From Diadema setosum (taxonomy: Eukaryota > Echinodermata > Echinoidea > Diadematoida > Diadematidae): 64,000 nt of DNA. Shown here piece after piece: positions 1 through 64,000 of the stretch. The notes beneath the pieces were generated by a model, which saw only the letters and a list, made by a program, of their open reading frames with translations, searched no databases and was not told where the DNA came from. Within the stretch, counting starts at the first letter, position 1. Each line of letters starts with the position of its first letter. The DNA is taken from the NCBI GenBank assembly GCA_033980235.1, contig CM067069.1, positions 21,076,650 through 21,140,649 of the forward strand, written 5' to 3'. Both the position numbers and the translations under genes were made by a program.

Positions 1-50
1 TGTAGATCAGCAGTTGCAATCTTCAGAATATGATTGAACAGAGGGTGACA
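1..50. repeat. Fragment of hairpin repeat family
   Basis: The first bases (gatcagcagttgcaatc) match an arm of hairpin elements at 19985-20390 and 40515-40700. The element is cut by the window edge. Confidence 0.5.
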
Positions 51-314
51 ATATATTAAAAAAAAAAAAATCAGCCAATGCTTGTATCAGTTGAATAGTT
101 GTTTAAAGTGACTCATATTTGTACAAATTAATATTTCACAGGCCAGGCTATCTCTCTCCGTATGACTCCCCCCTCCCCCTTTTCTCTATCTAATTCTGCT
201 CCTCTTTCTTATTTGCTTTCTGCCTTTTAATCTAGATTAGAAAAGTCCATCATTGCAGTAAAAACAAAACAAAATACCGGAAGTACCATTATGGTCATTT
301 TTTTTTTCCTCCAG

Positions 315-516
315 GGATATTACAAAAGGACCAAGGAGTATGTCAAGATCGTGAAGAGGAACGTGACTGGCTGCTTTCAGGTACCCATGGTGCACTCCAC
401 CTACCTCATTGACCTGCGCCACAAGGCCACAGACGATCTGACCTACAAGCCATTGCCGGACTTCAAACTGGACTTGGACGATATGCTGACATTTGCACAC
501 TCTGCGAGGGCTGCAG
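315..516 (+). CDS. COLGALT: COLGALT exon (first visible)
   Basis: The acceptor is a T-rich tract ending cctccag and the donor is GCAG|GTGGGA. The exon starts in phase 0 with GYYKRTKEYVKIVKRN and ends after the first base of a Gly codon. It carries the NVTG sequon and the conserved segment MVHSTYLIDLRHKATDDLTY, which belongs to the N-terminal half of the family. Confidence 0.93.
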
Positions 517-3500
517 GTGGGAGTTTTAGCAAACAGACTTTACTTGCTGCCTCGACCAGCCAGTTTTCTGTGCTGTAGATATTTTGTTCTCATTGATGTC
601 CTCTCATTCTCTCTGATATTTGATGTATGCTACAATATGCTACAATCATGCAGCAGTGTGTTGCTAAATGGATGCCAAAGAAAGAAATTAGAAATTATGA
701 GTTTGGGAGGGTATGCATTGAGGAAATAAGGTCAATTGTGGAGCAAAAGGAAAGACAGAAACAAAAAATGGTGTGTGATTCTGTAAAATTGATTTGAATT
801 TAGAAAACTGGGGGAAAAAAGTACTGATAGTGGAAGGGACAGGAGAAATGAGTTCGTAGCCAGGAGAAAAGAAGAAAAATTGGGAAAAATTATTATTATT
901 ATTATTATTATTACTATTATTTATAATGCGCTTTTCCCACAAGGCCCAAAGCGCTTACAATCAATTCAAAACATGTACGACAGTATGTGTAATTGGATAA
1001 ATGTTATATATACAGCTACGAACTAGTTGCTACTGAAAAGATGTGTTTTCAAGGCTTTTTTGAACACACTGACTGATGGAGACTGTCTAACGGTAAGTGG
1101 TAAATTGTTCCAGTGCTTTGAAGCAGACACAGTAAATGTCCTATCACCGGCTAAGGTGCGAGTAACAGAGTATGTGAGACGAAGCGGATCACTAGATGAC
1201 CTCAAATTTCTAGTAGGTGTATATAAAGTCAAACAGGCGTCTAAATATTTCGGAGCTTGATCGTTAAGGATTTTATAAACAAACAAAACTAATTTGAAAA
1301 TTATCCGTTGCTTCAAAGGAAGCCAGTGCAACGACTTCAGAAGTGGCTGAGATGGGTAGTCCCTAGAAACCTGAAACACTAATCGGGCTGCCCAATTTTG
1401 AAGTCGCTGCACACGATCCAGTTGAGTTGAAGGAATGGAAGAGAGAAGCCCGTTACAATAATCTATACGGGATAGAACTAAAGAACGCACTGCGTTATGA
1501 CATGCAGATTGATCAATAAATCTCCTGATCCTAGCAATATTTCTTAAATAAAACGTAACAGTACTACAAATTTGAGAAATATGTTGAGACATTGACATTC
1601 GACGATCAAAAATAACACCAAGATTTCTTATTGTTTCTGAGGGGCTAATTAGTGTACAACCAACATTGAGCTGAATGTTTGAAAGACCGCGCAGATTGTG
1701 GGCTGAAGCTGCCACAAAAAACTCAGTCTTCGAATCATTCAGTTTCAACTTATTTGCTACCATCCATTTCTTAATATCTAAAATACACATTTGAAGTTTA
1801 GTGATGGCATTAAAAGAAGCTCCTGGAGTCTTCGGGTCATAAGAAATATATAACTGTATATCATCAGCATAAAGATGGTAATTAACATCATAATGTTGGG
1901 CTATCTCGCCAACTGGAAGAGTATAAATTGAGTATCCTATGGGTCCTACAATTGATCCCTGGGGAAGTCCAAACTCCAACACAGTGGGGTTTGACAAATT
2001 ACCGGCAATGTCAACTTGAGAAGACCATCCCAAAAGGTATGACTGAAACCAGGACAAAACTGTTGACCTAACACCTGTTCGTTTATATAAACGGGAAAGA
2101 AAAATTTGATGATCAATCGTGTCAAATGCAGCTGACAGATCTAAAAGAACAGCAAAAACAACCTTGTTTGAATCAATGGCAAACATAATATCATTTTTCA
2201 CTTTTACTAAAGCTGACTCAGTACTGTGCCGAGACCTGTAAGCAGATTGAAAAGAATCAAAAAGATTGTTAGACTCAATGTGATGAACTAACTGTTTACA
2301 AACTGCTTTCTCAATAAGTTTACCTAGAAATGTTAAATTTGACACTGGTCTATAATTCTTAAGTTCGTTTTGGTCCAGGCTGGGTTTCTTCAAAAGTGGT
2401 TTTACTATTGCCGAGTGTGCTCCTTTGGGAAAAACACCTGTGGAAAGAGATTGATTGACTATGTTTGTAAGCAATGGTAATACATGATTGAGGTTCTCTT
2501 TCAGGAGCCATGTTGGAATGGGATCAAGTTGACAAGATTTAGTAGCAGATGACATAATGATTCTGGATAAATCTGATTGTGTAAGCAACTGAAAATTCTC
2601 AAAAAGAGGAATATTTACGTAAAAATACAGAGCAGAGCGGCATTGAATGACAGCGTGACTTACCTAAGGATGGGTTGCCTGTTTGATTTAATTAGGAAGA
2701 CAGGCAGCATGTTACATAATGTGTGATGCCGAAGTAAGTGTCACAGTAACAAATTAGTGTAGTGCTTCTTACAGCAACTAGCATGCAGTGTGGATATTTA
2801 CTTTGCAAGGGCCTTTCCTGTTTATACATGTTTGCAAAATGAGCAACCTGAACAACAGACAAAATGTTAGTGTGACAAGATTAGTTTGCTTTTTGATGAG
2901 CAGTGAACCTCTTGGTATGAAAACACTAACTTATGCTTGAATAATTGAAGGGCTTCAAAGACAAGGAGAAAAGATGATTCAATGGGTCTTGGAATGTGTT
3001 AGGTGTTTTGCTATGTTAGTGCATAAATCAACTAATATTAGGCATTCTGAAGCCCCAAGTTATTGATGAAATAGATATTAACTTAAAAAAAAAAAGCACC
3101 CAAACTGACCAGGTTTATTAAAGGATCAGCAGCCCAGCATAAATGTTTCTAATAAAGATCATAGAAAATAACAAATGCGAGAGCTTCAAACGTAAACTTT
3201 GGGGCCTGGGTGGGGGGGGGGGGGGGGGGGCAAAGCCTTGTAGACTAGCACATTTAGAATGCAGGACTATGTGGATTAGGGGCCATGCTGACAATGTGAG
3301 TAGCTGACAATGTGAGTACTGTGGATTTGAAAATGGTAACAGAGTTTTGTTTCCTGGGACAGTGTTGCTTACGTGAATGTGAGCTTCAATACATGTCTAC
3401 CTCAACTTTTAATGACATCCTCTGTCACCAAATAAAGATAGACTCCATGTGTGTGGATGTCTGTGTCCAAAGCTACACCTGGACAAGCCACCCACTGTGT

Positions 3501-6500
3501 GTAAGGCTTCAGTCTGCTGTGATTACAGGACTTAATATGCTTTTCTTGTATTTTGAAGTGAAGTAATGAATTATTACTGCACATGCTGTCTATATCGGGC
3601 ACATTTCACTTGTTCCAACTCCAAGGGGTACCGGTACAGATACCAACGCATCGAATCTGTTCAGTGTATAATCATCATGATCTCTGCACCTGCAGTAGAC
3701 TAGTTGCCTGTCATGATGTTCAAATACATTGCTGTCTGATGTACATAGTACACCTTGTTGCTGTTATAACAGGTGTTAGTATAAAAATATGTGATAGGAA
3801 ATTTCCTGTCACAGCCATATGGACATTTGATTGTATCAGGGGATTTGTGTTTGCTTGTCTGCGGTCTAGTCTACCAAAAGGAAACAATTGCTGAAGTCCT
3901 AAACCGCCTTGACTATCATTTCCACTCACTCACTCTCATGCAGGAGATTCCCATGACAAATATAGCTCCTACGAGATTGTAGCTCAGACCATTGAAGCAA
4001 CTATCTTTCTCAGAGATAAAATTTTGTTAGGATGTTATTTTTGTCAATCGTGCCAGTCAATCGTGCCAGTCAAAAAACTAGAAAAAAGAAAGAATCTCAT
4101 ATTTGACAACACATCAAAATATTGCCGTCCTGTTTTGTGAGTATAAGTAGGAGAGCAATGTATAACCGTATGCAACATGAGCAGGCAGCAGCTGCACCAG
4201 ATGAAAAGCCTACTTGGTGCACATGCACACCTGCGTGGTATGCTGAGCGCATGTAAGCAGTAGGCCTATCAGATGATATTTTCATTCCTGATTGCAAATT
4301 CAACTACCGGTTTATAGTAACCTCGTCTACAGCCACTATGTCTATTTTCCAACTGGTCTACTGGCACATCGTCTATTACCGCTTAGTCTAATACCCATTT
4401 GGTCTACAACTCGTTTTGTCCAGTACCCATATTGTCTAATTGTCACTTTGTCCACTACCTGTATTGTCTAATACCCAACTCGTCTAAGGAGCATTTCGTC
4501 TACAAAACAATTGATCTAATAGCCAAATCGTCTACACTCACAATGTCTAATTGCCATGTCGTCTAATATCTATTTTGTCTATTACTAGTTAGTCTACTCC
4601 CACCTCGTCTACAAGTCAGTTAGTCTACATTCACTTTGTCTAGTTATCATATCGTCCAACCCTCAGTTTGTCCATACCCAATATGGTCTACTCCCAACTC
4701 GTCTACTCCCAACTCGTCTACTCCTAACTGGTCTACTCCCAACTCGTCTACTCCCAACTCGTCTACTCCCAATTGGTCTACTCCCAACTCGTCTACTCCT
4801 AATTTGTCTACTCCCAACTCGTCTACTCCCATCTCGTCTACTCCCAATTGGTCTACTCCAAACTCGTCTACTCCCAACTCGTCTACTCCCAATTGGTGTA
4901 CTCCCAATTGGTGTACTCCCAACTGGTCTACTACCAACTGGTCTACTACCAACTGGTCTACTACCAACTGGTCTACTCCCAACTGGTCTACTTCCAACTG
5001 GCCACTCCCAACTCGTCTACTCCCAATTGGTCTATACTCGTCTATACCCAATTGGTGTACTCCCAACTGATATAGTTTCACTCTCAACAATTTACCCAAA
5101 CTGATCATTTTATTGAATATACCACTTTGTCTAGTGTCCAGTCCGTCTCACTGTCATGAACTATTCATATTAAACCCTGCCCTTGATTAGCACAAAAATC
5201 AATATTAGACTATTCTAGTTGTTACGATGTGGGCGTGTAGTTGGATGGATTGACACCGGATGCTCGCGTATACTAGTACTGTGCTCCGTTTGTGTGAGAC
5301 ATACTAATCAATGGTGAGACATGACTATCCAGTCTACATTCTGTCCGTAAAATAACAAAACAATGATAAACTAGCTCAGTTACAATCCTCCATCACAAAC
5401 GAATTGTCAGTCATACGAAACAGAACTACATTTCGACCGACCACCCCAGTCCACCCGTACCTCCGTGCGCATGCATGCAGCGATGTTGGCGGGATCGCGA
5501 ATGAGGAATTATTGAGTAATTTGATTTCCATCGCGTTAGTTTGTACACTAGTGAAGGTACTAACGATCCGCGCGAAGTGGGCGTGTAGTTGGATGGATTG
5601 ACACGGGATGCTCGCGTATACTAGTACTGTGTTCCGTTTGTGTGTGTGTGTGTGTGTGTGTATGTGTGTGTGTGTGTGTGTGTGTGTTGTGTGTGTGTGT
5701 GTGTGTGTGTGTTTACGTTTACATGTATGTAGTGCTGGGATGTGGTTACTGAGAGAGATGCAGTAGGTTGTTGTCCAGTGGCCGGGGTGACCTCTTTGTT
5801 TCAGTAACCTTCGAGAGAGTGTGGCCCATAAGACGCAATGTTCAGATCATTCTACTGATTCACAAAATTAGCAATTTACCAATATCCTTTAGCGAAAGAC
5901 TGTTATCACACGATGGCAAGGTGCGGTATTTGAATGCTGATTTGTAATTGCTTGATTGTAATTACTAGCAGACAATAGTAGACCAGTTGGGTGTAGACTA
6001 TTTGGGAGTAGACAAGTTGGGAGTAGATGAGTTGGGAGTAGACCAATGGGGAGTAGACCAATTGGGTGTAGACCAATTGGGAGTAGACGAGTTGGGAGTA
6101 GACCAATTGGGAGTAGACCAATTGGGAGTAGACGAGTTGGGAGTAGACGAGTTGGGAGTAGACCAGTTGGGATTAGACCAAATGGGAGTAGACCAGTTGG
6201 CAGTAGACTAGTTGGCAGTAGACTGACTGGTTATTAGACTAATTGACTATTAGACAATGAGTTGTAGACCAATTGGCTATTAGACAAAATGAGCTATAGA
6301 CTATTCTATTCATAGACCTTATGATTACTAGACGAAATGGTCAATAGACATAATGGGTGTTAGACGAAATATGACTTAGACAAATTGGACATTAGATAAA
6401 ATGGGTAGTAGACGAAACGACAATTAGACTAATTGGCATATAGACAAAATGGTTGGTAGACGAGTTGGTAGTAGACGAAGTGGGTTTAGACGAGATGGCA

Positions 6501-9500
6501 TTAGACTAGGTGGACAGTGGACAGGGTGGGTTTAGACGAGGTGCCAATTTACCCAACTACCCACTACATTGTCTTACAACTCTCTGTAAAATGTGCCTGT
6601 GAAATATTCATTGGTATCATTATTAAATGACCACCATCCGTAGTCAGAATTCATCAAACTATGATTTGTCTGAACATGTGATAGCAGTATGTATGCAGAA
6701 AATCACTCATGAACATTTCCGTGGTGAAATGTTTGTTTGTGTTTTAAACAGATGTTGTTATGCTTCATCTGCCAAACCATTCAAACTAGCTTTATTTTGC
6801 AACATCTGTACTCCTCACACAGCTGATCTTACTGGTTATATCATACTATCGGTAGTGTAAAAAATGGCAACCAATATCAAATGCATGTCAATTGCATGGA
6901 AGGAGAGCATTAGTGACTGTCATGCCCTTAAATTTCTTGGCTAATATTCTAGAATACATCTTGCTCATAACATTATCATGATTTCTGAGTTGTCTGATAA
7001 TGATATGAGCACAACACAGAGCACACATGAAAAAAATAGTGTAGTTTGGACAGTGAAATGTCATACTGAGGTAAAATTGCTGTAATTCAGTTTTCAATGT
7101 TGAGTGCATTTTTTTTATATTTGACAAATGGGTGTGATGTTGAATTGTAAACCATCCCAGTAAAGGCCATTTGTAAAAACAAAAAACCCTGATATGATAT
7201 GTTTTCTTTCACAAAAACATGATTTTTTCCCTAATTTGTGCTTTCCCAACTTTTCTTGGGTCTTTGTAAATGTCCTTCCTTCTTTGAATGGGAAAAATGA
7301 CTTCTCGCATTGAGTGAGTGGTGACAGGTTTGAAACCTACCAGATTTAGACCCTGTCTGTCTGACACCAACCCATCCTGCCCACAAACCTTGACCCTGAC
7401 TGATGTTAAGAATGTGTCTGCATGGAGCAAAACAGCATCCTCAATGTCTAAGGCCCTGGGAGGCAGTAGCCTTTTGTCAAGGCCCTCTTGCTTTATGATG
7501 GCTATAACGTGCAAGCAAAGCAAGCCCAGCCAAGTGTGACAGAGCATGGGCTTTTTTGAGACCTGCTCCACACATTATTAATAGGGAGTTTTCGATTGGG
7601 TGAACGAGAAGGACGTGCCGCCGAGCGCAACCGTACGTCAAGGCGTCACGTCTGTACGTTGACCCGCTGCTAAAACACATTTCGATTTCGGGCGCCGGCG
7701 TCACGTCTCGTGGCGTGTGCAGGAGGCAACCAGGCCCTGTGCTTTGCGTGCATATAAGCGGAATTTGTGACTCGTTTCTGTACTTGTAATATTCATTTTG
7801 TCTTTGACTAGATGCGTATCCTGGGAGGAATTATGTGGATTTTAAAACATGATGCATGGTAAGACTACTAGGCGAATGCACTGCCGCACTAGCTAGGCCA
7901 AGGAGCACCAAAATCTGTTTGCGTACAGCATTACGTGTAAATGCATGTGTGGGACTACGGTAGGCAGTTGCAAAGTGCGAAACAGTGAAAACGGGCAAAT
8001 AAAGTAGGTACCAGAGGCTGTAGTTTGTATGTCAGCGCTGCTGCTGTGACGTATCAAGATCATAAGCTTTCATGTAATTAGAATATGAATATTCTCTCGA
8101 AAGAAAAAGGAAAACAGGTGAACTGAGCACGGATTTCCCGAGAGTTATCGTGCTCATTCGCACGATACCCGAGAAGAGTGTGACGTCATATCAAGGGTGG
8201 GTTGAGCGCGGCGCAACCGATTTGGGTGGACGGTGATAACCGGGGTAAACGCGTTCGAAATTTGTGCGATGAGCCGAGGGTCGACACTCGCGCATGCGCA
8301 GTACGTAAAAACTACGTCATAACAGGGTGACGCCTGGCTCAACGTGCAAATCGAAAAGTCCCTAATCATGGCACATGAACCCTACTGAGTGGTCAACTAA
8401 TGGAATGGCGCGCTCCCTACAGCCTCAGTCTTTGCATGCATCACTGACCACCAGTGGAGGTCTATGGCATGCATTTGCCATCATATGCAAATCGGTTTCA
8501 AGTAGACAGACACACAGATTGGTCGATTTTTGCTCCTCAAATTGGGAAGCAATAGTCAGTAATTCAAAGGGCTAACATAAGGATGCGAATCAGATCTCAA
8601 AAGGCCCTCGTGCTGTCCAGTTCAGCTGAACTTGCTTCGATTGCCCCCATTCCCTCATGACTGTACAGTGAGAGGGTCTTGGCAAAAGGCTAGGGAAGCA
8701 ATGTCTCTATTCCACCATAGCTCTTCCACCGTCTCTCTGGCAGTAGAAATCTGAAGTGTCATATCCATGGAGCAGTTGCTCTTGGTGAAGTTGAAGTGTG
8801 CGATGATACACAGAAAAAAAAAAATATGTACTGGTTTATAAACTGGAGTACAGTGATATCTCTGTTTGCTGTTGTGATTATTGTACAGATGGTGTAAAGA
8901 TGTCAGCAGAGATCATCCAGAAATACGAAGATTTATGTCAGACGAGAGTTACACTGGGAAAATTGATTATGGCATCACTTTCGGTAATCCTCAGAGAACC
9001 AGGGCAGGTATTACCACTGATATGCCATGTAAACAAGATTCAATCCATGGTGTGACCATGGACCTTGTAGGTCCATGGTGTGACTGAAGACTGATTGGCA
9101 ATTAGGCCTAAAACATGCTGAACTTGAATGGAATGTCTGAATATAGATTCATAAGTGCATGAACAAACTGTATTTAATCTTCACTATTTTGTGATATCCA
9201 TAGCAATGTGGTCACCAGAGATAGAGGGGGGCTGTATACCATTTCAATATGATCACCATGAAATTCCTCCAGGATCAAGGCAGGCATGTCTGTATGCTAA
9301 TTTCATCAGTGCTTATAAGTTTTTGGCTGATAAGAAATTTCACCTGCTGTTGATATGATGGAAGACATGACTGTGGGAATATTCTGACCCTTGAAATATC
9401 ATCTCGTGTTATTTCTAGTTTTATCAGATCTTCTGACATTTATAGTGAGAACATCATTAGTAAGATTACAACTACATCTGTGTGATCTGTATTGAATGTT

Positions 9501-12500
9501 ACTGTTCATGCAATCTACTATGCAGTCTAACTACCAGGGTATGTTACTATAGCCAGAATGCTGAGCTCATGCCATGACTGTAATCAAAGGCTTGCTCATT
9601 GGTTGCAGCACTAGCAAGTGTAAGAATGCAATTTCCTCATGAAAGCCAGACAAGTGCAAATGTAGCTGAACCCTAAAGTTAACCCCATAATGTGGAGTTC
9701 ATGAATGAAGCTAATGGCACAACGGACTGTGATGTGACCTTGCTGTGTGTTCCTGTCAAAAGTTTGAGTGAAGAGGTACACATTAGTGTTATGGATGTTG
9801 CACATTTTCACACCATAGCAAGTGAATAGAGGCATTTGCTTAACTATTCATCAGTGCTAGAAGGGCTATAGACCTGTTTGGTTTTGGTTATCGTTCATAA
9901 ACTCTTCGATCTGCACCAGGCCCACGCCTGGCCCGCGCCTGGTGCTAGCTTCAGCAGCGCCAAAATAGCCCACTCCTGCCGCAGGCTACTTTGGCCCAAC
10001 CCATTCATAAACTCTAAATTTTATGACTTAGCTCAGCCTAGCCCGAGCCAGAGGAGTTACTGAAAGGCGTAACAGAGTCACACTTTAGTCCATATGTGTC
10101 CATAGTCACTGTCCCCACAGCCTAATGCAGTGTAAGTAGTGAGCAGTAACTGGCAAAATTTGCACTGTGTATTCTAGAGAATGTTTAGCCAATTAATGCA
10201 AAGGAGTTTGGGTGACCCAAAACACTTGTAGATCAAAACTTTCATTTCCTTTGGGTACAAAGACTAATTAGCATACATGTAGTAATGTAAGTGCAAAAAA
10301 AGGTCAGTCACTGTATTTCCTCCTAATAGCAGTAGAAGGCCGTGAGATGGCACACTTTGAAGTACATGGAACAGAAAAAAGTCCAGAGAATTAAATCAGT
10401 GGATATAAAAGCATGCATGATTAGTATCTAAATGAGATGAAATTTCAATGTACAATCAGTGGAGAAAACAAAAGTGATTGAGGCTATATGAAGTTGTGAA
10501 CTTTTTTTCATTACATACCAGCTAGTTGAGAGAGCCCAGCAGAAATTGACAACAAGAAAGTGCTTGGAGAATAGGAGACAATGTGATAATTCATTTTCAA
10601 ACGAAAAAGGGGATAGAATCTACCATTTGTGAGACATTGCAACACTTATGAGTCCCCCCAAATACACCATGAGAGTAAACTCTATTACAATCAAATTGTG
10701 ATATCATTTCTCTGCTCTTCCTGTTGATGTCATTCATCTGTTGGTCTTGATTTTCTTTTTATTGTTTAATGTAAATACTGTAAAGATTGTTGCCCTTTAA
10801 TCTTTTCTTCTTGTGTAAGTGGTGGTGGTGTTGTTGTTGGGGTCTTTTAAATATGCCAGCTATTATTTGTTGAATTAGAGCTGACAGTGAACTAGTATCT
10901 GTGCTGAAGACTCTAATCTTCCCAAGGCAAGTCTTATTTGCCATCTTAGCAGACCTCTAAATGCCAATGACATATCTGTGATGATGAATGTAGCGAGTTT
11001 GATGTTTGCTCTGATCTATCTTTGCATGTCAGCAGCCGCTGAGGCTCCAATCACCAAACCAGCTCCCCCGTCCTCTATTATGACATCACCAAGGTTCTCA
11101 GAAGGAAAAGTGCATTGCTCTCTTTTCTAAAGTCACAGCAGTAAGCAGCAATATTTCACTCTGCTGCCACATGATGATTCTTCCAGACACTAAAATGTGT
11201 TATGGCTGCAAGTTCTGGGATATGAGCTAGTCTTAGTTAAAGGGAAATTTCAGCTTGAAGTGAGAGTTGTTTTGTGGATGTCATCTATGGAAGCAAACAA
11301 AGCAAATAGGATGATAAAAGTTTGAACAAAATCAGACACAATACCAAGAATGCTAGAAAAGGATGAGTGACAGTATATATCATCTAGCATGGCATCTATG
11401 AGACATTTGGAAAAAAATCAAAGCACTTGTGTGACTGTGATTATAGGCCCTGTAATATAGGCCTATATTTTTCCAGTTAGCATGTATCTGGTTAAACTAA
11501 AGTACCGGTACTAAATTGTTATCAAGAATGAATCAGACTTCTGCCCACAAAATGTATCCTAACATGAAACCTGTGCTAAATATATTCAACAAAATTATGA
11601 AAGTCTCTGAAGAAAGGGAAAACTGGTAAAACAGGCAGGGTTTACACGAGAGTATCTCACTCACATGGCAATAACAGCTATTCAAAGTGATAGTCCTACG
11701 TGGTTTAAGAAGACCATCCAAACGTTTAATGGTTATAACTTTTTCAATACAGGCCACCATGCTAAAATCTCTGTATTTGTTTCTATTCAACTGTAATGTA
11801 TACAATTTGTTTCTATATAAATAGTTCACATTTTTCTTGCTATACATAGCAAGAAGAATGTGAACTATTTATATAGAAACAAATTGTATACATGTGCATA
11901 TTTTGTACATTTTTTTAACTTCTGTGACTGACTATTCCTCGCTTGTTGGACCATTGCCCCATCTCCACAAGAGAGGGAATGATACCAGGGCCCCATTTTA
12001 TCAAAAGATATAATCAATCTAAAACAGAAAAACTGACCACAATGAATATTATTTATTAGTGGAAAATTGAGCAGAGAAAATGGGATTCCATCGGGAATCC
12101 CATGTTCTTTGCTCAGTTTTCCACTAAAAGATATAATCGATAAATTTCCTTACCACACAGACTGCCAGAGACTTATGATAGAAATCAATGCTCTGTAGTC
12201 TTGTTGCAGAGCCTTTTTCCATGACATTTATTGCCTCAGTATGCCAAGGCAATGAATGTACTCTTAGGGAGACTTGAATGCAGGCTAGTGTTGAAATGAG
12301 AGACAGGGAGAGAAAGAGAGAGTCTGAGTGAGTCATCACCCATATTCTCTGCAGGTTGAGGTCAAAGGTTAGGGCAAAGCTGGAGAACACTTCCACATCA
12401 TCATGTTTTGTAATTCCCCAATCACACTGTGGCATAAATCTGTCAACCTCCCTGTGTAAGTCAGTAAAACTAAACACTCATATTACTCATATTTTCTCTT

Positions 12501-15500
12501 ATGTCTCTGCAATTTTAGCAAGTCAAGACTCATTTCTGGGTGTTGATATATGAAAGGAATTATTGTGTTGGACTATGCAGCTATATGTTGCTGTTCATTC
12601 ATGTGTGCATCCATGTTGATAAGTTTGTGAATTTGAAAGTGAGTTAATGTAGCATAAATTTCATTGATAACACACCTTTATATTATGAGATTACTTCTTT
12701 TTCTTTATTCTTATTACTATATTTTGCTGTTGGGGCAACAAGACCTCATATCTAACAAAAATGTCAAATGTTCAGATGAGCAAAAAACATGGCAGCCAAA
12801 GCACTGTAACAAATGGGATAGTCTTTCCTTTGACATGCTGAGGTAGCTTCATTTTTGGAGTAAGACAGAGCTAAGATTTGGAAAGGACATCACTTGACTG
12901 ATTATGTGGCAATTATCCTAAAATTTTCACCCAAATTTGAGATACAAGCTCTTGTCATCCCAGCAAAGATTGGCTATTAATTAATTATATCATAAATTAT
13001 TATTGTTTGTACACAAATATCTGATGTCAATTTCTTTCAGTCATGAAAAATGTTGCAGTTTATGTGGATATGATATTTAGAATACAATTAACATTCTTTA
13101 TTCACTTAAAGCTTTTTCTGCATTTCTGCAGAGGAAAGATAAGTTTATGGGGAACAGTTAAAGGGAAGTCAAAGAAGATGAATGATTATAATACTTTTGT
13201 TCATTAATTCCCTGGTAAAGTCTGCTGTACTAAAGGCAAGTTCATATACATAAGTGTATTCAACTGTATTCACATGAAAGTGCAAAAAAACTGTCGGAAG
13301 TTGTAGGGCATGAAAAAGAGGTGGTGACCTCTCCTCTGATAATACTATCACAGAAATAGGATGTCATCCCCTGTTATTACATCATCATTATATGCAAGAG
13401 AACTGTGCTTAGTTTGATAGTAATTGGTTTGAGAGTGACAAAGTATAGTGCTTCTCAATACATTTCAACATGTATTAATGATGCAACTACTGTGACTTTC
13501 AGTGAGATGCATAAATTTCCTTTACTGAATTTTGATTTAAAGAGTAAAATTAGGTAATTCATGTATGAATATGTAATCAAAGCTCTAATTTTGGTACAGA
13601 ATGTCATTGTCTGCCCGTGCTCATTTAATTTGATTACAGACTAACAACATTGGTTTAGCTTGACAGATAAAATGAATGGCAGAAAGCCATTTACAAAAGA
13701 TGTATTTCCATGAAGACATTAAACTAGTGAAAAAAAAAGTTGGTCTACTGTTTGTGGTTTGCTGAAATCTCCTTTAAGTAAAGATTAGATATAAAGGAAT
13801 GTCAGTTCATGCGACATCAGCTTATCTGGCTGGATACCTGGGAAATCAAATTTTTGTGCAGCTAGAATACACAAAAAACAGCCATCATTCACCTGTGATA
13901 GCCGCTGAAAGTATACATATTTTTATAAATCAGATCATCTCTACAACAATTTTGCACATGTGCTGTGGCATTTAAGTTCTTGTCTACCATAAGTGCCAGT
14001 ACTGATGTGTGTGCATTCGAGCTATGCATAATGCTTTTACGAATATTATCCAGATTACTTGTCGATCAGTTTAATAGCGAGGTATTGATCAGAGTACATG
14101 CGCACGTTGCATATCACGATCGTTCAAGACCTATCTGGAAAAAAATATGTGATAGCGCTATTGTTGTATGAAACGGGTGATTGACTAACTCTATTTCAGG
14201 TCATTCTTGTTTTTGTTTAGGGCTAACTCTTAAAATTTTACATTTAAACCCCAATAAATAAAAATTGGAGTGACAACAAAAAATGTTAGTATTTTGCAGA
14301 AGGCATGTCTCAAGTATATTCTACAAGTATACTTAACTTATACTCAGGGTATTGGTACACTTTAAAGGGATGGTATAGTATAGGCAGAGATGAGGATTGG
14401 ACTTTTAATTTTTTGCGAGATACCAAGAAACCACTTATGAAATAATACAAAGCATACCATTTCTAAAGAGGAATTCAAAGTTTATTAGATGAAAATGGGG
14501 TTTGGAATGGCTGAGACATCAAAAAACAAAGAAAAACAAAGTGATCCTAATAAAAGGTGGGTCCCACCTTTTTTTCATGCATGTCATGAATGCTCTGTTT
14601 TTGGATATCTCAACAAAATCAAAACCAATTTTCATCAAATGAACATTGAATCTCTCTTGGAATTACATGCTCTTTCATATTTCATAAGAGGTTTCTTATT
14701 ATCTCACAAAAAAATGTTAGAAACCTGAAGTTAGGTCTCTACCAGAACTATACAATCCCTTTAACCCATCACCTTGTATCTGCATCTGGGAATTTGGTAG
14801 TACATCAAAGGTTGCATTTATCATCTTTCCCATGTTTGAAACATGTTTCAATAACCACTATCAAAACATGTTTGCAAAGGCCTTTGGATGCATTTCTTGA
14901 GTTGATTGATTGATTGATAATGGTTTATTGGAACAAACATGCAAAGTAGTAGCCCGAAGGCTAAATTATAATGCATCACATGAAAAACGTATGAATTACA
15001 TCAAACAACAGACATTATATAAACATTTTAACAATAGCAAATACACCACATTTCCTTATAATTGATTCAATGCAATATAAAAATTCAATAAATATATTTT
15101 GGATATCATCTGTTTAAAAAAAAAAAAAAAAAAAACCAAACCTCATTAACCGTTAACACTTTGATACTCAAATAACTGTGTTCGCATTCATTTATAACTG
15201 AACTTAACGTCAATTCCCCAAATCCAATTACTCATATCAATTATTACAGAAAACACAAAACAAAGAATACTTTACGATACGAATACACAAATTAATAAAT
15301 TATTTCTTATTGCACAAGCACTATATGATATAAATTCATGAGGGTGAGTATACTACTCATAAGATACCTGTACATTTAATGGCAAAATACGATCTCTATC
15401 TTACATTATAAAGGGTGATCACTGGTTGTTGTGTTTATCATCTCTTTCGTGAGTTGAGATGGAAACCTTGTCACTGCGCATCTCCATTGCGCAGTTTCAC

Positions 15501-15641
15501 CCTAGGAGTGGAGATGTGTAGTTGCCAGTGGTTGACTTGGGCATGTCCAAGTTTCAAAATGACTCTGCATTTATCATTTCCAAAGAACTGTGTTTCTAAA
15601 TTCAAAAGCATTTGTGATTGCTCTTTTTTTTTTCTCTCTGT

Positions 15642-15673
<32 letters not shown>

Positions 15674-18600
15674 GTGTTACAGAAAGGCATTTCTAACCCC
15701 ATAATCAATATAGCTTTGTGTTTATCAGCTGCCCAAATCTCCTGAAAGTTGTCAGGACACCTTAATTCTGCGCCAGATGTGATTTGTATTTGTGCACCCT
15801 TTAAGAGGGCAGTTTGAGTGCTCTGAGAACCGTTTGGCACACTGTCCACTGTCCTTACTTTGTGATGAAGATTACTGATCCATTTTGGGGATCAAATAAT
15901 GACACCATGCTTACAAAAATTGTGACTCTTTCACCTTTTAATGACTTTACAACATTTGGAAACTAAGTTCTTAGAAATTGCAAACTTTTAATCTTTGACA
16001 GTGACATTGAGACATTTGGAAGTACGACTGCATCGACTTTATTAAAGTGAATGCATGCAGGTTTCATTAGTCTCTTGCCTGTGTCTGGAAAGTGGCAGAA
16101 GTTTGCAATAGCTGCCTTTAATAAGGCTTTCCATCTGTGCAGAACATTCCAGTCTCAGTGATTTGTTTAGCCTGGCTGGCTTCCTTCCCTAATGAAGTCC
16201 CTCCCAGTGGCTGGCTGGCTGTCTGACCCAGCCAGTGGGCAACCTTCAGGCCTGTACTCCTGGCAGCAGAAGCTATGACCTCATGCTGTCCTCACTGCCT
16301 GCATTGCCCTCATTAAAGGGTCAGCAACACCTAGGACACGTTTGAAAGAAATGAATCAGAAAATACATGTATTCTATTGAAACAATATTATACACACACA
16401 TACACAATGCACACAATGGATGAAACAGTGTATATTTCCTAAGTATTTTTCAGTGTTGTGAATGCATAGTAGCACTGACACAAATTCCAATTCCAATGTC
16501 ACAGTGTTACATTTGTAGTTTGTCAACTTGAGAGACTTCAACCTTTCTGAAACACAAAATTATCTAAAAATGATTTTACTTTAAATATTAGTATAGCGGA
16601 CCTGAAACCCTTCTGTGATTTCTGTACAATCACATGGTAAAAGTTTAGGGGCCTACATGAATATCAAATATCATGATGGCTTCTGACCAATTGCCTGAAA
16701 ATCAAGTCATTCTAGTTATATGAGTGTGTTGCATACTAAACCATTTTCTTCAGAAGGAGATGAAGTAATGCCCTACTCCGTATTTTGTCTCAAATAGAGT
16801 GTTTTACATGGTACCTAGGGCTAACCTAGGAATTAGAATGAACTGTTACAGTATTTACCATGCAGACACTCGCTGTTTCTGTGTTCCCTTCTGAGTGAAT
16901 TCCCAGACGTCACTCCATGGAGATTGTTAGATTTGGTCAGGATTGGGAGACAATCCATGACACTGGATGCAGCAATTTTTTATCAAATTCTAGGTTTCCT
17001 TGCCAAAGAGGTGAAATGGCTCAAAATCAAATTATGAGAGAGAGTAAGAGAGAAGGAGAGGAGAGTGTGAGATTGATTGGGAGAAAAGATTTGTGCCTTA
17101 AAGTAATAAGGAACCTGTCTAAAACTTCTTATGAGATGCTTGTATTTCAGGCTTGTGTATTAGGCAGTTAAAATTTTCATGAAATCTGCTTCTCTCAAGC
17201 GTAGGAATCAGCCAAAAGTTAACACAATTCAAAACATCATTCTATCACTAAAATCAGCAGCTAAGTAAGTAGTGTAGTGTTGCTGTTTTCATATTGTGTG
17301 GTTAGTTGTTGTTTCAATACTGGACACTGCAAACCCAGGGTGGCACCTGCCAAATCAAATTTGAAACACTAGTCTGAGTTGGCAATCATTTTCCCCAAAC
17401 ATCACTCAGCCAAAATTACTGGTATGTGCTGAATGGCAATAGCTAATATGCTTCAGTTCCTAACCCTTTGTATATTGCTGTTGTTGTTGTGATTGTGTTT
17501 TTTTTTTCCATCATCATTGTTAAAGGCACTCTGCGATGTGTTTGATTACCATATTATGCATGCTTTACAATTACTGAAGACATGTTACTTTCAAAATTAC
17601 ATGCCCAATTAGACATGTTTGAAAAAAAAAAATAGACAAGGAGGAAATATAGCAACCTGCAGATTATAAACACTTATTTGTGATCTATTTCCTCAGGTGT
17701 ACCTTTTCACATCTTGAACACGGATCATTTTGGTGCCATGCTGGTCCCTCCTGAGACCCACCACCCCCTGAAAGAAGAACTGGAACAGATGGTACACACC
17801 AGACTTGAAACTATGTGTAAGTTGAAAGATGAGTCATACCATTTATAAATAGGTACAGCATGTTTCACAAGTATATCAAGTTGCTTCTTCTGTATGAGGC
17901 ACTGTTCAGACCCAAAAGAAGTTGTCAGATGATCACTGAAAGAGCAAAGAGGAGATCTATATGTGAGTCACAAGGCTATTTCACAATGTTTGCGTATTTG
18001 ACAATTTAAATCACATTAGTTAGGTTCACACGCTGTTCCTACACTTTAAGTTTAGGACGAAAACTTAACTCTCGATGATTAGCTTGTAGTTTAGCACCGT
18101 GTGGACGCACTGGAAAGTTAACAATCTTAAAGTTTATTCGAGACATCTTAGAGACATCTTAGAGTTTAGGCCCTCTCCACGAGCCACAGGGGGTCCCTTC
18201 TCGTAGTTTCCCTCCGTGTGGACACAATAATCAACAAGCTTGTGAGTTAGCGTGAATCTCACGTCTCATTCGCTGCGCTATTTTGTATGGGCATAAGGTC
18301 ATCTAGCAAAGACTGAGCACTTCCATTGTAATCATCAAGTGGGGCTCGCTCATAAGTTGTAACTTAAAGTTCAGGTGCACGTGTGAACCTGTGTCGTGAA
18401 TACACAAATGGAGCTAATCATTGACAGTTAAGTTTTTGACCTAAACTTCAAGTTTGGCAACTGCGTGTGAACGTAACTATTGATTTTCTGGCAGGATAAC
18501 AAGCTGGATAGACAGACAGCATTCTTCCATAAATCATTGCAAGATGGAGGTTTGGAAAAAAAGAATGAACAATTGAAACCCTATCAAGAAATCTTGGATC

Positions 18601-21600
18601 ATATGTATCATTCTCCAATAGACAAAATATTCTTGAAGTTAATCCATATATTTGAGGCCTTTTATGAGTAATTAAGTTCCAAACATTACCATACATGATA
18701 TTTGTAACCCAACATGTAGTGAAGTTATCATCCTTTGCAATGCTAAGATCTGAATGTACAATAATTTGTGGCAAGCTGTGAGTAGGATTAGGGAAGCAGA
18801 ATGTAATTAATGGTACATAGATTTGGGTTTGGACTGGGCATAAACAGTTCAAAGACACTGAATCTGTGTAAAGTTATACATAGCTTGCTAGCAATGGGCT
18901 TATTGTTGATGCTGAAAAAAATGGCTGCCACAAGGGGATGCTGTTCTGGGTAGGCTAACTTCTTGGTTAAGCGAGACTAGCCAAAGTACTTTGTCTAACC
19001 CACCTATTACATGTATGATGACTTCTGTTATCATACTACCAAATATTAAATCCTATGATTTGCAATGGTATGTCATGAATGTTTAAATCCCCAAGTTCTA
19101 TTTTAAGCCCTTTGGATAGATCCTTTGGTGTGTTTCCTCCCACACCAGCATCTGTAGAATGTTTTAATGACCTTGAGGGGGAAGAAAATTATATTTGAAA
19201 CAGAGGGGTTTTTCTTTTTAGTTGTGCTGGAGGGTGCCAGAGGCATTATATTTGTTATATGTTTCATATGTTAACGTACATGGGAATATTCACAGTCATC
19301 CACTTTCACCTCTGAATCTGTCTTTGCCCGATGAATAAAGGAAAAAAGAGAGTCTTGAGTGAGTGAAATGCATAGGAAATTACATTGTTGAAGTTCCTTA
19401 CATTGTAGAATGTAAGTGCAACAAATGTGCTCAAGTGAGTACCGTAAGAGTTAATCTGTATTCATTTTTCTTGTTGTCATTGTAGTGGAAGATGATAGTC
19501 CCATGGCAGTATCCAAGTACATCACTCTTCCACTGGAGAGGGCGCCAGACAAGATGGGATTCGATCAGATCTACATGATAAACCTGGAGCGTCGGACTGA
19601 GAGAAGGAAGAGAATGATGGCCTCGCTGGCGCTGCTCAGGATCGAGGCAAAGATCTGGAAAGCTGTGGATGGCAAGTAAGCTGAAGCTTAGACCATCAGA
19701 ATAGTGCAGCTCTTTCTTGGTTTTGTTTTTGTTTTTGTTTTTGTTTGTTTGTTTGTTTGTTTGTGTGTGTGTGTTTGTGTTCATTCGTGTCTTCAGTCAG
19801 TATGTTCTCACATAATTTTTGGTGAGAAATCAAAGCTTGAAAATATAACTACTTGTCAATGGACCAAATTTTTAAACAAAAGCTGAGTATGTGATTTAAT
19901 GAACTTGGAACAAATACTCAAACTCCCAAATTCAGACATTGTTATGTTAAGTAGTCCAAAGCAGACAAGGCATATTAGATGAAAACAAGAGATTATTAAG
20001 CACAGGGGTGAAGATATGAGGTACGAGATTTCTTCAATTTGTCTGCCCTCTGTACAAACAAAATTTGTAAGATTGCAACTGCTGATCCACATTTTCCGAA
20101 ACCTGTTTGAAAAAGGAACCAGTGGAAATCGGACATGTTGTCTGCTGTTACTGCTATTGCTGGCAATCAGGGATAGCCTGGTGGTCAAGGGTGTCAGTGC
20201 CAAGAAAGCAGTAGATGACAGGTTGGATACCTGCTGGTTCCTTCTCTTTGTTTTTTTTTTTTGACATGTTTGTGAAAATGTGGATCAGCAGTTGCCATCT
20301 GACAAACTTCATTTGCAGACCCACAGAGGACAGACAAATTGAAGAAAACTCATACCTCATATCTTCACCCCTCTTCTTAATATCTCTTACTTTCATATGT
20401 GATTCCTGTTAACCCATCTAGTCCTGGAGAATTTGCTGCAGGATTTACCATGTTGTGATCATTAAATTGGCAACTCTGAATTTCCCGGCATATCTTATGT
20501 TAGAGTAAGATTAGATAGGTGATGGATATGTTTTTATGCACAAAATAAAAAAGAATGTATGAACATTTCCACTTCAAGAAACAAAGAGTGCCCACGTCAA
20601 GATGTATAGATGAGAGCACAGCTGTCGCACACAGAAAAAGTCTGTGCACTTATGGAGGCCGGTCTGCCATTACTTAAAGAGATATAAAATACTTGGATGC
20701 CCTATTTGTGTGTACAGTATTTCATGCATTCGTAGGCTTTACTTCAGTGTCCATTTTTGAGTGAGCAAAAGATACCATCACTTCCATAAGTGTGCTGTAT
20801 AAACTTCAGATCTGGTGTGCATAGAATTGATAGTGAAGGCCAAAGATAGGGCAATAATTATTGCTTTATACACCATGCTTATTCTTTGTGTCTCAACTGG
20901 CATATGGCGGACAATTAGAGCATCGATAGACAAATAGATGGACAATAGATGGATTTGATAGATAGACAGTAAGATGGATAGATTGATTGATGAATTCAAA
21001 TATGATAGAGATACGTGAATTTGTTAGCAGATAAGTTCACAGACAAATGGATTAAGGCTGTATTATGACAACAAGAATGAAATCTGCTCTGAAGAATTTT
21101 GTCTTAGAGTGAAAGAGATGCATCAAATGAGGGAAAATTAATTAAAGAAATAACTACAAATGAACTTCCTCCTTTTAAGAAACATTTTGTGCTTTGTGTT
21201 CTGTATTGATATGGCTTTTCTTATCAAGAACTTTTCTCAATTTTTCTGTGTGTTTGTGTGTCTTCCATTCTCCACAGAAATCTTTCACCAGACATGCTGA
21301 GAGAGATGGGTATTGACATGTTGCCAGGATACGCTGACCCCTACTGGGGTCGGGTGCTGACCAAAGGAGAGATTGGCTGCTTTCTCAGCCACTACTACAT
21401 CTGGCAAGATGTGAGTTACAATCACCTTCTGATCTCCTGGCTTGTCATTAGTAGACGGGTGACCAAAATCACAATGACATGAGCATAAAGTGCTCTCATC
21501 TTGTTTCCATGGTAGATGTGGAGTTTGAGTGTATATTCTGTGTATGAGTATGTCAGTTTTTTTGTGTATCATCTGTGTATGAGTATGTCATTTTCATCCT

Positions 21601-24010
21601 AGTTTCAGGATGGCAATAGCTCCTATCATGGGAATAATGACAAAAAACAACTTACAAAAACAGCTTATTGACAGGGCTGCTCTCTCATTTGTACCAAGCT
21701 ACTCCAAGCTGACATTGCTAAAGGCAAAGTATCAAACTTTGGCACAGATTCTACAATCTAAAAATCCAAAGTTTTACAAGTTCAAACCATATTTTTTCAT
21801 TTTATCGATTGGTCTTTGTTATTTTTGATCCACAGATGGTGGCCAGGAACTTGTCACGAGTCATTGTGTTTGAGGACGATATCCGCTTTGGAGGGCGTTT
21901 CCGACCCCGAATGGCTAGCATCATGGCCGAGGTAGCAGCCCGCAAACTTGAGTGGGATCTCATGTGAGTCTTCTCTCATAATGCAATCTCTCTATCTATA
22001 TCACTCTATTCAATGTCTCTCAATTTACTGTAAAAGTGGATATTTTCATGCGAATAATTTTTCGCACTTGGCCGGACAGGAAGAGTTTCACGTGTTTTTA
22101 ATTCTGTGGAATCAAGACATCACGCACAGGAACATATGGCAAGCAAAAATATTCGCATGCTTTTATTTTCGCACTAGTTTCTGGTCGCACGAAATGCGTG
22201 AAAATTTCAACACCACAAAAATTGCCACTTTTACAGTACTCTCTCTTGATTCATTCTATCTCAGTTCAATCTCTCGTACGTCATGTATAAACATGTTAAT
22301 ACAGTTGTATATGCCCCAGTTTATATTGTAATGAAATGGGTTTAGAGCACTGGAAGTTGGTGTCTCTGGTACATCTGGTAGGACATAGGGGGTGTGCGGT
22401 GACGGCGACCCCATGGCCATAAGAGCTTCAGTGGGGGATCACAGGTTGCACGTGGGTATACTCTCACTCGGGTAGTAGGAGCAAGCAGTGGTGAGCTGAC
22501 GCTCAACGGAGGTGGATGTGTCCGCGGTGTCTTTCCGTGTTTGGTAGCATATTGTACACTAAAGTCTTGCATACGCTGTGTGTATCAGCTGTTCGTGTGC
22601 CGAGTACAGTTGTGCATCGTGTCAGGTGATGAGCCCTGACAGGTAGCTGGATTGGCGAGTACACTAATAAATTTTCTCCTTCGCACGCACTTTGAGTGTC
22701 TCCTCGGTAAATAAATGATGTTGACTCAGGGTGATGTCATGTAATTATTGTGAGTCTTGGTGAAGTGTCCGAGAACATACCCCAAAAAAGATCCCACACA
22801 GTAACTGGAGAAATCCAGTTGCTTTACAATATGTACTGTGAGTACATGTATTTTCTTTTCAGAGAGCAGAATCCTTTGAGTATGAGGAGGAATGTTTTGT
22901 TTTTTGTTTTCTCCTACCTTTTCTCTCATCTTTTCCTCTCTGTCTCTAGATATGTTGGCCGCAAAATCCTTCACATGAAGGAAGAAGAGTACCTACCAGG
23001 GTCCAGCCAGCTGGTCAAGCCTAGTTACTCCTACTGGACACTGAGCTATATGCTGTCACTTGAGGGCGCCAAAAAGCTCCTTGCTCAGAAGCCACTTGGC
23101 AAAATGGTGCCAGTGGATGAGTACCTGCCCATCATGTTTGACAAGCATCCAGAGTGAGTGGAAGCAGACACATAAAATTGCCATTAGAATGAGATGGAGA
23201 AGTCAAATTGCAGCTGCCATTATTCTATATTTGTCAAATGTGAAAGCAGATTATTGTTCAATGCCATGTGAGTCTAGTGAAGTGATTGCTAATTATTCGT
23301 ACAGGTCCAGTAATTAGATAAATGTTAACAAAAGTAGTGACATTCAGTGATGACACACTGACCTTTGATAATCATGTTAACCATGTCAAAGCTAGTCAGG
23401 ACCACTGTGATTATAACATCTTAGCTGTGTCTCTTCTCACTATTTCCTCAGCTTTTTGAAAAAGAATTGCGTTTTGTTTCATATATGGGATGAATTCTTT
23501 AGACAAACTACTCAAATGCAGCGCATGCAACCCATTGCAACATATTTACTGACTTCTTGAAATCTGGATGGAGTACAAGATGTCATTATTTCTGAATGAA
23601 AGTCTTTTCAAGTCTTTCTTCATTTGTTCAAATCATCATTATCTTTCAGGGAGGAATGGGCAGCCCAGTTTGAGCCAAGAGATCTGAGGGCTTTCTCTGT
23701 GGATCCTCTCTTAGTGGCACCCACCCACTACACCGGGGAGGAGAACTACATCAGTGACACAGAGACCTCCAGTATCTGGGAGGAACTGGAGAAGGGCAAG
23801 AAAGATGCGGGGAAGCCGTCGGCACGGCGACAGAACGAGACCAGCTCAGGGGAAGAGACCGGTCAGACCATGGTGCCTGCTGCCAAGGGGAAGAATACAT
23901 CACAGGACCAGAGGAAGGACACACCCTCCACTGTCAACCAGATCAAACAAGAGGGAGAGAGCAGTGTGAGGGAGTCTGGTCAGAAGCATTCCGTCCGGGA
24001 AGAATTATGA
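315..24010 (+). CDS. COLGALT: Procollagen galactosyltransferase (COLGALT/GLT25D family), 3' seven exons
   Basis: The product transfers galactose from UDP-galactose to hydroxylysine in collagen-type sequences inside the endoplasmic reticulum. Seven exons (315-516, 17697-17816, 19486-19675, 21278-21410, 21836-21963, 22950-23153, 23650-24010) all have AG/GT junctions. Their phases agree at every join and give 445 residues plus a stop. Family proteins are about 600 residues, so roughly the first 170-200 are upstream of the window. The GT25 domain starts near residue 133 (FDQIYMINLERR). The acidic motif FEDDIRF is near residue 227, and the conserved YSYWTLSYMLSLEGAKKL and THYTGEENYISDTETS blocks follow. 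The tail ends REEL, like the RDEL retrieval signal of the human enzyme. Sequons include NVTG, NLSP, NLSR, NETS and NTSQ. The family call is from remembered vertebrate sequences; COLGALT1 versus COLGALT2 cannot be decided here. Confidence 0.95.
517..905. other. Intronic sequence without recognisable content
   Basis: This is the 5' end of the 17-kb COLGALT intron. It is AT-rich with short open frames only, and no repeat family or RNA gene was recognised before the retrotransposon. Confidence 0.5.
886..2640 (-). mobile_element. 5'-truncated CR1/L2-like non-LTR retrotransposon
   Basis: A reverse-transcriptase frame on the minus strand is followed, in its own orientation, by an untranslated tail. 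The tail ends in a short tandem (TAA)n tract, seen on the + strand as (ATT)n near 888-913. Such 3' microsatellites are typical of the CR1/L2 group. No apurinic endonuclease domain is found upstream, so the copy is 5'-truncated. It sits antisense in a COLGALT intron. Confidence 0.85.
1023..2588 (-). CDS. Reverse transcriptase of CR1/L2-like element (521 aa)
   Basis: The frame shows RT blocks in order: DPIPTWLLKE (near 22), NYRPVSNL (78-85), LLDLSAAFDTIDH (148-160), GLPQGSIVGP (207-216) and the catalytic YADD (240-243). A C-terminal region with SLHWLPLKQRI-type motifs follows. This layout fits the RT and thumb of CR1/L2 elements. The frame is open throughout, so insertion is probably recent, but the missing endonuclease means it cannot move by itself. 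The first Met is a convenience start, since the true ORF2 would begin further upstream. Confidence 0.9.
   Translation of the reverse strand: MLTQSDLSRIIMSSATKSCQLDPIPTWLLKENLNHVLPLLTNIVNQSLSTGVFPKGAHSAIVKPLLKKPSLDQNELKNYRPVSNLTFLGKLIEKAVCKQLVHHIESNNLFDSFQSAYRSRHSTESALVKVKNDIMFAIDSNKVVFAVLLDLSAAFDTIDHQIFLSRLYKRTGVRSTVLSWFQSYLLGWSSQVDIAGNLSNPTVLEFGLPQGSIVGPIGYSIYTLPVGEIAQHYDVNYHLYADDIQLYISYDPKTPGASFNAITKLQMCILDIKKWMVANKLKLNDSKTEFFVAASAHNLRGLSNIQLNVGCTLISPSETIRNLGVIFDRRMSMSQHISQICSTVTFYLRNIARIRRFIDQSACHNAVRSLVLSRIDYCNGLLSSIPSTQLDRVQRLQNWAARLVFQVSRDYPSQPLLKSLHWLPLKQRIIFKLVLFVYKILNDQAPKYLDACLTLYTPTRNLRSSSDPLRLTYSVTRTLAGDRTFTVSASKHWNNLPLTVRQSPSVSVFKKALKTHLFSSN
2641..4317. other. Intronic sequence, few marks
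   Basis: The stretch is AT-rich with an A10 run near 3087 and a G-run near 3212-3230. Two nearly adjacent copies of gctgacaatgtgagta lie near 3290-3318. No gene is supported. Confidence 0.4.
4318..6548. mobile_element. TU-like foldback element with arms of 15-bp repeats
   Basis: From about 4320 to 5155 the sequence is a degenerate array of a 15-bp unit (core gtctactcccaactc). From about 5975 to 6548 the reverse complement of the same unit recurs. The most regular copies lie nearest the centre and the outer ones are more diverged. The two arrays form long inverted arms around a 0.8-kb middle. Sea urchin TU foldback transposons are known to have arms whose outer part is made of 15-bp repeats, and this layout fits. 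Open frames here, such as repeated STPNSSTPN, are artefacts of a unit length divisible by three. Confidence 0.75.
5160..5970. repeat. Middle segment of the foldback element
   Basis: It contains a direct repeat of about 70 bp: 5226-5295 and 5576-5643 share gtgtagttggatggattg and the following block with few changes. A (GT)n tract lies at 5639-5712. No transposase frame is present, so the copy is non-autonomous. Confidence 0.6.
6549..7580. other. Intronic sequence, nothing recognised
   Basis: Short open frames up to about 120 codons lack any recognisable motif or splice context. No repeat family was identified. Confidence 0.4.
7582..8364. mobile_element. GC-rich non-autonomous DNA element with terminal inverted repeats
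   Basis: The ends TAGGGAGTTTTCGATT and AATCGAAAAGTCCCTA are inverted repeats with one mismatch. The terminal TA may be the target duplication. The interior of about 780 bp is much richer in CpG than its surroundings and has no long frame. Confidence 0.6.
8365..11795. other. Intronic sequence, nothing recognised
   Basis: No exon of the COLGALT protein, RNA gene or clear transposon end was found. A pyrimidine- and GC-richer patch lies at 9915-10040. Confidence 0.4.
11796..11893. repeat. Near-perfect 48-bp palindrome
   Basis: Left arm 11796-11843 and right arm 11846-11893 are reverse complements with one mismatch and a 2-nt spacer. The arms include caatttgtttctatataaat. This could be a miniature foldback or a template-switch inverted duplication. 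Confidence 0.85.
12056..12127. repeat. Imperfect hairpin flanked by a short direct repeat
   Basis: Arms of about 34 nt, starting ttagtggaaaattgagcag and ending in the complementary ctcagttttccactaa, meet at a 4-nt loop (atcg). About three positions are mismatched or wobble. The motif aaaagatataatc occurs just before (about 12003) and just after (about 12125), as if it were a target duplication. Confidence 0.6.
12140..14361. other. Intronic sequence, nothing recognised
   Basis: AT-rich sequence without supported genes or repeat ends. Confidence 0.4.
14362..14764. mobile_element. TTAA-flanked MITE, family 1 copy
   Basis: The element lies between TTAA sites. It begins AAAGGGATGGTATAGTA and ends in the inverse, ACTATACAATCCCT. 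The interior is itself an inverted repeat around tcaaaaaacaaagaaa and its complement. Copies of the same family are at 27446-27836, 33295-34497, 41074-41464 and, partly, 63155-63320. TTAA target sites suggest mobilisation by a piggyBac-type transposase. Confidence 0.75.
14765..17696. other. Intronic sequence with homopolymers
   Basis: It holds a poly(A) run near 15115-15136, a poly(T) run near 15647-15673 and a (TTGA)n patch near 14898. The block starting gataatggtttattggaaca near 14915 resembles the end of a retroelement but could not be assigned. Confidence 0.35.
17697..17816 (+). CDS. COLGALT: COLGALT exon
   Basis: This 120-nt exon encodes GVPFHILNTDHFGAMLVPPE and then an acidic, helical stretch. 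It lies between a cctcag acceptor and a T|GTAAGT donor. It enters and leaves in phase 1, consistent with both neighbours. It is too short to stand out as an open frame by itself and was found by joining phases. Confidence 0.92.
18019..18476. mobile_element. MITE in COLGALT intron
   Basis: The ends gttaggttcacacgc and gcgtgtgaacgtaac are inverted repeats with one mismatch. The interior has repeated taagtttaggac-like and cttaaagttt segments in both orientations. Confidence 0.6.
18477..19485. other. Intronic sequence, nothing recognised
   Basis: The stretch between the MITE and the next COLGALT exon shows no further features. Confidence 0.4.
19486..19675 (+). CDS. COLGALT: COLGALT exon, start of GT25 domain
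   Basis: The acceptor is tcattgtag and the donor is GGCAA|GTAAGC. The exon encodes EDDSPMAVSKYITLP and then FDQIYMINLERRTERRKRMM, the opening strand and basic helix of the glycosyltransferase family 25 domain. It ends in phase 2, inside a Lys codon completed by the next exon. Confidence 0.95.
19985..20390. mobile_element. Hairpin repeat, complete copy
   Basis: The left arm at about 19990-20125 (ggtgaagatatgaggtacga, then cttcaatttgtctg) is inverted at about 20250-20385. The centre contains ctgctgttactgctattgct and ggaaccagtgg / ctggttcc. A shorter relative is at 40515-40700 and a fragment starts the window. Confidence 0.65.
20391..21277. other. Intronic sequence, nothing recognised
   Basis: A (GATA/GATG)-like patch lies near 20925-20995. 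No gene is supported. Confidence 0.4.
21278..21410 (+). CDS. COLGALT: COLGALT exon
   Basis: The acceptor is ctccacag and the donor is CAAGAT|GTGAGT. It encodes NLSPDMLREMGIDMLPGYAD, then PYWGRVLTKGEIGCFLSHYY and IWQD. The G-E-(I/V)-(G/A)-C-x-x-S-H motif is typical of GT25 enzymes. The exon ends in phase 0. Confidence 0.95.
21836..21963 (+). CDS. COLGALT: COLGALT exon with FEDD motif
   Basis: The acceptor is tgatccacag and the donor is CTCAT|GTGAGT. It encodes MVARNLSRVIVFEDDIRF followed by an amphipathic segment ending EWDL(I). The FEDD acidic motif is the probable metal/UDP-sugar site by analogy with DxD motifs in the family. Confidence 0.95.
22027..22238. mobile_element. Short MITE with TA target site
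   Basis: The ends CTGTAAAAGTGG and CCACTTTTACAG are perfect inverted repeats flanked by TA. The inner sequence repeats a tcgcac / gtgcga theme in both orientations. Its length is about 210 bp. Confidence 0.7.
22239..22949. other. Intronic sequence, CpG-richer patch
   Basis: The block 22330-22660 has more CpG than its surroundings and may be part of an unassigned repeat. No motif was recognised. Confidence 0.35.
22950..23153 (+). CDS. COLGALT: COLGALT exon
   Basis: The acceptor is ctgtctctag and the donor is CCAGA|GTGAGT. It encodes YVGRKILHMKEEEYLPG, SYSYWTLSYMLSLEGAKKLL and VPVDEYLPIMFDKHPE. All three blocks are near-identical in style to vertebrate COLGALT proteins. Phase 2 at both ends. 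Confidence 0.95.
23650..24010 (+). CDS. COLGALT: COLGALT terminal coding exon
   Basis: The acceptor is tatctttcag. The conserved part runs EEWAAQFEPRDLRAFSVDPL and then THYTGEENYISDTETSSIWE. A low-complexity hydrophilic tail of about 75 residues (rich in K, E, S, Q and T) follows. The frame ends EEL-stop at 24008-24010, giving the C-terminal tetrapeptide REEL, expected to act with KDEL receptors. The tail is unlike the rest of the protein and probably poorly conserved. Confidence 0.93.
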
Positions 24011-25745
24011 CAGCCGCCAGGGAGCAGCCATCTTGTGTTCACCACCAGCACTGAAGAAAACCCCACCGTTAAACTTGATTTTGTTGTCCATCAATCTCAT
24101 CCAGATGAGCAAATTCACTGAAGTATCCTATCTAAGCTCATCAATGCAAGTAGATGAGCACTGTCTTTTGATATGAGATAAAATCCTGCCCACCTTACTC
24201 TAGTTGCATCCCAGAATATCCAGCAAAAGACATGTTTACCGAAAGGAAGACTGCTGTGATTTCTTTACTCGTGCTTTGTATCAATTATTGATGTTAGATG
24301 TTCATCCTCAATTGACAATTTGTTTATTTGTTTGTTTGTTTTTTCCTCTATCTCTGGTTTGGTAACATTCAGCCTGGATTTGATATCATGTACTACTGAA
24401 CATAGAAACTGCCAAGTGTGAGGTTTGCCACAAGCAGTAAGTTGTAGAGACCACAGAGCATTGTATATTGCAAGAGCTGTTCTTTCTTTTTATATCAAAC
24501 TGCCAACTTAAATTCTTTTGTAAAAATCATGAGGGAGAACTTGCATTGGCAGACAGCAGTGATCACATTTTTTTTAAAATCTGAGTCAAAGATAATCCTT
24601 GTACTGCAGATCTAAACAAATTTCCTCATGTCAGTGAATTATGGTTTGCTTTACTATGACTCTGGGTAAATGTAAGTGAAAAACACAAATCAAACAAATG
24701 TTCGTTCTCACTTGATTTCATTGTGAACCACCTGAAAACAAATGCTTCATAAGTATGTACTTGATAAGTCCTAATACACTTTAATACTCAATACTCTGAG
24801 AGGGAGGAGTAAAGACTATGCAGTGCTTGCTAGTTTGTAGTATTGTTTCTCCTTACCCATCGTCCCCTTGGTAGTACAATTGTAGTTTTGCATTTTGAGT
24901 ATTATGTATAATATCATACTTGTATTAGCATTGTCATTATTTCTTATCAACTCTTTTGAAAGTAACACATCCCTGGATGCTTTTTACACAGGTTGCATCA
25001 TTGAATAAATTTATACTGTATTTATTTTTAGATGTAAATATCTGTACGATTTAGATTCTTTGAATTTGTACCACAAATGTAGTGGACTTTGTAGAATGCA
25101 GGCTTTGTTTGTTTTCTAAAGCAAACATGTGATAAGGACTAATGTTATGATGGATGTTTTGTATGTTTGATTAATCATAAACCCTGCATCACAAAACCTA
25201 CAAAATGTCTTACGAATTGATTTCTCAGTGCGCCGGAAAAAAATGCATTTTAGGGCAGTTAGGCTGATTTGGGGTGTGAGTTTTTTGCTGCTATAGTAAA
25301 CTTCTTTTAGCTGAATTTGGAATTTTGAACCATGAAGTAAACTGCAAGCAGTCTTCTTATTACAGACCAGTTTCCCCCTGTTTCAGGTTAGATTTCTCTG
25401 TTTTTCACCCATGCTGATCCTACTACTGTGAACATGTTGTGCTTGAAAGCTCACAGAAGCTTTAAAAAGAATCAGCAGTACCTTTTATACTAAACATGAA
25501 TAGAAAGTTGTTCTAATTCATTAAATTCTTCCATCGTGCCCATGGTTTCTTTTGTCATGACTACTAAAACGCTGATCAATTCAGTGCTTATTTACATCGA
25601 TGTAGGGCACTTCATTAATCAGTTACGATAGAAGGTTGTGTTTACCAAGCTGTGAGTTAATTGAATAATTCCTGTAAGTGGTTGCCATGGAGTTTAAAAT
25701 CCCATCTTTGCTTTATACACAAATAAAGAGTGGCGCTGATCTAAA
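24011..25745 (+). other. COLGALT: COLGALT 3'UTR and poly(A) signals
   Basis: This AT-rich non-coding stretch follows the stop. AATAAA occurs at 25004-25009, and again at 25722-25727 just before an A-rich run. Either or both could end the transcript. No other coding potential is visible. Confidence 0.6.
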
Positions 25746-26618
25746 AAACAAAAACAAAAGACCTAAGCCTCTTTTATCAGAATTAGTCTTTGTACATGCT
25801 TAATTTTCACCATTAATTTCAGTTGATATAGATCATCCCATCTGCATGGGTAAAACATCTTTGAAAAACTCCCCTTTCAGAATTTTACTTAGTTTAAAAA
25901 TCATATCCAGCAACTCTTTGTTGTTTTTGTGATGCAGGGTCACACATATCCTGGACATTCTACTCAGATCTATGCCAGTATTTTGTTTCTTGCTCACTTA
26001 GTCCTTCTGTAGGTAGGGTTCAAGAATCAATCATTTTTGTTCTTTTTGTTTTGTTTTTCTTTGTTTTTTTGCTACTCGTAGATGCATTACAGTAAATTTG
26101 TATTTACATAGCATAGGATGAAAATGAAGAAGATGATGTCATGCAAACTTTTGTTCCATGTACTTAGTATGTGCTGGGAGGTCTTTACCTTCTATCAAAT
26201 CTCAATGCGGTATACTCACTGCTGCCAATTTTTATTTGGAATCAAAGAGCGTGCCTTAACTGCCAAGGGCATGTCAAAAGCCTGACTAAAAATAAGTTCC
26301 TTGATCAGCATGTAGCTCCATTTGTTGGGCTCTTCCATTCAGTCAATGAAGAATATCACAGGACAGTGCTGCAGGCAGAGGATACTTTTCGAAGGAAAAG
26401 AATAAATTAAGGGGCTGATGAGTCTGAATTAAATCATTGTTATATATGCATAATTTTGTACTTGCCATTGTAAATATATTTCTATGCAGTAGATTTCACG
26501 ATGTGACGAATGTACAGCAAGTTGGTAAAGCTGTAATTATTCTTGCCATGCAGTGTACTTAGTTTGGTAGTATCCAGGCTGCTTTAGAATCTGGCATTGA
26601 TGAAGTGACTTACATTAC
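25746..26618. other. Intergenic, nothing recognised
   Basis: The AT-rich sequence beyond the last COLGALT poly(A) signal has no supported gene. Confidence 0.4.
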
Positions 26619-27122
26619 AGGGTGCTACATAACTATTTTACCACTTGCCCAGTCGGGCAAGCATATTTTCAAATTTGCTCCTAAACACTTGCCCTAATAT
26701 TAATTTTACTTGTCCAAAAAGATAGTCCAAAATATAAGGAAATAATATAGAAAATCATGTGTAAGTCAAGGGCTTAATAAAACCCATAATTGAATAAACA
26801 AGCATGCATTGATTGGCACGCTTAAACGCAATATGGACTGTTCAAATTCTTTGCATTGGGGCTTCTTCACGTAAGTGTTGGAAAGTTACAAAAATGAAAT
26901 ATAAGAGTATAAAGTGTGTTGCATCACTAAATAGCCATTATCTTTGGACTTCTGTATGGTTGACCTTGTGACTCTGTTGGTGGGAATAAGGGGAAAAGGG
27001 CCGCTTCAAAACATTTTGCTTGCCCAATGCGGGCAAACATTTGTTCTCATTGTCCACAAACACTTGCCCGAATTTGATTTTCATTTGCCGCGGGCAATCG
27101 GGCAAGTGCTTATGTAGCGCCC
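26619..27122. mobile_element. MITE with GGG(T/C)GCTACATAA ends
   Basis: The left end GGGTGCTACATAA and right end TTATGTAGCGCCC form terminal inverted repeats. An inner pair (acttgcccagtcgggc / gcaatcgggcaagtg) extends the symmetry. The flanks acattaca and aacattca may be a decayed 8-bp duplication, which would suggest a hAT-type element. Confidence 0.6.
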
Positions 27123-27258
27123 AACATTCATAGGGATAATTCTTCTTATCTTTGTCTCCTGGCTGACACTGATATTATCTGGAAAAAAAAATTTGCTCAA
27201 CTATGACTGGTAATTCCTGCTGTGACAAGACAGCCATAAAATGTGCAGATTGGAGACT

Positions 27259-27435
27259 AAGTTCAGTGTTAGGTGATGGCAATACATGCAGTTTAGTTCA
27301 GTGTTAGGTGATGGCAATACATGCAGTTTAGTTCAGTGTTAGGTGATGGCAATACATGCAGTTTAGTTCAGTGTTAGGTGATGGCAATACATGCAGTTTA
27401 GTTCAGTGTTAGGTGATGGCAATACATGCAGTTTT
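27259..27435. repeat. 35-bp tandem repeat, five copies
   Basis: The unit starting ttcagtgttaggtgatggca and continuing through atacatgcagtttag is repeated five times with essentially no divergence. The array abuts a TTAA MITE. Confidence 0.9.
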
Positions 27436-27445
27436 GAACCATTTG

Positions 27446-27836
27446 TTAAAGGGACTGTACAGTACTGGTTGAGGTGGGGATTCATGTTTTGAACATTCCT
27501 AAGTGAGATAATGAAAAGCGTCTTATAAAATATGAAAGAGCACGTAATTTTAAGAAGGATTCAATGTTTATTTGATGAAAATTGGTTTTCAAATAGTTGA
27601 GATATCCAAAAAAGTGCTCATAATAAAAGGCGACATGCCACAACTTTATTAGGATCTCTTTGTTTCACCTTGTTTTTGGATATCTCAGCCATTTCAAAAC
27701 CGATTTTCATCGAATAAACTTTTGATACCCCTTAGAACTGCATGCTCTTTGACATCTCATAGAGTGGTTTCTGAATATCTCGCAAAACGTTAAAAGCTAA
27801 ATCCTCACCTCGACCAGAACTGTACACACCCTTTAA
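27446..27836. mobile_element. TTAA-flanked MITE, family 1 copy
   Basis: Flanked by TTAA on both sides. It starts AGGGACTGTACAGTACTGG and ends CCAGAACTGTACACACCCT. The inner symmetry (gatatccaaaa near 27600 and its inverse near 27680) matches the copies at 14362 and 41074. Confidence 0.8.
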
Positions 27837-28017
27837 AGAAGAAATTTCAACTCAGAGTTGCTTTTACCACCTCTAGAATCCAGCTTCATATGTTAATTTA
27901 TATGCAGCCTGATTTCTTGTCCTCCAGTTATCCCACCTATTGCATTCTTGCCTAAAGCAGTTTTCTTACATTCTGTCTATTAATAAAGTTATCCTCTTTT
28001 TGTGTACATGGCATCTT

Positions 28018-29275
28018 CCTTGAAAGACAAGTCCACCTTCATAGACATGTGGATTGAGTGAATGCAGCAGCATATAGTAGAACACATCAGTGAGAGTTTG
28101 AGGAAAATTGGACAACCTGTACAAAAGTTATGGATATTTGAAGTTTCTGCCCAGTCACTGCTGGATGAAAAGACTACTACAGCTTGTGATGTCACATGTG
28201 TGCAACGATATAAAAAAAAACATTAAGAGGATTCAACATATTTTCACTTTTCTCGCATAATAAAAGAACGCTTGACTTGCCTCTTTCAGAAGGCAGGGGG
28301 AATAATGTTACCCTTAACATATGTCAGTGACAAGTCGATGAAATGTATACTTTTTTTTCAAGAAATAAAATTTTACAATTTTGCGAAATTCTCTTTATAG
28401 TTTCCATATGTGACCGTGCATCACAAAACAAACAAAAAGTTGCACCCCTTGATTTCACGTGAGGACTCAAAAAAGGTGAAACCGAGTCAATCTTGAGTTT
28501 TTCATATTTTCTGACAGAGCTATCATTCTACATTATTCTTTAGTATGGGATCATAACGTGAATGGGAAACTGTGTCTTCAGCAGTTTTTCTACAACCCAT
28601 TTTGGGGGAGAATAGAATGATCAGGTATGTCTTAGCGTCCCCTTTTCATTTCTTGAAATCCTTTACACACTCTTCACTTTCAAGTCTAATAACTTTTGAA
28701 AGGATAACTCTACTGCTTTGAAAGTTGGCGTTAATCATGGGTAGAATGTGTTCATAGACCATGCTCAATTCCAGCTTAATCTGATTATCCCTTCATTGTT
28801 GTAATACTCCGTTGATTTACATCCCGTGTTTTGTCCCTTTCATTGCACAGGTAGCACGGCTCGGTAAAGATTAAGCGCTTGAATAGACCTTGTACTTCAG
28901 AGCCTCTTTTCTCAGTTCGCACTTGTCCTGAGTGTGCACTTTCTTTCTAGTATTTAGATGGGTTAGGGAGTCCATTTGATATGAGTTACACATCATTTTA
29001 AAGCTTAGAGTCTGCTCTTTAAGAATCTATCCTCAACTAAAAATCCATGTCTGGCGACTTTTTGTTTGCTTTGTGATGCATATATATCTTTGTACACATG
29101 TGACATCATACACTGTAAAGTAGCAGTCTTCTCATTCAGCAGTGACTGCGCAGATAGTTTAAAAATTCAAAACTTGTGAACAGATTGTCTGATTTTCCCC
29201 AAACTTTCACTGATGTGTTCTAATAATATTGCTGCATTTACTCAATCCACATGTATATGAACATGTCCTTTAAAA
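28018..29275. mobile_element. Element with about 200-bp inverted arms
   Basis: The left arm at about 28018-28215 (gacaagtccaccttcataga) is inverted at about 29090-29275. Each arm contains a cagtcactgct / agcagtgactg block and a TGTGACATCA-type end. A further lone arm is at 60855-61040. The interior shows a second inverted pair, caaacaaaaagttgc near 28430 and its inverse near 29062. Confidence 0.65.
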
Positions 29276-30556
29276 AATGATCTTTTGATTTCCTTGACTG
29301 TATCCCTTATTACCTCAATGGATGGATTCAATATAATGTGAATGATGATTTGTCTTAAGAGGTAGCATACAGAATAATCCATCCCAAGGGTTTGTAGTTA
29401 TTCTGAATGAGGTATGTTCCGAGATGAAGTTGAGGGACTTCGTCCCGCCCCCTCTAATAGCATATCAAATCTTGAGCATAGAACATTCTGTGTATTCCAG
29501 ACAACAGAGGACATCATCTGTTAATACATGCATCTAGGCTAATCAAAGTAATTTAAAAGTAATGTATACCTAGAACTTGGATTGTTTGTGGAAATTTTTC
29601 TCTTTTTTTTTAATAACATCACAAATACACACAACCATATACACAGCCCCACTATCTTTATATCGTATGCATAGAATGTGTGCCCAAATTTCCTGCCCTT
29701 ATGTGAGTATGTACTGCTTCTCTTGTTCACAATCAGTTTACATGTTCATCCTGGGGAAAACATTGTAAGGGGTCCAGTATCTCATGCTCATATTTCTCCA
29801 ACTAATGCTCGTAGTTGACTGTCAAGCCATATGGTTGAATTGTTTGAGCTGTGTCTAAGTGCTTTTGAACTTGGTGTCACATGGAAATAAATCTCTTGCT
29901 AGATGATCCAAGGAGAGATGCAATTACTGTGCTGTATCATATTCGTCTGTCAAAGAATTCTGAAATAAAGAGATTACAGCTGTTGTTACTTTTCTGTTTA
30001 AAAAAATATATACACTCGGGGGCTTTCTCTTATTCTTGTCCAACTCTTGCTCCCTACCCCACCCTCCCCCTCCCTCCCCCCCCCCAAAAAAAAAAATGGT
30101 AAAAAGTAAATAGTATGAAATAAAAAGTGAGTATATAAACAGGAAGTATTTTCTTTCACTGACCAAAAAGTTCTTTGTTATCATGTAGGCATCAGGAAGC
30201 AACTACATAGAGATACCAAGAGTAAAACATAATACCATAATATTTGTACCCAGCTCAGTTTGTTAGTAAATCACATATAGGACCTACTGGTAGCAATGAA
30301 GACTTTGAATCTTTTGTTAACAGCAGTTTAATGTAAGTAGTTCCTTTGGTGCTCATGTTTTAAATGTTTACTATTGATAATTCAGTCATGCTTCTGCCCA
30401 TTTAGCATAAATGCCTAAAGGAAAGTGTTGTTAATTCATATATGGTGAAGCATTTCTTTATCTTTTATTTTTATCATTTTGTTTACATTGTGCCATTTTT
30501 CCTTGTATCCCTTGTAAGTCGCATAATTTCATCTTTGTCAACTGTAGAGTGCCTCA
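29276..30556. other. Intergenic, nothing recognised
   Basis: A C-rich run lies near 30060-30085. No coding or RNA gene is supported. Confidence 0.4.
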
Positions 30557-30558
30557 AT

Positions 30559-30826
30559 GGCCCAAATTCACTAAGGTGGTTCAGATTTAGGCCATGGTTT
30601 AAATTTAGTCCTTGGACTAAAATAACCATGAGATAGGTGTACCTTTGACATAATTTAGTCCATGGACTAAAATAAGCATGAGATAGGTGTACCTCTGACA
30701 TGCGCGTATCAACACGCATTTGTTACTGGACATATATCGGCATATGCAATCTGTCACATGTATTCATGCAGAAGAAATTTGTATAAACAATAGTCTAGAT
30801 TTAAACCACCTTGGTGAATTGGAGCC
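30559..30826. mobile_element. MITE with GGCCCAAATTCACTAAGGTGG ends
   Basis: The first about 30 bases (ggcccaaattcactaaggtg, then gttcagattta) are inverted at the end (tagatttaaaccaccttggt, then gaattggagcc). The interior holds a direct repeat containing catgagataggtgtacct. Confidence 0.75.
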
Positions 30827-31556
30827 AATGTGTCAATGGAACTGCTGTGCCTTGTCTGATTAAAAGTGTGCTACCTGTCCAAACAACATTTAGTGTGTGT
30901 GTATATATATATATTCTGTCTGTTTAACTTTTAATTGGAATGAGTTTCAGTTACCTTCATTTCTTCTGATTAAATTAAGCAGTGTTTCGCATAGATTTCT
31001 ATTTAATTTGAAATATGAGTTTATATGTTTAGGTTTGATTTGTTTTGTGAATGAAGCATTTCATATTTGGTTACAGAGAAGACAGAAGAATCATTCTCTT
31101 CATTTTTGGCTCTCTTTATTTTATTCCAGTTCATTCTACTTCAATGTGCTAACAGAACTTACTTCAGCCTTTGGCTGTTATTTTGCTAGTCTTTGCAGAG
31201 ATAATTCAGAACAATGAATACATACAATTAGTTACTCACTGTAGAGAACATTATACAAATTAACGTTATGGAGAAAGCATAATCATTACAAAGGAGAAAA
31301 GTTCCACATTAATATAACTGATGAATGAGTATATACATGGTACTAATGCATTCACATCACTTCTATTGATTCAAGTGAGATATGAAAGCAATCAATCACA
31401 TTCGGAGTTTCATGCCACTCCTTCATGTCGATGTACAATAATTCAAGCTCCTCAAAATAATTTATGTCATAAATTTGCACAACTCAATATCGTTGACATT
31501 CCACAAAATAAAAACTGCAAGAACTTGAATGTCATAGCAGTTGACAAAGACCCTGG

Positions 31557-31722
31557 ACAGTGGCGGATCCAGAGGGGCGCGCACCGACCGCGTGCCCCCT
31601 CTTTATTTTTTCTCAAAACAAAAAAGAAAAAGAAAAAATGGGGGGGGGGGGGTAGATGCGACCCCCTTTCATTTTGTAAAGGCGCCTCCCCTTTACAGAA
31701 TTCCTGGATCCGCCCCTGCTGG
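31557..31722. mobile_element. hAT-type MITE (CAGTGGCGGATCCAG)
   Basis: The ends CAGTGGCGGATCCAG and CTGGATCCGCCCCTG are near inverted repeats, flanked by CTGGA on both sides. Related copies lie at 33104-33283 (opposite orientation) and 42678-42853. The centre is A-rich followed by a G-run. Confidence 0.75.
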
Positions 31723-32099
31723 AGGAAGATTTTTGTGAGCTATTTTTTATGCATTACATGTATCTAATGTCTTTAAATAACCTGAATACTGTGACTGTGT
31801 ATAGATATATATACCAAAATCTCATAATTATGTTGCCAGTTAAGTATACTTCGATGTAAGGGTCTATTTTCCCCAAACCAGAGTGAATAATTTAGGCTAC
31901 ATACCCCAAATTTTGCTAATTCGTAATTATCAGGACTTTGTGAATAACTAGCCTTTTGTCTGAAATTTCACCCTTTGATCACGGAATTAAAAGCTTCCGG
32001 TGATCAATACGATCAAGTCTCCTGTAAGGAAATTTTAATTTTTGACGACCATCCTGAAAATCTCACAAACCTAAAGGGTGCAGGAGTTGCATCTTCAAC

Positions 32100-32644
32100 G
32101 CCCTCTCGAGTCGTATGAAGACGGTACTGAAACAAATCTGACTTCGGCCCGAGACTAGACGTTACTGCGCGCGCACGAAATGATCATCGGCACCGTGATT
32201 GGAGGAACTGCTAGGAAAGCCTGAAGGAAAAGCATTCTTCACCCACAGAAATCACAGCCCGTGTAGTGTACTGCACGCACAGAAGAGTTCTGTGACTGCA
32301 CGCCCCTCGCCGCGCACAACATTCGTCCATGACATCCGTACGTGCGTATTTATACAACTGTACCCGAGCGATCCGCGAGCGTACGCAAGGCCGAAGAGAT
32401 GAGTCGAGTCGGAGCCAAAAACAAGGTTCTATCTCTTTGCAAAATTTGGTCGTCGGAGCTCGCTGATCGCGCTCGTGGCTAGCGCGCTCGCTCGATCCGA
32501 ATTTCGAGCCGCCATTTTTAACACGTGGTGTCTTCGAGCGAGAGGAGAGGTGCGCCGCTGGGTTAGTTCGAAGCATGTGGGTACGTAGGCCCTACGTGGA
32601 GAGAGTCTTCCCCGGAGGACATGTGGTAATTCAAGACCAACACG
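32100..32644 (+). promoter_or_regulatory. CpG-rich putative promoter and exon 1 of the snoRNA host gene
   Basis: CpG density rises sharply here compared with the AT-rich surroundings. A YY1-type motif, GCCGCCATTTTTA, is at 32508-32520 and an E-box CACGTG is at 32522-32527. Both are common at ribosome-biogenesis promoters. A pyrimidine start CTTCCCC at 32607 could be a 5'TOP transcription start, as known for vertebrate snoRNA hosts. A consensus donor CACG|GTAAGA at 32644/32645 would close a 38-nt exon 1. The start site is inference. Confidence 0.6.
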
Positions 32645-33103
32645 GTAAGAATTTGTCATTGTAACATAGAATCTAGATACAATCAAACATAATCTAAGTC
32701 AGAAAATCAAGCACAAGTCAGGTCAACGGAGTGGCTGTTCACTTAATTATTAATTTACATGGTATGATTCGATCGGACTTCTGCAATTCTGTTTGATCCC
32801 TGTGTCTGACAAGTTTAACAAACTTCGGGTTCACTTCAAACAATTTTAATGCCTGGGGTTGTCTTAAAGGGAGGTGGGAGGTAGAAACCCTAATTAAATT
32901 TGTAATTAAATTTACATCGAGAAGTTTATAGCCCCTTGGCCACGGCCTAATCATGATCAAAATGGGTATTCTGAGGACGTAATTAAGGTGGATTAGTTTT
33001 AGGCCTAACAATAGAATTCTTTAACTGTTAGAGCTAATTTATAATTATCTTGAATTAGGTTCCTATTCCTCCCATCTAAAAATGTTAACATACCTGGTAA
33101 CAA

Positions 33104-33283
33104 TGCAGATCCAGGAATTCCATAAAGAGGAAGTGCCTTCAACAATTACAGAATTAACGTTAAAGAAGGGAGGTGCACGCACCGCCATTTTTTTTTTCTT
33201 TTTATTTAGACCTTTTGTCTTCACAAAAATAAAGAGGGGGTGCATGCCCGTTGCGCCCCCCTCTGGATCTGCCACTGAAATAG
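33104..33283. mobile_element. hAT-type MITE, inverted copy
   Basis: The right end CTGGATCTGCCACTG is the complement of the CAGTGGCGGATCCAG terminus. The left end starts CAGATCCAGGAATTCC and seems slightly truncated. It lies in host-gene intron 1. Confidence 0.6.
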
Positions 33284-33294
33284 TTTAGCCTAAT

Positions 33295-34497
33295 GTTAGA
33301 GGGTGTCTGAACAAGTTTTGGTTGGGACATACACAGGGTGTTAACAATTGTAACATTTTTTTTTTCACATAACCTCTGATGAAATGTGAAAGAGGATGTT
33401 ATTCCAAGTGGAACTCGATGTTTATTCGATGAAAATTGGTTTTGAAATGGCTGAGATATCCAAAAGAGAGCGAACTTTGCATGGGTGACACCCATCTTTT
33501 ATTTAATACAATCGCTTTGTTTTACTTTGTTTTTGGAGGTCTCTGCCATTTCAAAACCAATTTTCATCAGATAAACATTAAATTCCTCTTAGAATGGTAA
33601 GAATGGTAGGGATATGTTCTGGGGCCGTATTCTGAGAGCTAATTAAGTGTCTGATTAGCACTTAATTAACGAATTGGTATTCTGAGAGCATGATTAAGTA
33701 GGGGGTATATTAACTACCATAGCAACAAGCGTTTTGGCGGGAAGGACTTACGCGTTTGCGCGTATCAATGCGCGTGCACCTCTGAGAGGACTTAATCACA
33801 GAGTTAATTACGAATCGGTATTCTGAGGGTGTAATTAAGTATGAAAGTTAATGGAAAACTTAATGATACCAAAGAGTGTCATTAACTACTCCGATATCAC
33901 GCAATACATCGTGTTTTCTCTGCCACAACGATGCTTACCGTCTTCGGTAACCGAGGAGCGGTTGAATGTTGTTATCGTGGTATTCGTAGAATTCAGAGAA
34001 AAAAAGAAATATAGCCGATCTTCGAGGAATTTTGTCATTTTATGTGAGCAAAGAGGTTGCGATCTTCGCGTGCGTAGGTGAGGGGTTGTAATCAAATACC
34101 AGAGTGTGCGCACGGAGCTCTTGGGTTGTAATTACAGGGGGCGTGGAGGAGCGCGCATTGAGGGCATATTTGCGCGTGTAATCATCATTTTGGCTTCTAA
34201 CAACGCGTCTGATTGGATGGAATAACAATTAGATGGGAGGGACCTAAGATAATTACAGGGGACTTAATCATACCTTAATTACGTCCTCAGAATACCGATT
34301 TTGCCCATGATTAAGGGGTAATTAACTTCACGACTTAATCACGAAGTTAATTACAGACTTAATTACGACCTCAGAATACCACCCCTGTAACTTAACTGTT
34401 TTATAGAACTAAGTCAAGTAGTTTCTTGATTTCTCACTAAAAGTTAAAAGCCCAATCCTCTCCACCAATACTATTACTAGATATACTATCCCTTTAA
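33295..34497. mobile_element. TTAA MITE (family 1) split by a nested element
   Basis: Family-1 halves are recognisable on both sides: gatgaaaattggttttgaaa near 33430, and the end ACTATCCCTTTAA at 34485-34497. They are separated by the insertion at 33621-34385. The left terminus is decayed. Confidence 0.65.
33621..34385. mobile_element. Nested MITE with repeated TAATTA theme
   Basis: The ends GGGGCCGTATTCTGAG and CTCAGAATACCACCCC are inverted repeats with two mismatches. Inside, tattctgag and gacttaatta motifs recur near both ends. The middle (33720-34200) is CpG-richer. It is inserted into the older family-1 MITE. Confidence 0.75.
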
Positions 34498-34577
34498 CGA
34501 GGTTTAAACTTTTAGCAATTTTACTCTTTGAGAGTCTATAATGTTAAAGAATCAAATTCAAAGAGTAGATTTCTGGA

Positions 34578-34684
34578 GGAGGGCAGACACAAATGATGAC
34601 ATCTCTGATAGGGACATATGAATCAGCCATGATTATTTCCTCAGAGAAACTCACTGGATCGATAGGACTGATGTGTCGCCCTCC
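34578..34684 (+). ncRNA. SNORD74: Box C/D snoRNA, SNORD74-like copy 1
   Basis: Box C ATGATGA (34593-34599) and box D CTGA (34668-34671) are closed by GACACA/TGTGTC. A further GGAGGGC/GCCCTCC stem follows after a bulged A. The guide TAGGGACA (near 34610-34617) matches human SNORD74 and pairs with UGUCCCUA of 28S rRNA. By the box+5 rule it targets the C equivalent to human Cm3820. The central 92 nt are identical to the copy at 42229, while the flanks differ. Confidence 0.85.
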
Positions 34685-35339
34685 AGTCAGGATAAATTGT
34701 CTCAGTAAAATTTACTTTGATCTGTTGATCAGAGCTGCTAAATACATGTACATAGAAATCTAGCAAATTTTTGATATAAATTATTCCTCTAGGCAAGGCC
34801 AGAGCCTCTATGCTAGAGCAGGGTTCTCGCCAGGAATTTCTTCACGCTTGTCGGCATTTATGCGCGCTTTTCTGGGGGTGGGTACGGGAGGGGGGTTCCC
34901 CCTCCCGCGCGAAGCGCGGAAACCGTCGCTAATGCTCAATACAACACAGATAAATCGCCGCTAAAATGCCACTAAATGCGACATTTTCACGGAGATGTAA
35001 TGAACGTTGTGAGGGGCATATTCTCACAGAAACAATGCAGAAACTCCATACCTTTTGTTAGCGGCAGTTCCTAAATAACAAATGAAAGAGAAGTAGGTGC
35101 CGATGGTGGAGGTTCCGATTTCTTTTAGGCCTTTCCTGTTTCACTGTTGCAATAATTAGCCGCCTCTGCATCGCAACAACGCGCGCCGTGTTGCTTTCTC
35201 GCCGTCTGCTCGACCACGTGGTAGGCCTATTGCATGCAGATGCGCGAGAAGCGATCGAGAACTTTCGGGACATCGTTGCACTTTCCTTTCTGGGTATACT
35301 GCGGTAGTTTGGCCGTGACATCAAAGAGATATCATACAA

Positions 35340-36495
35340 TTTTAAATGTAATGATGGTCATTATTCCGAAGGTTTGTTTAATCATAAAATGAAACGATTC
35401 ATTACTGAGTACTTCGAAGGTTTGTAATCGAAAACAACAACAACACCAAAGGTCGGTACTACAGATGAATGTTCAAAATAAAACTGATTTCGTTCGAAGA
35501 TTAACAAGCATTTTTTCTTTATTATTTTCCGATCAACGAACCTTCAGAAAGGAATCTATCATCGTTATTGTTTCAGAATAACAAACCTTCAGAATAAGAA
35601 AACACCGTTTTGGGGCCGTTGTTGTATTCCGAAATTATACTGGCAGAACATTCGAAATAACAAAACTGATTTCGTTTGGATATAAACGAATATTTTCTCC
35701 TTTATAATTTTTCTATTAACGATCATTCAGAATTAAGAATGTAGAGTATTATTTTGCCATTATTCTTTCGGAGTAACGAACCCTGAGGGTAAGAAAACTA
35801 TAACCGTTTTCATTTCTTCTTTATCGTTTTCCGATTAACGATCGTTCAGAATTAAGAATCTAAAGTGTTATCGTTATTCTTTCGCAGTATAACGAACCTT
35901 CAGAGTAAAAGAAAACTAGCAGTTTTGGGCCGTCGTTTTATTCTGAAATTTCACTGACGGAAACGTTCGAAATAACAAAACTGATTTCGTTGTGAAATGA
36001 ACGGACATTTTTAAAAATCATTTTTGGATTAACGAACCTTCAGAATAAGGAATATAGCATTATTTTATCATTAATCTGTCGGAGTAACGAACCCTCAGAG
36101 TAAGAAAAGTGCAACTGTTTTTTGGGGCAGTTGTTTTCTTCCAAATTTCACTGGCAAAACGTTCGAAATGACGCACTGATTTCGTTTTGAAATTTACGGA
36201 CATTTTTCTTTATTCAATTTTCGGTTAACGAACCTTCAGAATAAAGAATCTACAATTTATTATTTGATCATAACTACTTCTGTCGGAATAACAGACCCTT
36301 AGAGTACGAAAACACGCTGTTTTGTGCCGTCGTTTTATTCCGAAATTTCACTGGCAGAACGTTCGAAATAACAAAACTGATTTCGTCGTGAAATGAACGG
36401 ACATTTTTTCTTAATCATTTTTGGATTAACGAACCTTCAGAATAAAGAATCTATAGCATCATTTTATCATTAATCTGTCGGAGTAACGAAAAAAA
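35340..36495. repeat. Degenerate tandem repeat of about 190-305 bp units
   Basis: The blocks ttcgaaataacaaaactgat and cgaaccttcagaataa recur in order (first near 35467, 35653, 35958, 36160 and 36363; second near 35536-36435). This gives about five diverged units inside the 5.6-kb transposon. Confidence 0.7.
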
Positions 36496-37237
36496 AAAAA
36501 GAACCTTGGTGGCGATAACTGATGCTGGTGTAGAGAAAAACAGACAGCTCGCTCAAAAGATGCTTCCTTCTTTCAGTTTATTTTCTCCCCAGTCATTCCC
36601 ATCGTTCTCCTTCCATGAACCCCGCCATGCACGGACGATGAACAAAACAAAATGTTACCGACGATGCAATGAAAAAAAAAGAAGAAAGAAACACGTCCTC
36701 GAAGCAAATTATCTACACTTTTCAACTTGAAAAAATTGATGTTCGTAATGAAGAATAAAACAAAAAGCACGACCTCAAGCAGTGGGGAAACTTGATATCA
36801 TGGCTTGTGGAAATTTCCATGAAATTTCCACGAAAGCCAGGTGTCAGATAAAGAATGTCGCGCGTACTGCCACCTTGCTTCAGTGGTCGTAAACAGCGTG
36901 TACATAGCATGTAAACCAACTGGGAATATTGATGAATGATCATCCATTTATTTTCTGCCCATGAAGGCCCCCTAACCCACCTTTTAACAAACCAACCCAG
37001 AAGCACGTGGAGCATTACGTACGTTGAACTTGAAAGACCATCATGACAGAATTACTATAAATTTCGGCCCGGAGAAGGAAAATGGAATATTCACGAATGA
37101 CGTTTACAAATCCATGGAAATTGAAAAGCTAAAATGGAACGCATGGCTTTTTAGATTAAAAAAAAAAAAGATAACCCACTGAAACTACCAAAACCTAAAT
37201 AACAATTTGCATTTGCTTACTCCATCGCACGTTCTTT

Positions 37238-38605
37238 TTTTATGCCTCCGCCACGAAGTGGTGCCGGAGGCATTATGTTTTCGGGTTGTCCGTCCGTCCG
37301 TCCGTCCGTCCTTCCGTCCGTCCGTCCGTCCGTCCGTCCGTCCGTCCGTCCGTCCGTCCGTCCGTCCGTCCTTCCGTCCGTCCGTAATGAATTTTGTGGA
37401 CAAGGTAACTATCGAAACCTGTTGAGGTATCCTAATGAAACTTGGCATGTATGTGTATTAGGGGGTGAAGTTGTGCCTATCAACTTTTGGGTGCACATGC
37501 TCAAGGTCAAAGGTCAAAAGGTCAAGGTCAAATACATAAAATTTCACTATTTCCACCATATCTATTGAATGCCTGAAGATATTTTCTTGAAACTTAGTGT
37601 ATACATGTTTTACCTAATTAAGATTCTCTGGTGAAAGTTTGGGTCATGAGGTCAAAGGTCAAAGGTCAAAAGGTCAGGGTCAAATACATAAAATTTCACT
37701 ATTTCCACCATATCTATTGAATGCCTGAAGAGATTTTCTTGAAACTTAATGTATACATGTATTACCCAATTAAGATTCTCTGGTGACAGTTTGGGTCATG
37801 AGGTCAAAGGTCAAAGGTCAAAAGGTCAAGTAAAAATATTAAAACTTCTTTTTTTTTCTCCGTACCTTGGAAAATTGTTCAAGGTATCTTCATGGAACAT
37901 AGTATATACATGTACTGACTGGAAGTGATTATCTAGAGAATGTAGGGTTCATGGGGTCAAAGGTCAGGGGTCAAAGGTCAAGTGCAAGACTTCAAAATGT
38001 TACTATTACCCTCATATTTATGCAATGCCAGCAGGGTTATTTTTTTACACTTGGTGTATGCGTGTGTAACCTAATAGAAATTCTCTGGAAAGTTTTTTTT
38101 TTCTCTTTTTGCCTCAAAGGTCAAAAGGTCAAAGATAAGTGAAAGTGCTGAACTAACTTTTTCCTCCATATCTCGGAAGTGGCTCAAGTTACCTTGAAAC
38201 TTAGTACATATTATGCATGTTCTACCTGAAAGTAATTATCTTATGAATTTTAGGGTCAAGGGCCAGATGAAAATGGTAACAATTTACTATTCAATTCAGA
38301 AATTGAACTTTTTCTCCACACCTGTACCTTGAAAATTACTCCATGCCTAACTGTATGAATGGGTCAAAGTCAAGTTAAAGTCCTTAAATCCCTAGATACA
38401 TGCTCTCCTATTCATCCAATTAAATCTACGTCAAGGAAGGTGAACATTCAACACATTTGTGACAAACTTGTCATTCCAATATTTTGCCAATTTGTGAAAA
38501 TGTAATCACACAGTGTCCACATGTACTATCTAGACCTATTGGGAAAATCATGCATTATGGCGGAGGCATACCAGTCGCCAAAGCGACATTTCTAGTTTTA
38601 TTTAC
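37238..38605. repeat. GCCTCCGCC-ended element with (GTCC)n array, copy 1
   Basis: It starts tatgcctccgccacgaagtg and runs into a (GTCC)n minisatellite at about 37288-37384. Repeated ggtcaaaggtcaaag blocks follow. It ends with the inverse gcattatggcggaggcata followed by agtcgcc. A second head-to-tail copy follows. Long apparent frames (RPSVRPSV) come from the minisatellite. Confidence 0.75.
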
Positions 38606-38609
38606 CTGT

Positions 38610-39525
38610 TTTTATGCCTCCGCCAATGAAGTGGCTGGAGGCATTATGTTTTTGGGGCGTCCGTCCGTCCTACGTCCGTCCCGTTTTGTTTTTGTTGATA
38701 TCTCAAGAACCGTGAGGTGGTTTTGCATCAAACTTGGCATGAGGGTATATCCTGGGGGGATGATACGTTGTTTGGATTTTAGGGTCAGGGGGTCAAAAGT
38801 CAAAGGTCACAGGTTATTTTGTGAAAAAAAAAGGTTGAGATTTCATGTTTTTCTTTTACCGATGGGCAGTGATTATCTAGGGAAGTTGGGGGTCATGGGT
38901 CAAAGGTCAGGGGGTCAAAGGTCAAGGTCAACTCCTCAAAATATCACAACTTTCCTTATATTTATGCAATGCCTGAAGGATTTTTTTAAACTTGATTATG
39001 CATGTAGAACCCAATGTATATTCTGTGGGAAGTTTCTTGCCAAAAGGTCAAAGGTCAAAGGTCAAGTGAAAGTGCTAAATTGCACTTCTTCCTCCATATC
39101 TCAAAAGTAACTCAAGATATTATCATGAAACTTACATATTCATGCATGTTCTACCTAACAGTGATTCTCTTTGGAACTGTGAGGTCAAAGGTCAAAGGCC
39201 AGGTTTAGATTTATACTTTTTCTCAATACTTTGAAAATTACTCAATGCATAAACTTATAAAAGGGTCAAAAGTCAAGTAAAAATCATCAGTTCCCCCAAA
39301 TACCTGCACTCTGACGTTTTAATCATTCATCCAATTGAACCTAGTTCTAGGAAAGTGAACATTGAGCACATTTGTGGCGAACCTGTCATTTTGATATTTT
39401 GCCAATTGTGTGAAACTGTCATCACACGTTGTCAAGACATTGTACTATAGACCTACACATTAGGAGAACCATGCATTATGGCGGAGGCATACACCAGTCG
39501 CCGTAGCGACATTTCTAGTCTTTTC
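38610..39525. repeat. GCCTCCGCC-ended element, copy 2
   Basis: It has the same start (tatgcctccgccaatgaagt), a shortened (GTCC)n tract, the same ggtcaaaggtcaa blocks and the same end (gcggaggcatacaccagtcg) as copy 1. The 208-codon frame across the junction has no protein signature. Confidence 0.7.
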
Positions 39526-40514
39526 TTTTTTAACGAAAAATGGAGTTAATTTTCTCTCTGCGGCAATGCTTTGAACGCATCTAATTTTGCGTCATTGCCG
39601 ATGGCCAGCTTCCTAAAGAATTGATACGAATCCTTTCAAATATACGAAACAAAGTCTAAAAATCCTGGATCCTGGCGGTGAATTTCGATGGTATTATAAA
39701 TCCTGCTCACTATCAAAATTTAATCATCTGTTCCTTGCGCCATTTCACCAACCAACTGTAACTGTTCCTGAAAATTTCATCCTAATCTGTTCCCAAATTT
39801 TGACTTATTTTGCGAATAGAGAGACAGACAGGCAGACAAACTAACAAACAAACCAAAGCAGCCAAAAAAAAAAAAAAAATACAACCTTTGGCGGAGGGGG
39901 GCATGCATTTCATATCGTTTGTTTTTGCGTAACCCGACAACAAGCGTGACAACAAGCGAGCACGTGTCAGCGTTCCTCAGCCTCCCTCGGCCTCCGACCC
40001 TCTCTTTCCGTCCTCTCTCTCCCTCTCACAATACACTGTACCGTTGTACACGCAGGCGGCTGTAAGTGGCCGGCTGGGTGCTTGTGCATGTGTGTGTGGA
40101 TCCCAAATCAGAGCGCATGTGAGTGAGCAAGTACGGTGTGTGATGTGGTGTGTATCATCAATCGGCTAGTACGTCGCTCTGTTGAGCCGCGTTGTTGTGA
40201 TCGGTGCGGTGACTGCGTAGATAATTTCTTGTAAACTGCTGCTGCTTTCAACATCCAGCTTCTTTTCTAGCCAGATAATAAAGACTGAAAAAGGCGAGAA
40301 ATTGGTCCGAACTTAGCTCGTCAAGCAAGTTACCCTTGTCGGCAAGTTCACGCGTGGTGTTACCCTTGTCGGCAAGTTTTACCCTTGTCGGCAATTGCTT
40401 CTTCAAACCGCACGCTTGTCGGGGCCGACAAGGGTGATATACGCTGGCGAGATCCCTGTAGAGGTGTATTTAAAATATTAACATTTGTAACAATCCTAAA
40501 TGAAAGCAAGCCTA

Positions 40515-40700
40515 GACATGATTGAGCAGAGGTGAAGATTTAGGTTTTCTTCAATTTGCCTGATCCCTCTGTACAATACAAATTAAATTTGTAAGATTGC
40601 AACTGCTGCTGTTTGTTAAAATGTAGATCAGCAGTTGCAATCATATGAATTTCATTTGTAAGAAGGGAAACAAATTGAAGAAAATTTGTATCGGTCATCC
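40515..40700. mobile_element. Hairpin repeat, short copy
   Basis: The left arm (ttgtaagattgcaactgctg) and right arm (gatcagcagttgcaatcata) form a hairpin with cttcaattt / aaattgaag outer arms. It is related to the copy at 19985-20390. Confidence 0.65.
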
Positions 40701-41073
40701 TCTGCATTCTGCTGGGGGGGGGGGGGTGGTGGGATGGGTCAAGTCCAATCACATTTTAGAATTCTGGTCAAAATGAGAATATTGCAGACTACTTGAATTG
40801 AAGTACAGCATCAGTGTGTCAAGTGTATTGATTACTTGTGTAATGTATGCTGTATTTCAGTCAGGGCAGATTTCTGAGATATGAGTGAAATCAGAACACG
40901 AGGGTTTAAACGTGTTACACATAGATATTCTAAAGATGTCAAATTAAGAAATCTCTATGTAGTAAGATGTGTTACAGTAATTCAATTTGATGGTCTTCTT
41001 TTGCAGGACAATGTCATCACGATTACTTGCTGCCACAATGAAGGGACACGGTGAGGAGCCTGATGAATTCACT

Positions 41074-41464
41074 TTAAAGGGTGTGTACAGTTCTGGTCGA
41101 GGTGAAGATTTAGCTTTTAACGTTTTGTGAGATATTCAGAAACCACTCTACGAGATGTCAAAGAGCATGCGGTTCTAATGGGTGTCAAAAGTTTATTCGA
41201 TGAAAATCGGTTTTGAAATGGCTGAGATATCCAAAAACAAGGTGAAACAAAGAGATACTAATAAAGTTGGGGCATGTCGCCTTTTATTATTAGCACTTTT
41301 TGGGATACCTCAGCCATTTGAAAACCAATTTTCATCATATAAACGTTGAATCCGTCTTAAAATTACATGCTCTTTCATATTTCATAAGAGGCTTTTCATT
41401 ATCACACTTAGGAATGTTCAAAACATGAATCTCTACCTCAACCAGTACTGTACAGTCCCTTTAA
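41074..41464. mobile_element. TTAA-flanked MITE, family 1 copy in host intron
   Basis: TTAA is present at both ends. It starts AGGGTGTGTACAGTTCTGG and ends CCAGTACTGTACAGTCCCT. The interior is inverted relative to the copy at 27446, sharing gatatccaaaaacaaggtga. Confidence 0.8.
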
Positions 41465-41614
41465 GAGCAGTGAAAAGTGTGTGTTCACTGTTGTCTCTCT
41501 CATATTTACATTGTACCTTTTTATCTTAAACGATAACTCTTTGTTACATTAAATCTTTAATTGCAAGATGTTAGGGAAAGGAGTAAAATTTAACACGAGT
41601 GAATTCTTGCGATA

Positions 41615-41701
41615 GTTGACACAGAGGATGACAGTATGCTCAGATCAATGAATCCAGTGTGATTAATACAAAGAAAAAGTTGATAGGACTGATGTGTCAA
41701 C
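41615..41701 (+). ncRNA. Box C/D snoRNA, unassigned
   Basis: A perfect 9-bp closing stem GTTGACACA/TGTGTCAAC frames box C AGGATGA (41625-41631, second base off consensus) and box D CTGA (41689-41692). The 3' end GATAGGACTGATGTGTC is shared with the SNORD74-like copies. The guide before box D (TGATAGGA) could pair with UCCUAUCA of 28S rRNA over 8 bp, which is weak. It ends 91 nt before the next exon. Confidence 0.75.
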
Positions 41702-42228
41702 GTGTCCTGACAAGCTTACGGAATGTAATGAGAAATTTATGAAATGTGTCCAGAAATGCTGATCAATGCATTCAATGTCTGTTTCTTACCAGATTGAGCA
41801 TTGCAAGAATTGTCAACACAAGACTTCGACATTCAGGTAAGGTGTGATTTTATTTCATTTATTGAGCACCAAATTGTGGCAGAGTTTGGAAAACCTCCAG
41901 CTGCAAAGCATTTTTAAAACAATGGACTTGAAAAAAAAAAATGGTTTTATGACTTGCAAAGTGAGGTTTTGATCACAGTTTCACATAATGTGTGTACTTT
42001 GTATAAACAGCATATATTCAGTATTGATACAAGAAATAACAGCAGTATATAATACTGCCCAGTGTATTTGATGATTATTACTGAGGAGTTACTGTACAGA
42101 TAAGAAAATGACAGGATTTTGTACAGTATTTCCATTAGATAAAAAGTGACTTAGTTTAGAAATGATGGTAATGAGGTATTTGTATATGAACTGGACAAGA
42201 TAAACCTTCGCGTAGAACCCCAGGTCAT

Positions 42229-42324
42229 GTGACACAAATGATGACATCTCTGATAGGGACATATGAATCAGCCATGATTATTTCCTCAGAGAAACTCACT
42301 GGATCGATAGGACTGATGTGTCAC
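42229..42324 (+). ncRNA. SNORD74: Box C/D snoRNA, SNORD74-like copy 2
   Basis: The stem GTGACACA/TGTGTCAC encloses box C ATGATGA (42238-42244) and box D CTGA (42313-42316). The guide TAGGGACAT before a degenerate D' box (ATGA) matches human SNORD74 and the Cm3820 site of 28S rRNA. It ends 88 nt before the exon at 42413. Confidence 0.88.
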
Positions 42325-42550
42325 TAACATTGACTGAAATCTTGATACGTCCAACTCTGCGGCTTCTTCCTTCTACGCACTGTATCAAACTCTTTTCCAT
42401 TTACTGCTCTAGGCACATGTGTGGTCTGAAGAAGAAATTACCAAGGTAGCCAGCAAGAGCATTATATGGTAAGTCTTTAGCCTGTACAAGCATAATATAC
42501 TGCATATTGCCCATTCTGGGATGCAGTTTTCGTGACAACTGTTTGCACAC

Positions 42551-42640
42551 TCATGCAATGATGAGTTGAAGCCAAGATAGGGACGCTGAGATCATCCAGT
42601 GATGATATGTCATGTGAGACAATGGCTAACTGATGCATGT
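42551..42640 (+). ncRNA. Box C/D snoRNA, SNORD74-related copy 3
   Basis: CATGCA/TGCATG closes box C ATGATGA (42558-42564) and box D CTGA (42630-42633). Good internal boxes are present (D' CTGA near 42586, C' GTGATGA near 42599). The guide GATAGGGACG ends directly at D'. Pairing to the same 28S segment is offset by one base from the other SNORD74 copies, so it may modify the neighbouring C. Confidence 0.85.
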
Positions 42641-42677
42641 GACGTGTACAGTTCCGAGTATGTAGTTTTACATTATG

Positions 42678-42853
42678 CAGTGGCGGATATAGAGGGGGGG
42701 CACTGGGCGGGCGCCCTTCTTTATTTGCTGTTAAATCAAAAGAAATAAAAAGGAAAAAAATTAGATGAAACCGGGAAGTAGAACCAGAAATACTGTTTGT
42801 GCCCCCCCCCCCCCCCCCCCCCCCCTTTACGGAATTCCTGGATCCACCCCTGA
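42678..42853. mobile_element. hAT-type MITE in host intron
   Basis: The ends CAGTGGCGGATATAG and CTGGATCCACCCCTG are flanked by ATTATG on both sides. A C-run lies near 42803-42825. Confidence 0.75.
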
Positions 42854-43901
42854 TTATGTGCATTGGTAAATTTGCTTTTATTCTGGCATCTATAGTAATC
42901 TGATGTGAACTGACATTTAAAGTAAATCAAAGTAAATAACATCAAGAATTTCAGCCGATATCCAATACCCTTACATTTAATGGGGGGTCGAGGGATTACA
43001 TTTTGTGTTTATTATTTACTATTTACTATTAGTAAGGCTGAAAACAAGCTGCAAATATGTTAATTTCTTTAATGATCATGCTGGAAATGAAATTAAATCA
43101 TCCACAATTTCTGGCTCATATTCTGCTGTATTTAGACTTACAACAGTAGTCCACTTTTCAATTGAAAGTGTTTCAGTGAAGTAATTTCAGTGTTTTCTCA
43201 CAGGTGCTGCAGTCTTCGAGATGGTGACTATTCTTCCACCCAATGGCTGATAGATCACTTAGTGGATCACTCACATGGGTCAGTATGTGCTTCATTAATA
43301 CAATAAACAGTTTTCAATACAGATGATTCTCTTTTTAAATAGACAATGTTTGTGTGAAGCAAACTCTTCAAAATTTCTCCATGTTTCTACAACTCTCAGC
43401 CTGTGGTAAAGATTATTTTGTTTAGTACAATGGGGCCCATTTGATGGAAGCTCTTGTACTTTCCACAAGCTTTGAATGCAGGTGACTTATTTCATCGGGG
43501 GCCCGTTGCATAAAAGTTACAATTTTGGTAACTTTCTAGCAACGGGCCCCAGAGCAGCGTGTGAATTAGGTATGATCATACTAAATACTTCTATGTGAGG
43601 TAATAGAGAGTATAGGATTCCTGGGATATCTTCTTGCTGACTTAGAACTACCTGCTACATTTTTCTTAATCCTTAAAATGAAAATTCATCACTTCTCTTC
43701 CACATGTCAAAAAGAGATCGTGTTTGAATGATTTAAGAGTTAAAAGAAAGAAAGATAATGCATGCTACAACTAGCCCATTTCAAGATGCTTTGCACATCC
43801 CAGTTATGATAGGCATGGCTTTTACTTCTGCAGCATAATGTTTGTGTTGGTGTATCCACATTGACAAAATAAATTTATTTAAATCTTAGTGTGGAAGGCA
43901 G

Positions 43902-43977
43902 TGTATCTGTGATGACAGTATTTGCTACTCTTGACAGTGAGTGATGACAATTAATCACCAAGATCGCTGAGATTCAC
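43902..43977 (+). ncRNA. SNORD76: Box C/D snoRNA, SNORD76 copy 1
   Basis: Box C GTGATGA (43909-43915) and box D CTGA (43967-43970). The D' guide TATTTGCTACTCTTGA is as in human SNORD76 and pairs with AGUAGCAAAUA of 28S rRNA, the A2350 region. The caatTAATCACCAAGAT segment before box D resembles human AACCACCA. It ends about 103 nt before exon 44080. Confidence 0.92.
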
Positions 43978-44589
43978 GCTTCCACACAGCATATGGTAGA
44001 AGAGTAATGCTTTATTCCTTCTGACATGTTACTTTATCTGCACAAAGGTTGATTTGATTTCCTGTTTATCTTTTCATAGGCAAGATTGACTGAAAAACCA
44101 ACATGATGTAGAGCTCTGGGTTGTATCTACCACTCTGTACTTGCACAAGGTAATTATGAAATCAGAAGTCTTCATTAACATCCACTTTTACTACAATTCA
44201 AAGATTAGTGACCTAATGTGATCACAATTTTAGACTTGGCATCCTCTGCCATTATAAACCTGTATGTGGTAGTATTTTAGCTCCAATTCTTGTCCTGCAG
44301 TTCGGTGTGATTGAGTAATGTGTGATTTTTTTTTTTTTCTGCAGTAATTGAAAAAAATATTCATAGCATGTGGAGACTGTTCACTCAATCAAGTTTCATC
44401 TTTGTGTTAATATTTAAGACATTTAAGTAGCCAGAAGCATCTGATACATGGATGTTACAAATTCTTTGGGTGCTGTGTTTCATTTATTTGACTCATGATA
44501 ACAACTTTGTGTGGGACTTTATTGAGGATTACCTGCATTCTGGGATGCAGTGAACATTGTCAGTAATGGCATCCTCTTACAACAAAATG

Positions 44590-44673
44590 GTCTGTATGTG
44601 ATGAGCCTACATTATTGAATATGATCTCTGTGATTATATACACAGTGTAGCGACTAGGGCGGACTGATACAGA
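44590..44673 (+). ncRNA. Box C/D snoRNA, family A copy 1
   Basis: TCTGTA/TACAGA stem, box C GTGATGA (44597-44603) and box D CTGA (44664-44667). The guide GTAGCGACTAGGGCGG precedes box D. It equals the complement of the 18S helix-44 sequence CCGCCCGUCGCUAC except for an extra TA. Human SNORD43 uses the same GGGCGG stretch, for 18S Cm1703. It ends 83 nt before exon 44757. Confidence 0.88.
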
Positions 44674-45325
44674 CCTGTCAGAATAAATGAACTGTTGTCT
44701 GTCTGTTAGTGAGTGCACTTTGAAGTTAATACTTCTTTTGATTTATTTCTTAACAGGGTGCTGCTTTTCAGGACTGTAACAGCAAAATGAGGAACATGAC
44801 AGATGGTATGAAAAGCAAAACCAACATTGTTATACAATTTTTTTTTTAATGAATCATAAGATATGATGGATTATTCATTGTTGTCCTTGACCATGTTGTG
44901 AATAGTAAAGTAGCAAACATACGGGGACCCGTTGCATAAAGTTACAATTATGGTAACTTTCCAGCAACAGGCCCCAGATCAGCGTGTGAATTAGGTGTGA
45001 TCATACTAAATACTTCTATGTGAGGTGATAGAGAGTATAGGATTCCTGGGATATATTCTTGCTGACTTAGAACTACCTGCTGCATTTTTCTTGAGGCTTA
45101 AAATGAAAATTCATTACTTCTCTTCCACATGTTAAAAAGAGATCGTGTTTGAATGATCTAAGAGTTAAAAGAAAGAAAGATAATGCATGCTACAACTAGC
45201 CCATTTCAAGATGCTCTTTTGCTTTGCACATGATAGGCATGGCTTTTTCCTCTGCAGCGTAATGTTTGTGTTGGTGTAATCACATTGACAAAATAAATTT
45301 ATTTAAATCTCTGTGTGGAAGGCAG

Positions 45326-45401
45326 TGTATCTGTGATGACAGTATTTGCTACTCTTGACAGTGAGTGATGACAATTAATCACCAAGATCGCTGAGATTCA
45401 C
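45326..45401 (+). ncRNA. SNORD76: Box C/D snoRNA, SNORD76 copy 2
   Basis: This is the copy in the second duplication unit. Box C is at 45333-45339 and box D at 45391-45394. The snoRNA is unchanged relative to copy 1, including TTTGCTACTCTTGA. Confidence 0.92.
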
Positions 45402-46043
45402 GCTTCCCCTCAGCATATGGTAGAAGAGTAATGCTTTCTTCCTTCTGACATGTTACTTTATCTGCACAAAGGTTGATTTGATTTCCTGTTTATCTTTTCA
45501 TAGGCAAGATGGACTAAAAAACCAACATGATGTAGAGCTCTGGGTTGTATCTACCACTCTGTACTTGCACAAGGTAATTATGAAATCAGAAGTCTTCATT
45601 AACATCCACTATTACTACAATTCAAAGATTAGTGACCTAATTTAATCACAATTTTAGACTTGGCATCCTCTGCCTTTATAAACCTGTTTGTGGTAGTATT
45701 TCAGCTCCAGTTCTTGTTGTCTTGTAGTTTTCATTTGTTAGTGGTATGTATGATTTATTTATTTTATTTTATTTTCTATCTGTAATGATTGAATAATGTG
45801 CTGAAAATATTCATAGCATGTTTGGACTGTTCACTCAGTCAAGCTTCATCTTTATATTAACATTACAGATATTTTGATAGCCAGAAGCATCTGATGCATG
45901 GATGTTGCAATCCTTTTGGTGGTGTTGTTCCTCTATAAGTTTGACTCCCGATTACCACTTTTTGTGGGGCTTAATTGAGGATTATCTGCATTCCGAGATG
46001 TGGTGAACATTGTCAGTAATGGCATCCCCTTACAAGAAAATGG

Positions 46044-46126
46044 TCTGTATGTGATGAGCCTACATTATTGGATATGATCTCTGTGATTATATACACAGTG
46101 TAGCGACTAGGGCGGACTGATACAGA
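46044..46126 (+). ncRNA. Box C/D snoRNA, family A copy 2
   Basis: This is the second-unit copy. TCTGTA/TACAGA stem, box C GTGATGA (46051-46057), box D CTGA (46117-46120) and the same GCGACTAGGGCGGA guide. It ends 83 nt before exon 46210. Confidence 0.88.
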
Positions 46127-46778
46127 CCTGTCAGAATAAATGAACTGTTGTCTGTCTGTTGGTGAGTGCACTTTGGAGTTAATACTTCTTTTGATTTCTT
46201 TCTTAACAGGGTGCTGCTGTTCAGGACTGTAACAGCAAAATGAGGAACATGACAGATGGTATGAAAAGCAAACCCAACATTGTTTTACCATTTTTTTAAT
46301 GCATCATAAGATATGAGGGATTATTCATTGTTGTCCTTGACCATTTTGTGAATAGTAAAGTAGCAAACATTTAAAATGATGTGTAATAAGCCAATCAAGA
46401 CTTCCTTTATCCTGAGATTTTTTTAAATTTAGTTTTCTCTCCATGAGAGGAAAACAGTATATTGTTCGTAGTAATTAGATGTAGACTGAGTCGCACTTCA
46501 CCTGGTCCTGACATATTTCATTTGATATGAACAGTTGGTGTGGTGGGACAGAAAGATCACAAAGCTGGTGATACTTGGATAAATAGCATGATCACTCTTA
46601 ATAATTAATGTGCATTCTTTTCAGGGATCTATGTCAGACAGAAAAATTTGACTAGAATATCTGCTGTCACACAGTTGTGTGCAACTTCAAGGAAGAACCA
46701 TGTCATTCTTTTCTTTTGTACCCTATCATTGGAGTATTACATTTTTTTTAGCATTGTGAGTAGTGCTTTGTTAAATTA

Positions 46779-46863
46779 TCTGTATGTGATGAGCCTACAT
46801 TATTGTATATGATATCTTTGTGATTATATACACAGTGTAGCGACTAGGGCGGACTGATACAGA
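46779..46863 (+). ncRNA. Box C/D snoRNA, family A copy 3
   Basis: TCTGTA/TACAGA stem, box C at 46786-46792, box D at 46854-46857 and the conserved guide. The match to other family members starts and stops at the terminal stem. The flanking intron is unrelated. Confidence 0.88.
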
Positions 46864-47265
46864 TAACAAGTTCCTGCTTACAGAGCCTAAATTTTGTATG
46901 TCTCCCTTTTGCAATTATTGAATGGCATTATGAGATCTTGTCTGCATGTGTTCTCTTTGATTAGGACCAACCTTCACTGCGCTTTGTGCTGATTACACAT
47001 GGTGAGTACATCTATTAAAGTGTGCTAGTTAGTAACAAGATGAAGCAGTTTCTCTTTCAGATCAAAATGAGTTTGCACATCAACTTGTTTAGAGTGTGAT
47101 GTATTTCAAAGAGCAGTCAGTCGCACTATTGACGTAACAATCTGAAAACAATTTTATAGACCTGCAAAGAATGAACTTGTTTTAGTAGATGATTTATCAA
47201 GTACTTAGTAGGTCGTTATAGTGTGAAATAGTCCCTTCTCTTGTGAAAATGGTTTCTTGTGAATG

Positions 47266-47350
47266 TCTGTATGTGATGAGCCTACATTATTGTATATGAT
47301 ATTTTTGTGATTATATACACAGTGTAGCGACTAGGGCGGACTGATACAGA
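47266..47350 (+). ncRNA. Box C/D snoRNA, family A copy 4
   Basis: Box C at 47273-47279 and box D at 47341-47344. It differs from copy 3 by about one base over 85 nt, and its flanks are unrelated to the other copies. It ends 80 nt before exon 47431. Confidence 0.88.
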
Positions 47351-48164
47351 CTATGAAATCAGCAGTCCTCTTGTGTGATGTCTGAATGATTAGAATTAAA
47401 GAGATGTTTAAAATCTTGATATCTTTACAGGGAAACAAGTTGGATTAAAGCCAAAAAGCAGAAGTAAGTGTGTTTAATAATGCATTGAAATGTGCCCATA
47501 AGCAGAAAGCTGCTTTTTAGAAATGCTGTTTTAATGTGAGCATTTTCTTGAAGTAAAACTGGAGAAAACCAAGAAAACGAAAGAAAAATATATATTCTGG
47601 TTTAAAAATTAACCACAAGTACAGAGTCTTAGCAGGAAAGTAAAACATTGTGATCATGTTGGAGAAACAAGCTACACTTGGGTTTATACTAGTTTTACTT
47701 ATATTTTACAGTATCATGTTGTATGGATCAGGAATATGAATCATTAGCACAGCATGAACAAGGCTTTTTTTTTGTTTTGTTTTTTAAGAAGAAAAGAAAA
47801 AAACCATTGTAATCTAAGCTCACCATAATATGCGTGAAATTTCATGTTGACAGTTATTCCTATGCATAGTGGGAGGGGTTCATCTGGGTGAAATTTTCAC
47901 TGTTTTATGGGTGAGTTACTACCAAGTTTGCTTTAGTTATTGGACTTAAAGTGTGTCATTTTGCCTACTATAGCAGGTTTTGCAAGTAGTCATTTATGTG
48001 CATGTGGAGTTAATTCATATTAAGAGTTTTTTGAAATTGCCTCAGGGCTTGTAAGGCTTGCATGATCTTGTAGTACACATTTTCTTGCTCCAAGCAAAAA
48101 CAATGATTCGTGCTTGTGGTAAATTATGCACTGCACAACCTGAAGATTACCCAGGAGTTCTCAT

Positions 48165-48249
48165 CAGTATTGAATGATGATTTCTTCTTGTATTTGCTAC
48201 TCTTGAATCAGAATGATGACGTACAACCACCAAGATCTCTGAAATACCT
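48165..48249 (+). ncRNA. SNORD76: Box C/D snoRNA, SNORD76 copy 3
   Basis: GTATT/AATAC stem, box C ATGATGA (48174-48180) and box D CTGA (48239-48242). The guide TATTTGCTACTCTTGA is followed by C' AATGATGA and AACCACCA. This is the copy closest to the remembered human SNORD76. It lies outside the tandem duplication and its sequence has diverged from the other two copies. Confidence 0.93.
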
Positions 48250-48619
48250 GAAAACTCTAGCGTAATCCCTCTGGTCCTGTGGAGAAAAAACAAATCTCCA
48301 TGTTGCAGACATTTCTGCTCAGAAATTAACTATTTGTGAGCATCTTAGCCCTTGAAATGTTTGGTAGACTAGTCTTTAGTGTGCACCGGTAATATATAAC
48401 CACATATTGCAGCAACTTGAAAATCATTTTTCGTGAGAAGAGGGAAGTTTGGCTGTTCATAGTTCATTTTGCATGTATGGCAACTTGCAAACCATTCTTA
48501 TCATTGGGAGCTGTTTGTGCTGTGTTTAAAGCCTGCTTTATCAAACTTGTGAATTATTTCCAGGATTGTAATCCTAACCAAGACAAGTCTTTTTTCTTGC
48601 TTTCTAGAATGGAAATAGT

Positions 48620-49602
48620 TTAAAGATAATATAAAGTTTTGGTATTACCTCAAAAGTTTCCCTGAATTTCCTTGTCTTAGTTTGTGTTTCAGGTTAAAGT
48701 ACCTTTCATATAACTAACACTGTGAGACTTACTCGCCCCAAAGTGCTCTCATGTCTTAGTAATCATGCCATAATGGTTTTGTACCAGAGCCGCCGCCGTA
48801 CGGCGGCGAGGTAGTACACGTATTGTACGAAACCATTATTGCATGATAACTGCGACCAGCAGCGTGCAGCCCCATACGCATAGCTAAATGGGGCTTCGCA
48901 TTGTAGCTTACAGGATCATGACAGATTTAGTATCGTGGATAAATATCAACTTAAAATTCAAAAATTCTTCAATTTGAAGACTTACCAGTTAAGTTTAAGT
49001 ATTGAAAACAGGCTTCGGGCAACGTTTGGTTTTGCCAATAGTCCCTTTCTGTTCGAATTGATGACTGAATGTGACTCAGTCGAGAGGACCTTGGGAGAGC
49101 TACACTGAATCGACGGCCAGCGCATGCGCACACACAAACATGTTATCCGTTCATTGATTTGAAATTTGTTCGCATGTGATGTGTGCATATGCGCTGGCCG
49201 TAGTATCAGTGTATGTAGCTCTCCCAAGGTCCTCTCGACAGATTCACATTCAGTCATCAATTCGAACAGAAAGGGACTATTGGCAGAACCAAACGTTGTC
49301 CAAAGCCTGTTTTCAAAACTTCAACTTAATTGGTAAGTCTTCAAATTGAAGAATTTTTTGGATTTTAAGCTGATATTTACCCGTGATACTAAATCTGTCA
49401 TGATCCTGAACGCTACAATGCGAAGCCCCATTACGCTATGCGTATGGGGCTGCTGGTCGCAGTTAATTGCATGATTACTAAGAAATGAGAGCACTTTGGG
49501 GCGAGTAAGTCTCACAGTGTTAGTTATATGAAAGGTACTTTAACCTGAAACAAGGAAATTCAGTGAAACTTTTGAGGTACCAAAACTTTTTATTATCTTT
49601 AA
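48620..49602. mobile_element. Long inverted-repeat element (about 1 kb) in host intron
   Basis: Arms of roughly 420-520 bp, starting TTAAAGATAATA and ending in the inverse TATTATCTTTAA, pair around a centre near 49150. TTAA lies at both ends. The left arm has an extra small palindrome (about 48767-48845, aatggttttgtacc...gtacgaaaccatt), itself a nested insertion. Frames inside are arm artefacts. Confidence 0.85.
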
Positions 49603-49774
49603 GCCTTGATACATAACATGATATGGTTGTCAGGAAATACTTGTATATCCTTTTTTTTTTTCTTCTTTTTTTTTGAGCATGCCTGTGATTTGTCAAGATA
49701 AATTGATAAAAGCATCTGGGTATCTGTGATGAACTGCTCACTGAAAAATCCTTTATCCATTTGTTCCCCCACAG

Positions 49775-49830
49775 ATACGACGTATTTGCAATTCCCTTTC
49801 CAAGAAGTTTTCTGGAGCCTACTCAGAAAG
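49775..49830 (+). ncRNA. GAS5-like: Host-gene exon with GC donor
   Basis: The acceptor is ttcccccacag. The exon ends CAGAAAG|GCAAGT, a canonical non-GT (GC-AG) donor with an otherwise perfect consensus. The following intron carries a SNORD80-like gene. Confidence 0.55.
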
Positions 49831-50054
49831 GCAAGTTTTTTACCTCATCCCTTGATCTTGCAAGATTTCAACATGCAAAATAGATGCATGGTTCATAGAG
49901 AGTCATCAAGATCATCAGCAGTACTAATGGCTTATTCTGCTGTTTAATGATAAGCTGGTGACAGAAACTATAAATCAGTTGTGTTTTCAGTAATATGACA
50001 TACTTTCACCATTGTCAGTTATTGAAAAAGTTTTCAGGTTCATTTGATCGGTGA

Positions 50055-50143
50055 CCAATGATAGTGATGATTTCATAGTTCAACAGAACTTCTGTGAAGA
50101 CACTTGATGCATTTAAGTCTTTCGCTCCTAGCTGAATCATTGG
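50055..50143 (+). ncRNA. SNORD80: Box C/D snoRNA, SNORD80/77-like copy 1
   Basis: A perfect 8-bp stem CCAATGAT/ATCATTGG encloses box C GTGATGA (50064-50070) and box D CTGA (50132-50135). The D guide AGTCTTTCGCTCCTA matches human SNORD80 and pairs with UAGGGGCGAAAGACU of 28S (Gm1612 region, one G-U). The 5' guide CATAGTTCA pairs with UGAACUAUG of 28S (Am1521 region), a sequence shared by human SNORD77 and SNORD80. Confidence 0.93.
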
Positions 50144-50873
50144 TTTCCATGATCAAACCCTTGAAACTTTCGTGCCTTGACACCTTGGTTGAGTGCAGTC
50201 TGGATATACAGGACGCTCCCTCTACAACAAACGTGATAATAAGAAAATTTTGTTGCAACAAAGTAAAAATTGAGGTCCCAAAATAATAATTATCAAAGTA
50301 TGTGATGCAAGATTGCCTTTCGATGTAATGAAATTTCAATATTACAAAATTTTGATGTAACAACAACAAAATATGCTACTCCCAAGGAGTTTGCTGTAAT
50401 GGGAGTCACCTGTACCATTTCTTTTTGAGTCATGTGAATTGTTCCTGTTAGTCAACTAGGAAAGCTGGCAAGCCAGTTAACACTGTTGAGTCTTGTAAGA
50501 GGAGCCTGAAAACAGTGAAATAAGTTAAACTTGGGACATGATATTTAAAACACTTTTCTCGATCTACAGGTTGGCTTTGTTTTGGTCCCCTAGCTGTTGG
50601 TCATGTTCAGGACAGTTTCAAAAAGGTAAGCTTGTCATGTGACAAACAAGCATTCATTAGATCAATTTAAAAAAAAGTGTGAAATAATTATCAGTTCCAC
50701 GATTTGATGTAATCTTGATGAATTTCAGAGACTGGTGCTCACAGCTTGTCATTACAATGTAACACATCAGACATATATTACTGTGAAAATGGAAATTTTG
50801 GTGAATTTCCTGTGACTAGAAACTAGTGCAAAAATAGAAGCGCACAAATATTTTTGCCTGTTACATGTAGCAC

Positions 50874-51238
50874 TTAAAGGGGATGGCTAGTAACCGATTA
50901 GTGGGAATCAGTGGGAATGCTGAGGGATGATTGTTCCAATCCTTGTGGGATTAATTTAAGAGTACATTATATATCTACTGTTGTGTGAAAATTATTTGAT
51001 TCAGAACGGTCTCATATTCAAGTAATGTGCAGATTAATGCCCCGTCACTGACCAGGGACGCTTACCTGGAAGCATTAAACTGCACATTACTTGAATATGA
51101 GACCGTTCTGAATCAAATAATTTTCACACAAGAATAGATATATAATGTACTCTTAAATGAATCCCACAAGGATTGGAACAATCATCCTCCAGCATTCCCA
51201 CTTATTTCCACTGTTCAGTTACTAGCCTTCCCCTTTAA
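50874..51238. mobile_element. TTAA-flanked inverted-repeat MITE, family 2
   Basis: Between TTAA sites, AGGGGATGGCTAGTAAC and GTTACTAGCCTTCCCCT are termini of arms about 160 bp long (for example gaacggtctcatattcaagt and its inverse). The spacer is short (about 51033-51075). Confidence 0.85.
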
Positions 51239-51377
51239 TATGTTTGATACAGTGGAACTGAAATCTTGTGAAATTCATCTTACCCAGCTAAGCATGAGAG
51301 AATACTTATGTGAAAATTTCCACTTTTACAGCATCTGTTGTTTTGATAATCCCACTCATGAGCTTGTTAGTGGCTGC

Positions 51378-51468
51378 AGTGAAGTAATGATGATTGCATA
51401 GTTCAGCCGAACATAGCATGACGACATTCTTTGCTCTCATGTCTTTCGCTCCTAGCTGATGCTTCACT
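51378..51468 (+). ncRNA. SNORD80: Box C/D snoRNA, SNORD80/77-like copy 2
   Basis: AGTGAAG/CTTCACT stem, box C ATGATGA (51387-51393) and box D CTGA (51456-51459). It has both the GCATAGTTCAGC and GTCTTTCGCTCCTA guides. It lies at the position of SNORD77 in human GAS5, just before SNORD44, and ends 80 nt before exon 51549. Confidence 0.93.
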
Positions 51469-52173
51469 TATTTTTTCAAAGCTTAGCACATGAGTAGCAT
51501 TACTTGTTGCCATATTCAAGGAATGTTGGCCTGTTTTCTCTTATTCAGAACGGCGGGAGAGGGGTGTGTCCAACATAATTAAGTGACCACACCTCCTTGG
51601 TGAGTAACACATGTCATCTCCTTCCACATTCTACTCTGTCTAGTCTACCCTTGTCATATGTCACACATTGTTCAGTATATAAGTCTGACTTCAGGACAAC
51701 ACTACCCAATGGCACTCTTAGAAGTGTAGCATCAATCAAGTTGAATCTCAAAAAAGTACCTAGATTAAATAACTAGTGTATAAAGAAGTTCAAAATATGC
51801 ATGTTTACAGAAATTCGTCTTTATATATGTCATTCTAAGCGCAACTCCACAAAGTCATTTTTTTTTTTAGATGCGAGGTTGTAGTTACCACAGCTGTAGT
51901 ATAAGAAAATCAAGACTGCAAGGCTTCTGTAAAGTGAAGGCATATACATGAACACACAGCTCGTGTTTGCAAACATGGTGCTAGTGTATAGACTCGATTA
52001 ATGTTAGTGTTGGCATACACATTCTCACAGATTTTTATCCTTCCATGGCAAGTGCCAGTGTTGTCATGCACAGACAAAGGACTTGTGTCTGGACATACCA
52101 TTAATGAGGGTTTGCACCGTGCCAAATTGGTGTACACAGTGTCAGATTGATGTACACATCAGAGCTTTGATAC

Positions 52174-52259
52174 GTGGTCAGAGGATGATAGTGTGATCCG
52201 CACATTATTCAATGAAGGCAAGATGATGCCAGAATGTATTAGCTCTATCTGATGGCCAC
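52174..52259 (+). ncRNA. SNORD44: Box C/D snoRNA, SNORD44
   Basis: GTGGTCA/TGGCCAC stem (one G-U), box C AGGATGA (52182-52188) and box D CTGA (52249-52252). The guide ATGTATTAGCTCTA is perfectly complementary to UAGAGCUAAUACAU of 18S rRNA. The box+5 rule selects the A equivalent to human Am166, the known SNORD44 target. Confidence 0.95.
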
Positions 52260-53218
52260 TTTACAGTGAGTTCAGTTTGTTCCTCATTACCAGAGTCTGT
52301 CTTCTCATTCCTCACCAAATTATTCCTATTTCAGATTTGGGGTCCTTCTTAACTGTTGCAATATCAGGGGCTGAGTTTGTTTGTTTGTTTGTTTGTTTGT
52401 TTTTTTTTTTTTCGGGGGGGGGGGGGTGGGGTGGAGTTGGTTGGAAGCTGTTAAACCATCTACAAGGAAGGTTGTAAATGTACACTGCATGTCATTGCAG
52501 TTCAAAATAATATTGTTGTGGTATCACATTTATTATATGATAATATGTTTAATGCCATGTTATTATGTCAGTGTAATGTTGGATCTTTCCATGCAGGATT
52601 GATGCAGTTAGCAAGATAGCCAGAGTAGGCTTTCCTTTGATGGCTGAGACTTTGAGCAGCAAAGAATATAGTAAGTGCAAGTCAGACACTAGGTTTGACA
52701 AGATGTGTTGAAATTAAACATGTAATACTAAAGGTTCTGCAAACAGATTGCAACTTTAATGCAGTATAAGTCTTGATGAAAGTCATGGAAGTCCTAAAAC
52801 AGATAATTCATGACGAAGTGGAGGATTGTATTTGTACTGTTTTCTGATTTCCATGACGGATATGTCAGTGAATATAAGAGAGTTGTACAATATGAAACCA
52901 GTAAAAACAAAAAGATAAGAATGATGTTACTGGCAATGTTTATATAAAATTTCACATTACAGAATATTAAGTTCCATAAAATTTGCTAGAGTCATGTAGG
53001 TGGGATGTTAGCAGTAGTGCAATTGACAGTTATTCTATTCGCAACCGATACCATTTTATAGTGTCGGGCGAGTGCAAGATCTGACTTATAAGCGGTTCTC
53101 ATATCGTTCTTGAGCTCATCATGGAGACGATTTCACTATGCAAAGCGCATTGATCAGTATCGTAATATTTGCAATGTGCTGTGTAAGACTTAGCTATTCC
53201 TGTTATTTTTATAAGTAG

Positions 53219-53301
53219 CAGAGCAATGATGAAATCATCGAATGTCCCCGTATGAAATGAGATGATTATTTTCGTTATACCCTCATTTTATCTGAGCTCT
53301 G
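53219..53301 (+). ncRNA. Box C/D snoRNA, family B copy 1
   Basis: CAGAGC/GCTCTG stem, box C ATGATGA (53226-53232) and box D CTGA (53292-53295). The D'-side guide CGAATGTCCCCG ends at a degenerate D' box (ATGA). It could pair with CGGGG(A/G)CAUUCG of 18S rRNA. It holds the position of SNORD78 in GAS5 and shares an AATGTC...TGAAATGAG pattern with it, but homology is uncertain. It ends 90 nt before the next exon. Confidence 0.85.
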
Positions 53302-53880
53302 TGGAATCCCTCCTACTGGATAGATAAACAATATGAATTATTTGGGTTTCAAGTTACATGCTTTGTGTCTTGGTATTTGTTTAAACCATAGGTTTCTGCA
53401 TGCGAGAGCTTCTCGGATGATACACATTTTTGCCAGAGTCAAGAAAGTGATCCGGTATGAAGAAGGTAAGCATTAGGGACCGTGTGTATACAAAAAGGCA
53501 AGATTAAAGCTATTGGAAGTTCTTTTGCACAGATGTTCTGATAGAACATGTGCCTTTTCAATTTTCTTGTGCGTGTATTAAAAGCCAGTAAGGAGTTGCA
53601 TTAAGCACTTGATTAGATAAAGGTAATCTGATGAAAACAATATAGTGTGACTGGGATTGTAGCAGTGGTGCCATTGATGATAACTAGTTCACAGCCAAGA
53701 GCTTTTCAGCATCGGAAAAGTGCAAGACTCCACTTTATATCTCAAACGCAGCACTTGTATTCTTTTTTGAGCGCCTCTTTGAGGCAGTTTTACTCTGTAA
53801 AGTGCCTTGATCAGTATCATCTTTGAGATATGCTATATAAAAAATTATAAAAGAATATTTATTATTCTTCTTATAAGCAG

Positions 53881-53963
53881 CAGAGCAATGATGAAATCAT
53901 CGAATGTCCCCGTATGAAACTAAGGTGATTATTTTCGTTTTACCCTCATTTATCTGAGCTCTG
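53881..53963 (+). ncRNA. Box C/D snoRNA, family B copy 2
   Basis: The same CAGAGC/GCTCTG stem, box C ATGATGA (53888-53894), box D CTGA (53954-53957) and identical 5' guide. Changes are confined to the middle loop. It ends 93 nt before exon 54057. Confidence 0.85.
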
Positions 53964-54792
53964 TTGAATCATGTGACTAGATGCAACAAATGCTATACAG
54001 ATTGTTTTGATTCGAAATTATGGTTCTTCATGTCTTTGTACTTGTTTAAACCACAGGTTTCTTTGTGCAAGAACTTCTTGGACAATATATGCATTCTGCC
54101 AGAGGTCAAGAAGGTGATGTGCAGAAGGTAAGCATTGAGGATCAAGTCTATAGTATGAGTGAAAAGCAAACCGATTGACTGATATGAACATTGCTTTCTT
54201 ACAGCTTTTTATTTACATGTAATACTGCACAACACACTTGCCTGAAATAACAACTTCCCGTAACTTTGCAAAGGGGAACATGCAGTAAGAAAAAATAGAA
54301 AGAAAAGAAAACAACTGCCTCAAACAATTAGTTTTTCACTTTGCATTTTTACATTGTGCTGATAAAGTGTATTGTCCATACCTCAAAACTAGGCAAAAGT
54401 GGTAAAGCACTTTGTACTTAGTTCTTTGTGCATCTCTTTCATGTTAATCGTAACCTTATTCAGGAAAAGGGTGGGGGTAGCTTAAAATGAAAACTGATAC
54501 AGAGCCTGTCTTTGCATACGATAATGATCTGTTATTATAGTGTGGCATACAGTGATTGAAGTTGTCCAATGGGAATGGATGTAATTCAAAATTCTAGGGG
54601 AAATTTCTTCTAATGCTATACCCCAATGAGAAACAATAGGGGCACTGAGTCATCATAATACATAGCATCATTGTAATGTCAAGTGCCATCCTTGAATGGA
54701 AGAATTCTATTTATAAGTCCTGTTGAGTTTTACTTTGATGTTTTTATTTTGCATTAGCTGATTGTTAAAACTGAATCATGAGTAATGAGCGA

Positions 54793-54863
54793 ATGACCAG
54801 TGATGAGCCATAGTTACGAGTGATCCACCTGAACACTGATGTCACAAAAGTCTCTGAGGTCAT
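54793..54863 (+). ncRNA. Box C/D snoRNA with predicted 5.8S rRNA guide
   Basis: ATGACC/GGTCAT stem, box C GTGATGA (54800-54806), D' CTGA (54829-54832), C'-like CTGATGT and box D CTGA (54854-54857). The 12 nt just before D' (CGAGTGATCCAC, 54817-54828) are perfectly complementary to GUGGAUCACUCG near the 5' end of 5.8S rRNA. The box+5 rule points to the A at about human position 17. Human 5.8S has a known Um14 nearby. Confidence 0.85.
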
Positions 54864-55889
54864 ACACCTGCATGATCTACATGTACCAGTATAATTTGCC
54901 ATTGCTGGTGAAAAATGTCTTCAGTATACTTTTGCTTGGACCTTGTAAAATGCATGATACATCAAAATCAATTCGTCTTTTGGGAATGAGAGTTGAGATA
55001 CTTATTGTCAGTATGCAATGCAGAATCTGGCAAATTTGAGTTTTTACCAGAGTGGTTTATTGGGATGTTATTGGGAGTATACTTAAATGAATGTATATTT
55101 ATTCCTACAGGATGCCAAAGCTGATAAACCTGAACTGATGGGATGATGTGCAGCAGAAATTATAGACTCTGAGGTAATTTACCTATTTGGCATGCCATGT
55201 GCTCTGTGGAAGGGAGCATCAATTGAGCTATGTGTTCACTTCAAATTCTTTGGTGACCATAAACCATGTGACTTGAGTGACAAAATGACTTCATTCTTTG
55301 TTCCTTTGGCAACGACTGCAAAGTCTTGTGCTACTGTTCACCGGTATGCATCCTTAATCTTTTGCAGCAGGCTTTGCATTCATCTACACAGGTAGATTTG
55401 CAATAACAATTCAAATGGTGATAAGACAGGAAATGGCAAGCTATTATTGATGATTTCAGACAAATGGCAGTTGTGGTAGCTAGAGCTTATCACATTGCTA
55501 GTGTTATCGGCAGTGTCCCCCATATGTATAATATTGATAATGCTCCTTTGGTTGAGGAATCAAAGAAATGTAAGTCAAAGTTGATTTTCATGTGATATAA
55601 AAGTTACCCACATAGAAGTAGTTGGCTTGTTGACTGTCTTGTAATTAGTTGCTGTACAGTTTTAACACAATATGTGTTCCTATTGCCTTGTGGTGATATG
55701 CTGGCCTGTCTCTACACTCCACATCCTAGTAACACTGCATTACATGAAGGTCTGATTACATGGCTAGGTATGTGACCAGCCAAGTATCAACTTTTTTTTT
55801 TTGTCTGCTCACAGTGATTGTAATTGAGGACGTATGACCTTTGACCTGAACTTTGATATTATTTTTTTTTAGAAAGGCATCATGGTTGA

Positions 55890-55986
55890 CCTGTAGATGA
55901 TGACTTGCACAATGCAATGGGAATCTCTCTGAAAATCCCATGAAGATGAACATTGTTGGCAACGTAGTTGTCATCCTGATACATGG
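55890..55986 (+). ncRNA. SNORD79: Box C/D snoRNA, SNORD79
   Basis: Box C ATGATGA (55897-55903), D' CTGA (55929-55932) and box D CTGA (55976-55979). The guide ATGGGAATCTCTCTGA is as in human SNORD79. The box+5 rule selects A in AGAGAUUCCCA of 28S rRNA, human Am3809. This lies 11 nt from the SNORD74 target, as expected. The closing stem is short (TGTA/TACA plus flanking pairs). Confidence 0.93.
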
Positions 55987-57370
55987 TGAACATGATGCCA
56001 AGCTCTCCAAACTCTACTCCAGATTTAAACTCACACCTTTGCTACTGTGTCTATAACTTTCATCTTGTGGTATTGTTGAAGTTTCCAGCGTTGCCTTGTG
56101 TTACTGTATGGTCAACAAATGCTATGCCACTCTTACCTGCCAAATTGAACTTTGCTCTGTATCAGCGTTATTCATTCTCCATGTAAACATTGATGGCTTC
56201 GCAGAACTTGATACATTACGTCTCTATGTTTCGTGCATATAATTCATTTGTTCTTCCCTCTTCCCTTCCACATTTGTCGTCCCTTCTGTCTATCCCCTCT
56301 CACTCTTCTTCCTCCTGTCTCTTCGTACACCCTCTACATTTTAGTCTCCCTTTCAGACTGGTGGGCAGGCAGGAAACCTCAACACCCCTCGGTGTTGCAG
56401 TATTTCTCTCATTACAGTAACATCATCACGGTAAGTTAATGTGAATTAGTCCAGAGAGTCTCCATTTTCCAGCTATCGCTGGTAATTCCCATCAATCATG
56501 GCAAAGACAACATGTAAACATCAGGTAAAACCCCACTAAGTAGAGTCCATACTTGCAAACTGTCCCTTTTTAATTGGGACATTCCTTATTTTTGGCAGTT
56601 TAAGTGCCATCTTTGGGGATTTTTTTTTTTTTTGGGGGGGTCCATATTTTTTCCCCAAAATCTGTATAATGTAATGAATAGGAAATTCAAGAATGTCCCT
56701 CTTTCGTAAAGGTAGTACTCCAAATTGTCCCTATTTCTTATTTTTTAAGGTTGGCAAGTATGAGAGTGACTATGATGTTCTGCATGGCACATTTTCCATG
56801 GGGATACTCTTTGATGTGGTTGTTCAAAGAAAATGATGACATGAAAAATGTAACCGACAATTAAGTATACATTGAAAGAATCATCGCAAATGTAATGCAG
56901 CTTGTTGCATTTAAGAGAGGAGTGAACAAGATGCTTATTGCCTTGTAGTCTGTAGTAAATATCCAAGACAAAGGTTTGTACATGATATATATCTCTAATG
57001 GAAAGGCTTAACAATTCACATTGTATGAATATTCGAATATTTTTGTAGATTATAAAATCCTGAGATTTATGTTGGAGAAATGGTAAAGGTCAGTCTGTTA
57101 AAACTTATATGAAGACTGTTAGTAAACAGGTAATTGGCATGATGAGATTTGCTGCCCGTTAAAAACATACAGTGTTGTAGGGAAGGACTCCTCGCATGTT
57201 AACTTGTCCCTCAGCCGATTATAGACAAGTTTTATATGCTCTATGACATCGAAGTAAAACTAATGCCCATTTTTAGTTTTCCCCAAGTCTTATGCTCCCC
57301 TCAATCGTATGAAAATACTACAAAGCTCTTCAGTAAGTAGTTTGAATAATTTGCATTACTTGACTTTCAC

Positions 57371-57479
57371 TTGTGGTGCCCCAGTGATGCTTGATTCTGC
57401 CAAATGAGAGCCACAAAAGAGTTGGCACAGAGTGATTCCAAATTTTCCCGTTTCGCAATACTTCTGAGGGGCACCACAA
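57371..57479 (+). ncRNA. Box C/D snoRNA candidate at the SNORD47 position
   Basis: A perfect 12-bp stem (TTGTGGTGCCCC with its complement) frames box C GTGATGC (57384-57390, last base off consensus) and box D CTGA (57464-57467). It lies between SNORD79 and SNORD81, where human GAS5 has SNORD80 and SNORD47. The guide before box D (CGCAATACTT) has only a partial match to 18S GUAUUGCG, so the target is unknown. It ends 125 nt before exon 57605. Confidence 0.75.
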
Positions 57480-58091
57480 TCAGTAAGTCTCAAATATATT
57501 GGAATATATATAGCATGTCTGTGTGTGTACATATAAGCTTGTATTACTTGTGGCTGATTGTTGTTGCTCTCTTTTCCTTCCCATTGTTCTTGGTCTTTTG
57601 GCAGGTATTGCCACAAGATTACCTTCTACACTAACATCACTCGGAGATGATCTTGGAAGCTAGCAAGTCGGAAATTTAGGTATGAAAGTATGGAAACCTT
57701 TAAAAAAAATTTGAACGCAAGCTTGGCACAACTGACTGAGCTGAAAGTAGATGACATAAGATTTATCAGATTTTGTGTATCTTTTTTAAATGTAGCCGTT
57801 GTGGAGAAGATGCAATTTTGCAAATATAACAATGAAAGAATCTAAATGAAGAATTGGGAAAAAGAAGGTAATGTTATCATGCTTATGTCCAGTTTGGAGA
57901 AATGGTCAAAAGAGAAGGGTCTTCAGAAAAGGCATGTCATGTTGTAGAATTTGGAAGAGGATAAGGGATAGGCAAATAGCAGGATTTGCTCATGTGAAGT
58001 CTGTAGATTGACAATGAGGAAGAAGATGCTAATCAGAGGTTTATGGAGGGAGGATTGTGTTTTGTCCTGCTATCCAACATGGATGATTCTT

Positions 58092-58173
58092 GTGTGTGTG
58101 ATGATTCATTGTCCTCTTGAACTCTCTCACTGAAGCCTATGTGCACTGTGGACCCACTTCTATCTGATGCACG
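58092..58173 (+). ncRNA. SNORD81: Box C/D snoRNA, SNORD81
   Basis: Box C GTGATGA (58098-58104), D' CTGA (58130-58133) and box D CTGA (58164-58167). The guide CCTCTTGAACTCTCTC is as in human SNORD81 and is perfectly complementary to GAGAGAGUUCAAGAGG of 28S rRNA, the Am391 region. As in human GAS5 it is the last snoRNA of the array. Confidence 0.95.
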
Positions 58174-58494
58174 TGAAATTCCATGTTGTGATGCAAATAA
58201 CTTCACATTTGTAGAATTTTCTTTGATATGATAAGGAAAGAAGAGACCACGATTGCCCAGTTGGGAAATTAAGAATTAATTCATTGCTTCGGGCTGTAAT
58301 GATAAGAAAAGAAATAGAACGATTTCTGTGTCAAGTTACATCGACTTGGACATACCGTGTGTGTCGTGAATTCCATTTAACCATGTTCAATTTATTTATT
58401 GGCGTGTGATGCTAGATATCTTTAGGTCAAACTCATGATAGACTTTGTGGAGAGGATACTGACGGAATGATAGCCATTCATGACCTCTGTACAG

Positions 58495-58620
58495 GTGTCA
58501 AGTAGCGAGTGATTGTTCAATCTTTGGATACATTGTGCCTACCAATTACTACAGCAGCCTGAAGAACATGTAAGGAATTGGTCATGTTGAGCAAAATAAA
58601 AAACAAAAACAAACAAGCTA
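58495..58620 (+). terminator. GAS5-like: Terminal exon and poly(A) signal of the host gene
   Basis: The acceptor cctctgtacag precedes an exon with no downstream donor. AATAAA at 58595-58600 lies in an A-rich stretch. This ends the gene just after the SNORD81 intron. Confidence 0.65.
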
Positions 58621-59310
58621 AACCAACTGCTTAGCTTTATTGGAGTTTTTCTCCTATAAATGTCAGGATGTCTGAAAAATTTTCTGTTGTATTTTATGGT
58701 GTTTTTTTTTTCTTTTGTATTTTATGTTTAGAGAAAATAGGTTCATTCTTCCATTACAGACTGTCCTCACAGAGGGTTAATCTCACTTTTATGTTATCTC
58801 TTCTTGGATCCCCTTTCACAGTTTCAGTTGAGGCATTACTGGAGATGCTAGACTTTGGCACTAAGGTTGGCTTGAGGACTGCTAATTCTGATGGCTAATC
58901 CTGATGGCTGATCCTGATGGTTGATCCTGGATGGCTAATTCAGATGGCTAATCCTGATTCCCAGTGGCAGATCCTTGTGGCTGAAATCATCTGATCAGAA
59001 TGGAGAGAATTGTGCAATTGAAGATTTAGTCATCATGAACAATATACGTACCAGGCTGACCAGCATATATTTTCTTCCTAAGGAAGCATACTGACATTTC
59101 CTTGTGGAAAAAAAAGTTGAATTCAAAGTCTTTTGAGTAGAAATCAAAATACCAAACTGAAAGAGGATACACCGTGAAAGAGCACGAGAACCTATTTCAT
59201 GTGTAGGTAGAGGTTTATCATGTGAATTACTAACTATTGCAGAATAAAAGATTACCAACTTGGATGCCATGTTCATGCGTTTATTATTATTGAGCTTTTT
59301 CTTAAGGTAA
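58621..59310. other. Intergenic, short local repeat only
   Basis: A 10- to 12-bp motif (gatggctaatcct-like) is repeated near 58885-58985. No gene is supported. Confidence 0.4.
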
Positions 59311-59490
59311 TACAGTCAACCTTGCTTAAGTTGACCTCACGCAAGTCGAATAATCGCCAAAGTCAAAGGTCTTTTCAAGTCCTCTTCTCTTCATATTCTA
59401 TTGATTTTAATCCCTCATAAGTTGAATTTTCTCTAAGTCAAAGCTTTTTCTTTAGTCCAAATAGATTCTACCTAGGCAAGGTTGACTGTA
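59311..59490. mobile_element. Tigger/pogo-like MITE
   Basis: The ends TACAGTCAACCTTGCTTAAG and CTAGGCAAGGTTGACTGTA are inverted repeats starting CAGT and flanked by TA, as in Tc1/mariner Tigger-type elements. It is about 180 bp long and related to 61481-62457. Confidence 0.7.
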
Positions 59491-59819
59491 CATATCAATT
59501 CATCTTCTGTTAATTTTCATGTCTACTGCCATGGCGAGGGAAATATTCAATACACTTGTAGTTTTAGGTATTTTATTTGGGTGGGAGGGAGAATTACTTA
59601 ATTTTCTGGTTCAATCAAAATGATACAGATTTGTGCTTAGTTTATTAGTGTGTGCAAACAGTCTATGTTAGGGAATGATAATAAAACTGTCATAGAGACT
59701 GCTTGTTTTGTTATATGTTGAGACCACAAACATTACAGAACTTCCTGAAGATCCTGTATTAAGAACATTGTTTCTTTGGAATGAGATTTAACTACTAGGC
59801 TTATGCATTTGAATTCATT

Positions 59820-60099
59820 TGGGGGGGGGGGGGGGGGAGAATTTCCAGGGAAATTGTTAGTCTTACTGAGATCAGGCAGGTGTGATTCTCAACTAAGATA
59901 TGAATACATCTAGGGCTCAGAAATTATGATGCTTTTTTTTCTGTGTATGTGTGTGTGTGTGTGTGTGCGTGTGTCTGTGACCTAACAATCACAAACAGAG
60001 AAACTTTCCATGCAATGGGTCGAATGGCACATGACAGGTGTGATTCTCAATTAAAATTTGAATACATGTACAATTAGGGCTCAGAAATTGATGCTTTTT

Positions 60100-60134
<35 letters not shown>

Positions 60135-60240
60135 CCTACATTGTAGCAATCACAAACAAAAACTTTTCATGTAATGAGTGGAATGGTACCTGACGGGTGA
60201 GATTCTCAACTAAGATTTAAATAAATCTATTACTCAGAAA
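59820..60240. repeat. Poly(G), (GT)n and three degenerate direct repeats
   Basis: A G-run is at 59820-59837. Blocks of the form gtgtgattctcaactaag + attagggctcagaaat + (GT)n + gacctaacaatcacaaac recur near 59880, 60040 and 60195, with a further partial match near 60450. Confidence 0.6.
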
Positions 60241-60244
60241 TATG

Positions 60245-60383
<139 letters not shown>

Positions 60384-60854
60384 ATACACACACATTTCTT
60401 TTTAACTCTCTCTCTCTTGATAGGAGGGGGGGTGTGTGTGTGTGATCTAATGATCACAAATTTTCTATGCAATGAGTCGAATTACACATTGTATGGTTCA
60501 CATTCCTTTGGATGACAAGACAAGGTATTAGTACTTTATATCATATGAAATTATACAATACGCATCTCAACTTGAGACAATCGTACAAAATCACACAAAA
60601 GGATATCACAGGAAAACTCCCCACCTGGAGCACATGTGGTACAATACTGTATATGGATTATATTGGAAATGTAGCTCTTGATTACAATTTACCACAACTT
60701 TTATCCAGCAAGGATGACAACCACACCTTTATTTTATTTTTGGATAAATGAACCTTTGGAAAAACAAATCTTATTTCTTGTTTGGAAAACAAACCTTCCA
60801 AAGTACAAAGCCTTATTTCATTTCTCGGATTTTCAAAATGAACCTTCTTTATAT

Positions 60855-61040
60855 CGTTGTACTCATGTGACATCACAAGCTATAGTAGTCTTTTCATCCA
60901 GCCGTGACTGAGCAGAAACTTTAAAAATTCATAACTTTTTAACGGATTGTCCGATTTTGCTCAAACTCTCACTGATGTGTTCTACTAATGTTGCTGCATT
61001 CACTCAACTCGCATGTCTATGAAGGTGAACTTGTCCTTTA
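60855..61040. repeat. Solo arm of the 28018-29275 repeat family
   Basis: The sequence from tgacatcacaagctatagta to gaaggtgaacttgtccttta matches, in order, the arms at 29095-29275 (same sense) and 28018-28205 (inverse). Confidence 0.65.
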
Positions 61041-61480
61041 ATGTCAGTATGACGTCGTTTTCTAAATCACGATTGTCAACATCGCCATAACTAAATGTCA
61101 TTTTGCAAAGTTATATTTCATGTTTTAAAGAAATGTTCTAAGTGTACAAGACAAACAAATGAAAAAATGCACTTGCGTGTGCACATTTGCGTCAAAACTT
61201 CAAAAATGCTCCAAATGAGCTCAAAATGATTTTGCATAAGTTTCAGCCATTCAGAGCATGGGGAAAAAAAAATGCCGCGCATGTCTGCTTTCATAATACT
61301 GTTGCTGAATGCACCTCCTATAGGTGAAATTTAAATCACAGAACCATCAGCCTGCTTATTGAATAAGTTATTTCTTCCTTGCCAGTGACTTGGCACAAAT
61401 TCGTCTCCGTAATTAATACATTCTCTCCATTTTCCCTTTAGGTTACATCTCCAGAAGTTTTTATAAATTACATTGGCAGA

Positions 61481-62457
61481 TACAGTTAAACTCGCCTAAG
61501 TCGACGTCGCATATGTCGAATAATCGCGCAAGTCGAAGATTTTAAAAAGTCCCGATTTTTCCCCATTGACTTACGTGTATTAATTCACTCACAAGTCGAA
61601 TTTTTTTAAGTCGAATACTCGCCTAAGTCGATGAAATTCCAAGAACACTTTCACGTAAAAACCATTGAATTCACTGTGCCTAAGTCAAATAAGATTCTAT
61701 TGTGTAATAAATCACTGTCAAAATCACGAGACGCCAGTTTTTGTTTACATACAGTGATACAAAAAGAAACTTTGCGTTAATAAACATTAACATTTCATTA
61801 ACGCAAGCGGTTTCACCTGAATCGTTATTAACGCAAACTAACGATCGGGAAAATTAACGTTTGTAGTAACGATGAGTAATGATCCCAAGTGTAACGATGT
61901 TTCATTGACATTAACGATAGGTAACGCAAGAACTCACGCGAGATTTTGGTTTCCGTTACCCAGACCTGGTGAAAGGACGACGTAGCCCCTGCCGAGTGAT
62001 GCGATCTATGCCTTATATACTTAGCGGAGTCTTTTCGCGAATCGAATCACGATTTCGCGAATGGTTAATATGCGACTGGGGTCACCAAAAACGCTCGCCG
62101 GGCCACAAAAAAAAACAAAAAAAAAACGGATGTTTGCCTTCAGTTTTGGAAATGAACAGCGGTAATAATCGGCTCCATAAGATGATGCTGGAATAAGTGT
62201 CAGATATTTGCTCTTAATTTTGGAAATGAATAACGGTAATATTCAATGTGGATAAAGTGTCTTGCTGAAGGGCAAATATCGGGCACACCGCTCCAGCTCT
62301 CGGCTCCAGAGTAGACAACATACATGTACATTATACATGTGTACGCGTGGTGTAACTGTAAGTCGATTTTTTTCGACTTACGCACAAGTCGAAACTCGCC
62401 TAAGTCGATGAGTTTTGCTCAGTCCCGAAAAGATCGACTTATGCGAGTTTAACTGTA
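61481..62457. mobile_element. Tigger/mariner-like non-autonomous element
   Basis: The ends ACAGTTAAACTCGCCTAAG and the inverse GCGAGTTTAACTGT are flanked by TA. Subterminal taagtcga motifs recur in both halves. The middle (61790-61930) has a different repeat theme (attaacgcaa), suggesting a nested insertion. Confidence 0.7.
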
Positions 62458-62498
62458 TTACACAATCGATTCATCTGATACACATTCCTTTTTCTCTA

Positions 62499-62806
62499 TA
62501 GGCGTTTTCACATCAGCCCGATGTTTCGAAACAACGCGCTATTTTCTGACTTGGGAAATTAACCCGATCACGAAATAGCTCGCTTTGATAATGTGAATAC
62601 AAATTAGCGCACTAATTGATCAAGAAAATTTCTCGAGTCCAACTCGGGAAATTTCTGAAATAGCAGGATAATCAATGCGAACTAGCGCGCTATTTGATAA
62701 TGTTCAGGCTGATGTGAATAGGAAATGAAATAGCGCACTAATATGTGATTGCGAAAAATATTTCGCGCTTGGATTTTTTATCGGGCTGATGTGAAAATGC
62801 CTATGA
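62499..62806. mobile_element. MITE with GGCGTTTTCACATCAGCCCG ends
   Basis: The 22-bp inverted ends have one mismatch and are flanked by TA. Internal tagcgcgctattt and related motifs repeat in both orientations. It is about 300 bp long. Confidence 0.8.
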
Positions 62807-64000
62807 TGTGCTGTGTACACTGAACAGGGTTAAATCTTAGAAAGGCATGAAAGGTGGAATCATGTTCATCCCTATATATGCCAGCTCGGGGTCACACTTT
62901 GCATATGACCAGAAAAAGAAAGAAAATTTACATACATGGCATGTTGGTTATTAACTTCACTGCGAGAGGCATCTGATGGTATGCAGCCAAGAATCAAACT
63001 GAAACTACCCCCCCCCCCCCCATCCCAGCCCATTTCTCAGTCCAACTGATCATGAAATGGCTCATATTGCGTATAAGGGAAGAAAAACTGAAATGGACGT
63101 CTCTAGTTGTGATGTAAATATATTCTAAATGTTTCAAATCATGAATCAAGTTAGGGGATGGTACAATGTTGGTTGAGGTGAGAATTAAGCTTTTAACTTT
63201 TTGCGAAATAATTAGAAACCACTTTATGGATTGCTAAAAAAAAAAAAAAATACAATTCTAAGTGGAACACAAAGTTTATTTGATGACAATCGATATCCAA
63301 AAACGAAGTGAAACAAAGTGATCCAATAATTAACATTGCTTTATGACCTACATACATTTTCATGCACTATGTGTGAATTAAATGACCTATGTATACTTTT
63401 GCATATGCACTGAGTGCAAAATCGGATGGAAAACACTCTATTCGTATAGTACCCAAGTTCTCTGTTAATTCTGTCTTAATTCCATTACTATTTTCCAGGT
63501 TTAGTGAAACCAGGAACAAGAAACAAAGTGAGCATGGCCTGAATACAAAGATGTTTAGTTCATGACATGACTGTCATCAATTAAGACACCTGTTTCTGCT
63601 CACCATGGGGGAGTAATGTAAGTCTCCCAGCAATGACAAAGCTGTTGCCTTTTCATTTCACAATGGTCTTTCACAAGAAATCATACAACACACTTGCAAG
63701 TAAGCTTTCTGGCAAGAACCACTTATATTTAGTAATCATATCCATGTGATGTTGCAAAAGCATCTCAAACATGACACATTGTACATGTATTATGTAATGA
63801 TATCCCAAATTGTAGCCTTCAAAAATCACAAATCTTGCGGTTTTATGTCACTCTGTACAAATGACTGGTCTAGTCAAACTTATTCTGGGGATTTCTATTC
63901 ACAGAATATTCAGATGTTATTGTCAAATTACGTGTCTTTCATCAAATCGATAATACGTCTTGTAATGATTTCTTAGAAGTTTTGTAATTGCACATTTAGC
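62807..64000. other. Intergenic with one MITE fragment
   Basis: Near 63155-63320 a truncated family-1 MITE (gggatggtacaatgttggtt) is visible. A C-run lies near 63007-63022. No gene is supported to the window end. Confidence 0.4.

What the first reader, a model, noticed from the sequence alone, without database searches (positions are those of the whole stretch)
32607..58620. A GAS5-like snoRNA host gene with 20 C/D snoRNAs in an invertebrate
Twenty box C/D snoRNAs sit about one per intron in a transcript with no conserved frame. Four have guides that I could pair to the same rRNA sites as human GAS5 snoRNAs over long perfect or near-perfect stretches: SNORD76 (28S A2350), SNORD44 (18S A166), SNORD79 (28S A3809) and SNORD81 (28S A391). 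SNORD80 (28S G1612/A1521) pairs apart from one G-U, and SNORD74 (28S C3820) pairs over 8 bp. The order 74-76-77/80-44-B-79-candidate-81 follows the human order 74-75-76-77-44-78-79-80-47-81. This implies that the host gene and its snoRNA order predate vertebrates.
Basis: partly seen in the sequence, partly recalled or inferred. Interest (0 to 1): 0.95.

Follow-up and report, generated by a model that had tools for sequence, protein, structure and literature searches.

The report
Sea urchin counterpart of GAS5
A sea urchin carries what looks like its own version of GAS5, the vertebrate gene whose transcript is cut up to release small RNAs that direct chemical marking of ribosomes, with the small RNAs it shares in the same order as in chicken, so the gene is probably older than the vertebrates.

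Summary
Confirmed, with corrections. The window is from a sea urchin: its upstream gene encodes a collagen galactosyltransferase 99% identical to that of Diadema setosum. Between 32.6 and 58.6 kb lie 20 box C/D snoRNAs, all on + strand; a scan found 18 on + and 0 on -, against 0.3 per shuffle. A splice model, completed by eye, puts one in each of 20 introns between 21 short exons with no long reading frame. Seven guide families of vertebrate GAS5 are present: 74 (weak), 76, 77/80, 44, 79, 47, 81. Among 4879 recalled rRNA positions, known GAS5 sites rank 1, 2, 4, 7, 9, 10 and 12. The shared order equals chicken's, including two SNORD80s where mammals have SNORD77 (PMC2653536). Corrections: "SNORD76" copies are SNORD24/76 double guides; "B" pairs with an 18S site, not that of SNORD78; four copies are SNORD43-like; no SNORD75 or SNORD78 guide was found. 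No expression data. No GAS5 outside vertebrates appeared in the paper listings I saw. Most likely a true GAS5 orthologue, placing gene and order at or before the common ancestor of echinoderms and chordates.

The parts
34593..34671 (+). C/D snoRNA a1, SNORD74-like (28S C3820, weak), in the 8.4 kb first intron
   Evidence: C/D boxes and stem; 92 nt identical to 42231-42322; RF00357 23.6 bits; extended outer stem
41626..41692 (+). C/D snoRNA a2, C box AGGATGA-type; shares 17 nt at its 3' end with a1/a3 but lacks their D' guide; D guide pairs 12 bp with 18S near A360
   Evidence: missed by the scan; no Rfam match
42238..42316 (+). C/D snoRNA a3, SNORD74-like (28S C3820, weak)
   Evidence: RF00357 23.6 bits
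42558..42633 (+). C/D snoRNA b; D' guide 10 bp to the yeast-type 28S, one base beyond C3820; lies at the place of SNORD75 without such a guide
   Evidence: no better than shuffles by energy; no Rfam match
43909..43970 (+). C/D snoRNA c1, SNORD24/76 double guide (D 28S C2338, D' 28S A2350)
   Evidence: SNORD24 56.5 bits
44598..44667 (+). C/D snoRNA d1, SNORD43-like (18S C1703, duplex with a 2-nt bulge)
   Evidence: RF01174 29.1 bits; best duplex -27.4 kcal/mol, below 12 of 12 shuffles; rank only 101 when no bulge is allowed
45333..45394 (+). C/D snoRNA c2, SNORD24/76 double guide, identical to c1
46051..46120 (+). C/D snoRNA d2, SNORD43-like
   Evidence: RF01174 28.6 bits
46786..46857 (+). C/D snoRNA d3, SNORD43-like
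   Evidence: RF01174 26.7 bits
47273..47344 (+). C/D snoRNA d4, SNORD43-like
   Evidence: RF01174 26.7 bits
48174..48242 (+). C/D snoRNA c3, SNORD24/76 double guide
   Evidence: SNORD24 45.0 bits
50064..50135 (+). C/D snoRNA e1, SNORD80 (D 28S G1612, D' 28S A1521)
   Evidence: RF00309 59.8 bits
51387..51459 (+). C/D snoRNA e2, SNORD80 (D 28S G1612, D' 28S A1521)
   Evidence: RF00309 57.1 bits
52183..52252 (+). C/D snoRNA f, SNORD44 (D guide to 18S A166), C box AGGATGA-type
   Evidence: RF00359 33.1 bits, E 0.14; rank 4 of 4879; missed by the scan
53226..53295 (+). C/D snoRNA g1, D' guide 12 bp (one G-U) to 18S near G934; at the place of SNORD78
   Evidence: within the shuffled range by energy
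53888..53957 (+). C/D snoRNA g2, second copy of g1
54800..54857 (+). C/D snoRNA-like h, no convincing rRNA target (orphan, doubtful)
   Evidence: boxes and stem only; no coherent target; no Rfam match
55897..55979 (+). C/D snoRNA i, SNORD79 (D' 28S A3809)
   Evidence: RF00152 37.7 bits, E 0.0057; rank 9 of 4879
57384..57467 (+). C/D snoRNA j, SNORD47 (D' 28S C3866)
   Evidence: rank 10 of 4879; -18.9 kcal/mol, below 12 of 12 shuffles; RF00281 only 22.8 bits, and g1 scores 23.4 with the same model
58098..58167 (+). C/D snoRNA k, SNORD81 (D' 28S A391, 19 bp)
   Evidence: rank 1 of 4879; -34.8 kcal/mol; RF00136 26.2 bits
32607..32644 (+). predicted exon 1 (start taken from the finding; CTTCCCC, possible 5'TOP)
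   Evidence: donor ACG|gtaaga; start not shown
41007..41050 (+). predicted exon 2
41793..41836 (+). predicted exon 3
42413..42468 (+). predicted exon 4
43204..43278 (+). predicted exon 5 (weak donor)
44080..44149 (+). predicted exon 6
44757..44805 (+). predicted exon 7
45504..45573 (+). predicted exon 8 (in the duplicate unit, counterpart of exon 6)
46210..46258 (+). predicted exon 9 (in the duplicate unit, counterpart of exon 7)
46965..47001 (+). predicted exon 10
47431..47463 (+). predicted exon 11
49775..49830 (+). predicted exon 12 (GC donor)
50570..50625 (+). predicted exon 13
51549..51599 (+). predicted exon 14
52597..52670 (+). predicted exon 15 (an acceptor at 52335, nearer to snoRNA f, was not used)
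53392..53465 (+). predicted exon 16 (weak acceptor)
54057..54127 (+). predicted exon 17 (resembles exon 16)
55111..55173 (+). predicted exon 18
56357..56430 (+). predicted exon 19
57605..57679 (+). predicted exon 20
58495..58620 (+). predicted last exon with AATAAA at 58595-58600
   Evidence: end taken from the finding

Best explanation
This is the sea urchin orthologue of GAS5. One RNA polymerase II transcript is spliced from short non-coding exons. Each of about 20 excised introns releases one box C/D snoRNA, which forms a snoRNP and guides 2'-O-methylation of 18S or 28S rRNA at the base paired five nucleotides upstream of box D or D'. Seven guide families and their order are shared with vertebrate GAS5 and were inherited from an ancestral deuterostome gene. 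The sea urchin line then duplicated some units (74-like, 24/76, 43-like, g) and has no SNORD75 or SNORD78 guide that I could find. Shown here: boxes, stems, strand bias, guide positions, order, splice signals. Inferred: transcription, splicing, snoRNP assembly, methylation, common descent.
For: 18 C/D loci on + versus 0 on - and a mean of 0.3 in 20 shuffles; 5 Rfam matches above gathering and 27 of 41 at E <= 10 in C/D families, versus 1 of 14 in the control half. GAS5 target sites rank 1, 2, 4, 7, 9, 10 and 12 of 4879 positions; of nine GAS5 sites put to 200 shuffled guide sets, six were never matched, two (A1521, C3820) once, and the ninth (SNORD78) 190 times because it is absent. In an energy scan the best duplex falls on the expected site for all 8 guides assigned to a GAS5 site: six of them (c1 D', e1 D, e1 D', f, i, k) with human rRNA, j with the yeast stretch first and the same human site next, a3 only with the yeast stretch. 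Order 74, 76, 80, 80, 44, 79, 47, 81 equals chicken introns 1, 3, 4, 5, 7, 9, 11, 12. 11 of 20 snoRNAs have a 3' splice site 80-112 nt after the D box, against 2.1 on average in 2000 circular shifts, 1 of which reached 11. Species: 99% identity to a Diadema setosum protein over 100% of the query. Random-draw model: 7 of 8 families out of the 9 in chicken GAS5 among 83, P 7e-8; counting neither 74 nor 76 as GAS5 members, 5 of 8, P 2e-4; order of seven 1/5040, of five 1/120.
Against: No RNA data. No SNORD75 or SNORD78 guide. Four of 20 snoRNAs are SNORD43-like and three match SNORD24 in Rfam; neither family sits in GAS5 in chicken (Table 1 of PMC2653536), human SNORD24 is in RPL7A (PMC3412847, passage) and, by recall, SNORD43 in RPL3. 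The counterparts of five of the seven GAS5 families score below Rfam's gathering threshold, SNORD47's model scores g1 slightly above j, and the control half has sub-gathering microRNA matches with E down to 7e-5. By duplex energy a, b, c1 D', e1 D', g1 and i do not beat 12 shuffles each. Nine of 20 snoRNAs lie 138-6336 nt from the acceptor chosen in the model. The upstream neighbour (COLGALT) is not a GAS5 neighbour named in the papers seen.
Confidence: 0.9

Rival explanations
1. A real non-coding snoRNA host gene that gathered the same snoRNAs independently; the resemblance to GAS5 is convergence driven by snoRNA mobility and by relatedness among the guides (74/79 and 77/80 have related guide families).
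For: snoRNAs are argued to move between hosts (PMC3511168, abstract and passages); the locus also hosts types that are not in GAS5 (43-like, 24, g). With 74 and 76 set aside the chance estimate is only 2e-4 times 1/120.
Against: Seven shared families in the same order, with the SNORD80 doublet at the same place as in chicken.
Confidence: 0.06
2. A clustered array of snoRNA copies, some dead, that is not one spliced gene.
For: a1 is a copy identical to a3 over 92 nt, 6.3 kb from the chosen acceptor; nine of 20 snoRNAs lie 138-6336 nt from it; a2 and f have variant C boxes; h has no target.
Against: Acceptor spacing is non-random, though c1/c2 and d1/d2 are recent duplicates and f's near acceptor was not the one used in the model; guides are kept while flanks diverge, e.g. 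g1/g2 81 of 86 against 71 of 100 on both sides, d3/d4 84 of 88 against 58 and 62 of 100.
Confidence: 0.03
3. Vertebrate contamination or a misassigned vertebrate contig.
For: The order matches chicken.
Against: The linked COLGALT gene is 99% Diadema, 70-71% to two other urchins and at most 56% to the vertebrates among the 120 listed hits; the a and j guides score better with the yeast-type 28S than with the human one.
Confidence: 0.01

Closest known systems
Vertebrate GAS5 (human: 12 exons, 10 C/D snoRNAs; PMC10743478, passages) and the chicken gas5-like host gene CR387333 (PMC2653536, sections 5 and 14 and passages)
   Same: Short non-coding exons, one C/D snoRNA per intron; guides for 28S C3820 (weak here), A2350, A1521/G1612, A3809, C3866, A391 and 18S A166 in the same order; two SNORD80 copies between 76 and 44 as in chicken.
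   Different: 20 rather than 10 snoRNAs; no SNORD75 or SNORD78 guide found; extra SNORD43-like copies and an 18S G934 guide; SNORD24 and SNORD76 functions in one RNA; other flanking genes; about 26 kb long with an 8.4 kb first intron.
Drosophila Uhg genes (Uhg1 hosts 16 snoRNAs; PMC4430873, passages)
   Same: Non-coding multi-snoRNA host gene architecture in an invertebrate.
   Different: The main text holds no mention of GAS5 and the passages do not list the Uhg1 targets; correspondence of content or order with GAS5 was not tested.
Sponge SNORD24 in an RPL5 intron (PMC3412847, passages)
   Same: Same family as c1-c3 (28S C2338).
   Different: In a ribosomal protein gene, not in a non-coding cluster.

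Membership tests
GAS5 snoRNA host gene | Set of guides 74, 76, 77/80, 44, 79, 47, 81 | tested here: met
   Seven of the nine chicken GAS5 families by target position; 74 only weakly, 76 as a 24/76 double guide
GAS5 snoRNA host gene | SNORD75 and SNORD78 present (not constant: numbers and orders vary between vertebrates, PMC2653536 section 14) | tested here: not met
   SNORD78 site G4593 rank 3930 of 4879; no match to either family at E <= 10. For SNORD75 the exact base was not mapped; judged from Rfam and the top-ranked sites only
GAS5 snoRNA host gene | Order of snoRNAs | tested here: met
   Colinear with chicken introns 1-12 for the shared members
GAS5 snoRNA host gene | One snoRNA per intron, short exons, no long ORF | tested here: met
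   In the model: 20 introns with one each; 20 of 21 exons 75 nt or less; longest ATG ORF 76 aa. The exons were chosen partly by eye, so this is a prediction
GAS5 snoRNA host gene | 5'TOP start | tested here: inconclusive
   CTTCCCC at 32607; no start-site data
GAS5 snoRNA host gene | Expression, NMD sensitivity, growth-arrest accumulation | not testable with these tools
   No RNA data
GAS5 snoRNA host gene | Conserved neighbours | tested here: not met
   Upstream gene is COLGALT; neighbours already differ between fishes and mammals (PMC5024134, passage), so this does not define the gene
Box C/D snoRNA | C and D boxes, terminal stem, guide next to D or D' | tested here: met
   18 of 20 by scan, 2 with variant C box added by eye; h has no target, b and a2 no known one
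SNORD24 and SNORD76 | D' target C2352 (24) or A2350 (76); D target C2338 (24) | tested here: met
   c copies: A2350 rank 7 and C2338 rank 3; C2352 rank 2152, so SNORD24's second site is not met

The most novel reading that the evidence does not exclude
GAS5 is an ancient animal gene whose ordered set of guide RNAs has been held together as a unit since before echinoderms and chordates split, against the view that intronic snoRNAs drift freely between hosts; vertebrate SNORD24/76 and SNORD77/80 then arose by splitting the double guides still seen here.
Probability: 0.6. Interest if true: 0.82.

Novelty: new member of a known kind. Interest (0 to 1): 0.72.

Why it matters
GAS5 is studied mostly as a mammalian growth-arrest and tumour-suppressor lncRNA. 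An orthologue with the same guide order in a sea urchin would make it one of the most deeply traceable lncRNA genes, would show that its oldest shared content is the rRNA-guide cargo, and would give a case against free mobility of intronic snoRNAs. It also yields direct predictions: specific methylated rRNA bases in sea urchins, two of them (18S near G934 and A360) at places for which I recall no human guide.

Tried and rejected
Fetching real eukaryotic rRNA: two conserved rRNA motifs searched in viral contigs, 0 hits each; I then used recalled human rRNA and compared its spacings with published ones. Reading g as SNORD78: rejected, site rank 3930; g's pairing to 18S G934 is rank 5 in the base-rule scan but within the range of shuffles by energy. 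Reading b as SNORD75: no supporting guide. h: no target found, kept as orphan. a2 was first taken for a decayed copy of a1/a3; it shares 17 nt with them but its overall identity (66 of 95) hardly exceeds that of unrelated flanks, and its D guide pairs 12 bp with 18S (rank 6), so it is left open. SNORD74 by energy is no better than shuffled guides; it rests on the target base, on its place, on the plant RF00357 match and on the listing of plant snoR44 as equivalent to U74 and U79 in Table 1 of PMC2653536. Splice model: the automatic search left several introns unresolved; exons were then fixed by reading donors and acceptors, so 'one per intron' is partly my choice. Single-strand folding of 8 of the 20 loci gave z below -2 for three and nothing for five. 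Pfam on five other ORFs found only the reverse transcriptase. Literature: all ten searches used, several with capped lists; I saw listings, and passages or sections of ten papers. None showed a GAS5 outside vertebrates; subscription papers and preprints are not held, so 'unreported' reaches no further than that.
Full report

Species. The + strand gene upstream is a procollagen galactosyltransferase. Seven of its exon pieces, joined as one protein of 444 aa, match a Diadema setosum protein at 99% over the whole query; the next named hits are the sea urchins Lytechinus pictus and Strongylocentrotus purpuratus at 71 and 70%, and no vertebrate among the 120 listed exceeds 56%. Diadema setosum is an echinoid. 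The window is therefore from Diadema, D. setosum or a close relative.

Targets. I took 61 candidate guides (upstream of each D box and each D'-like box of the 20 loci) and scored each against all 4879 positions of recalled human 18S and conserved parts of 28S, requiring the fifth-nucleotide rule. The best positions are: 1, 28S A391 (SNORD81, locus k); 2, 28S G1612 (SNORD80, e); 3, 28S C2338 (SNORD24, c); 4, 18S A166 (SNORD44, f); 5, 18S G934 (g); 6, 18S A360 (a2); 7, 28S A2350 (SNORD76, c); 8, a GC-rich 28S position (e2, presumably chance); 9, 28S A3809 (SNORD79, i); 10, 28S C3866 (SNORD47, j); 11, an off-register c match; 12, 28S A1521 (SNORD77/80, e). SNORD74's C3820 is rank 31 with human 28S; with a recalled yeast stretch a and b both reach 10 bp, b one base further on. 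SNORD78's G4593 is rank 3930 and SNORD24's second site C2352 rank 2152. 18S C1703 is rank 101 because the d guide carries a two-base bulge; by duplex energy it is the best site for d. Against 200 sets of shuffled guides the observed score was reached 0 times at A391, G1612, A166, A2350, A3809, C3866 and C2338, once at A1521 and at C3820, 109 times at C2352 and 190 times at G4593.

Reliability of the rRNA. The spacings between sites (91, 12, 11 and 46 bases for A1521-G1612, C2338-A2350, A3809-C3820 and C3820-C3866) equal those between the chicken sites in Table 1 of PMC2653536 (1469/1560, 2112/2124, 3319/3330, 3330/3376), and A166 and C1703 fall at positions 166 and 1703 of the typed 18S. A391 could not be checked this way: it stands at position 397 of my typed 28S piece, and its name rests on the SNORD81 guide itself and on the weak Rfam SNORD81 match at k. 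The D. setosum rRNA was not available.

Duplex energies. I scanned 15 guides, one copy per family. The best duplex falls on the assigned site for c1 (both guides), d1, e1 (both), f, g1, i, k and a2 with human rRNA; for j the yeast stretch is best and the same human site next; for a3 and b only the yeast stretch gives it; the two h guides found nothing coherent. Against 12 shuffles each, k, j, d1, e1 D, c1 D, f and a2 lie below every shuffle; a3, b, c1 D', e1 D', g1 and i lie within the shuffled range, so those rest on exact position rather than on strength.

Order. Chicken introns hold U74 (1), U75 (2), U76 (3), U80 (4), U80 (5), a novel RNA (6), U44 (7), U78 (8), U79 (9), U47 (11), U81 (12) (Table 1 and text of PMC2653536). 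The window has 74-like a1, then a2, 74-like a3, b, then 24/76 copies with 43-like copies among them (c1 d1 c2 d2 d3 d4 c3), 80, 80, 44, g, g, h, 79, 47, 81. Every shared member is in the same order, including the SNORD80 doublet; the chicken authors suggest that mammalian U77 evolved from such a U80. b stands where U75 stands and g where U78 stands, but their guides differ. Under a random-draw model 7 of 8 shared families among 83 has P 7e-8; with c counted as SNORD24, 6 of 8 has 6e-6; leaving out 74 as well, 5 of 8 has 2e-4; the order of seven, six or five families adds 1/5040, 1/720 or 1/120. Relatedness of guide families makes these numbers rough.

Gene structure. A 3' splice site lies 80-112 nt after the D box for 11 of 20 snoRNAs, against 2.1 on average in 2000 circular shifts (1 reached 11); for 60-115 nt it is again 11, against 3.4 (2 reached 11). 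Two caveats: c1/c2 and d1/d2 are recent duplicates, and for f the acceptor counted (52335) is not the one I used in the model (52597). A hand-completed model gives 21 exons of 33-126 nt and 20 introns, each with exactly one snoRNA; the 1285-nt spliced sequence has 13 to 29 stops per frame and no ATG ORF over 76 aa. Nine snoRNAs lie 138-6336 nt from the chosen acceptor; for c3 an inverted-repeat insertion at 48685-49552 accounts for more than half of the 1533 nt. Exons are predictions, not observations.

Evolution within the locus. A 1.4 kb unit holding c and d is duplicated; c1 and c2 are identical over 78 nt while their flanks are 90 and 97% identical; g1/g2 (81 of 86 against 71%) and d3/d4 (84 of 88 against 58 and 62%) are conserved within diverged flanks. 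Selection on the snoRNAs would give this; for a1/a3, 92 identical nt in unrelated flanks look more like a copy moved into intron 1. e1/e2 and c1/c3 share long exact stretches only over the guides, so those duplications are old.

How it most likely works. As for GAS5: Pol II transcription, splicing, release of one snoRNA per intron, snoRNP assembly and 2'-O-methylation of the named bases. The sequence shows the guides; the biochemistry is inferred from established C/D snoRNA biology.

What is known. PMC2653536 (sections 5 and 14, passages) describes the chicken gas5-like gene and calls it a hotspot of snoRNA expansion in vertebrates; PMC5024134 (passages) reports that the GAS5 neighbourhood of fishes is not that of mammals; PMC3511168 (abstract, passages) argues that intronic snoRNA positions are not stable across eukaryotes and does not mention GAS5 in its main text. 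Passages of PMC10743478, PMC10234308, PMC11405852, PMC13071498, PMC3412847, PMC4430873 and PMC9710044 were also seen and name no GAS5 in an invertebrate. The ten searches' listings, several of them capped, show none either. The locus therefore seems to be a new, very distant member of a known gene, with an evolutionary claim that can be tested directly.

Limits. One locus, one species, no RNA, recalled rRNA, SNORD74 weak, SNORD75 and SNORD78 not found.

Noticed in passing
231-24007 (+), exon pieces at about 0.3, 17.7, 19.5, 21.3, 21.8, 23.0 and 23.7 kb: Procollagen galactosyltransferase (COLGALT) gene on the same strand as the snoRNA host gene. By recall, human COLGALT2 and GAS5 both lie in 1q25; one gene is weak evidence of linkage.
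   Followed up: partly
1026-2663 (-): Reverse transcriptase ORF (Pfam RVT_1, E 5e-32), probably a retrotransposon.
   Followed up: no
34586-34677 and 42231-42322: 92-nt snoRNA copies 100% identical in unrelated flanks; boundaries coincide with the terminal stem, and the 5' copy has a longer outer stem, as if a snoRNA had been copied into intron 1.
   Followed up: partly
48685-49552 and 50874-51238: Two large foldback (inverted-repeat) insertions inside introns of the host gene.
   Followed up: no
37486-39220: Repeats rich in AGGTCAAAGGTCA (nuclear-receptor DR1-like half sites), beside a GTCC array at 37288-37385.
   Followed up: no
41626-41692, D guide: 12-bp perfect complement to 18S near A360, a place for which I recall no human guide.
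   Followed up: partly
53226-53957, D' guides: Two copies with a 12-bp guide to 18S near G934; possibly the site of Drosophila Me18S-G962 (recalled, unchecked).
   Followed up: no
27260-27434: Five perfect tandem copies of a 35-bp unit.
   Followed up: no
11804-11885 and 12058-12125: Hairpins matching microRNA families mir-4536 and mir-1255 below their gathering scores, on both strands, so probably palindromic repeats.
   Followed up: no
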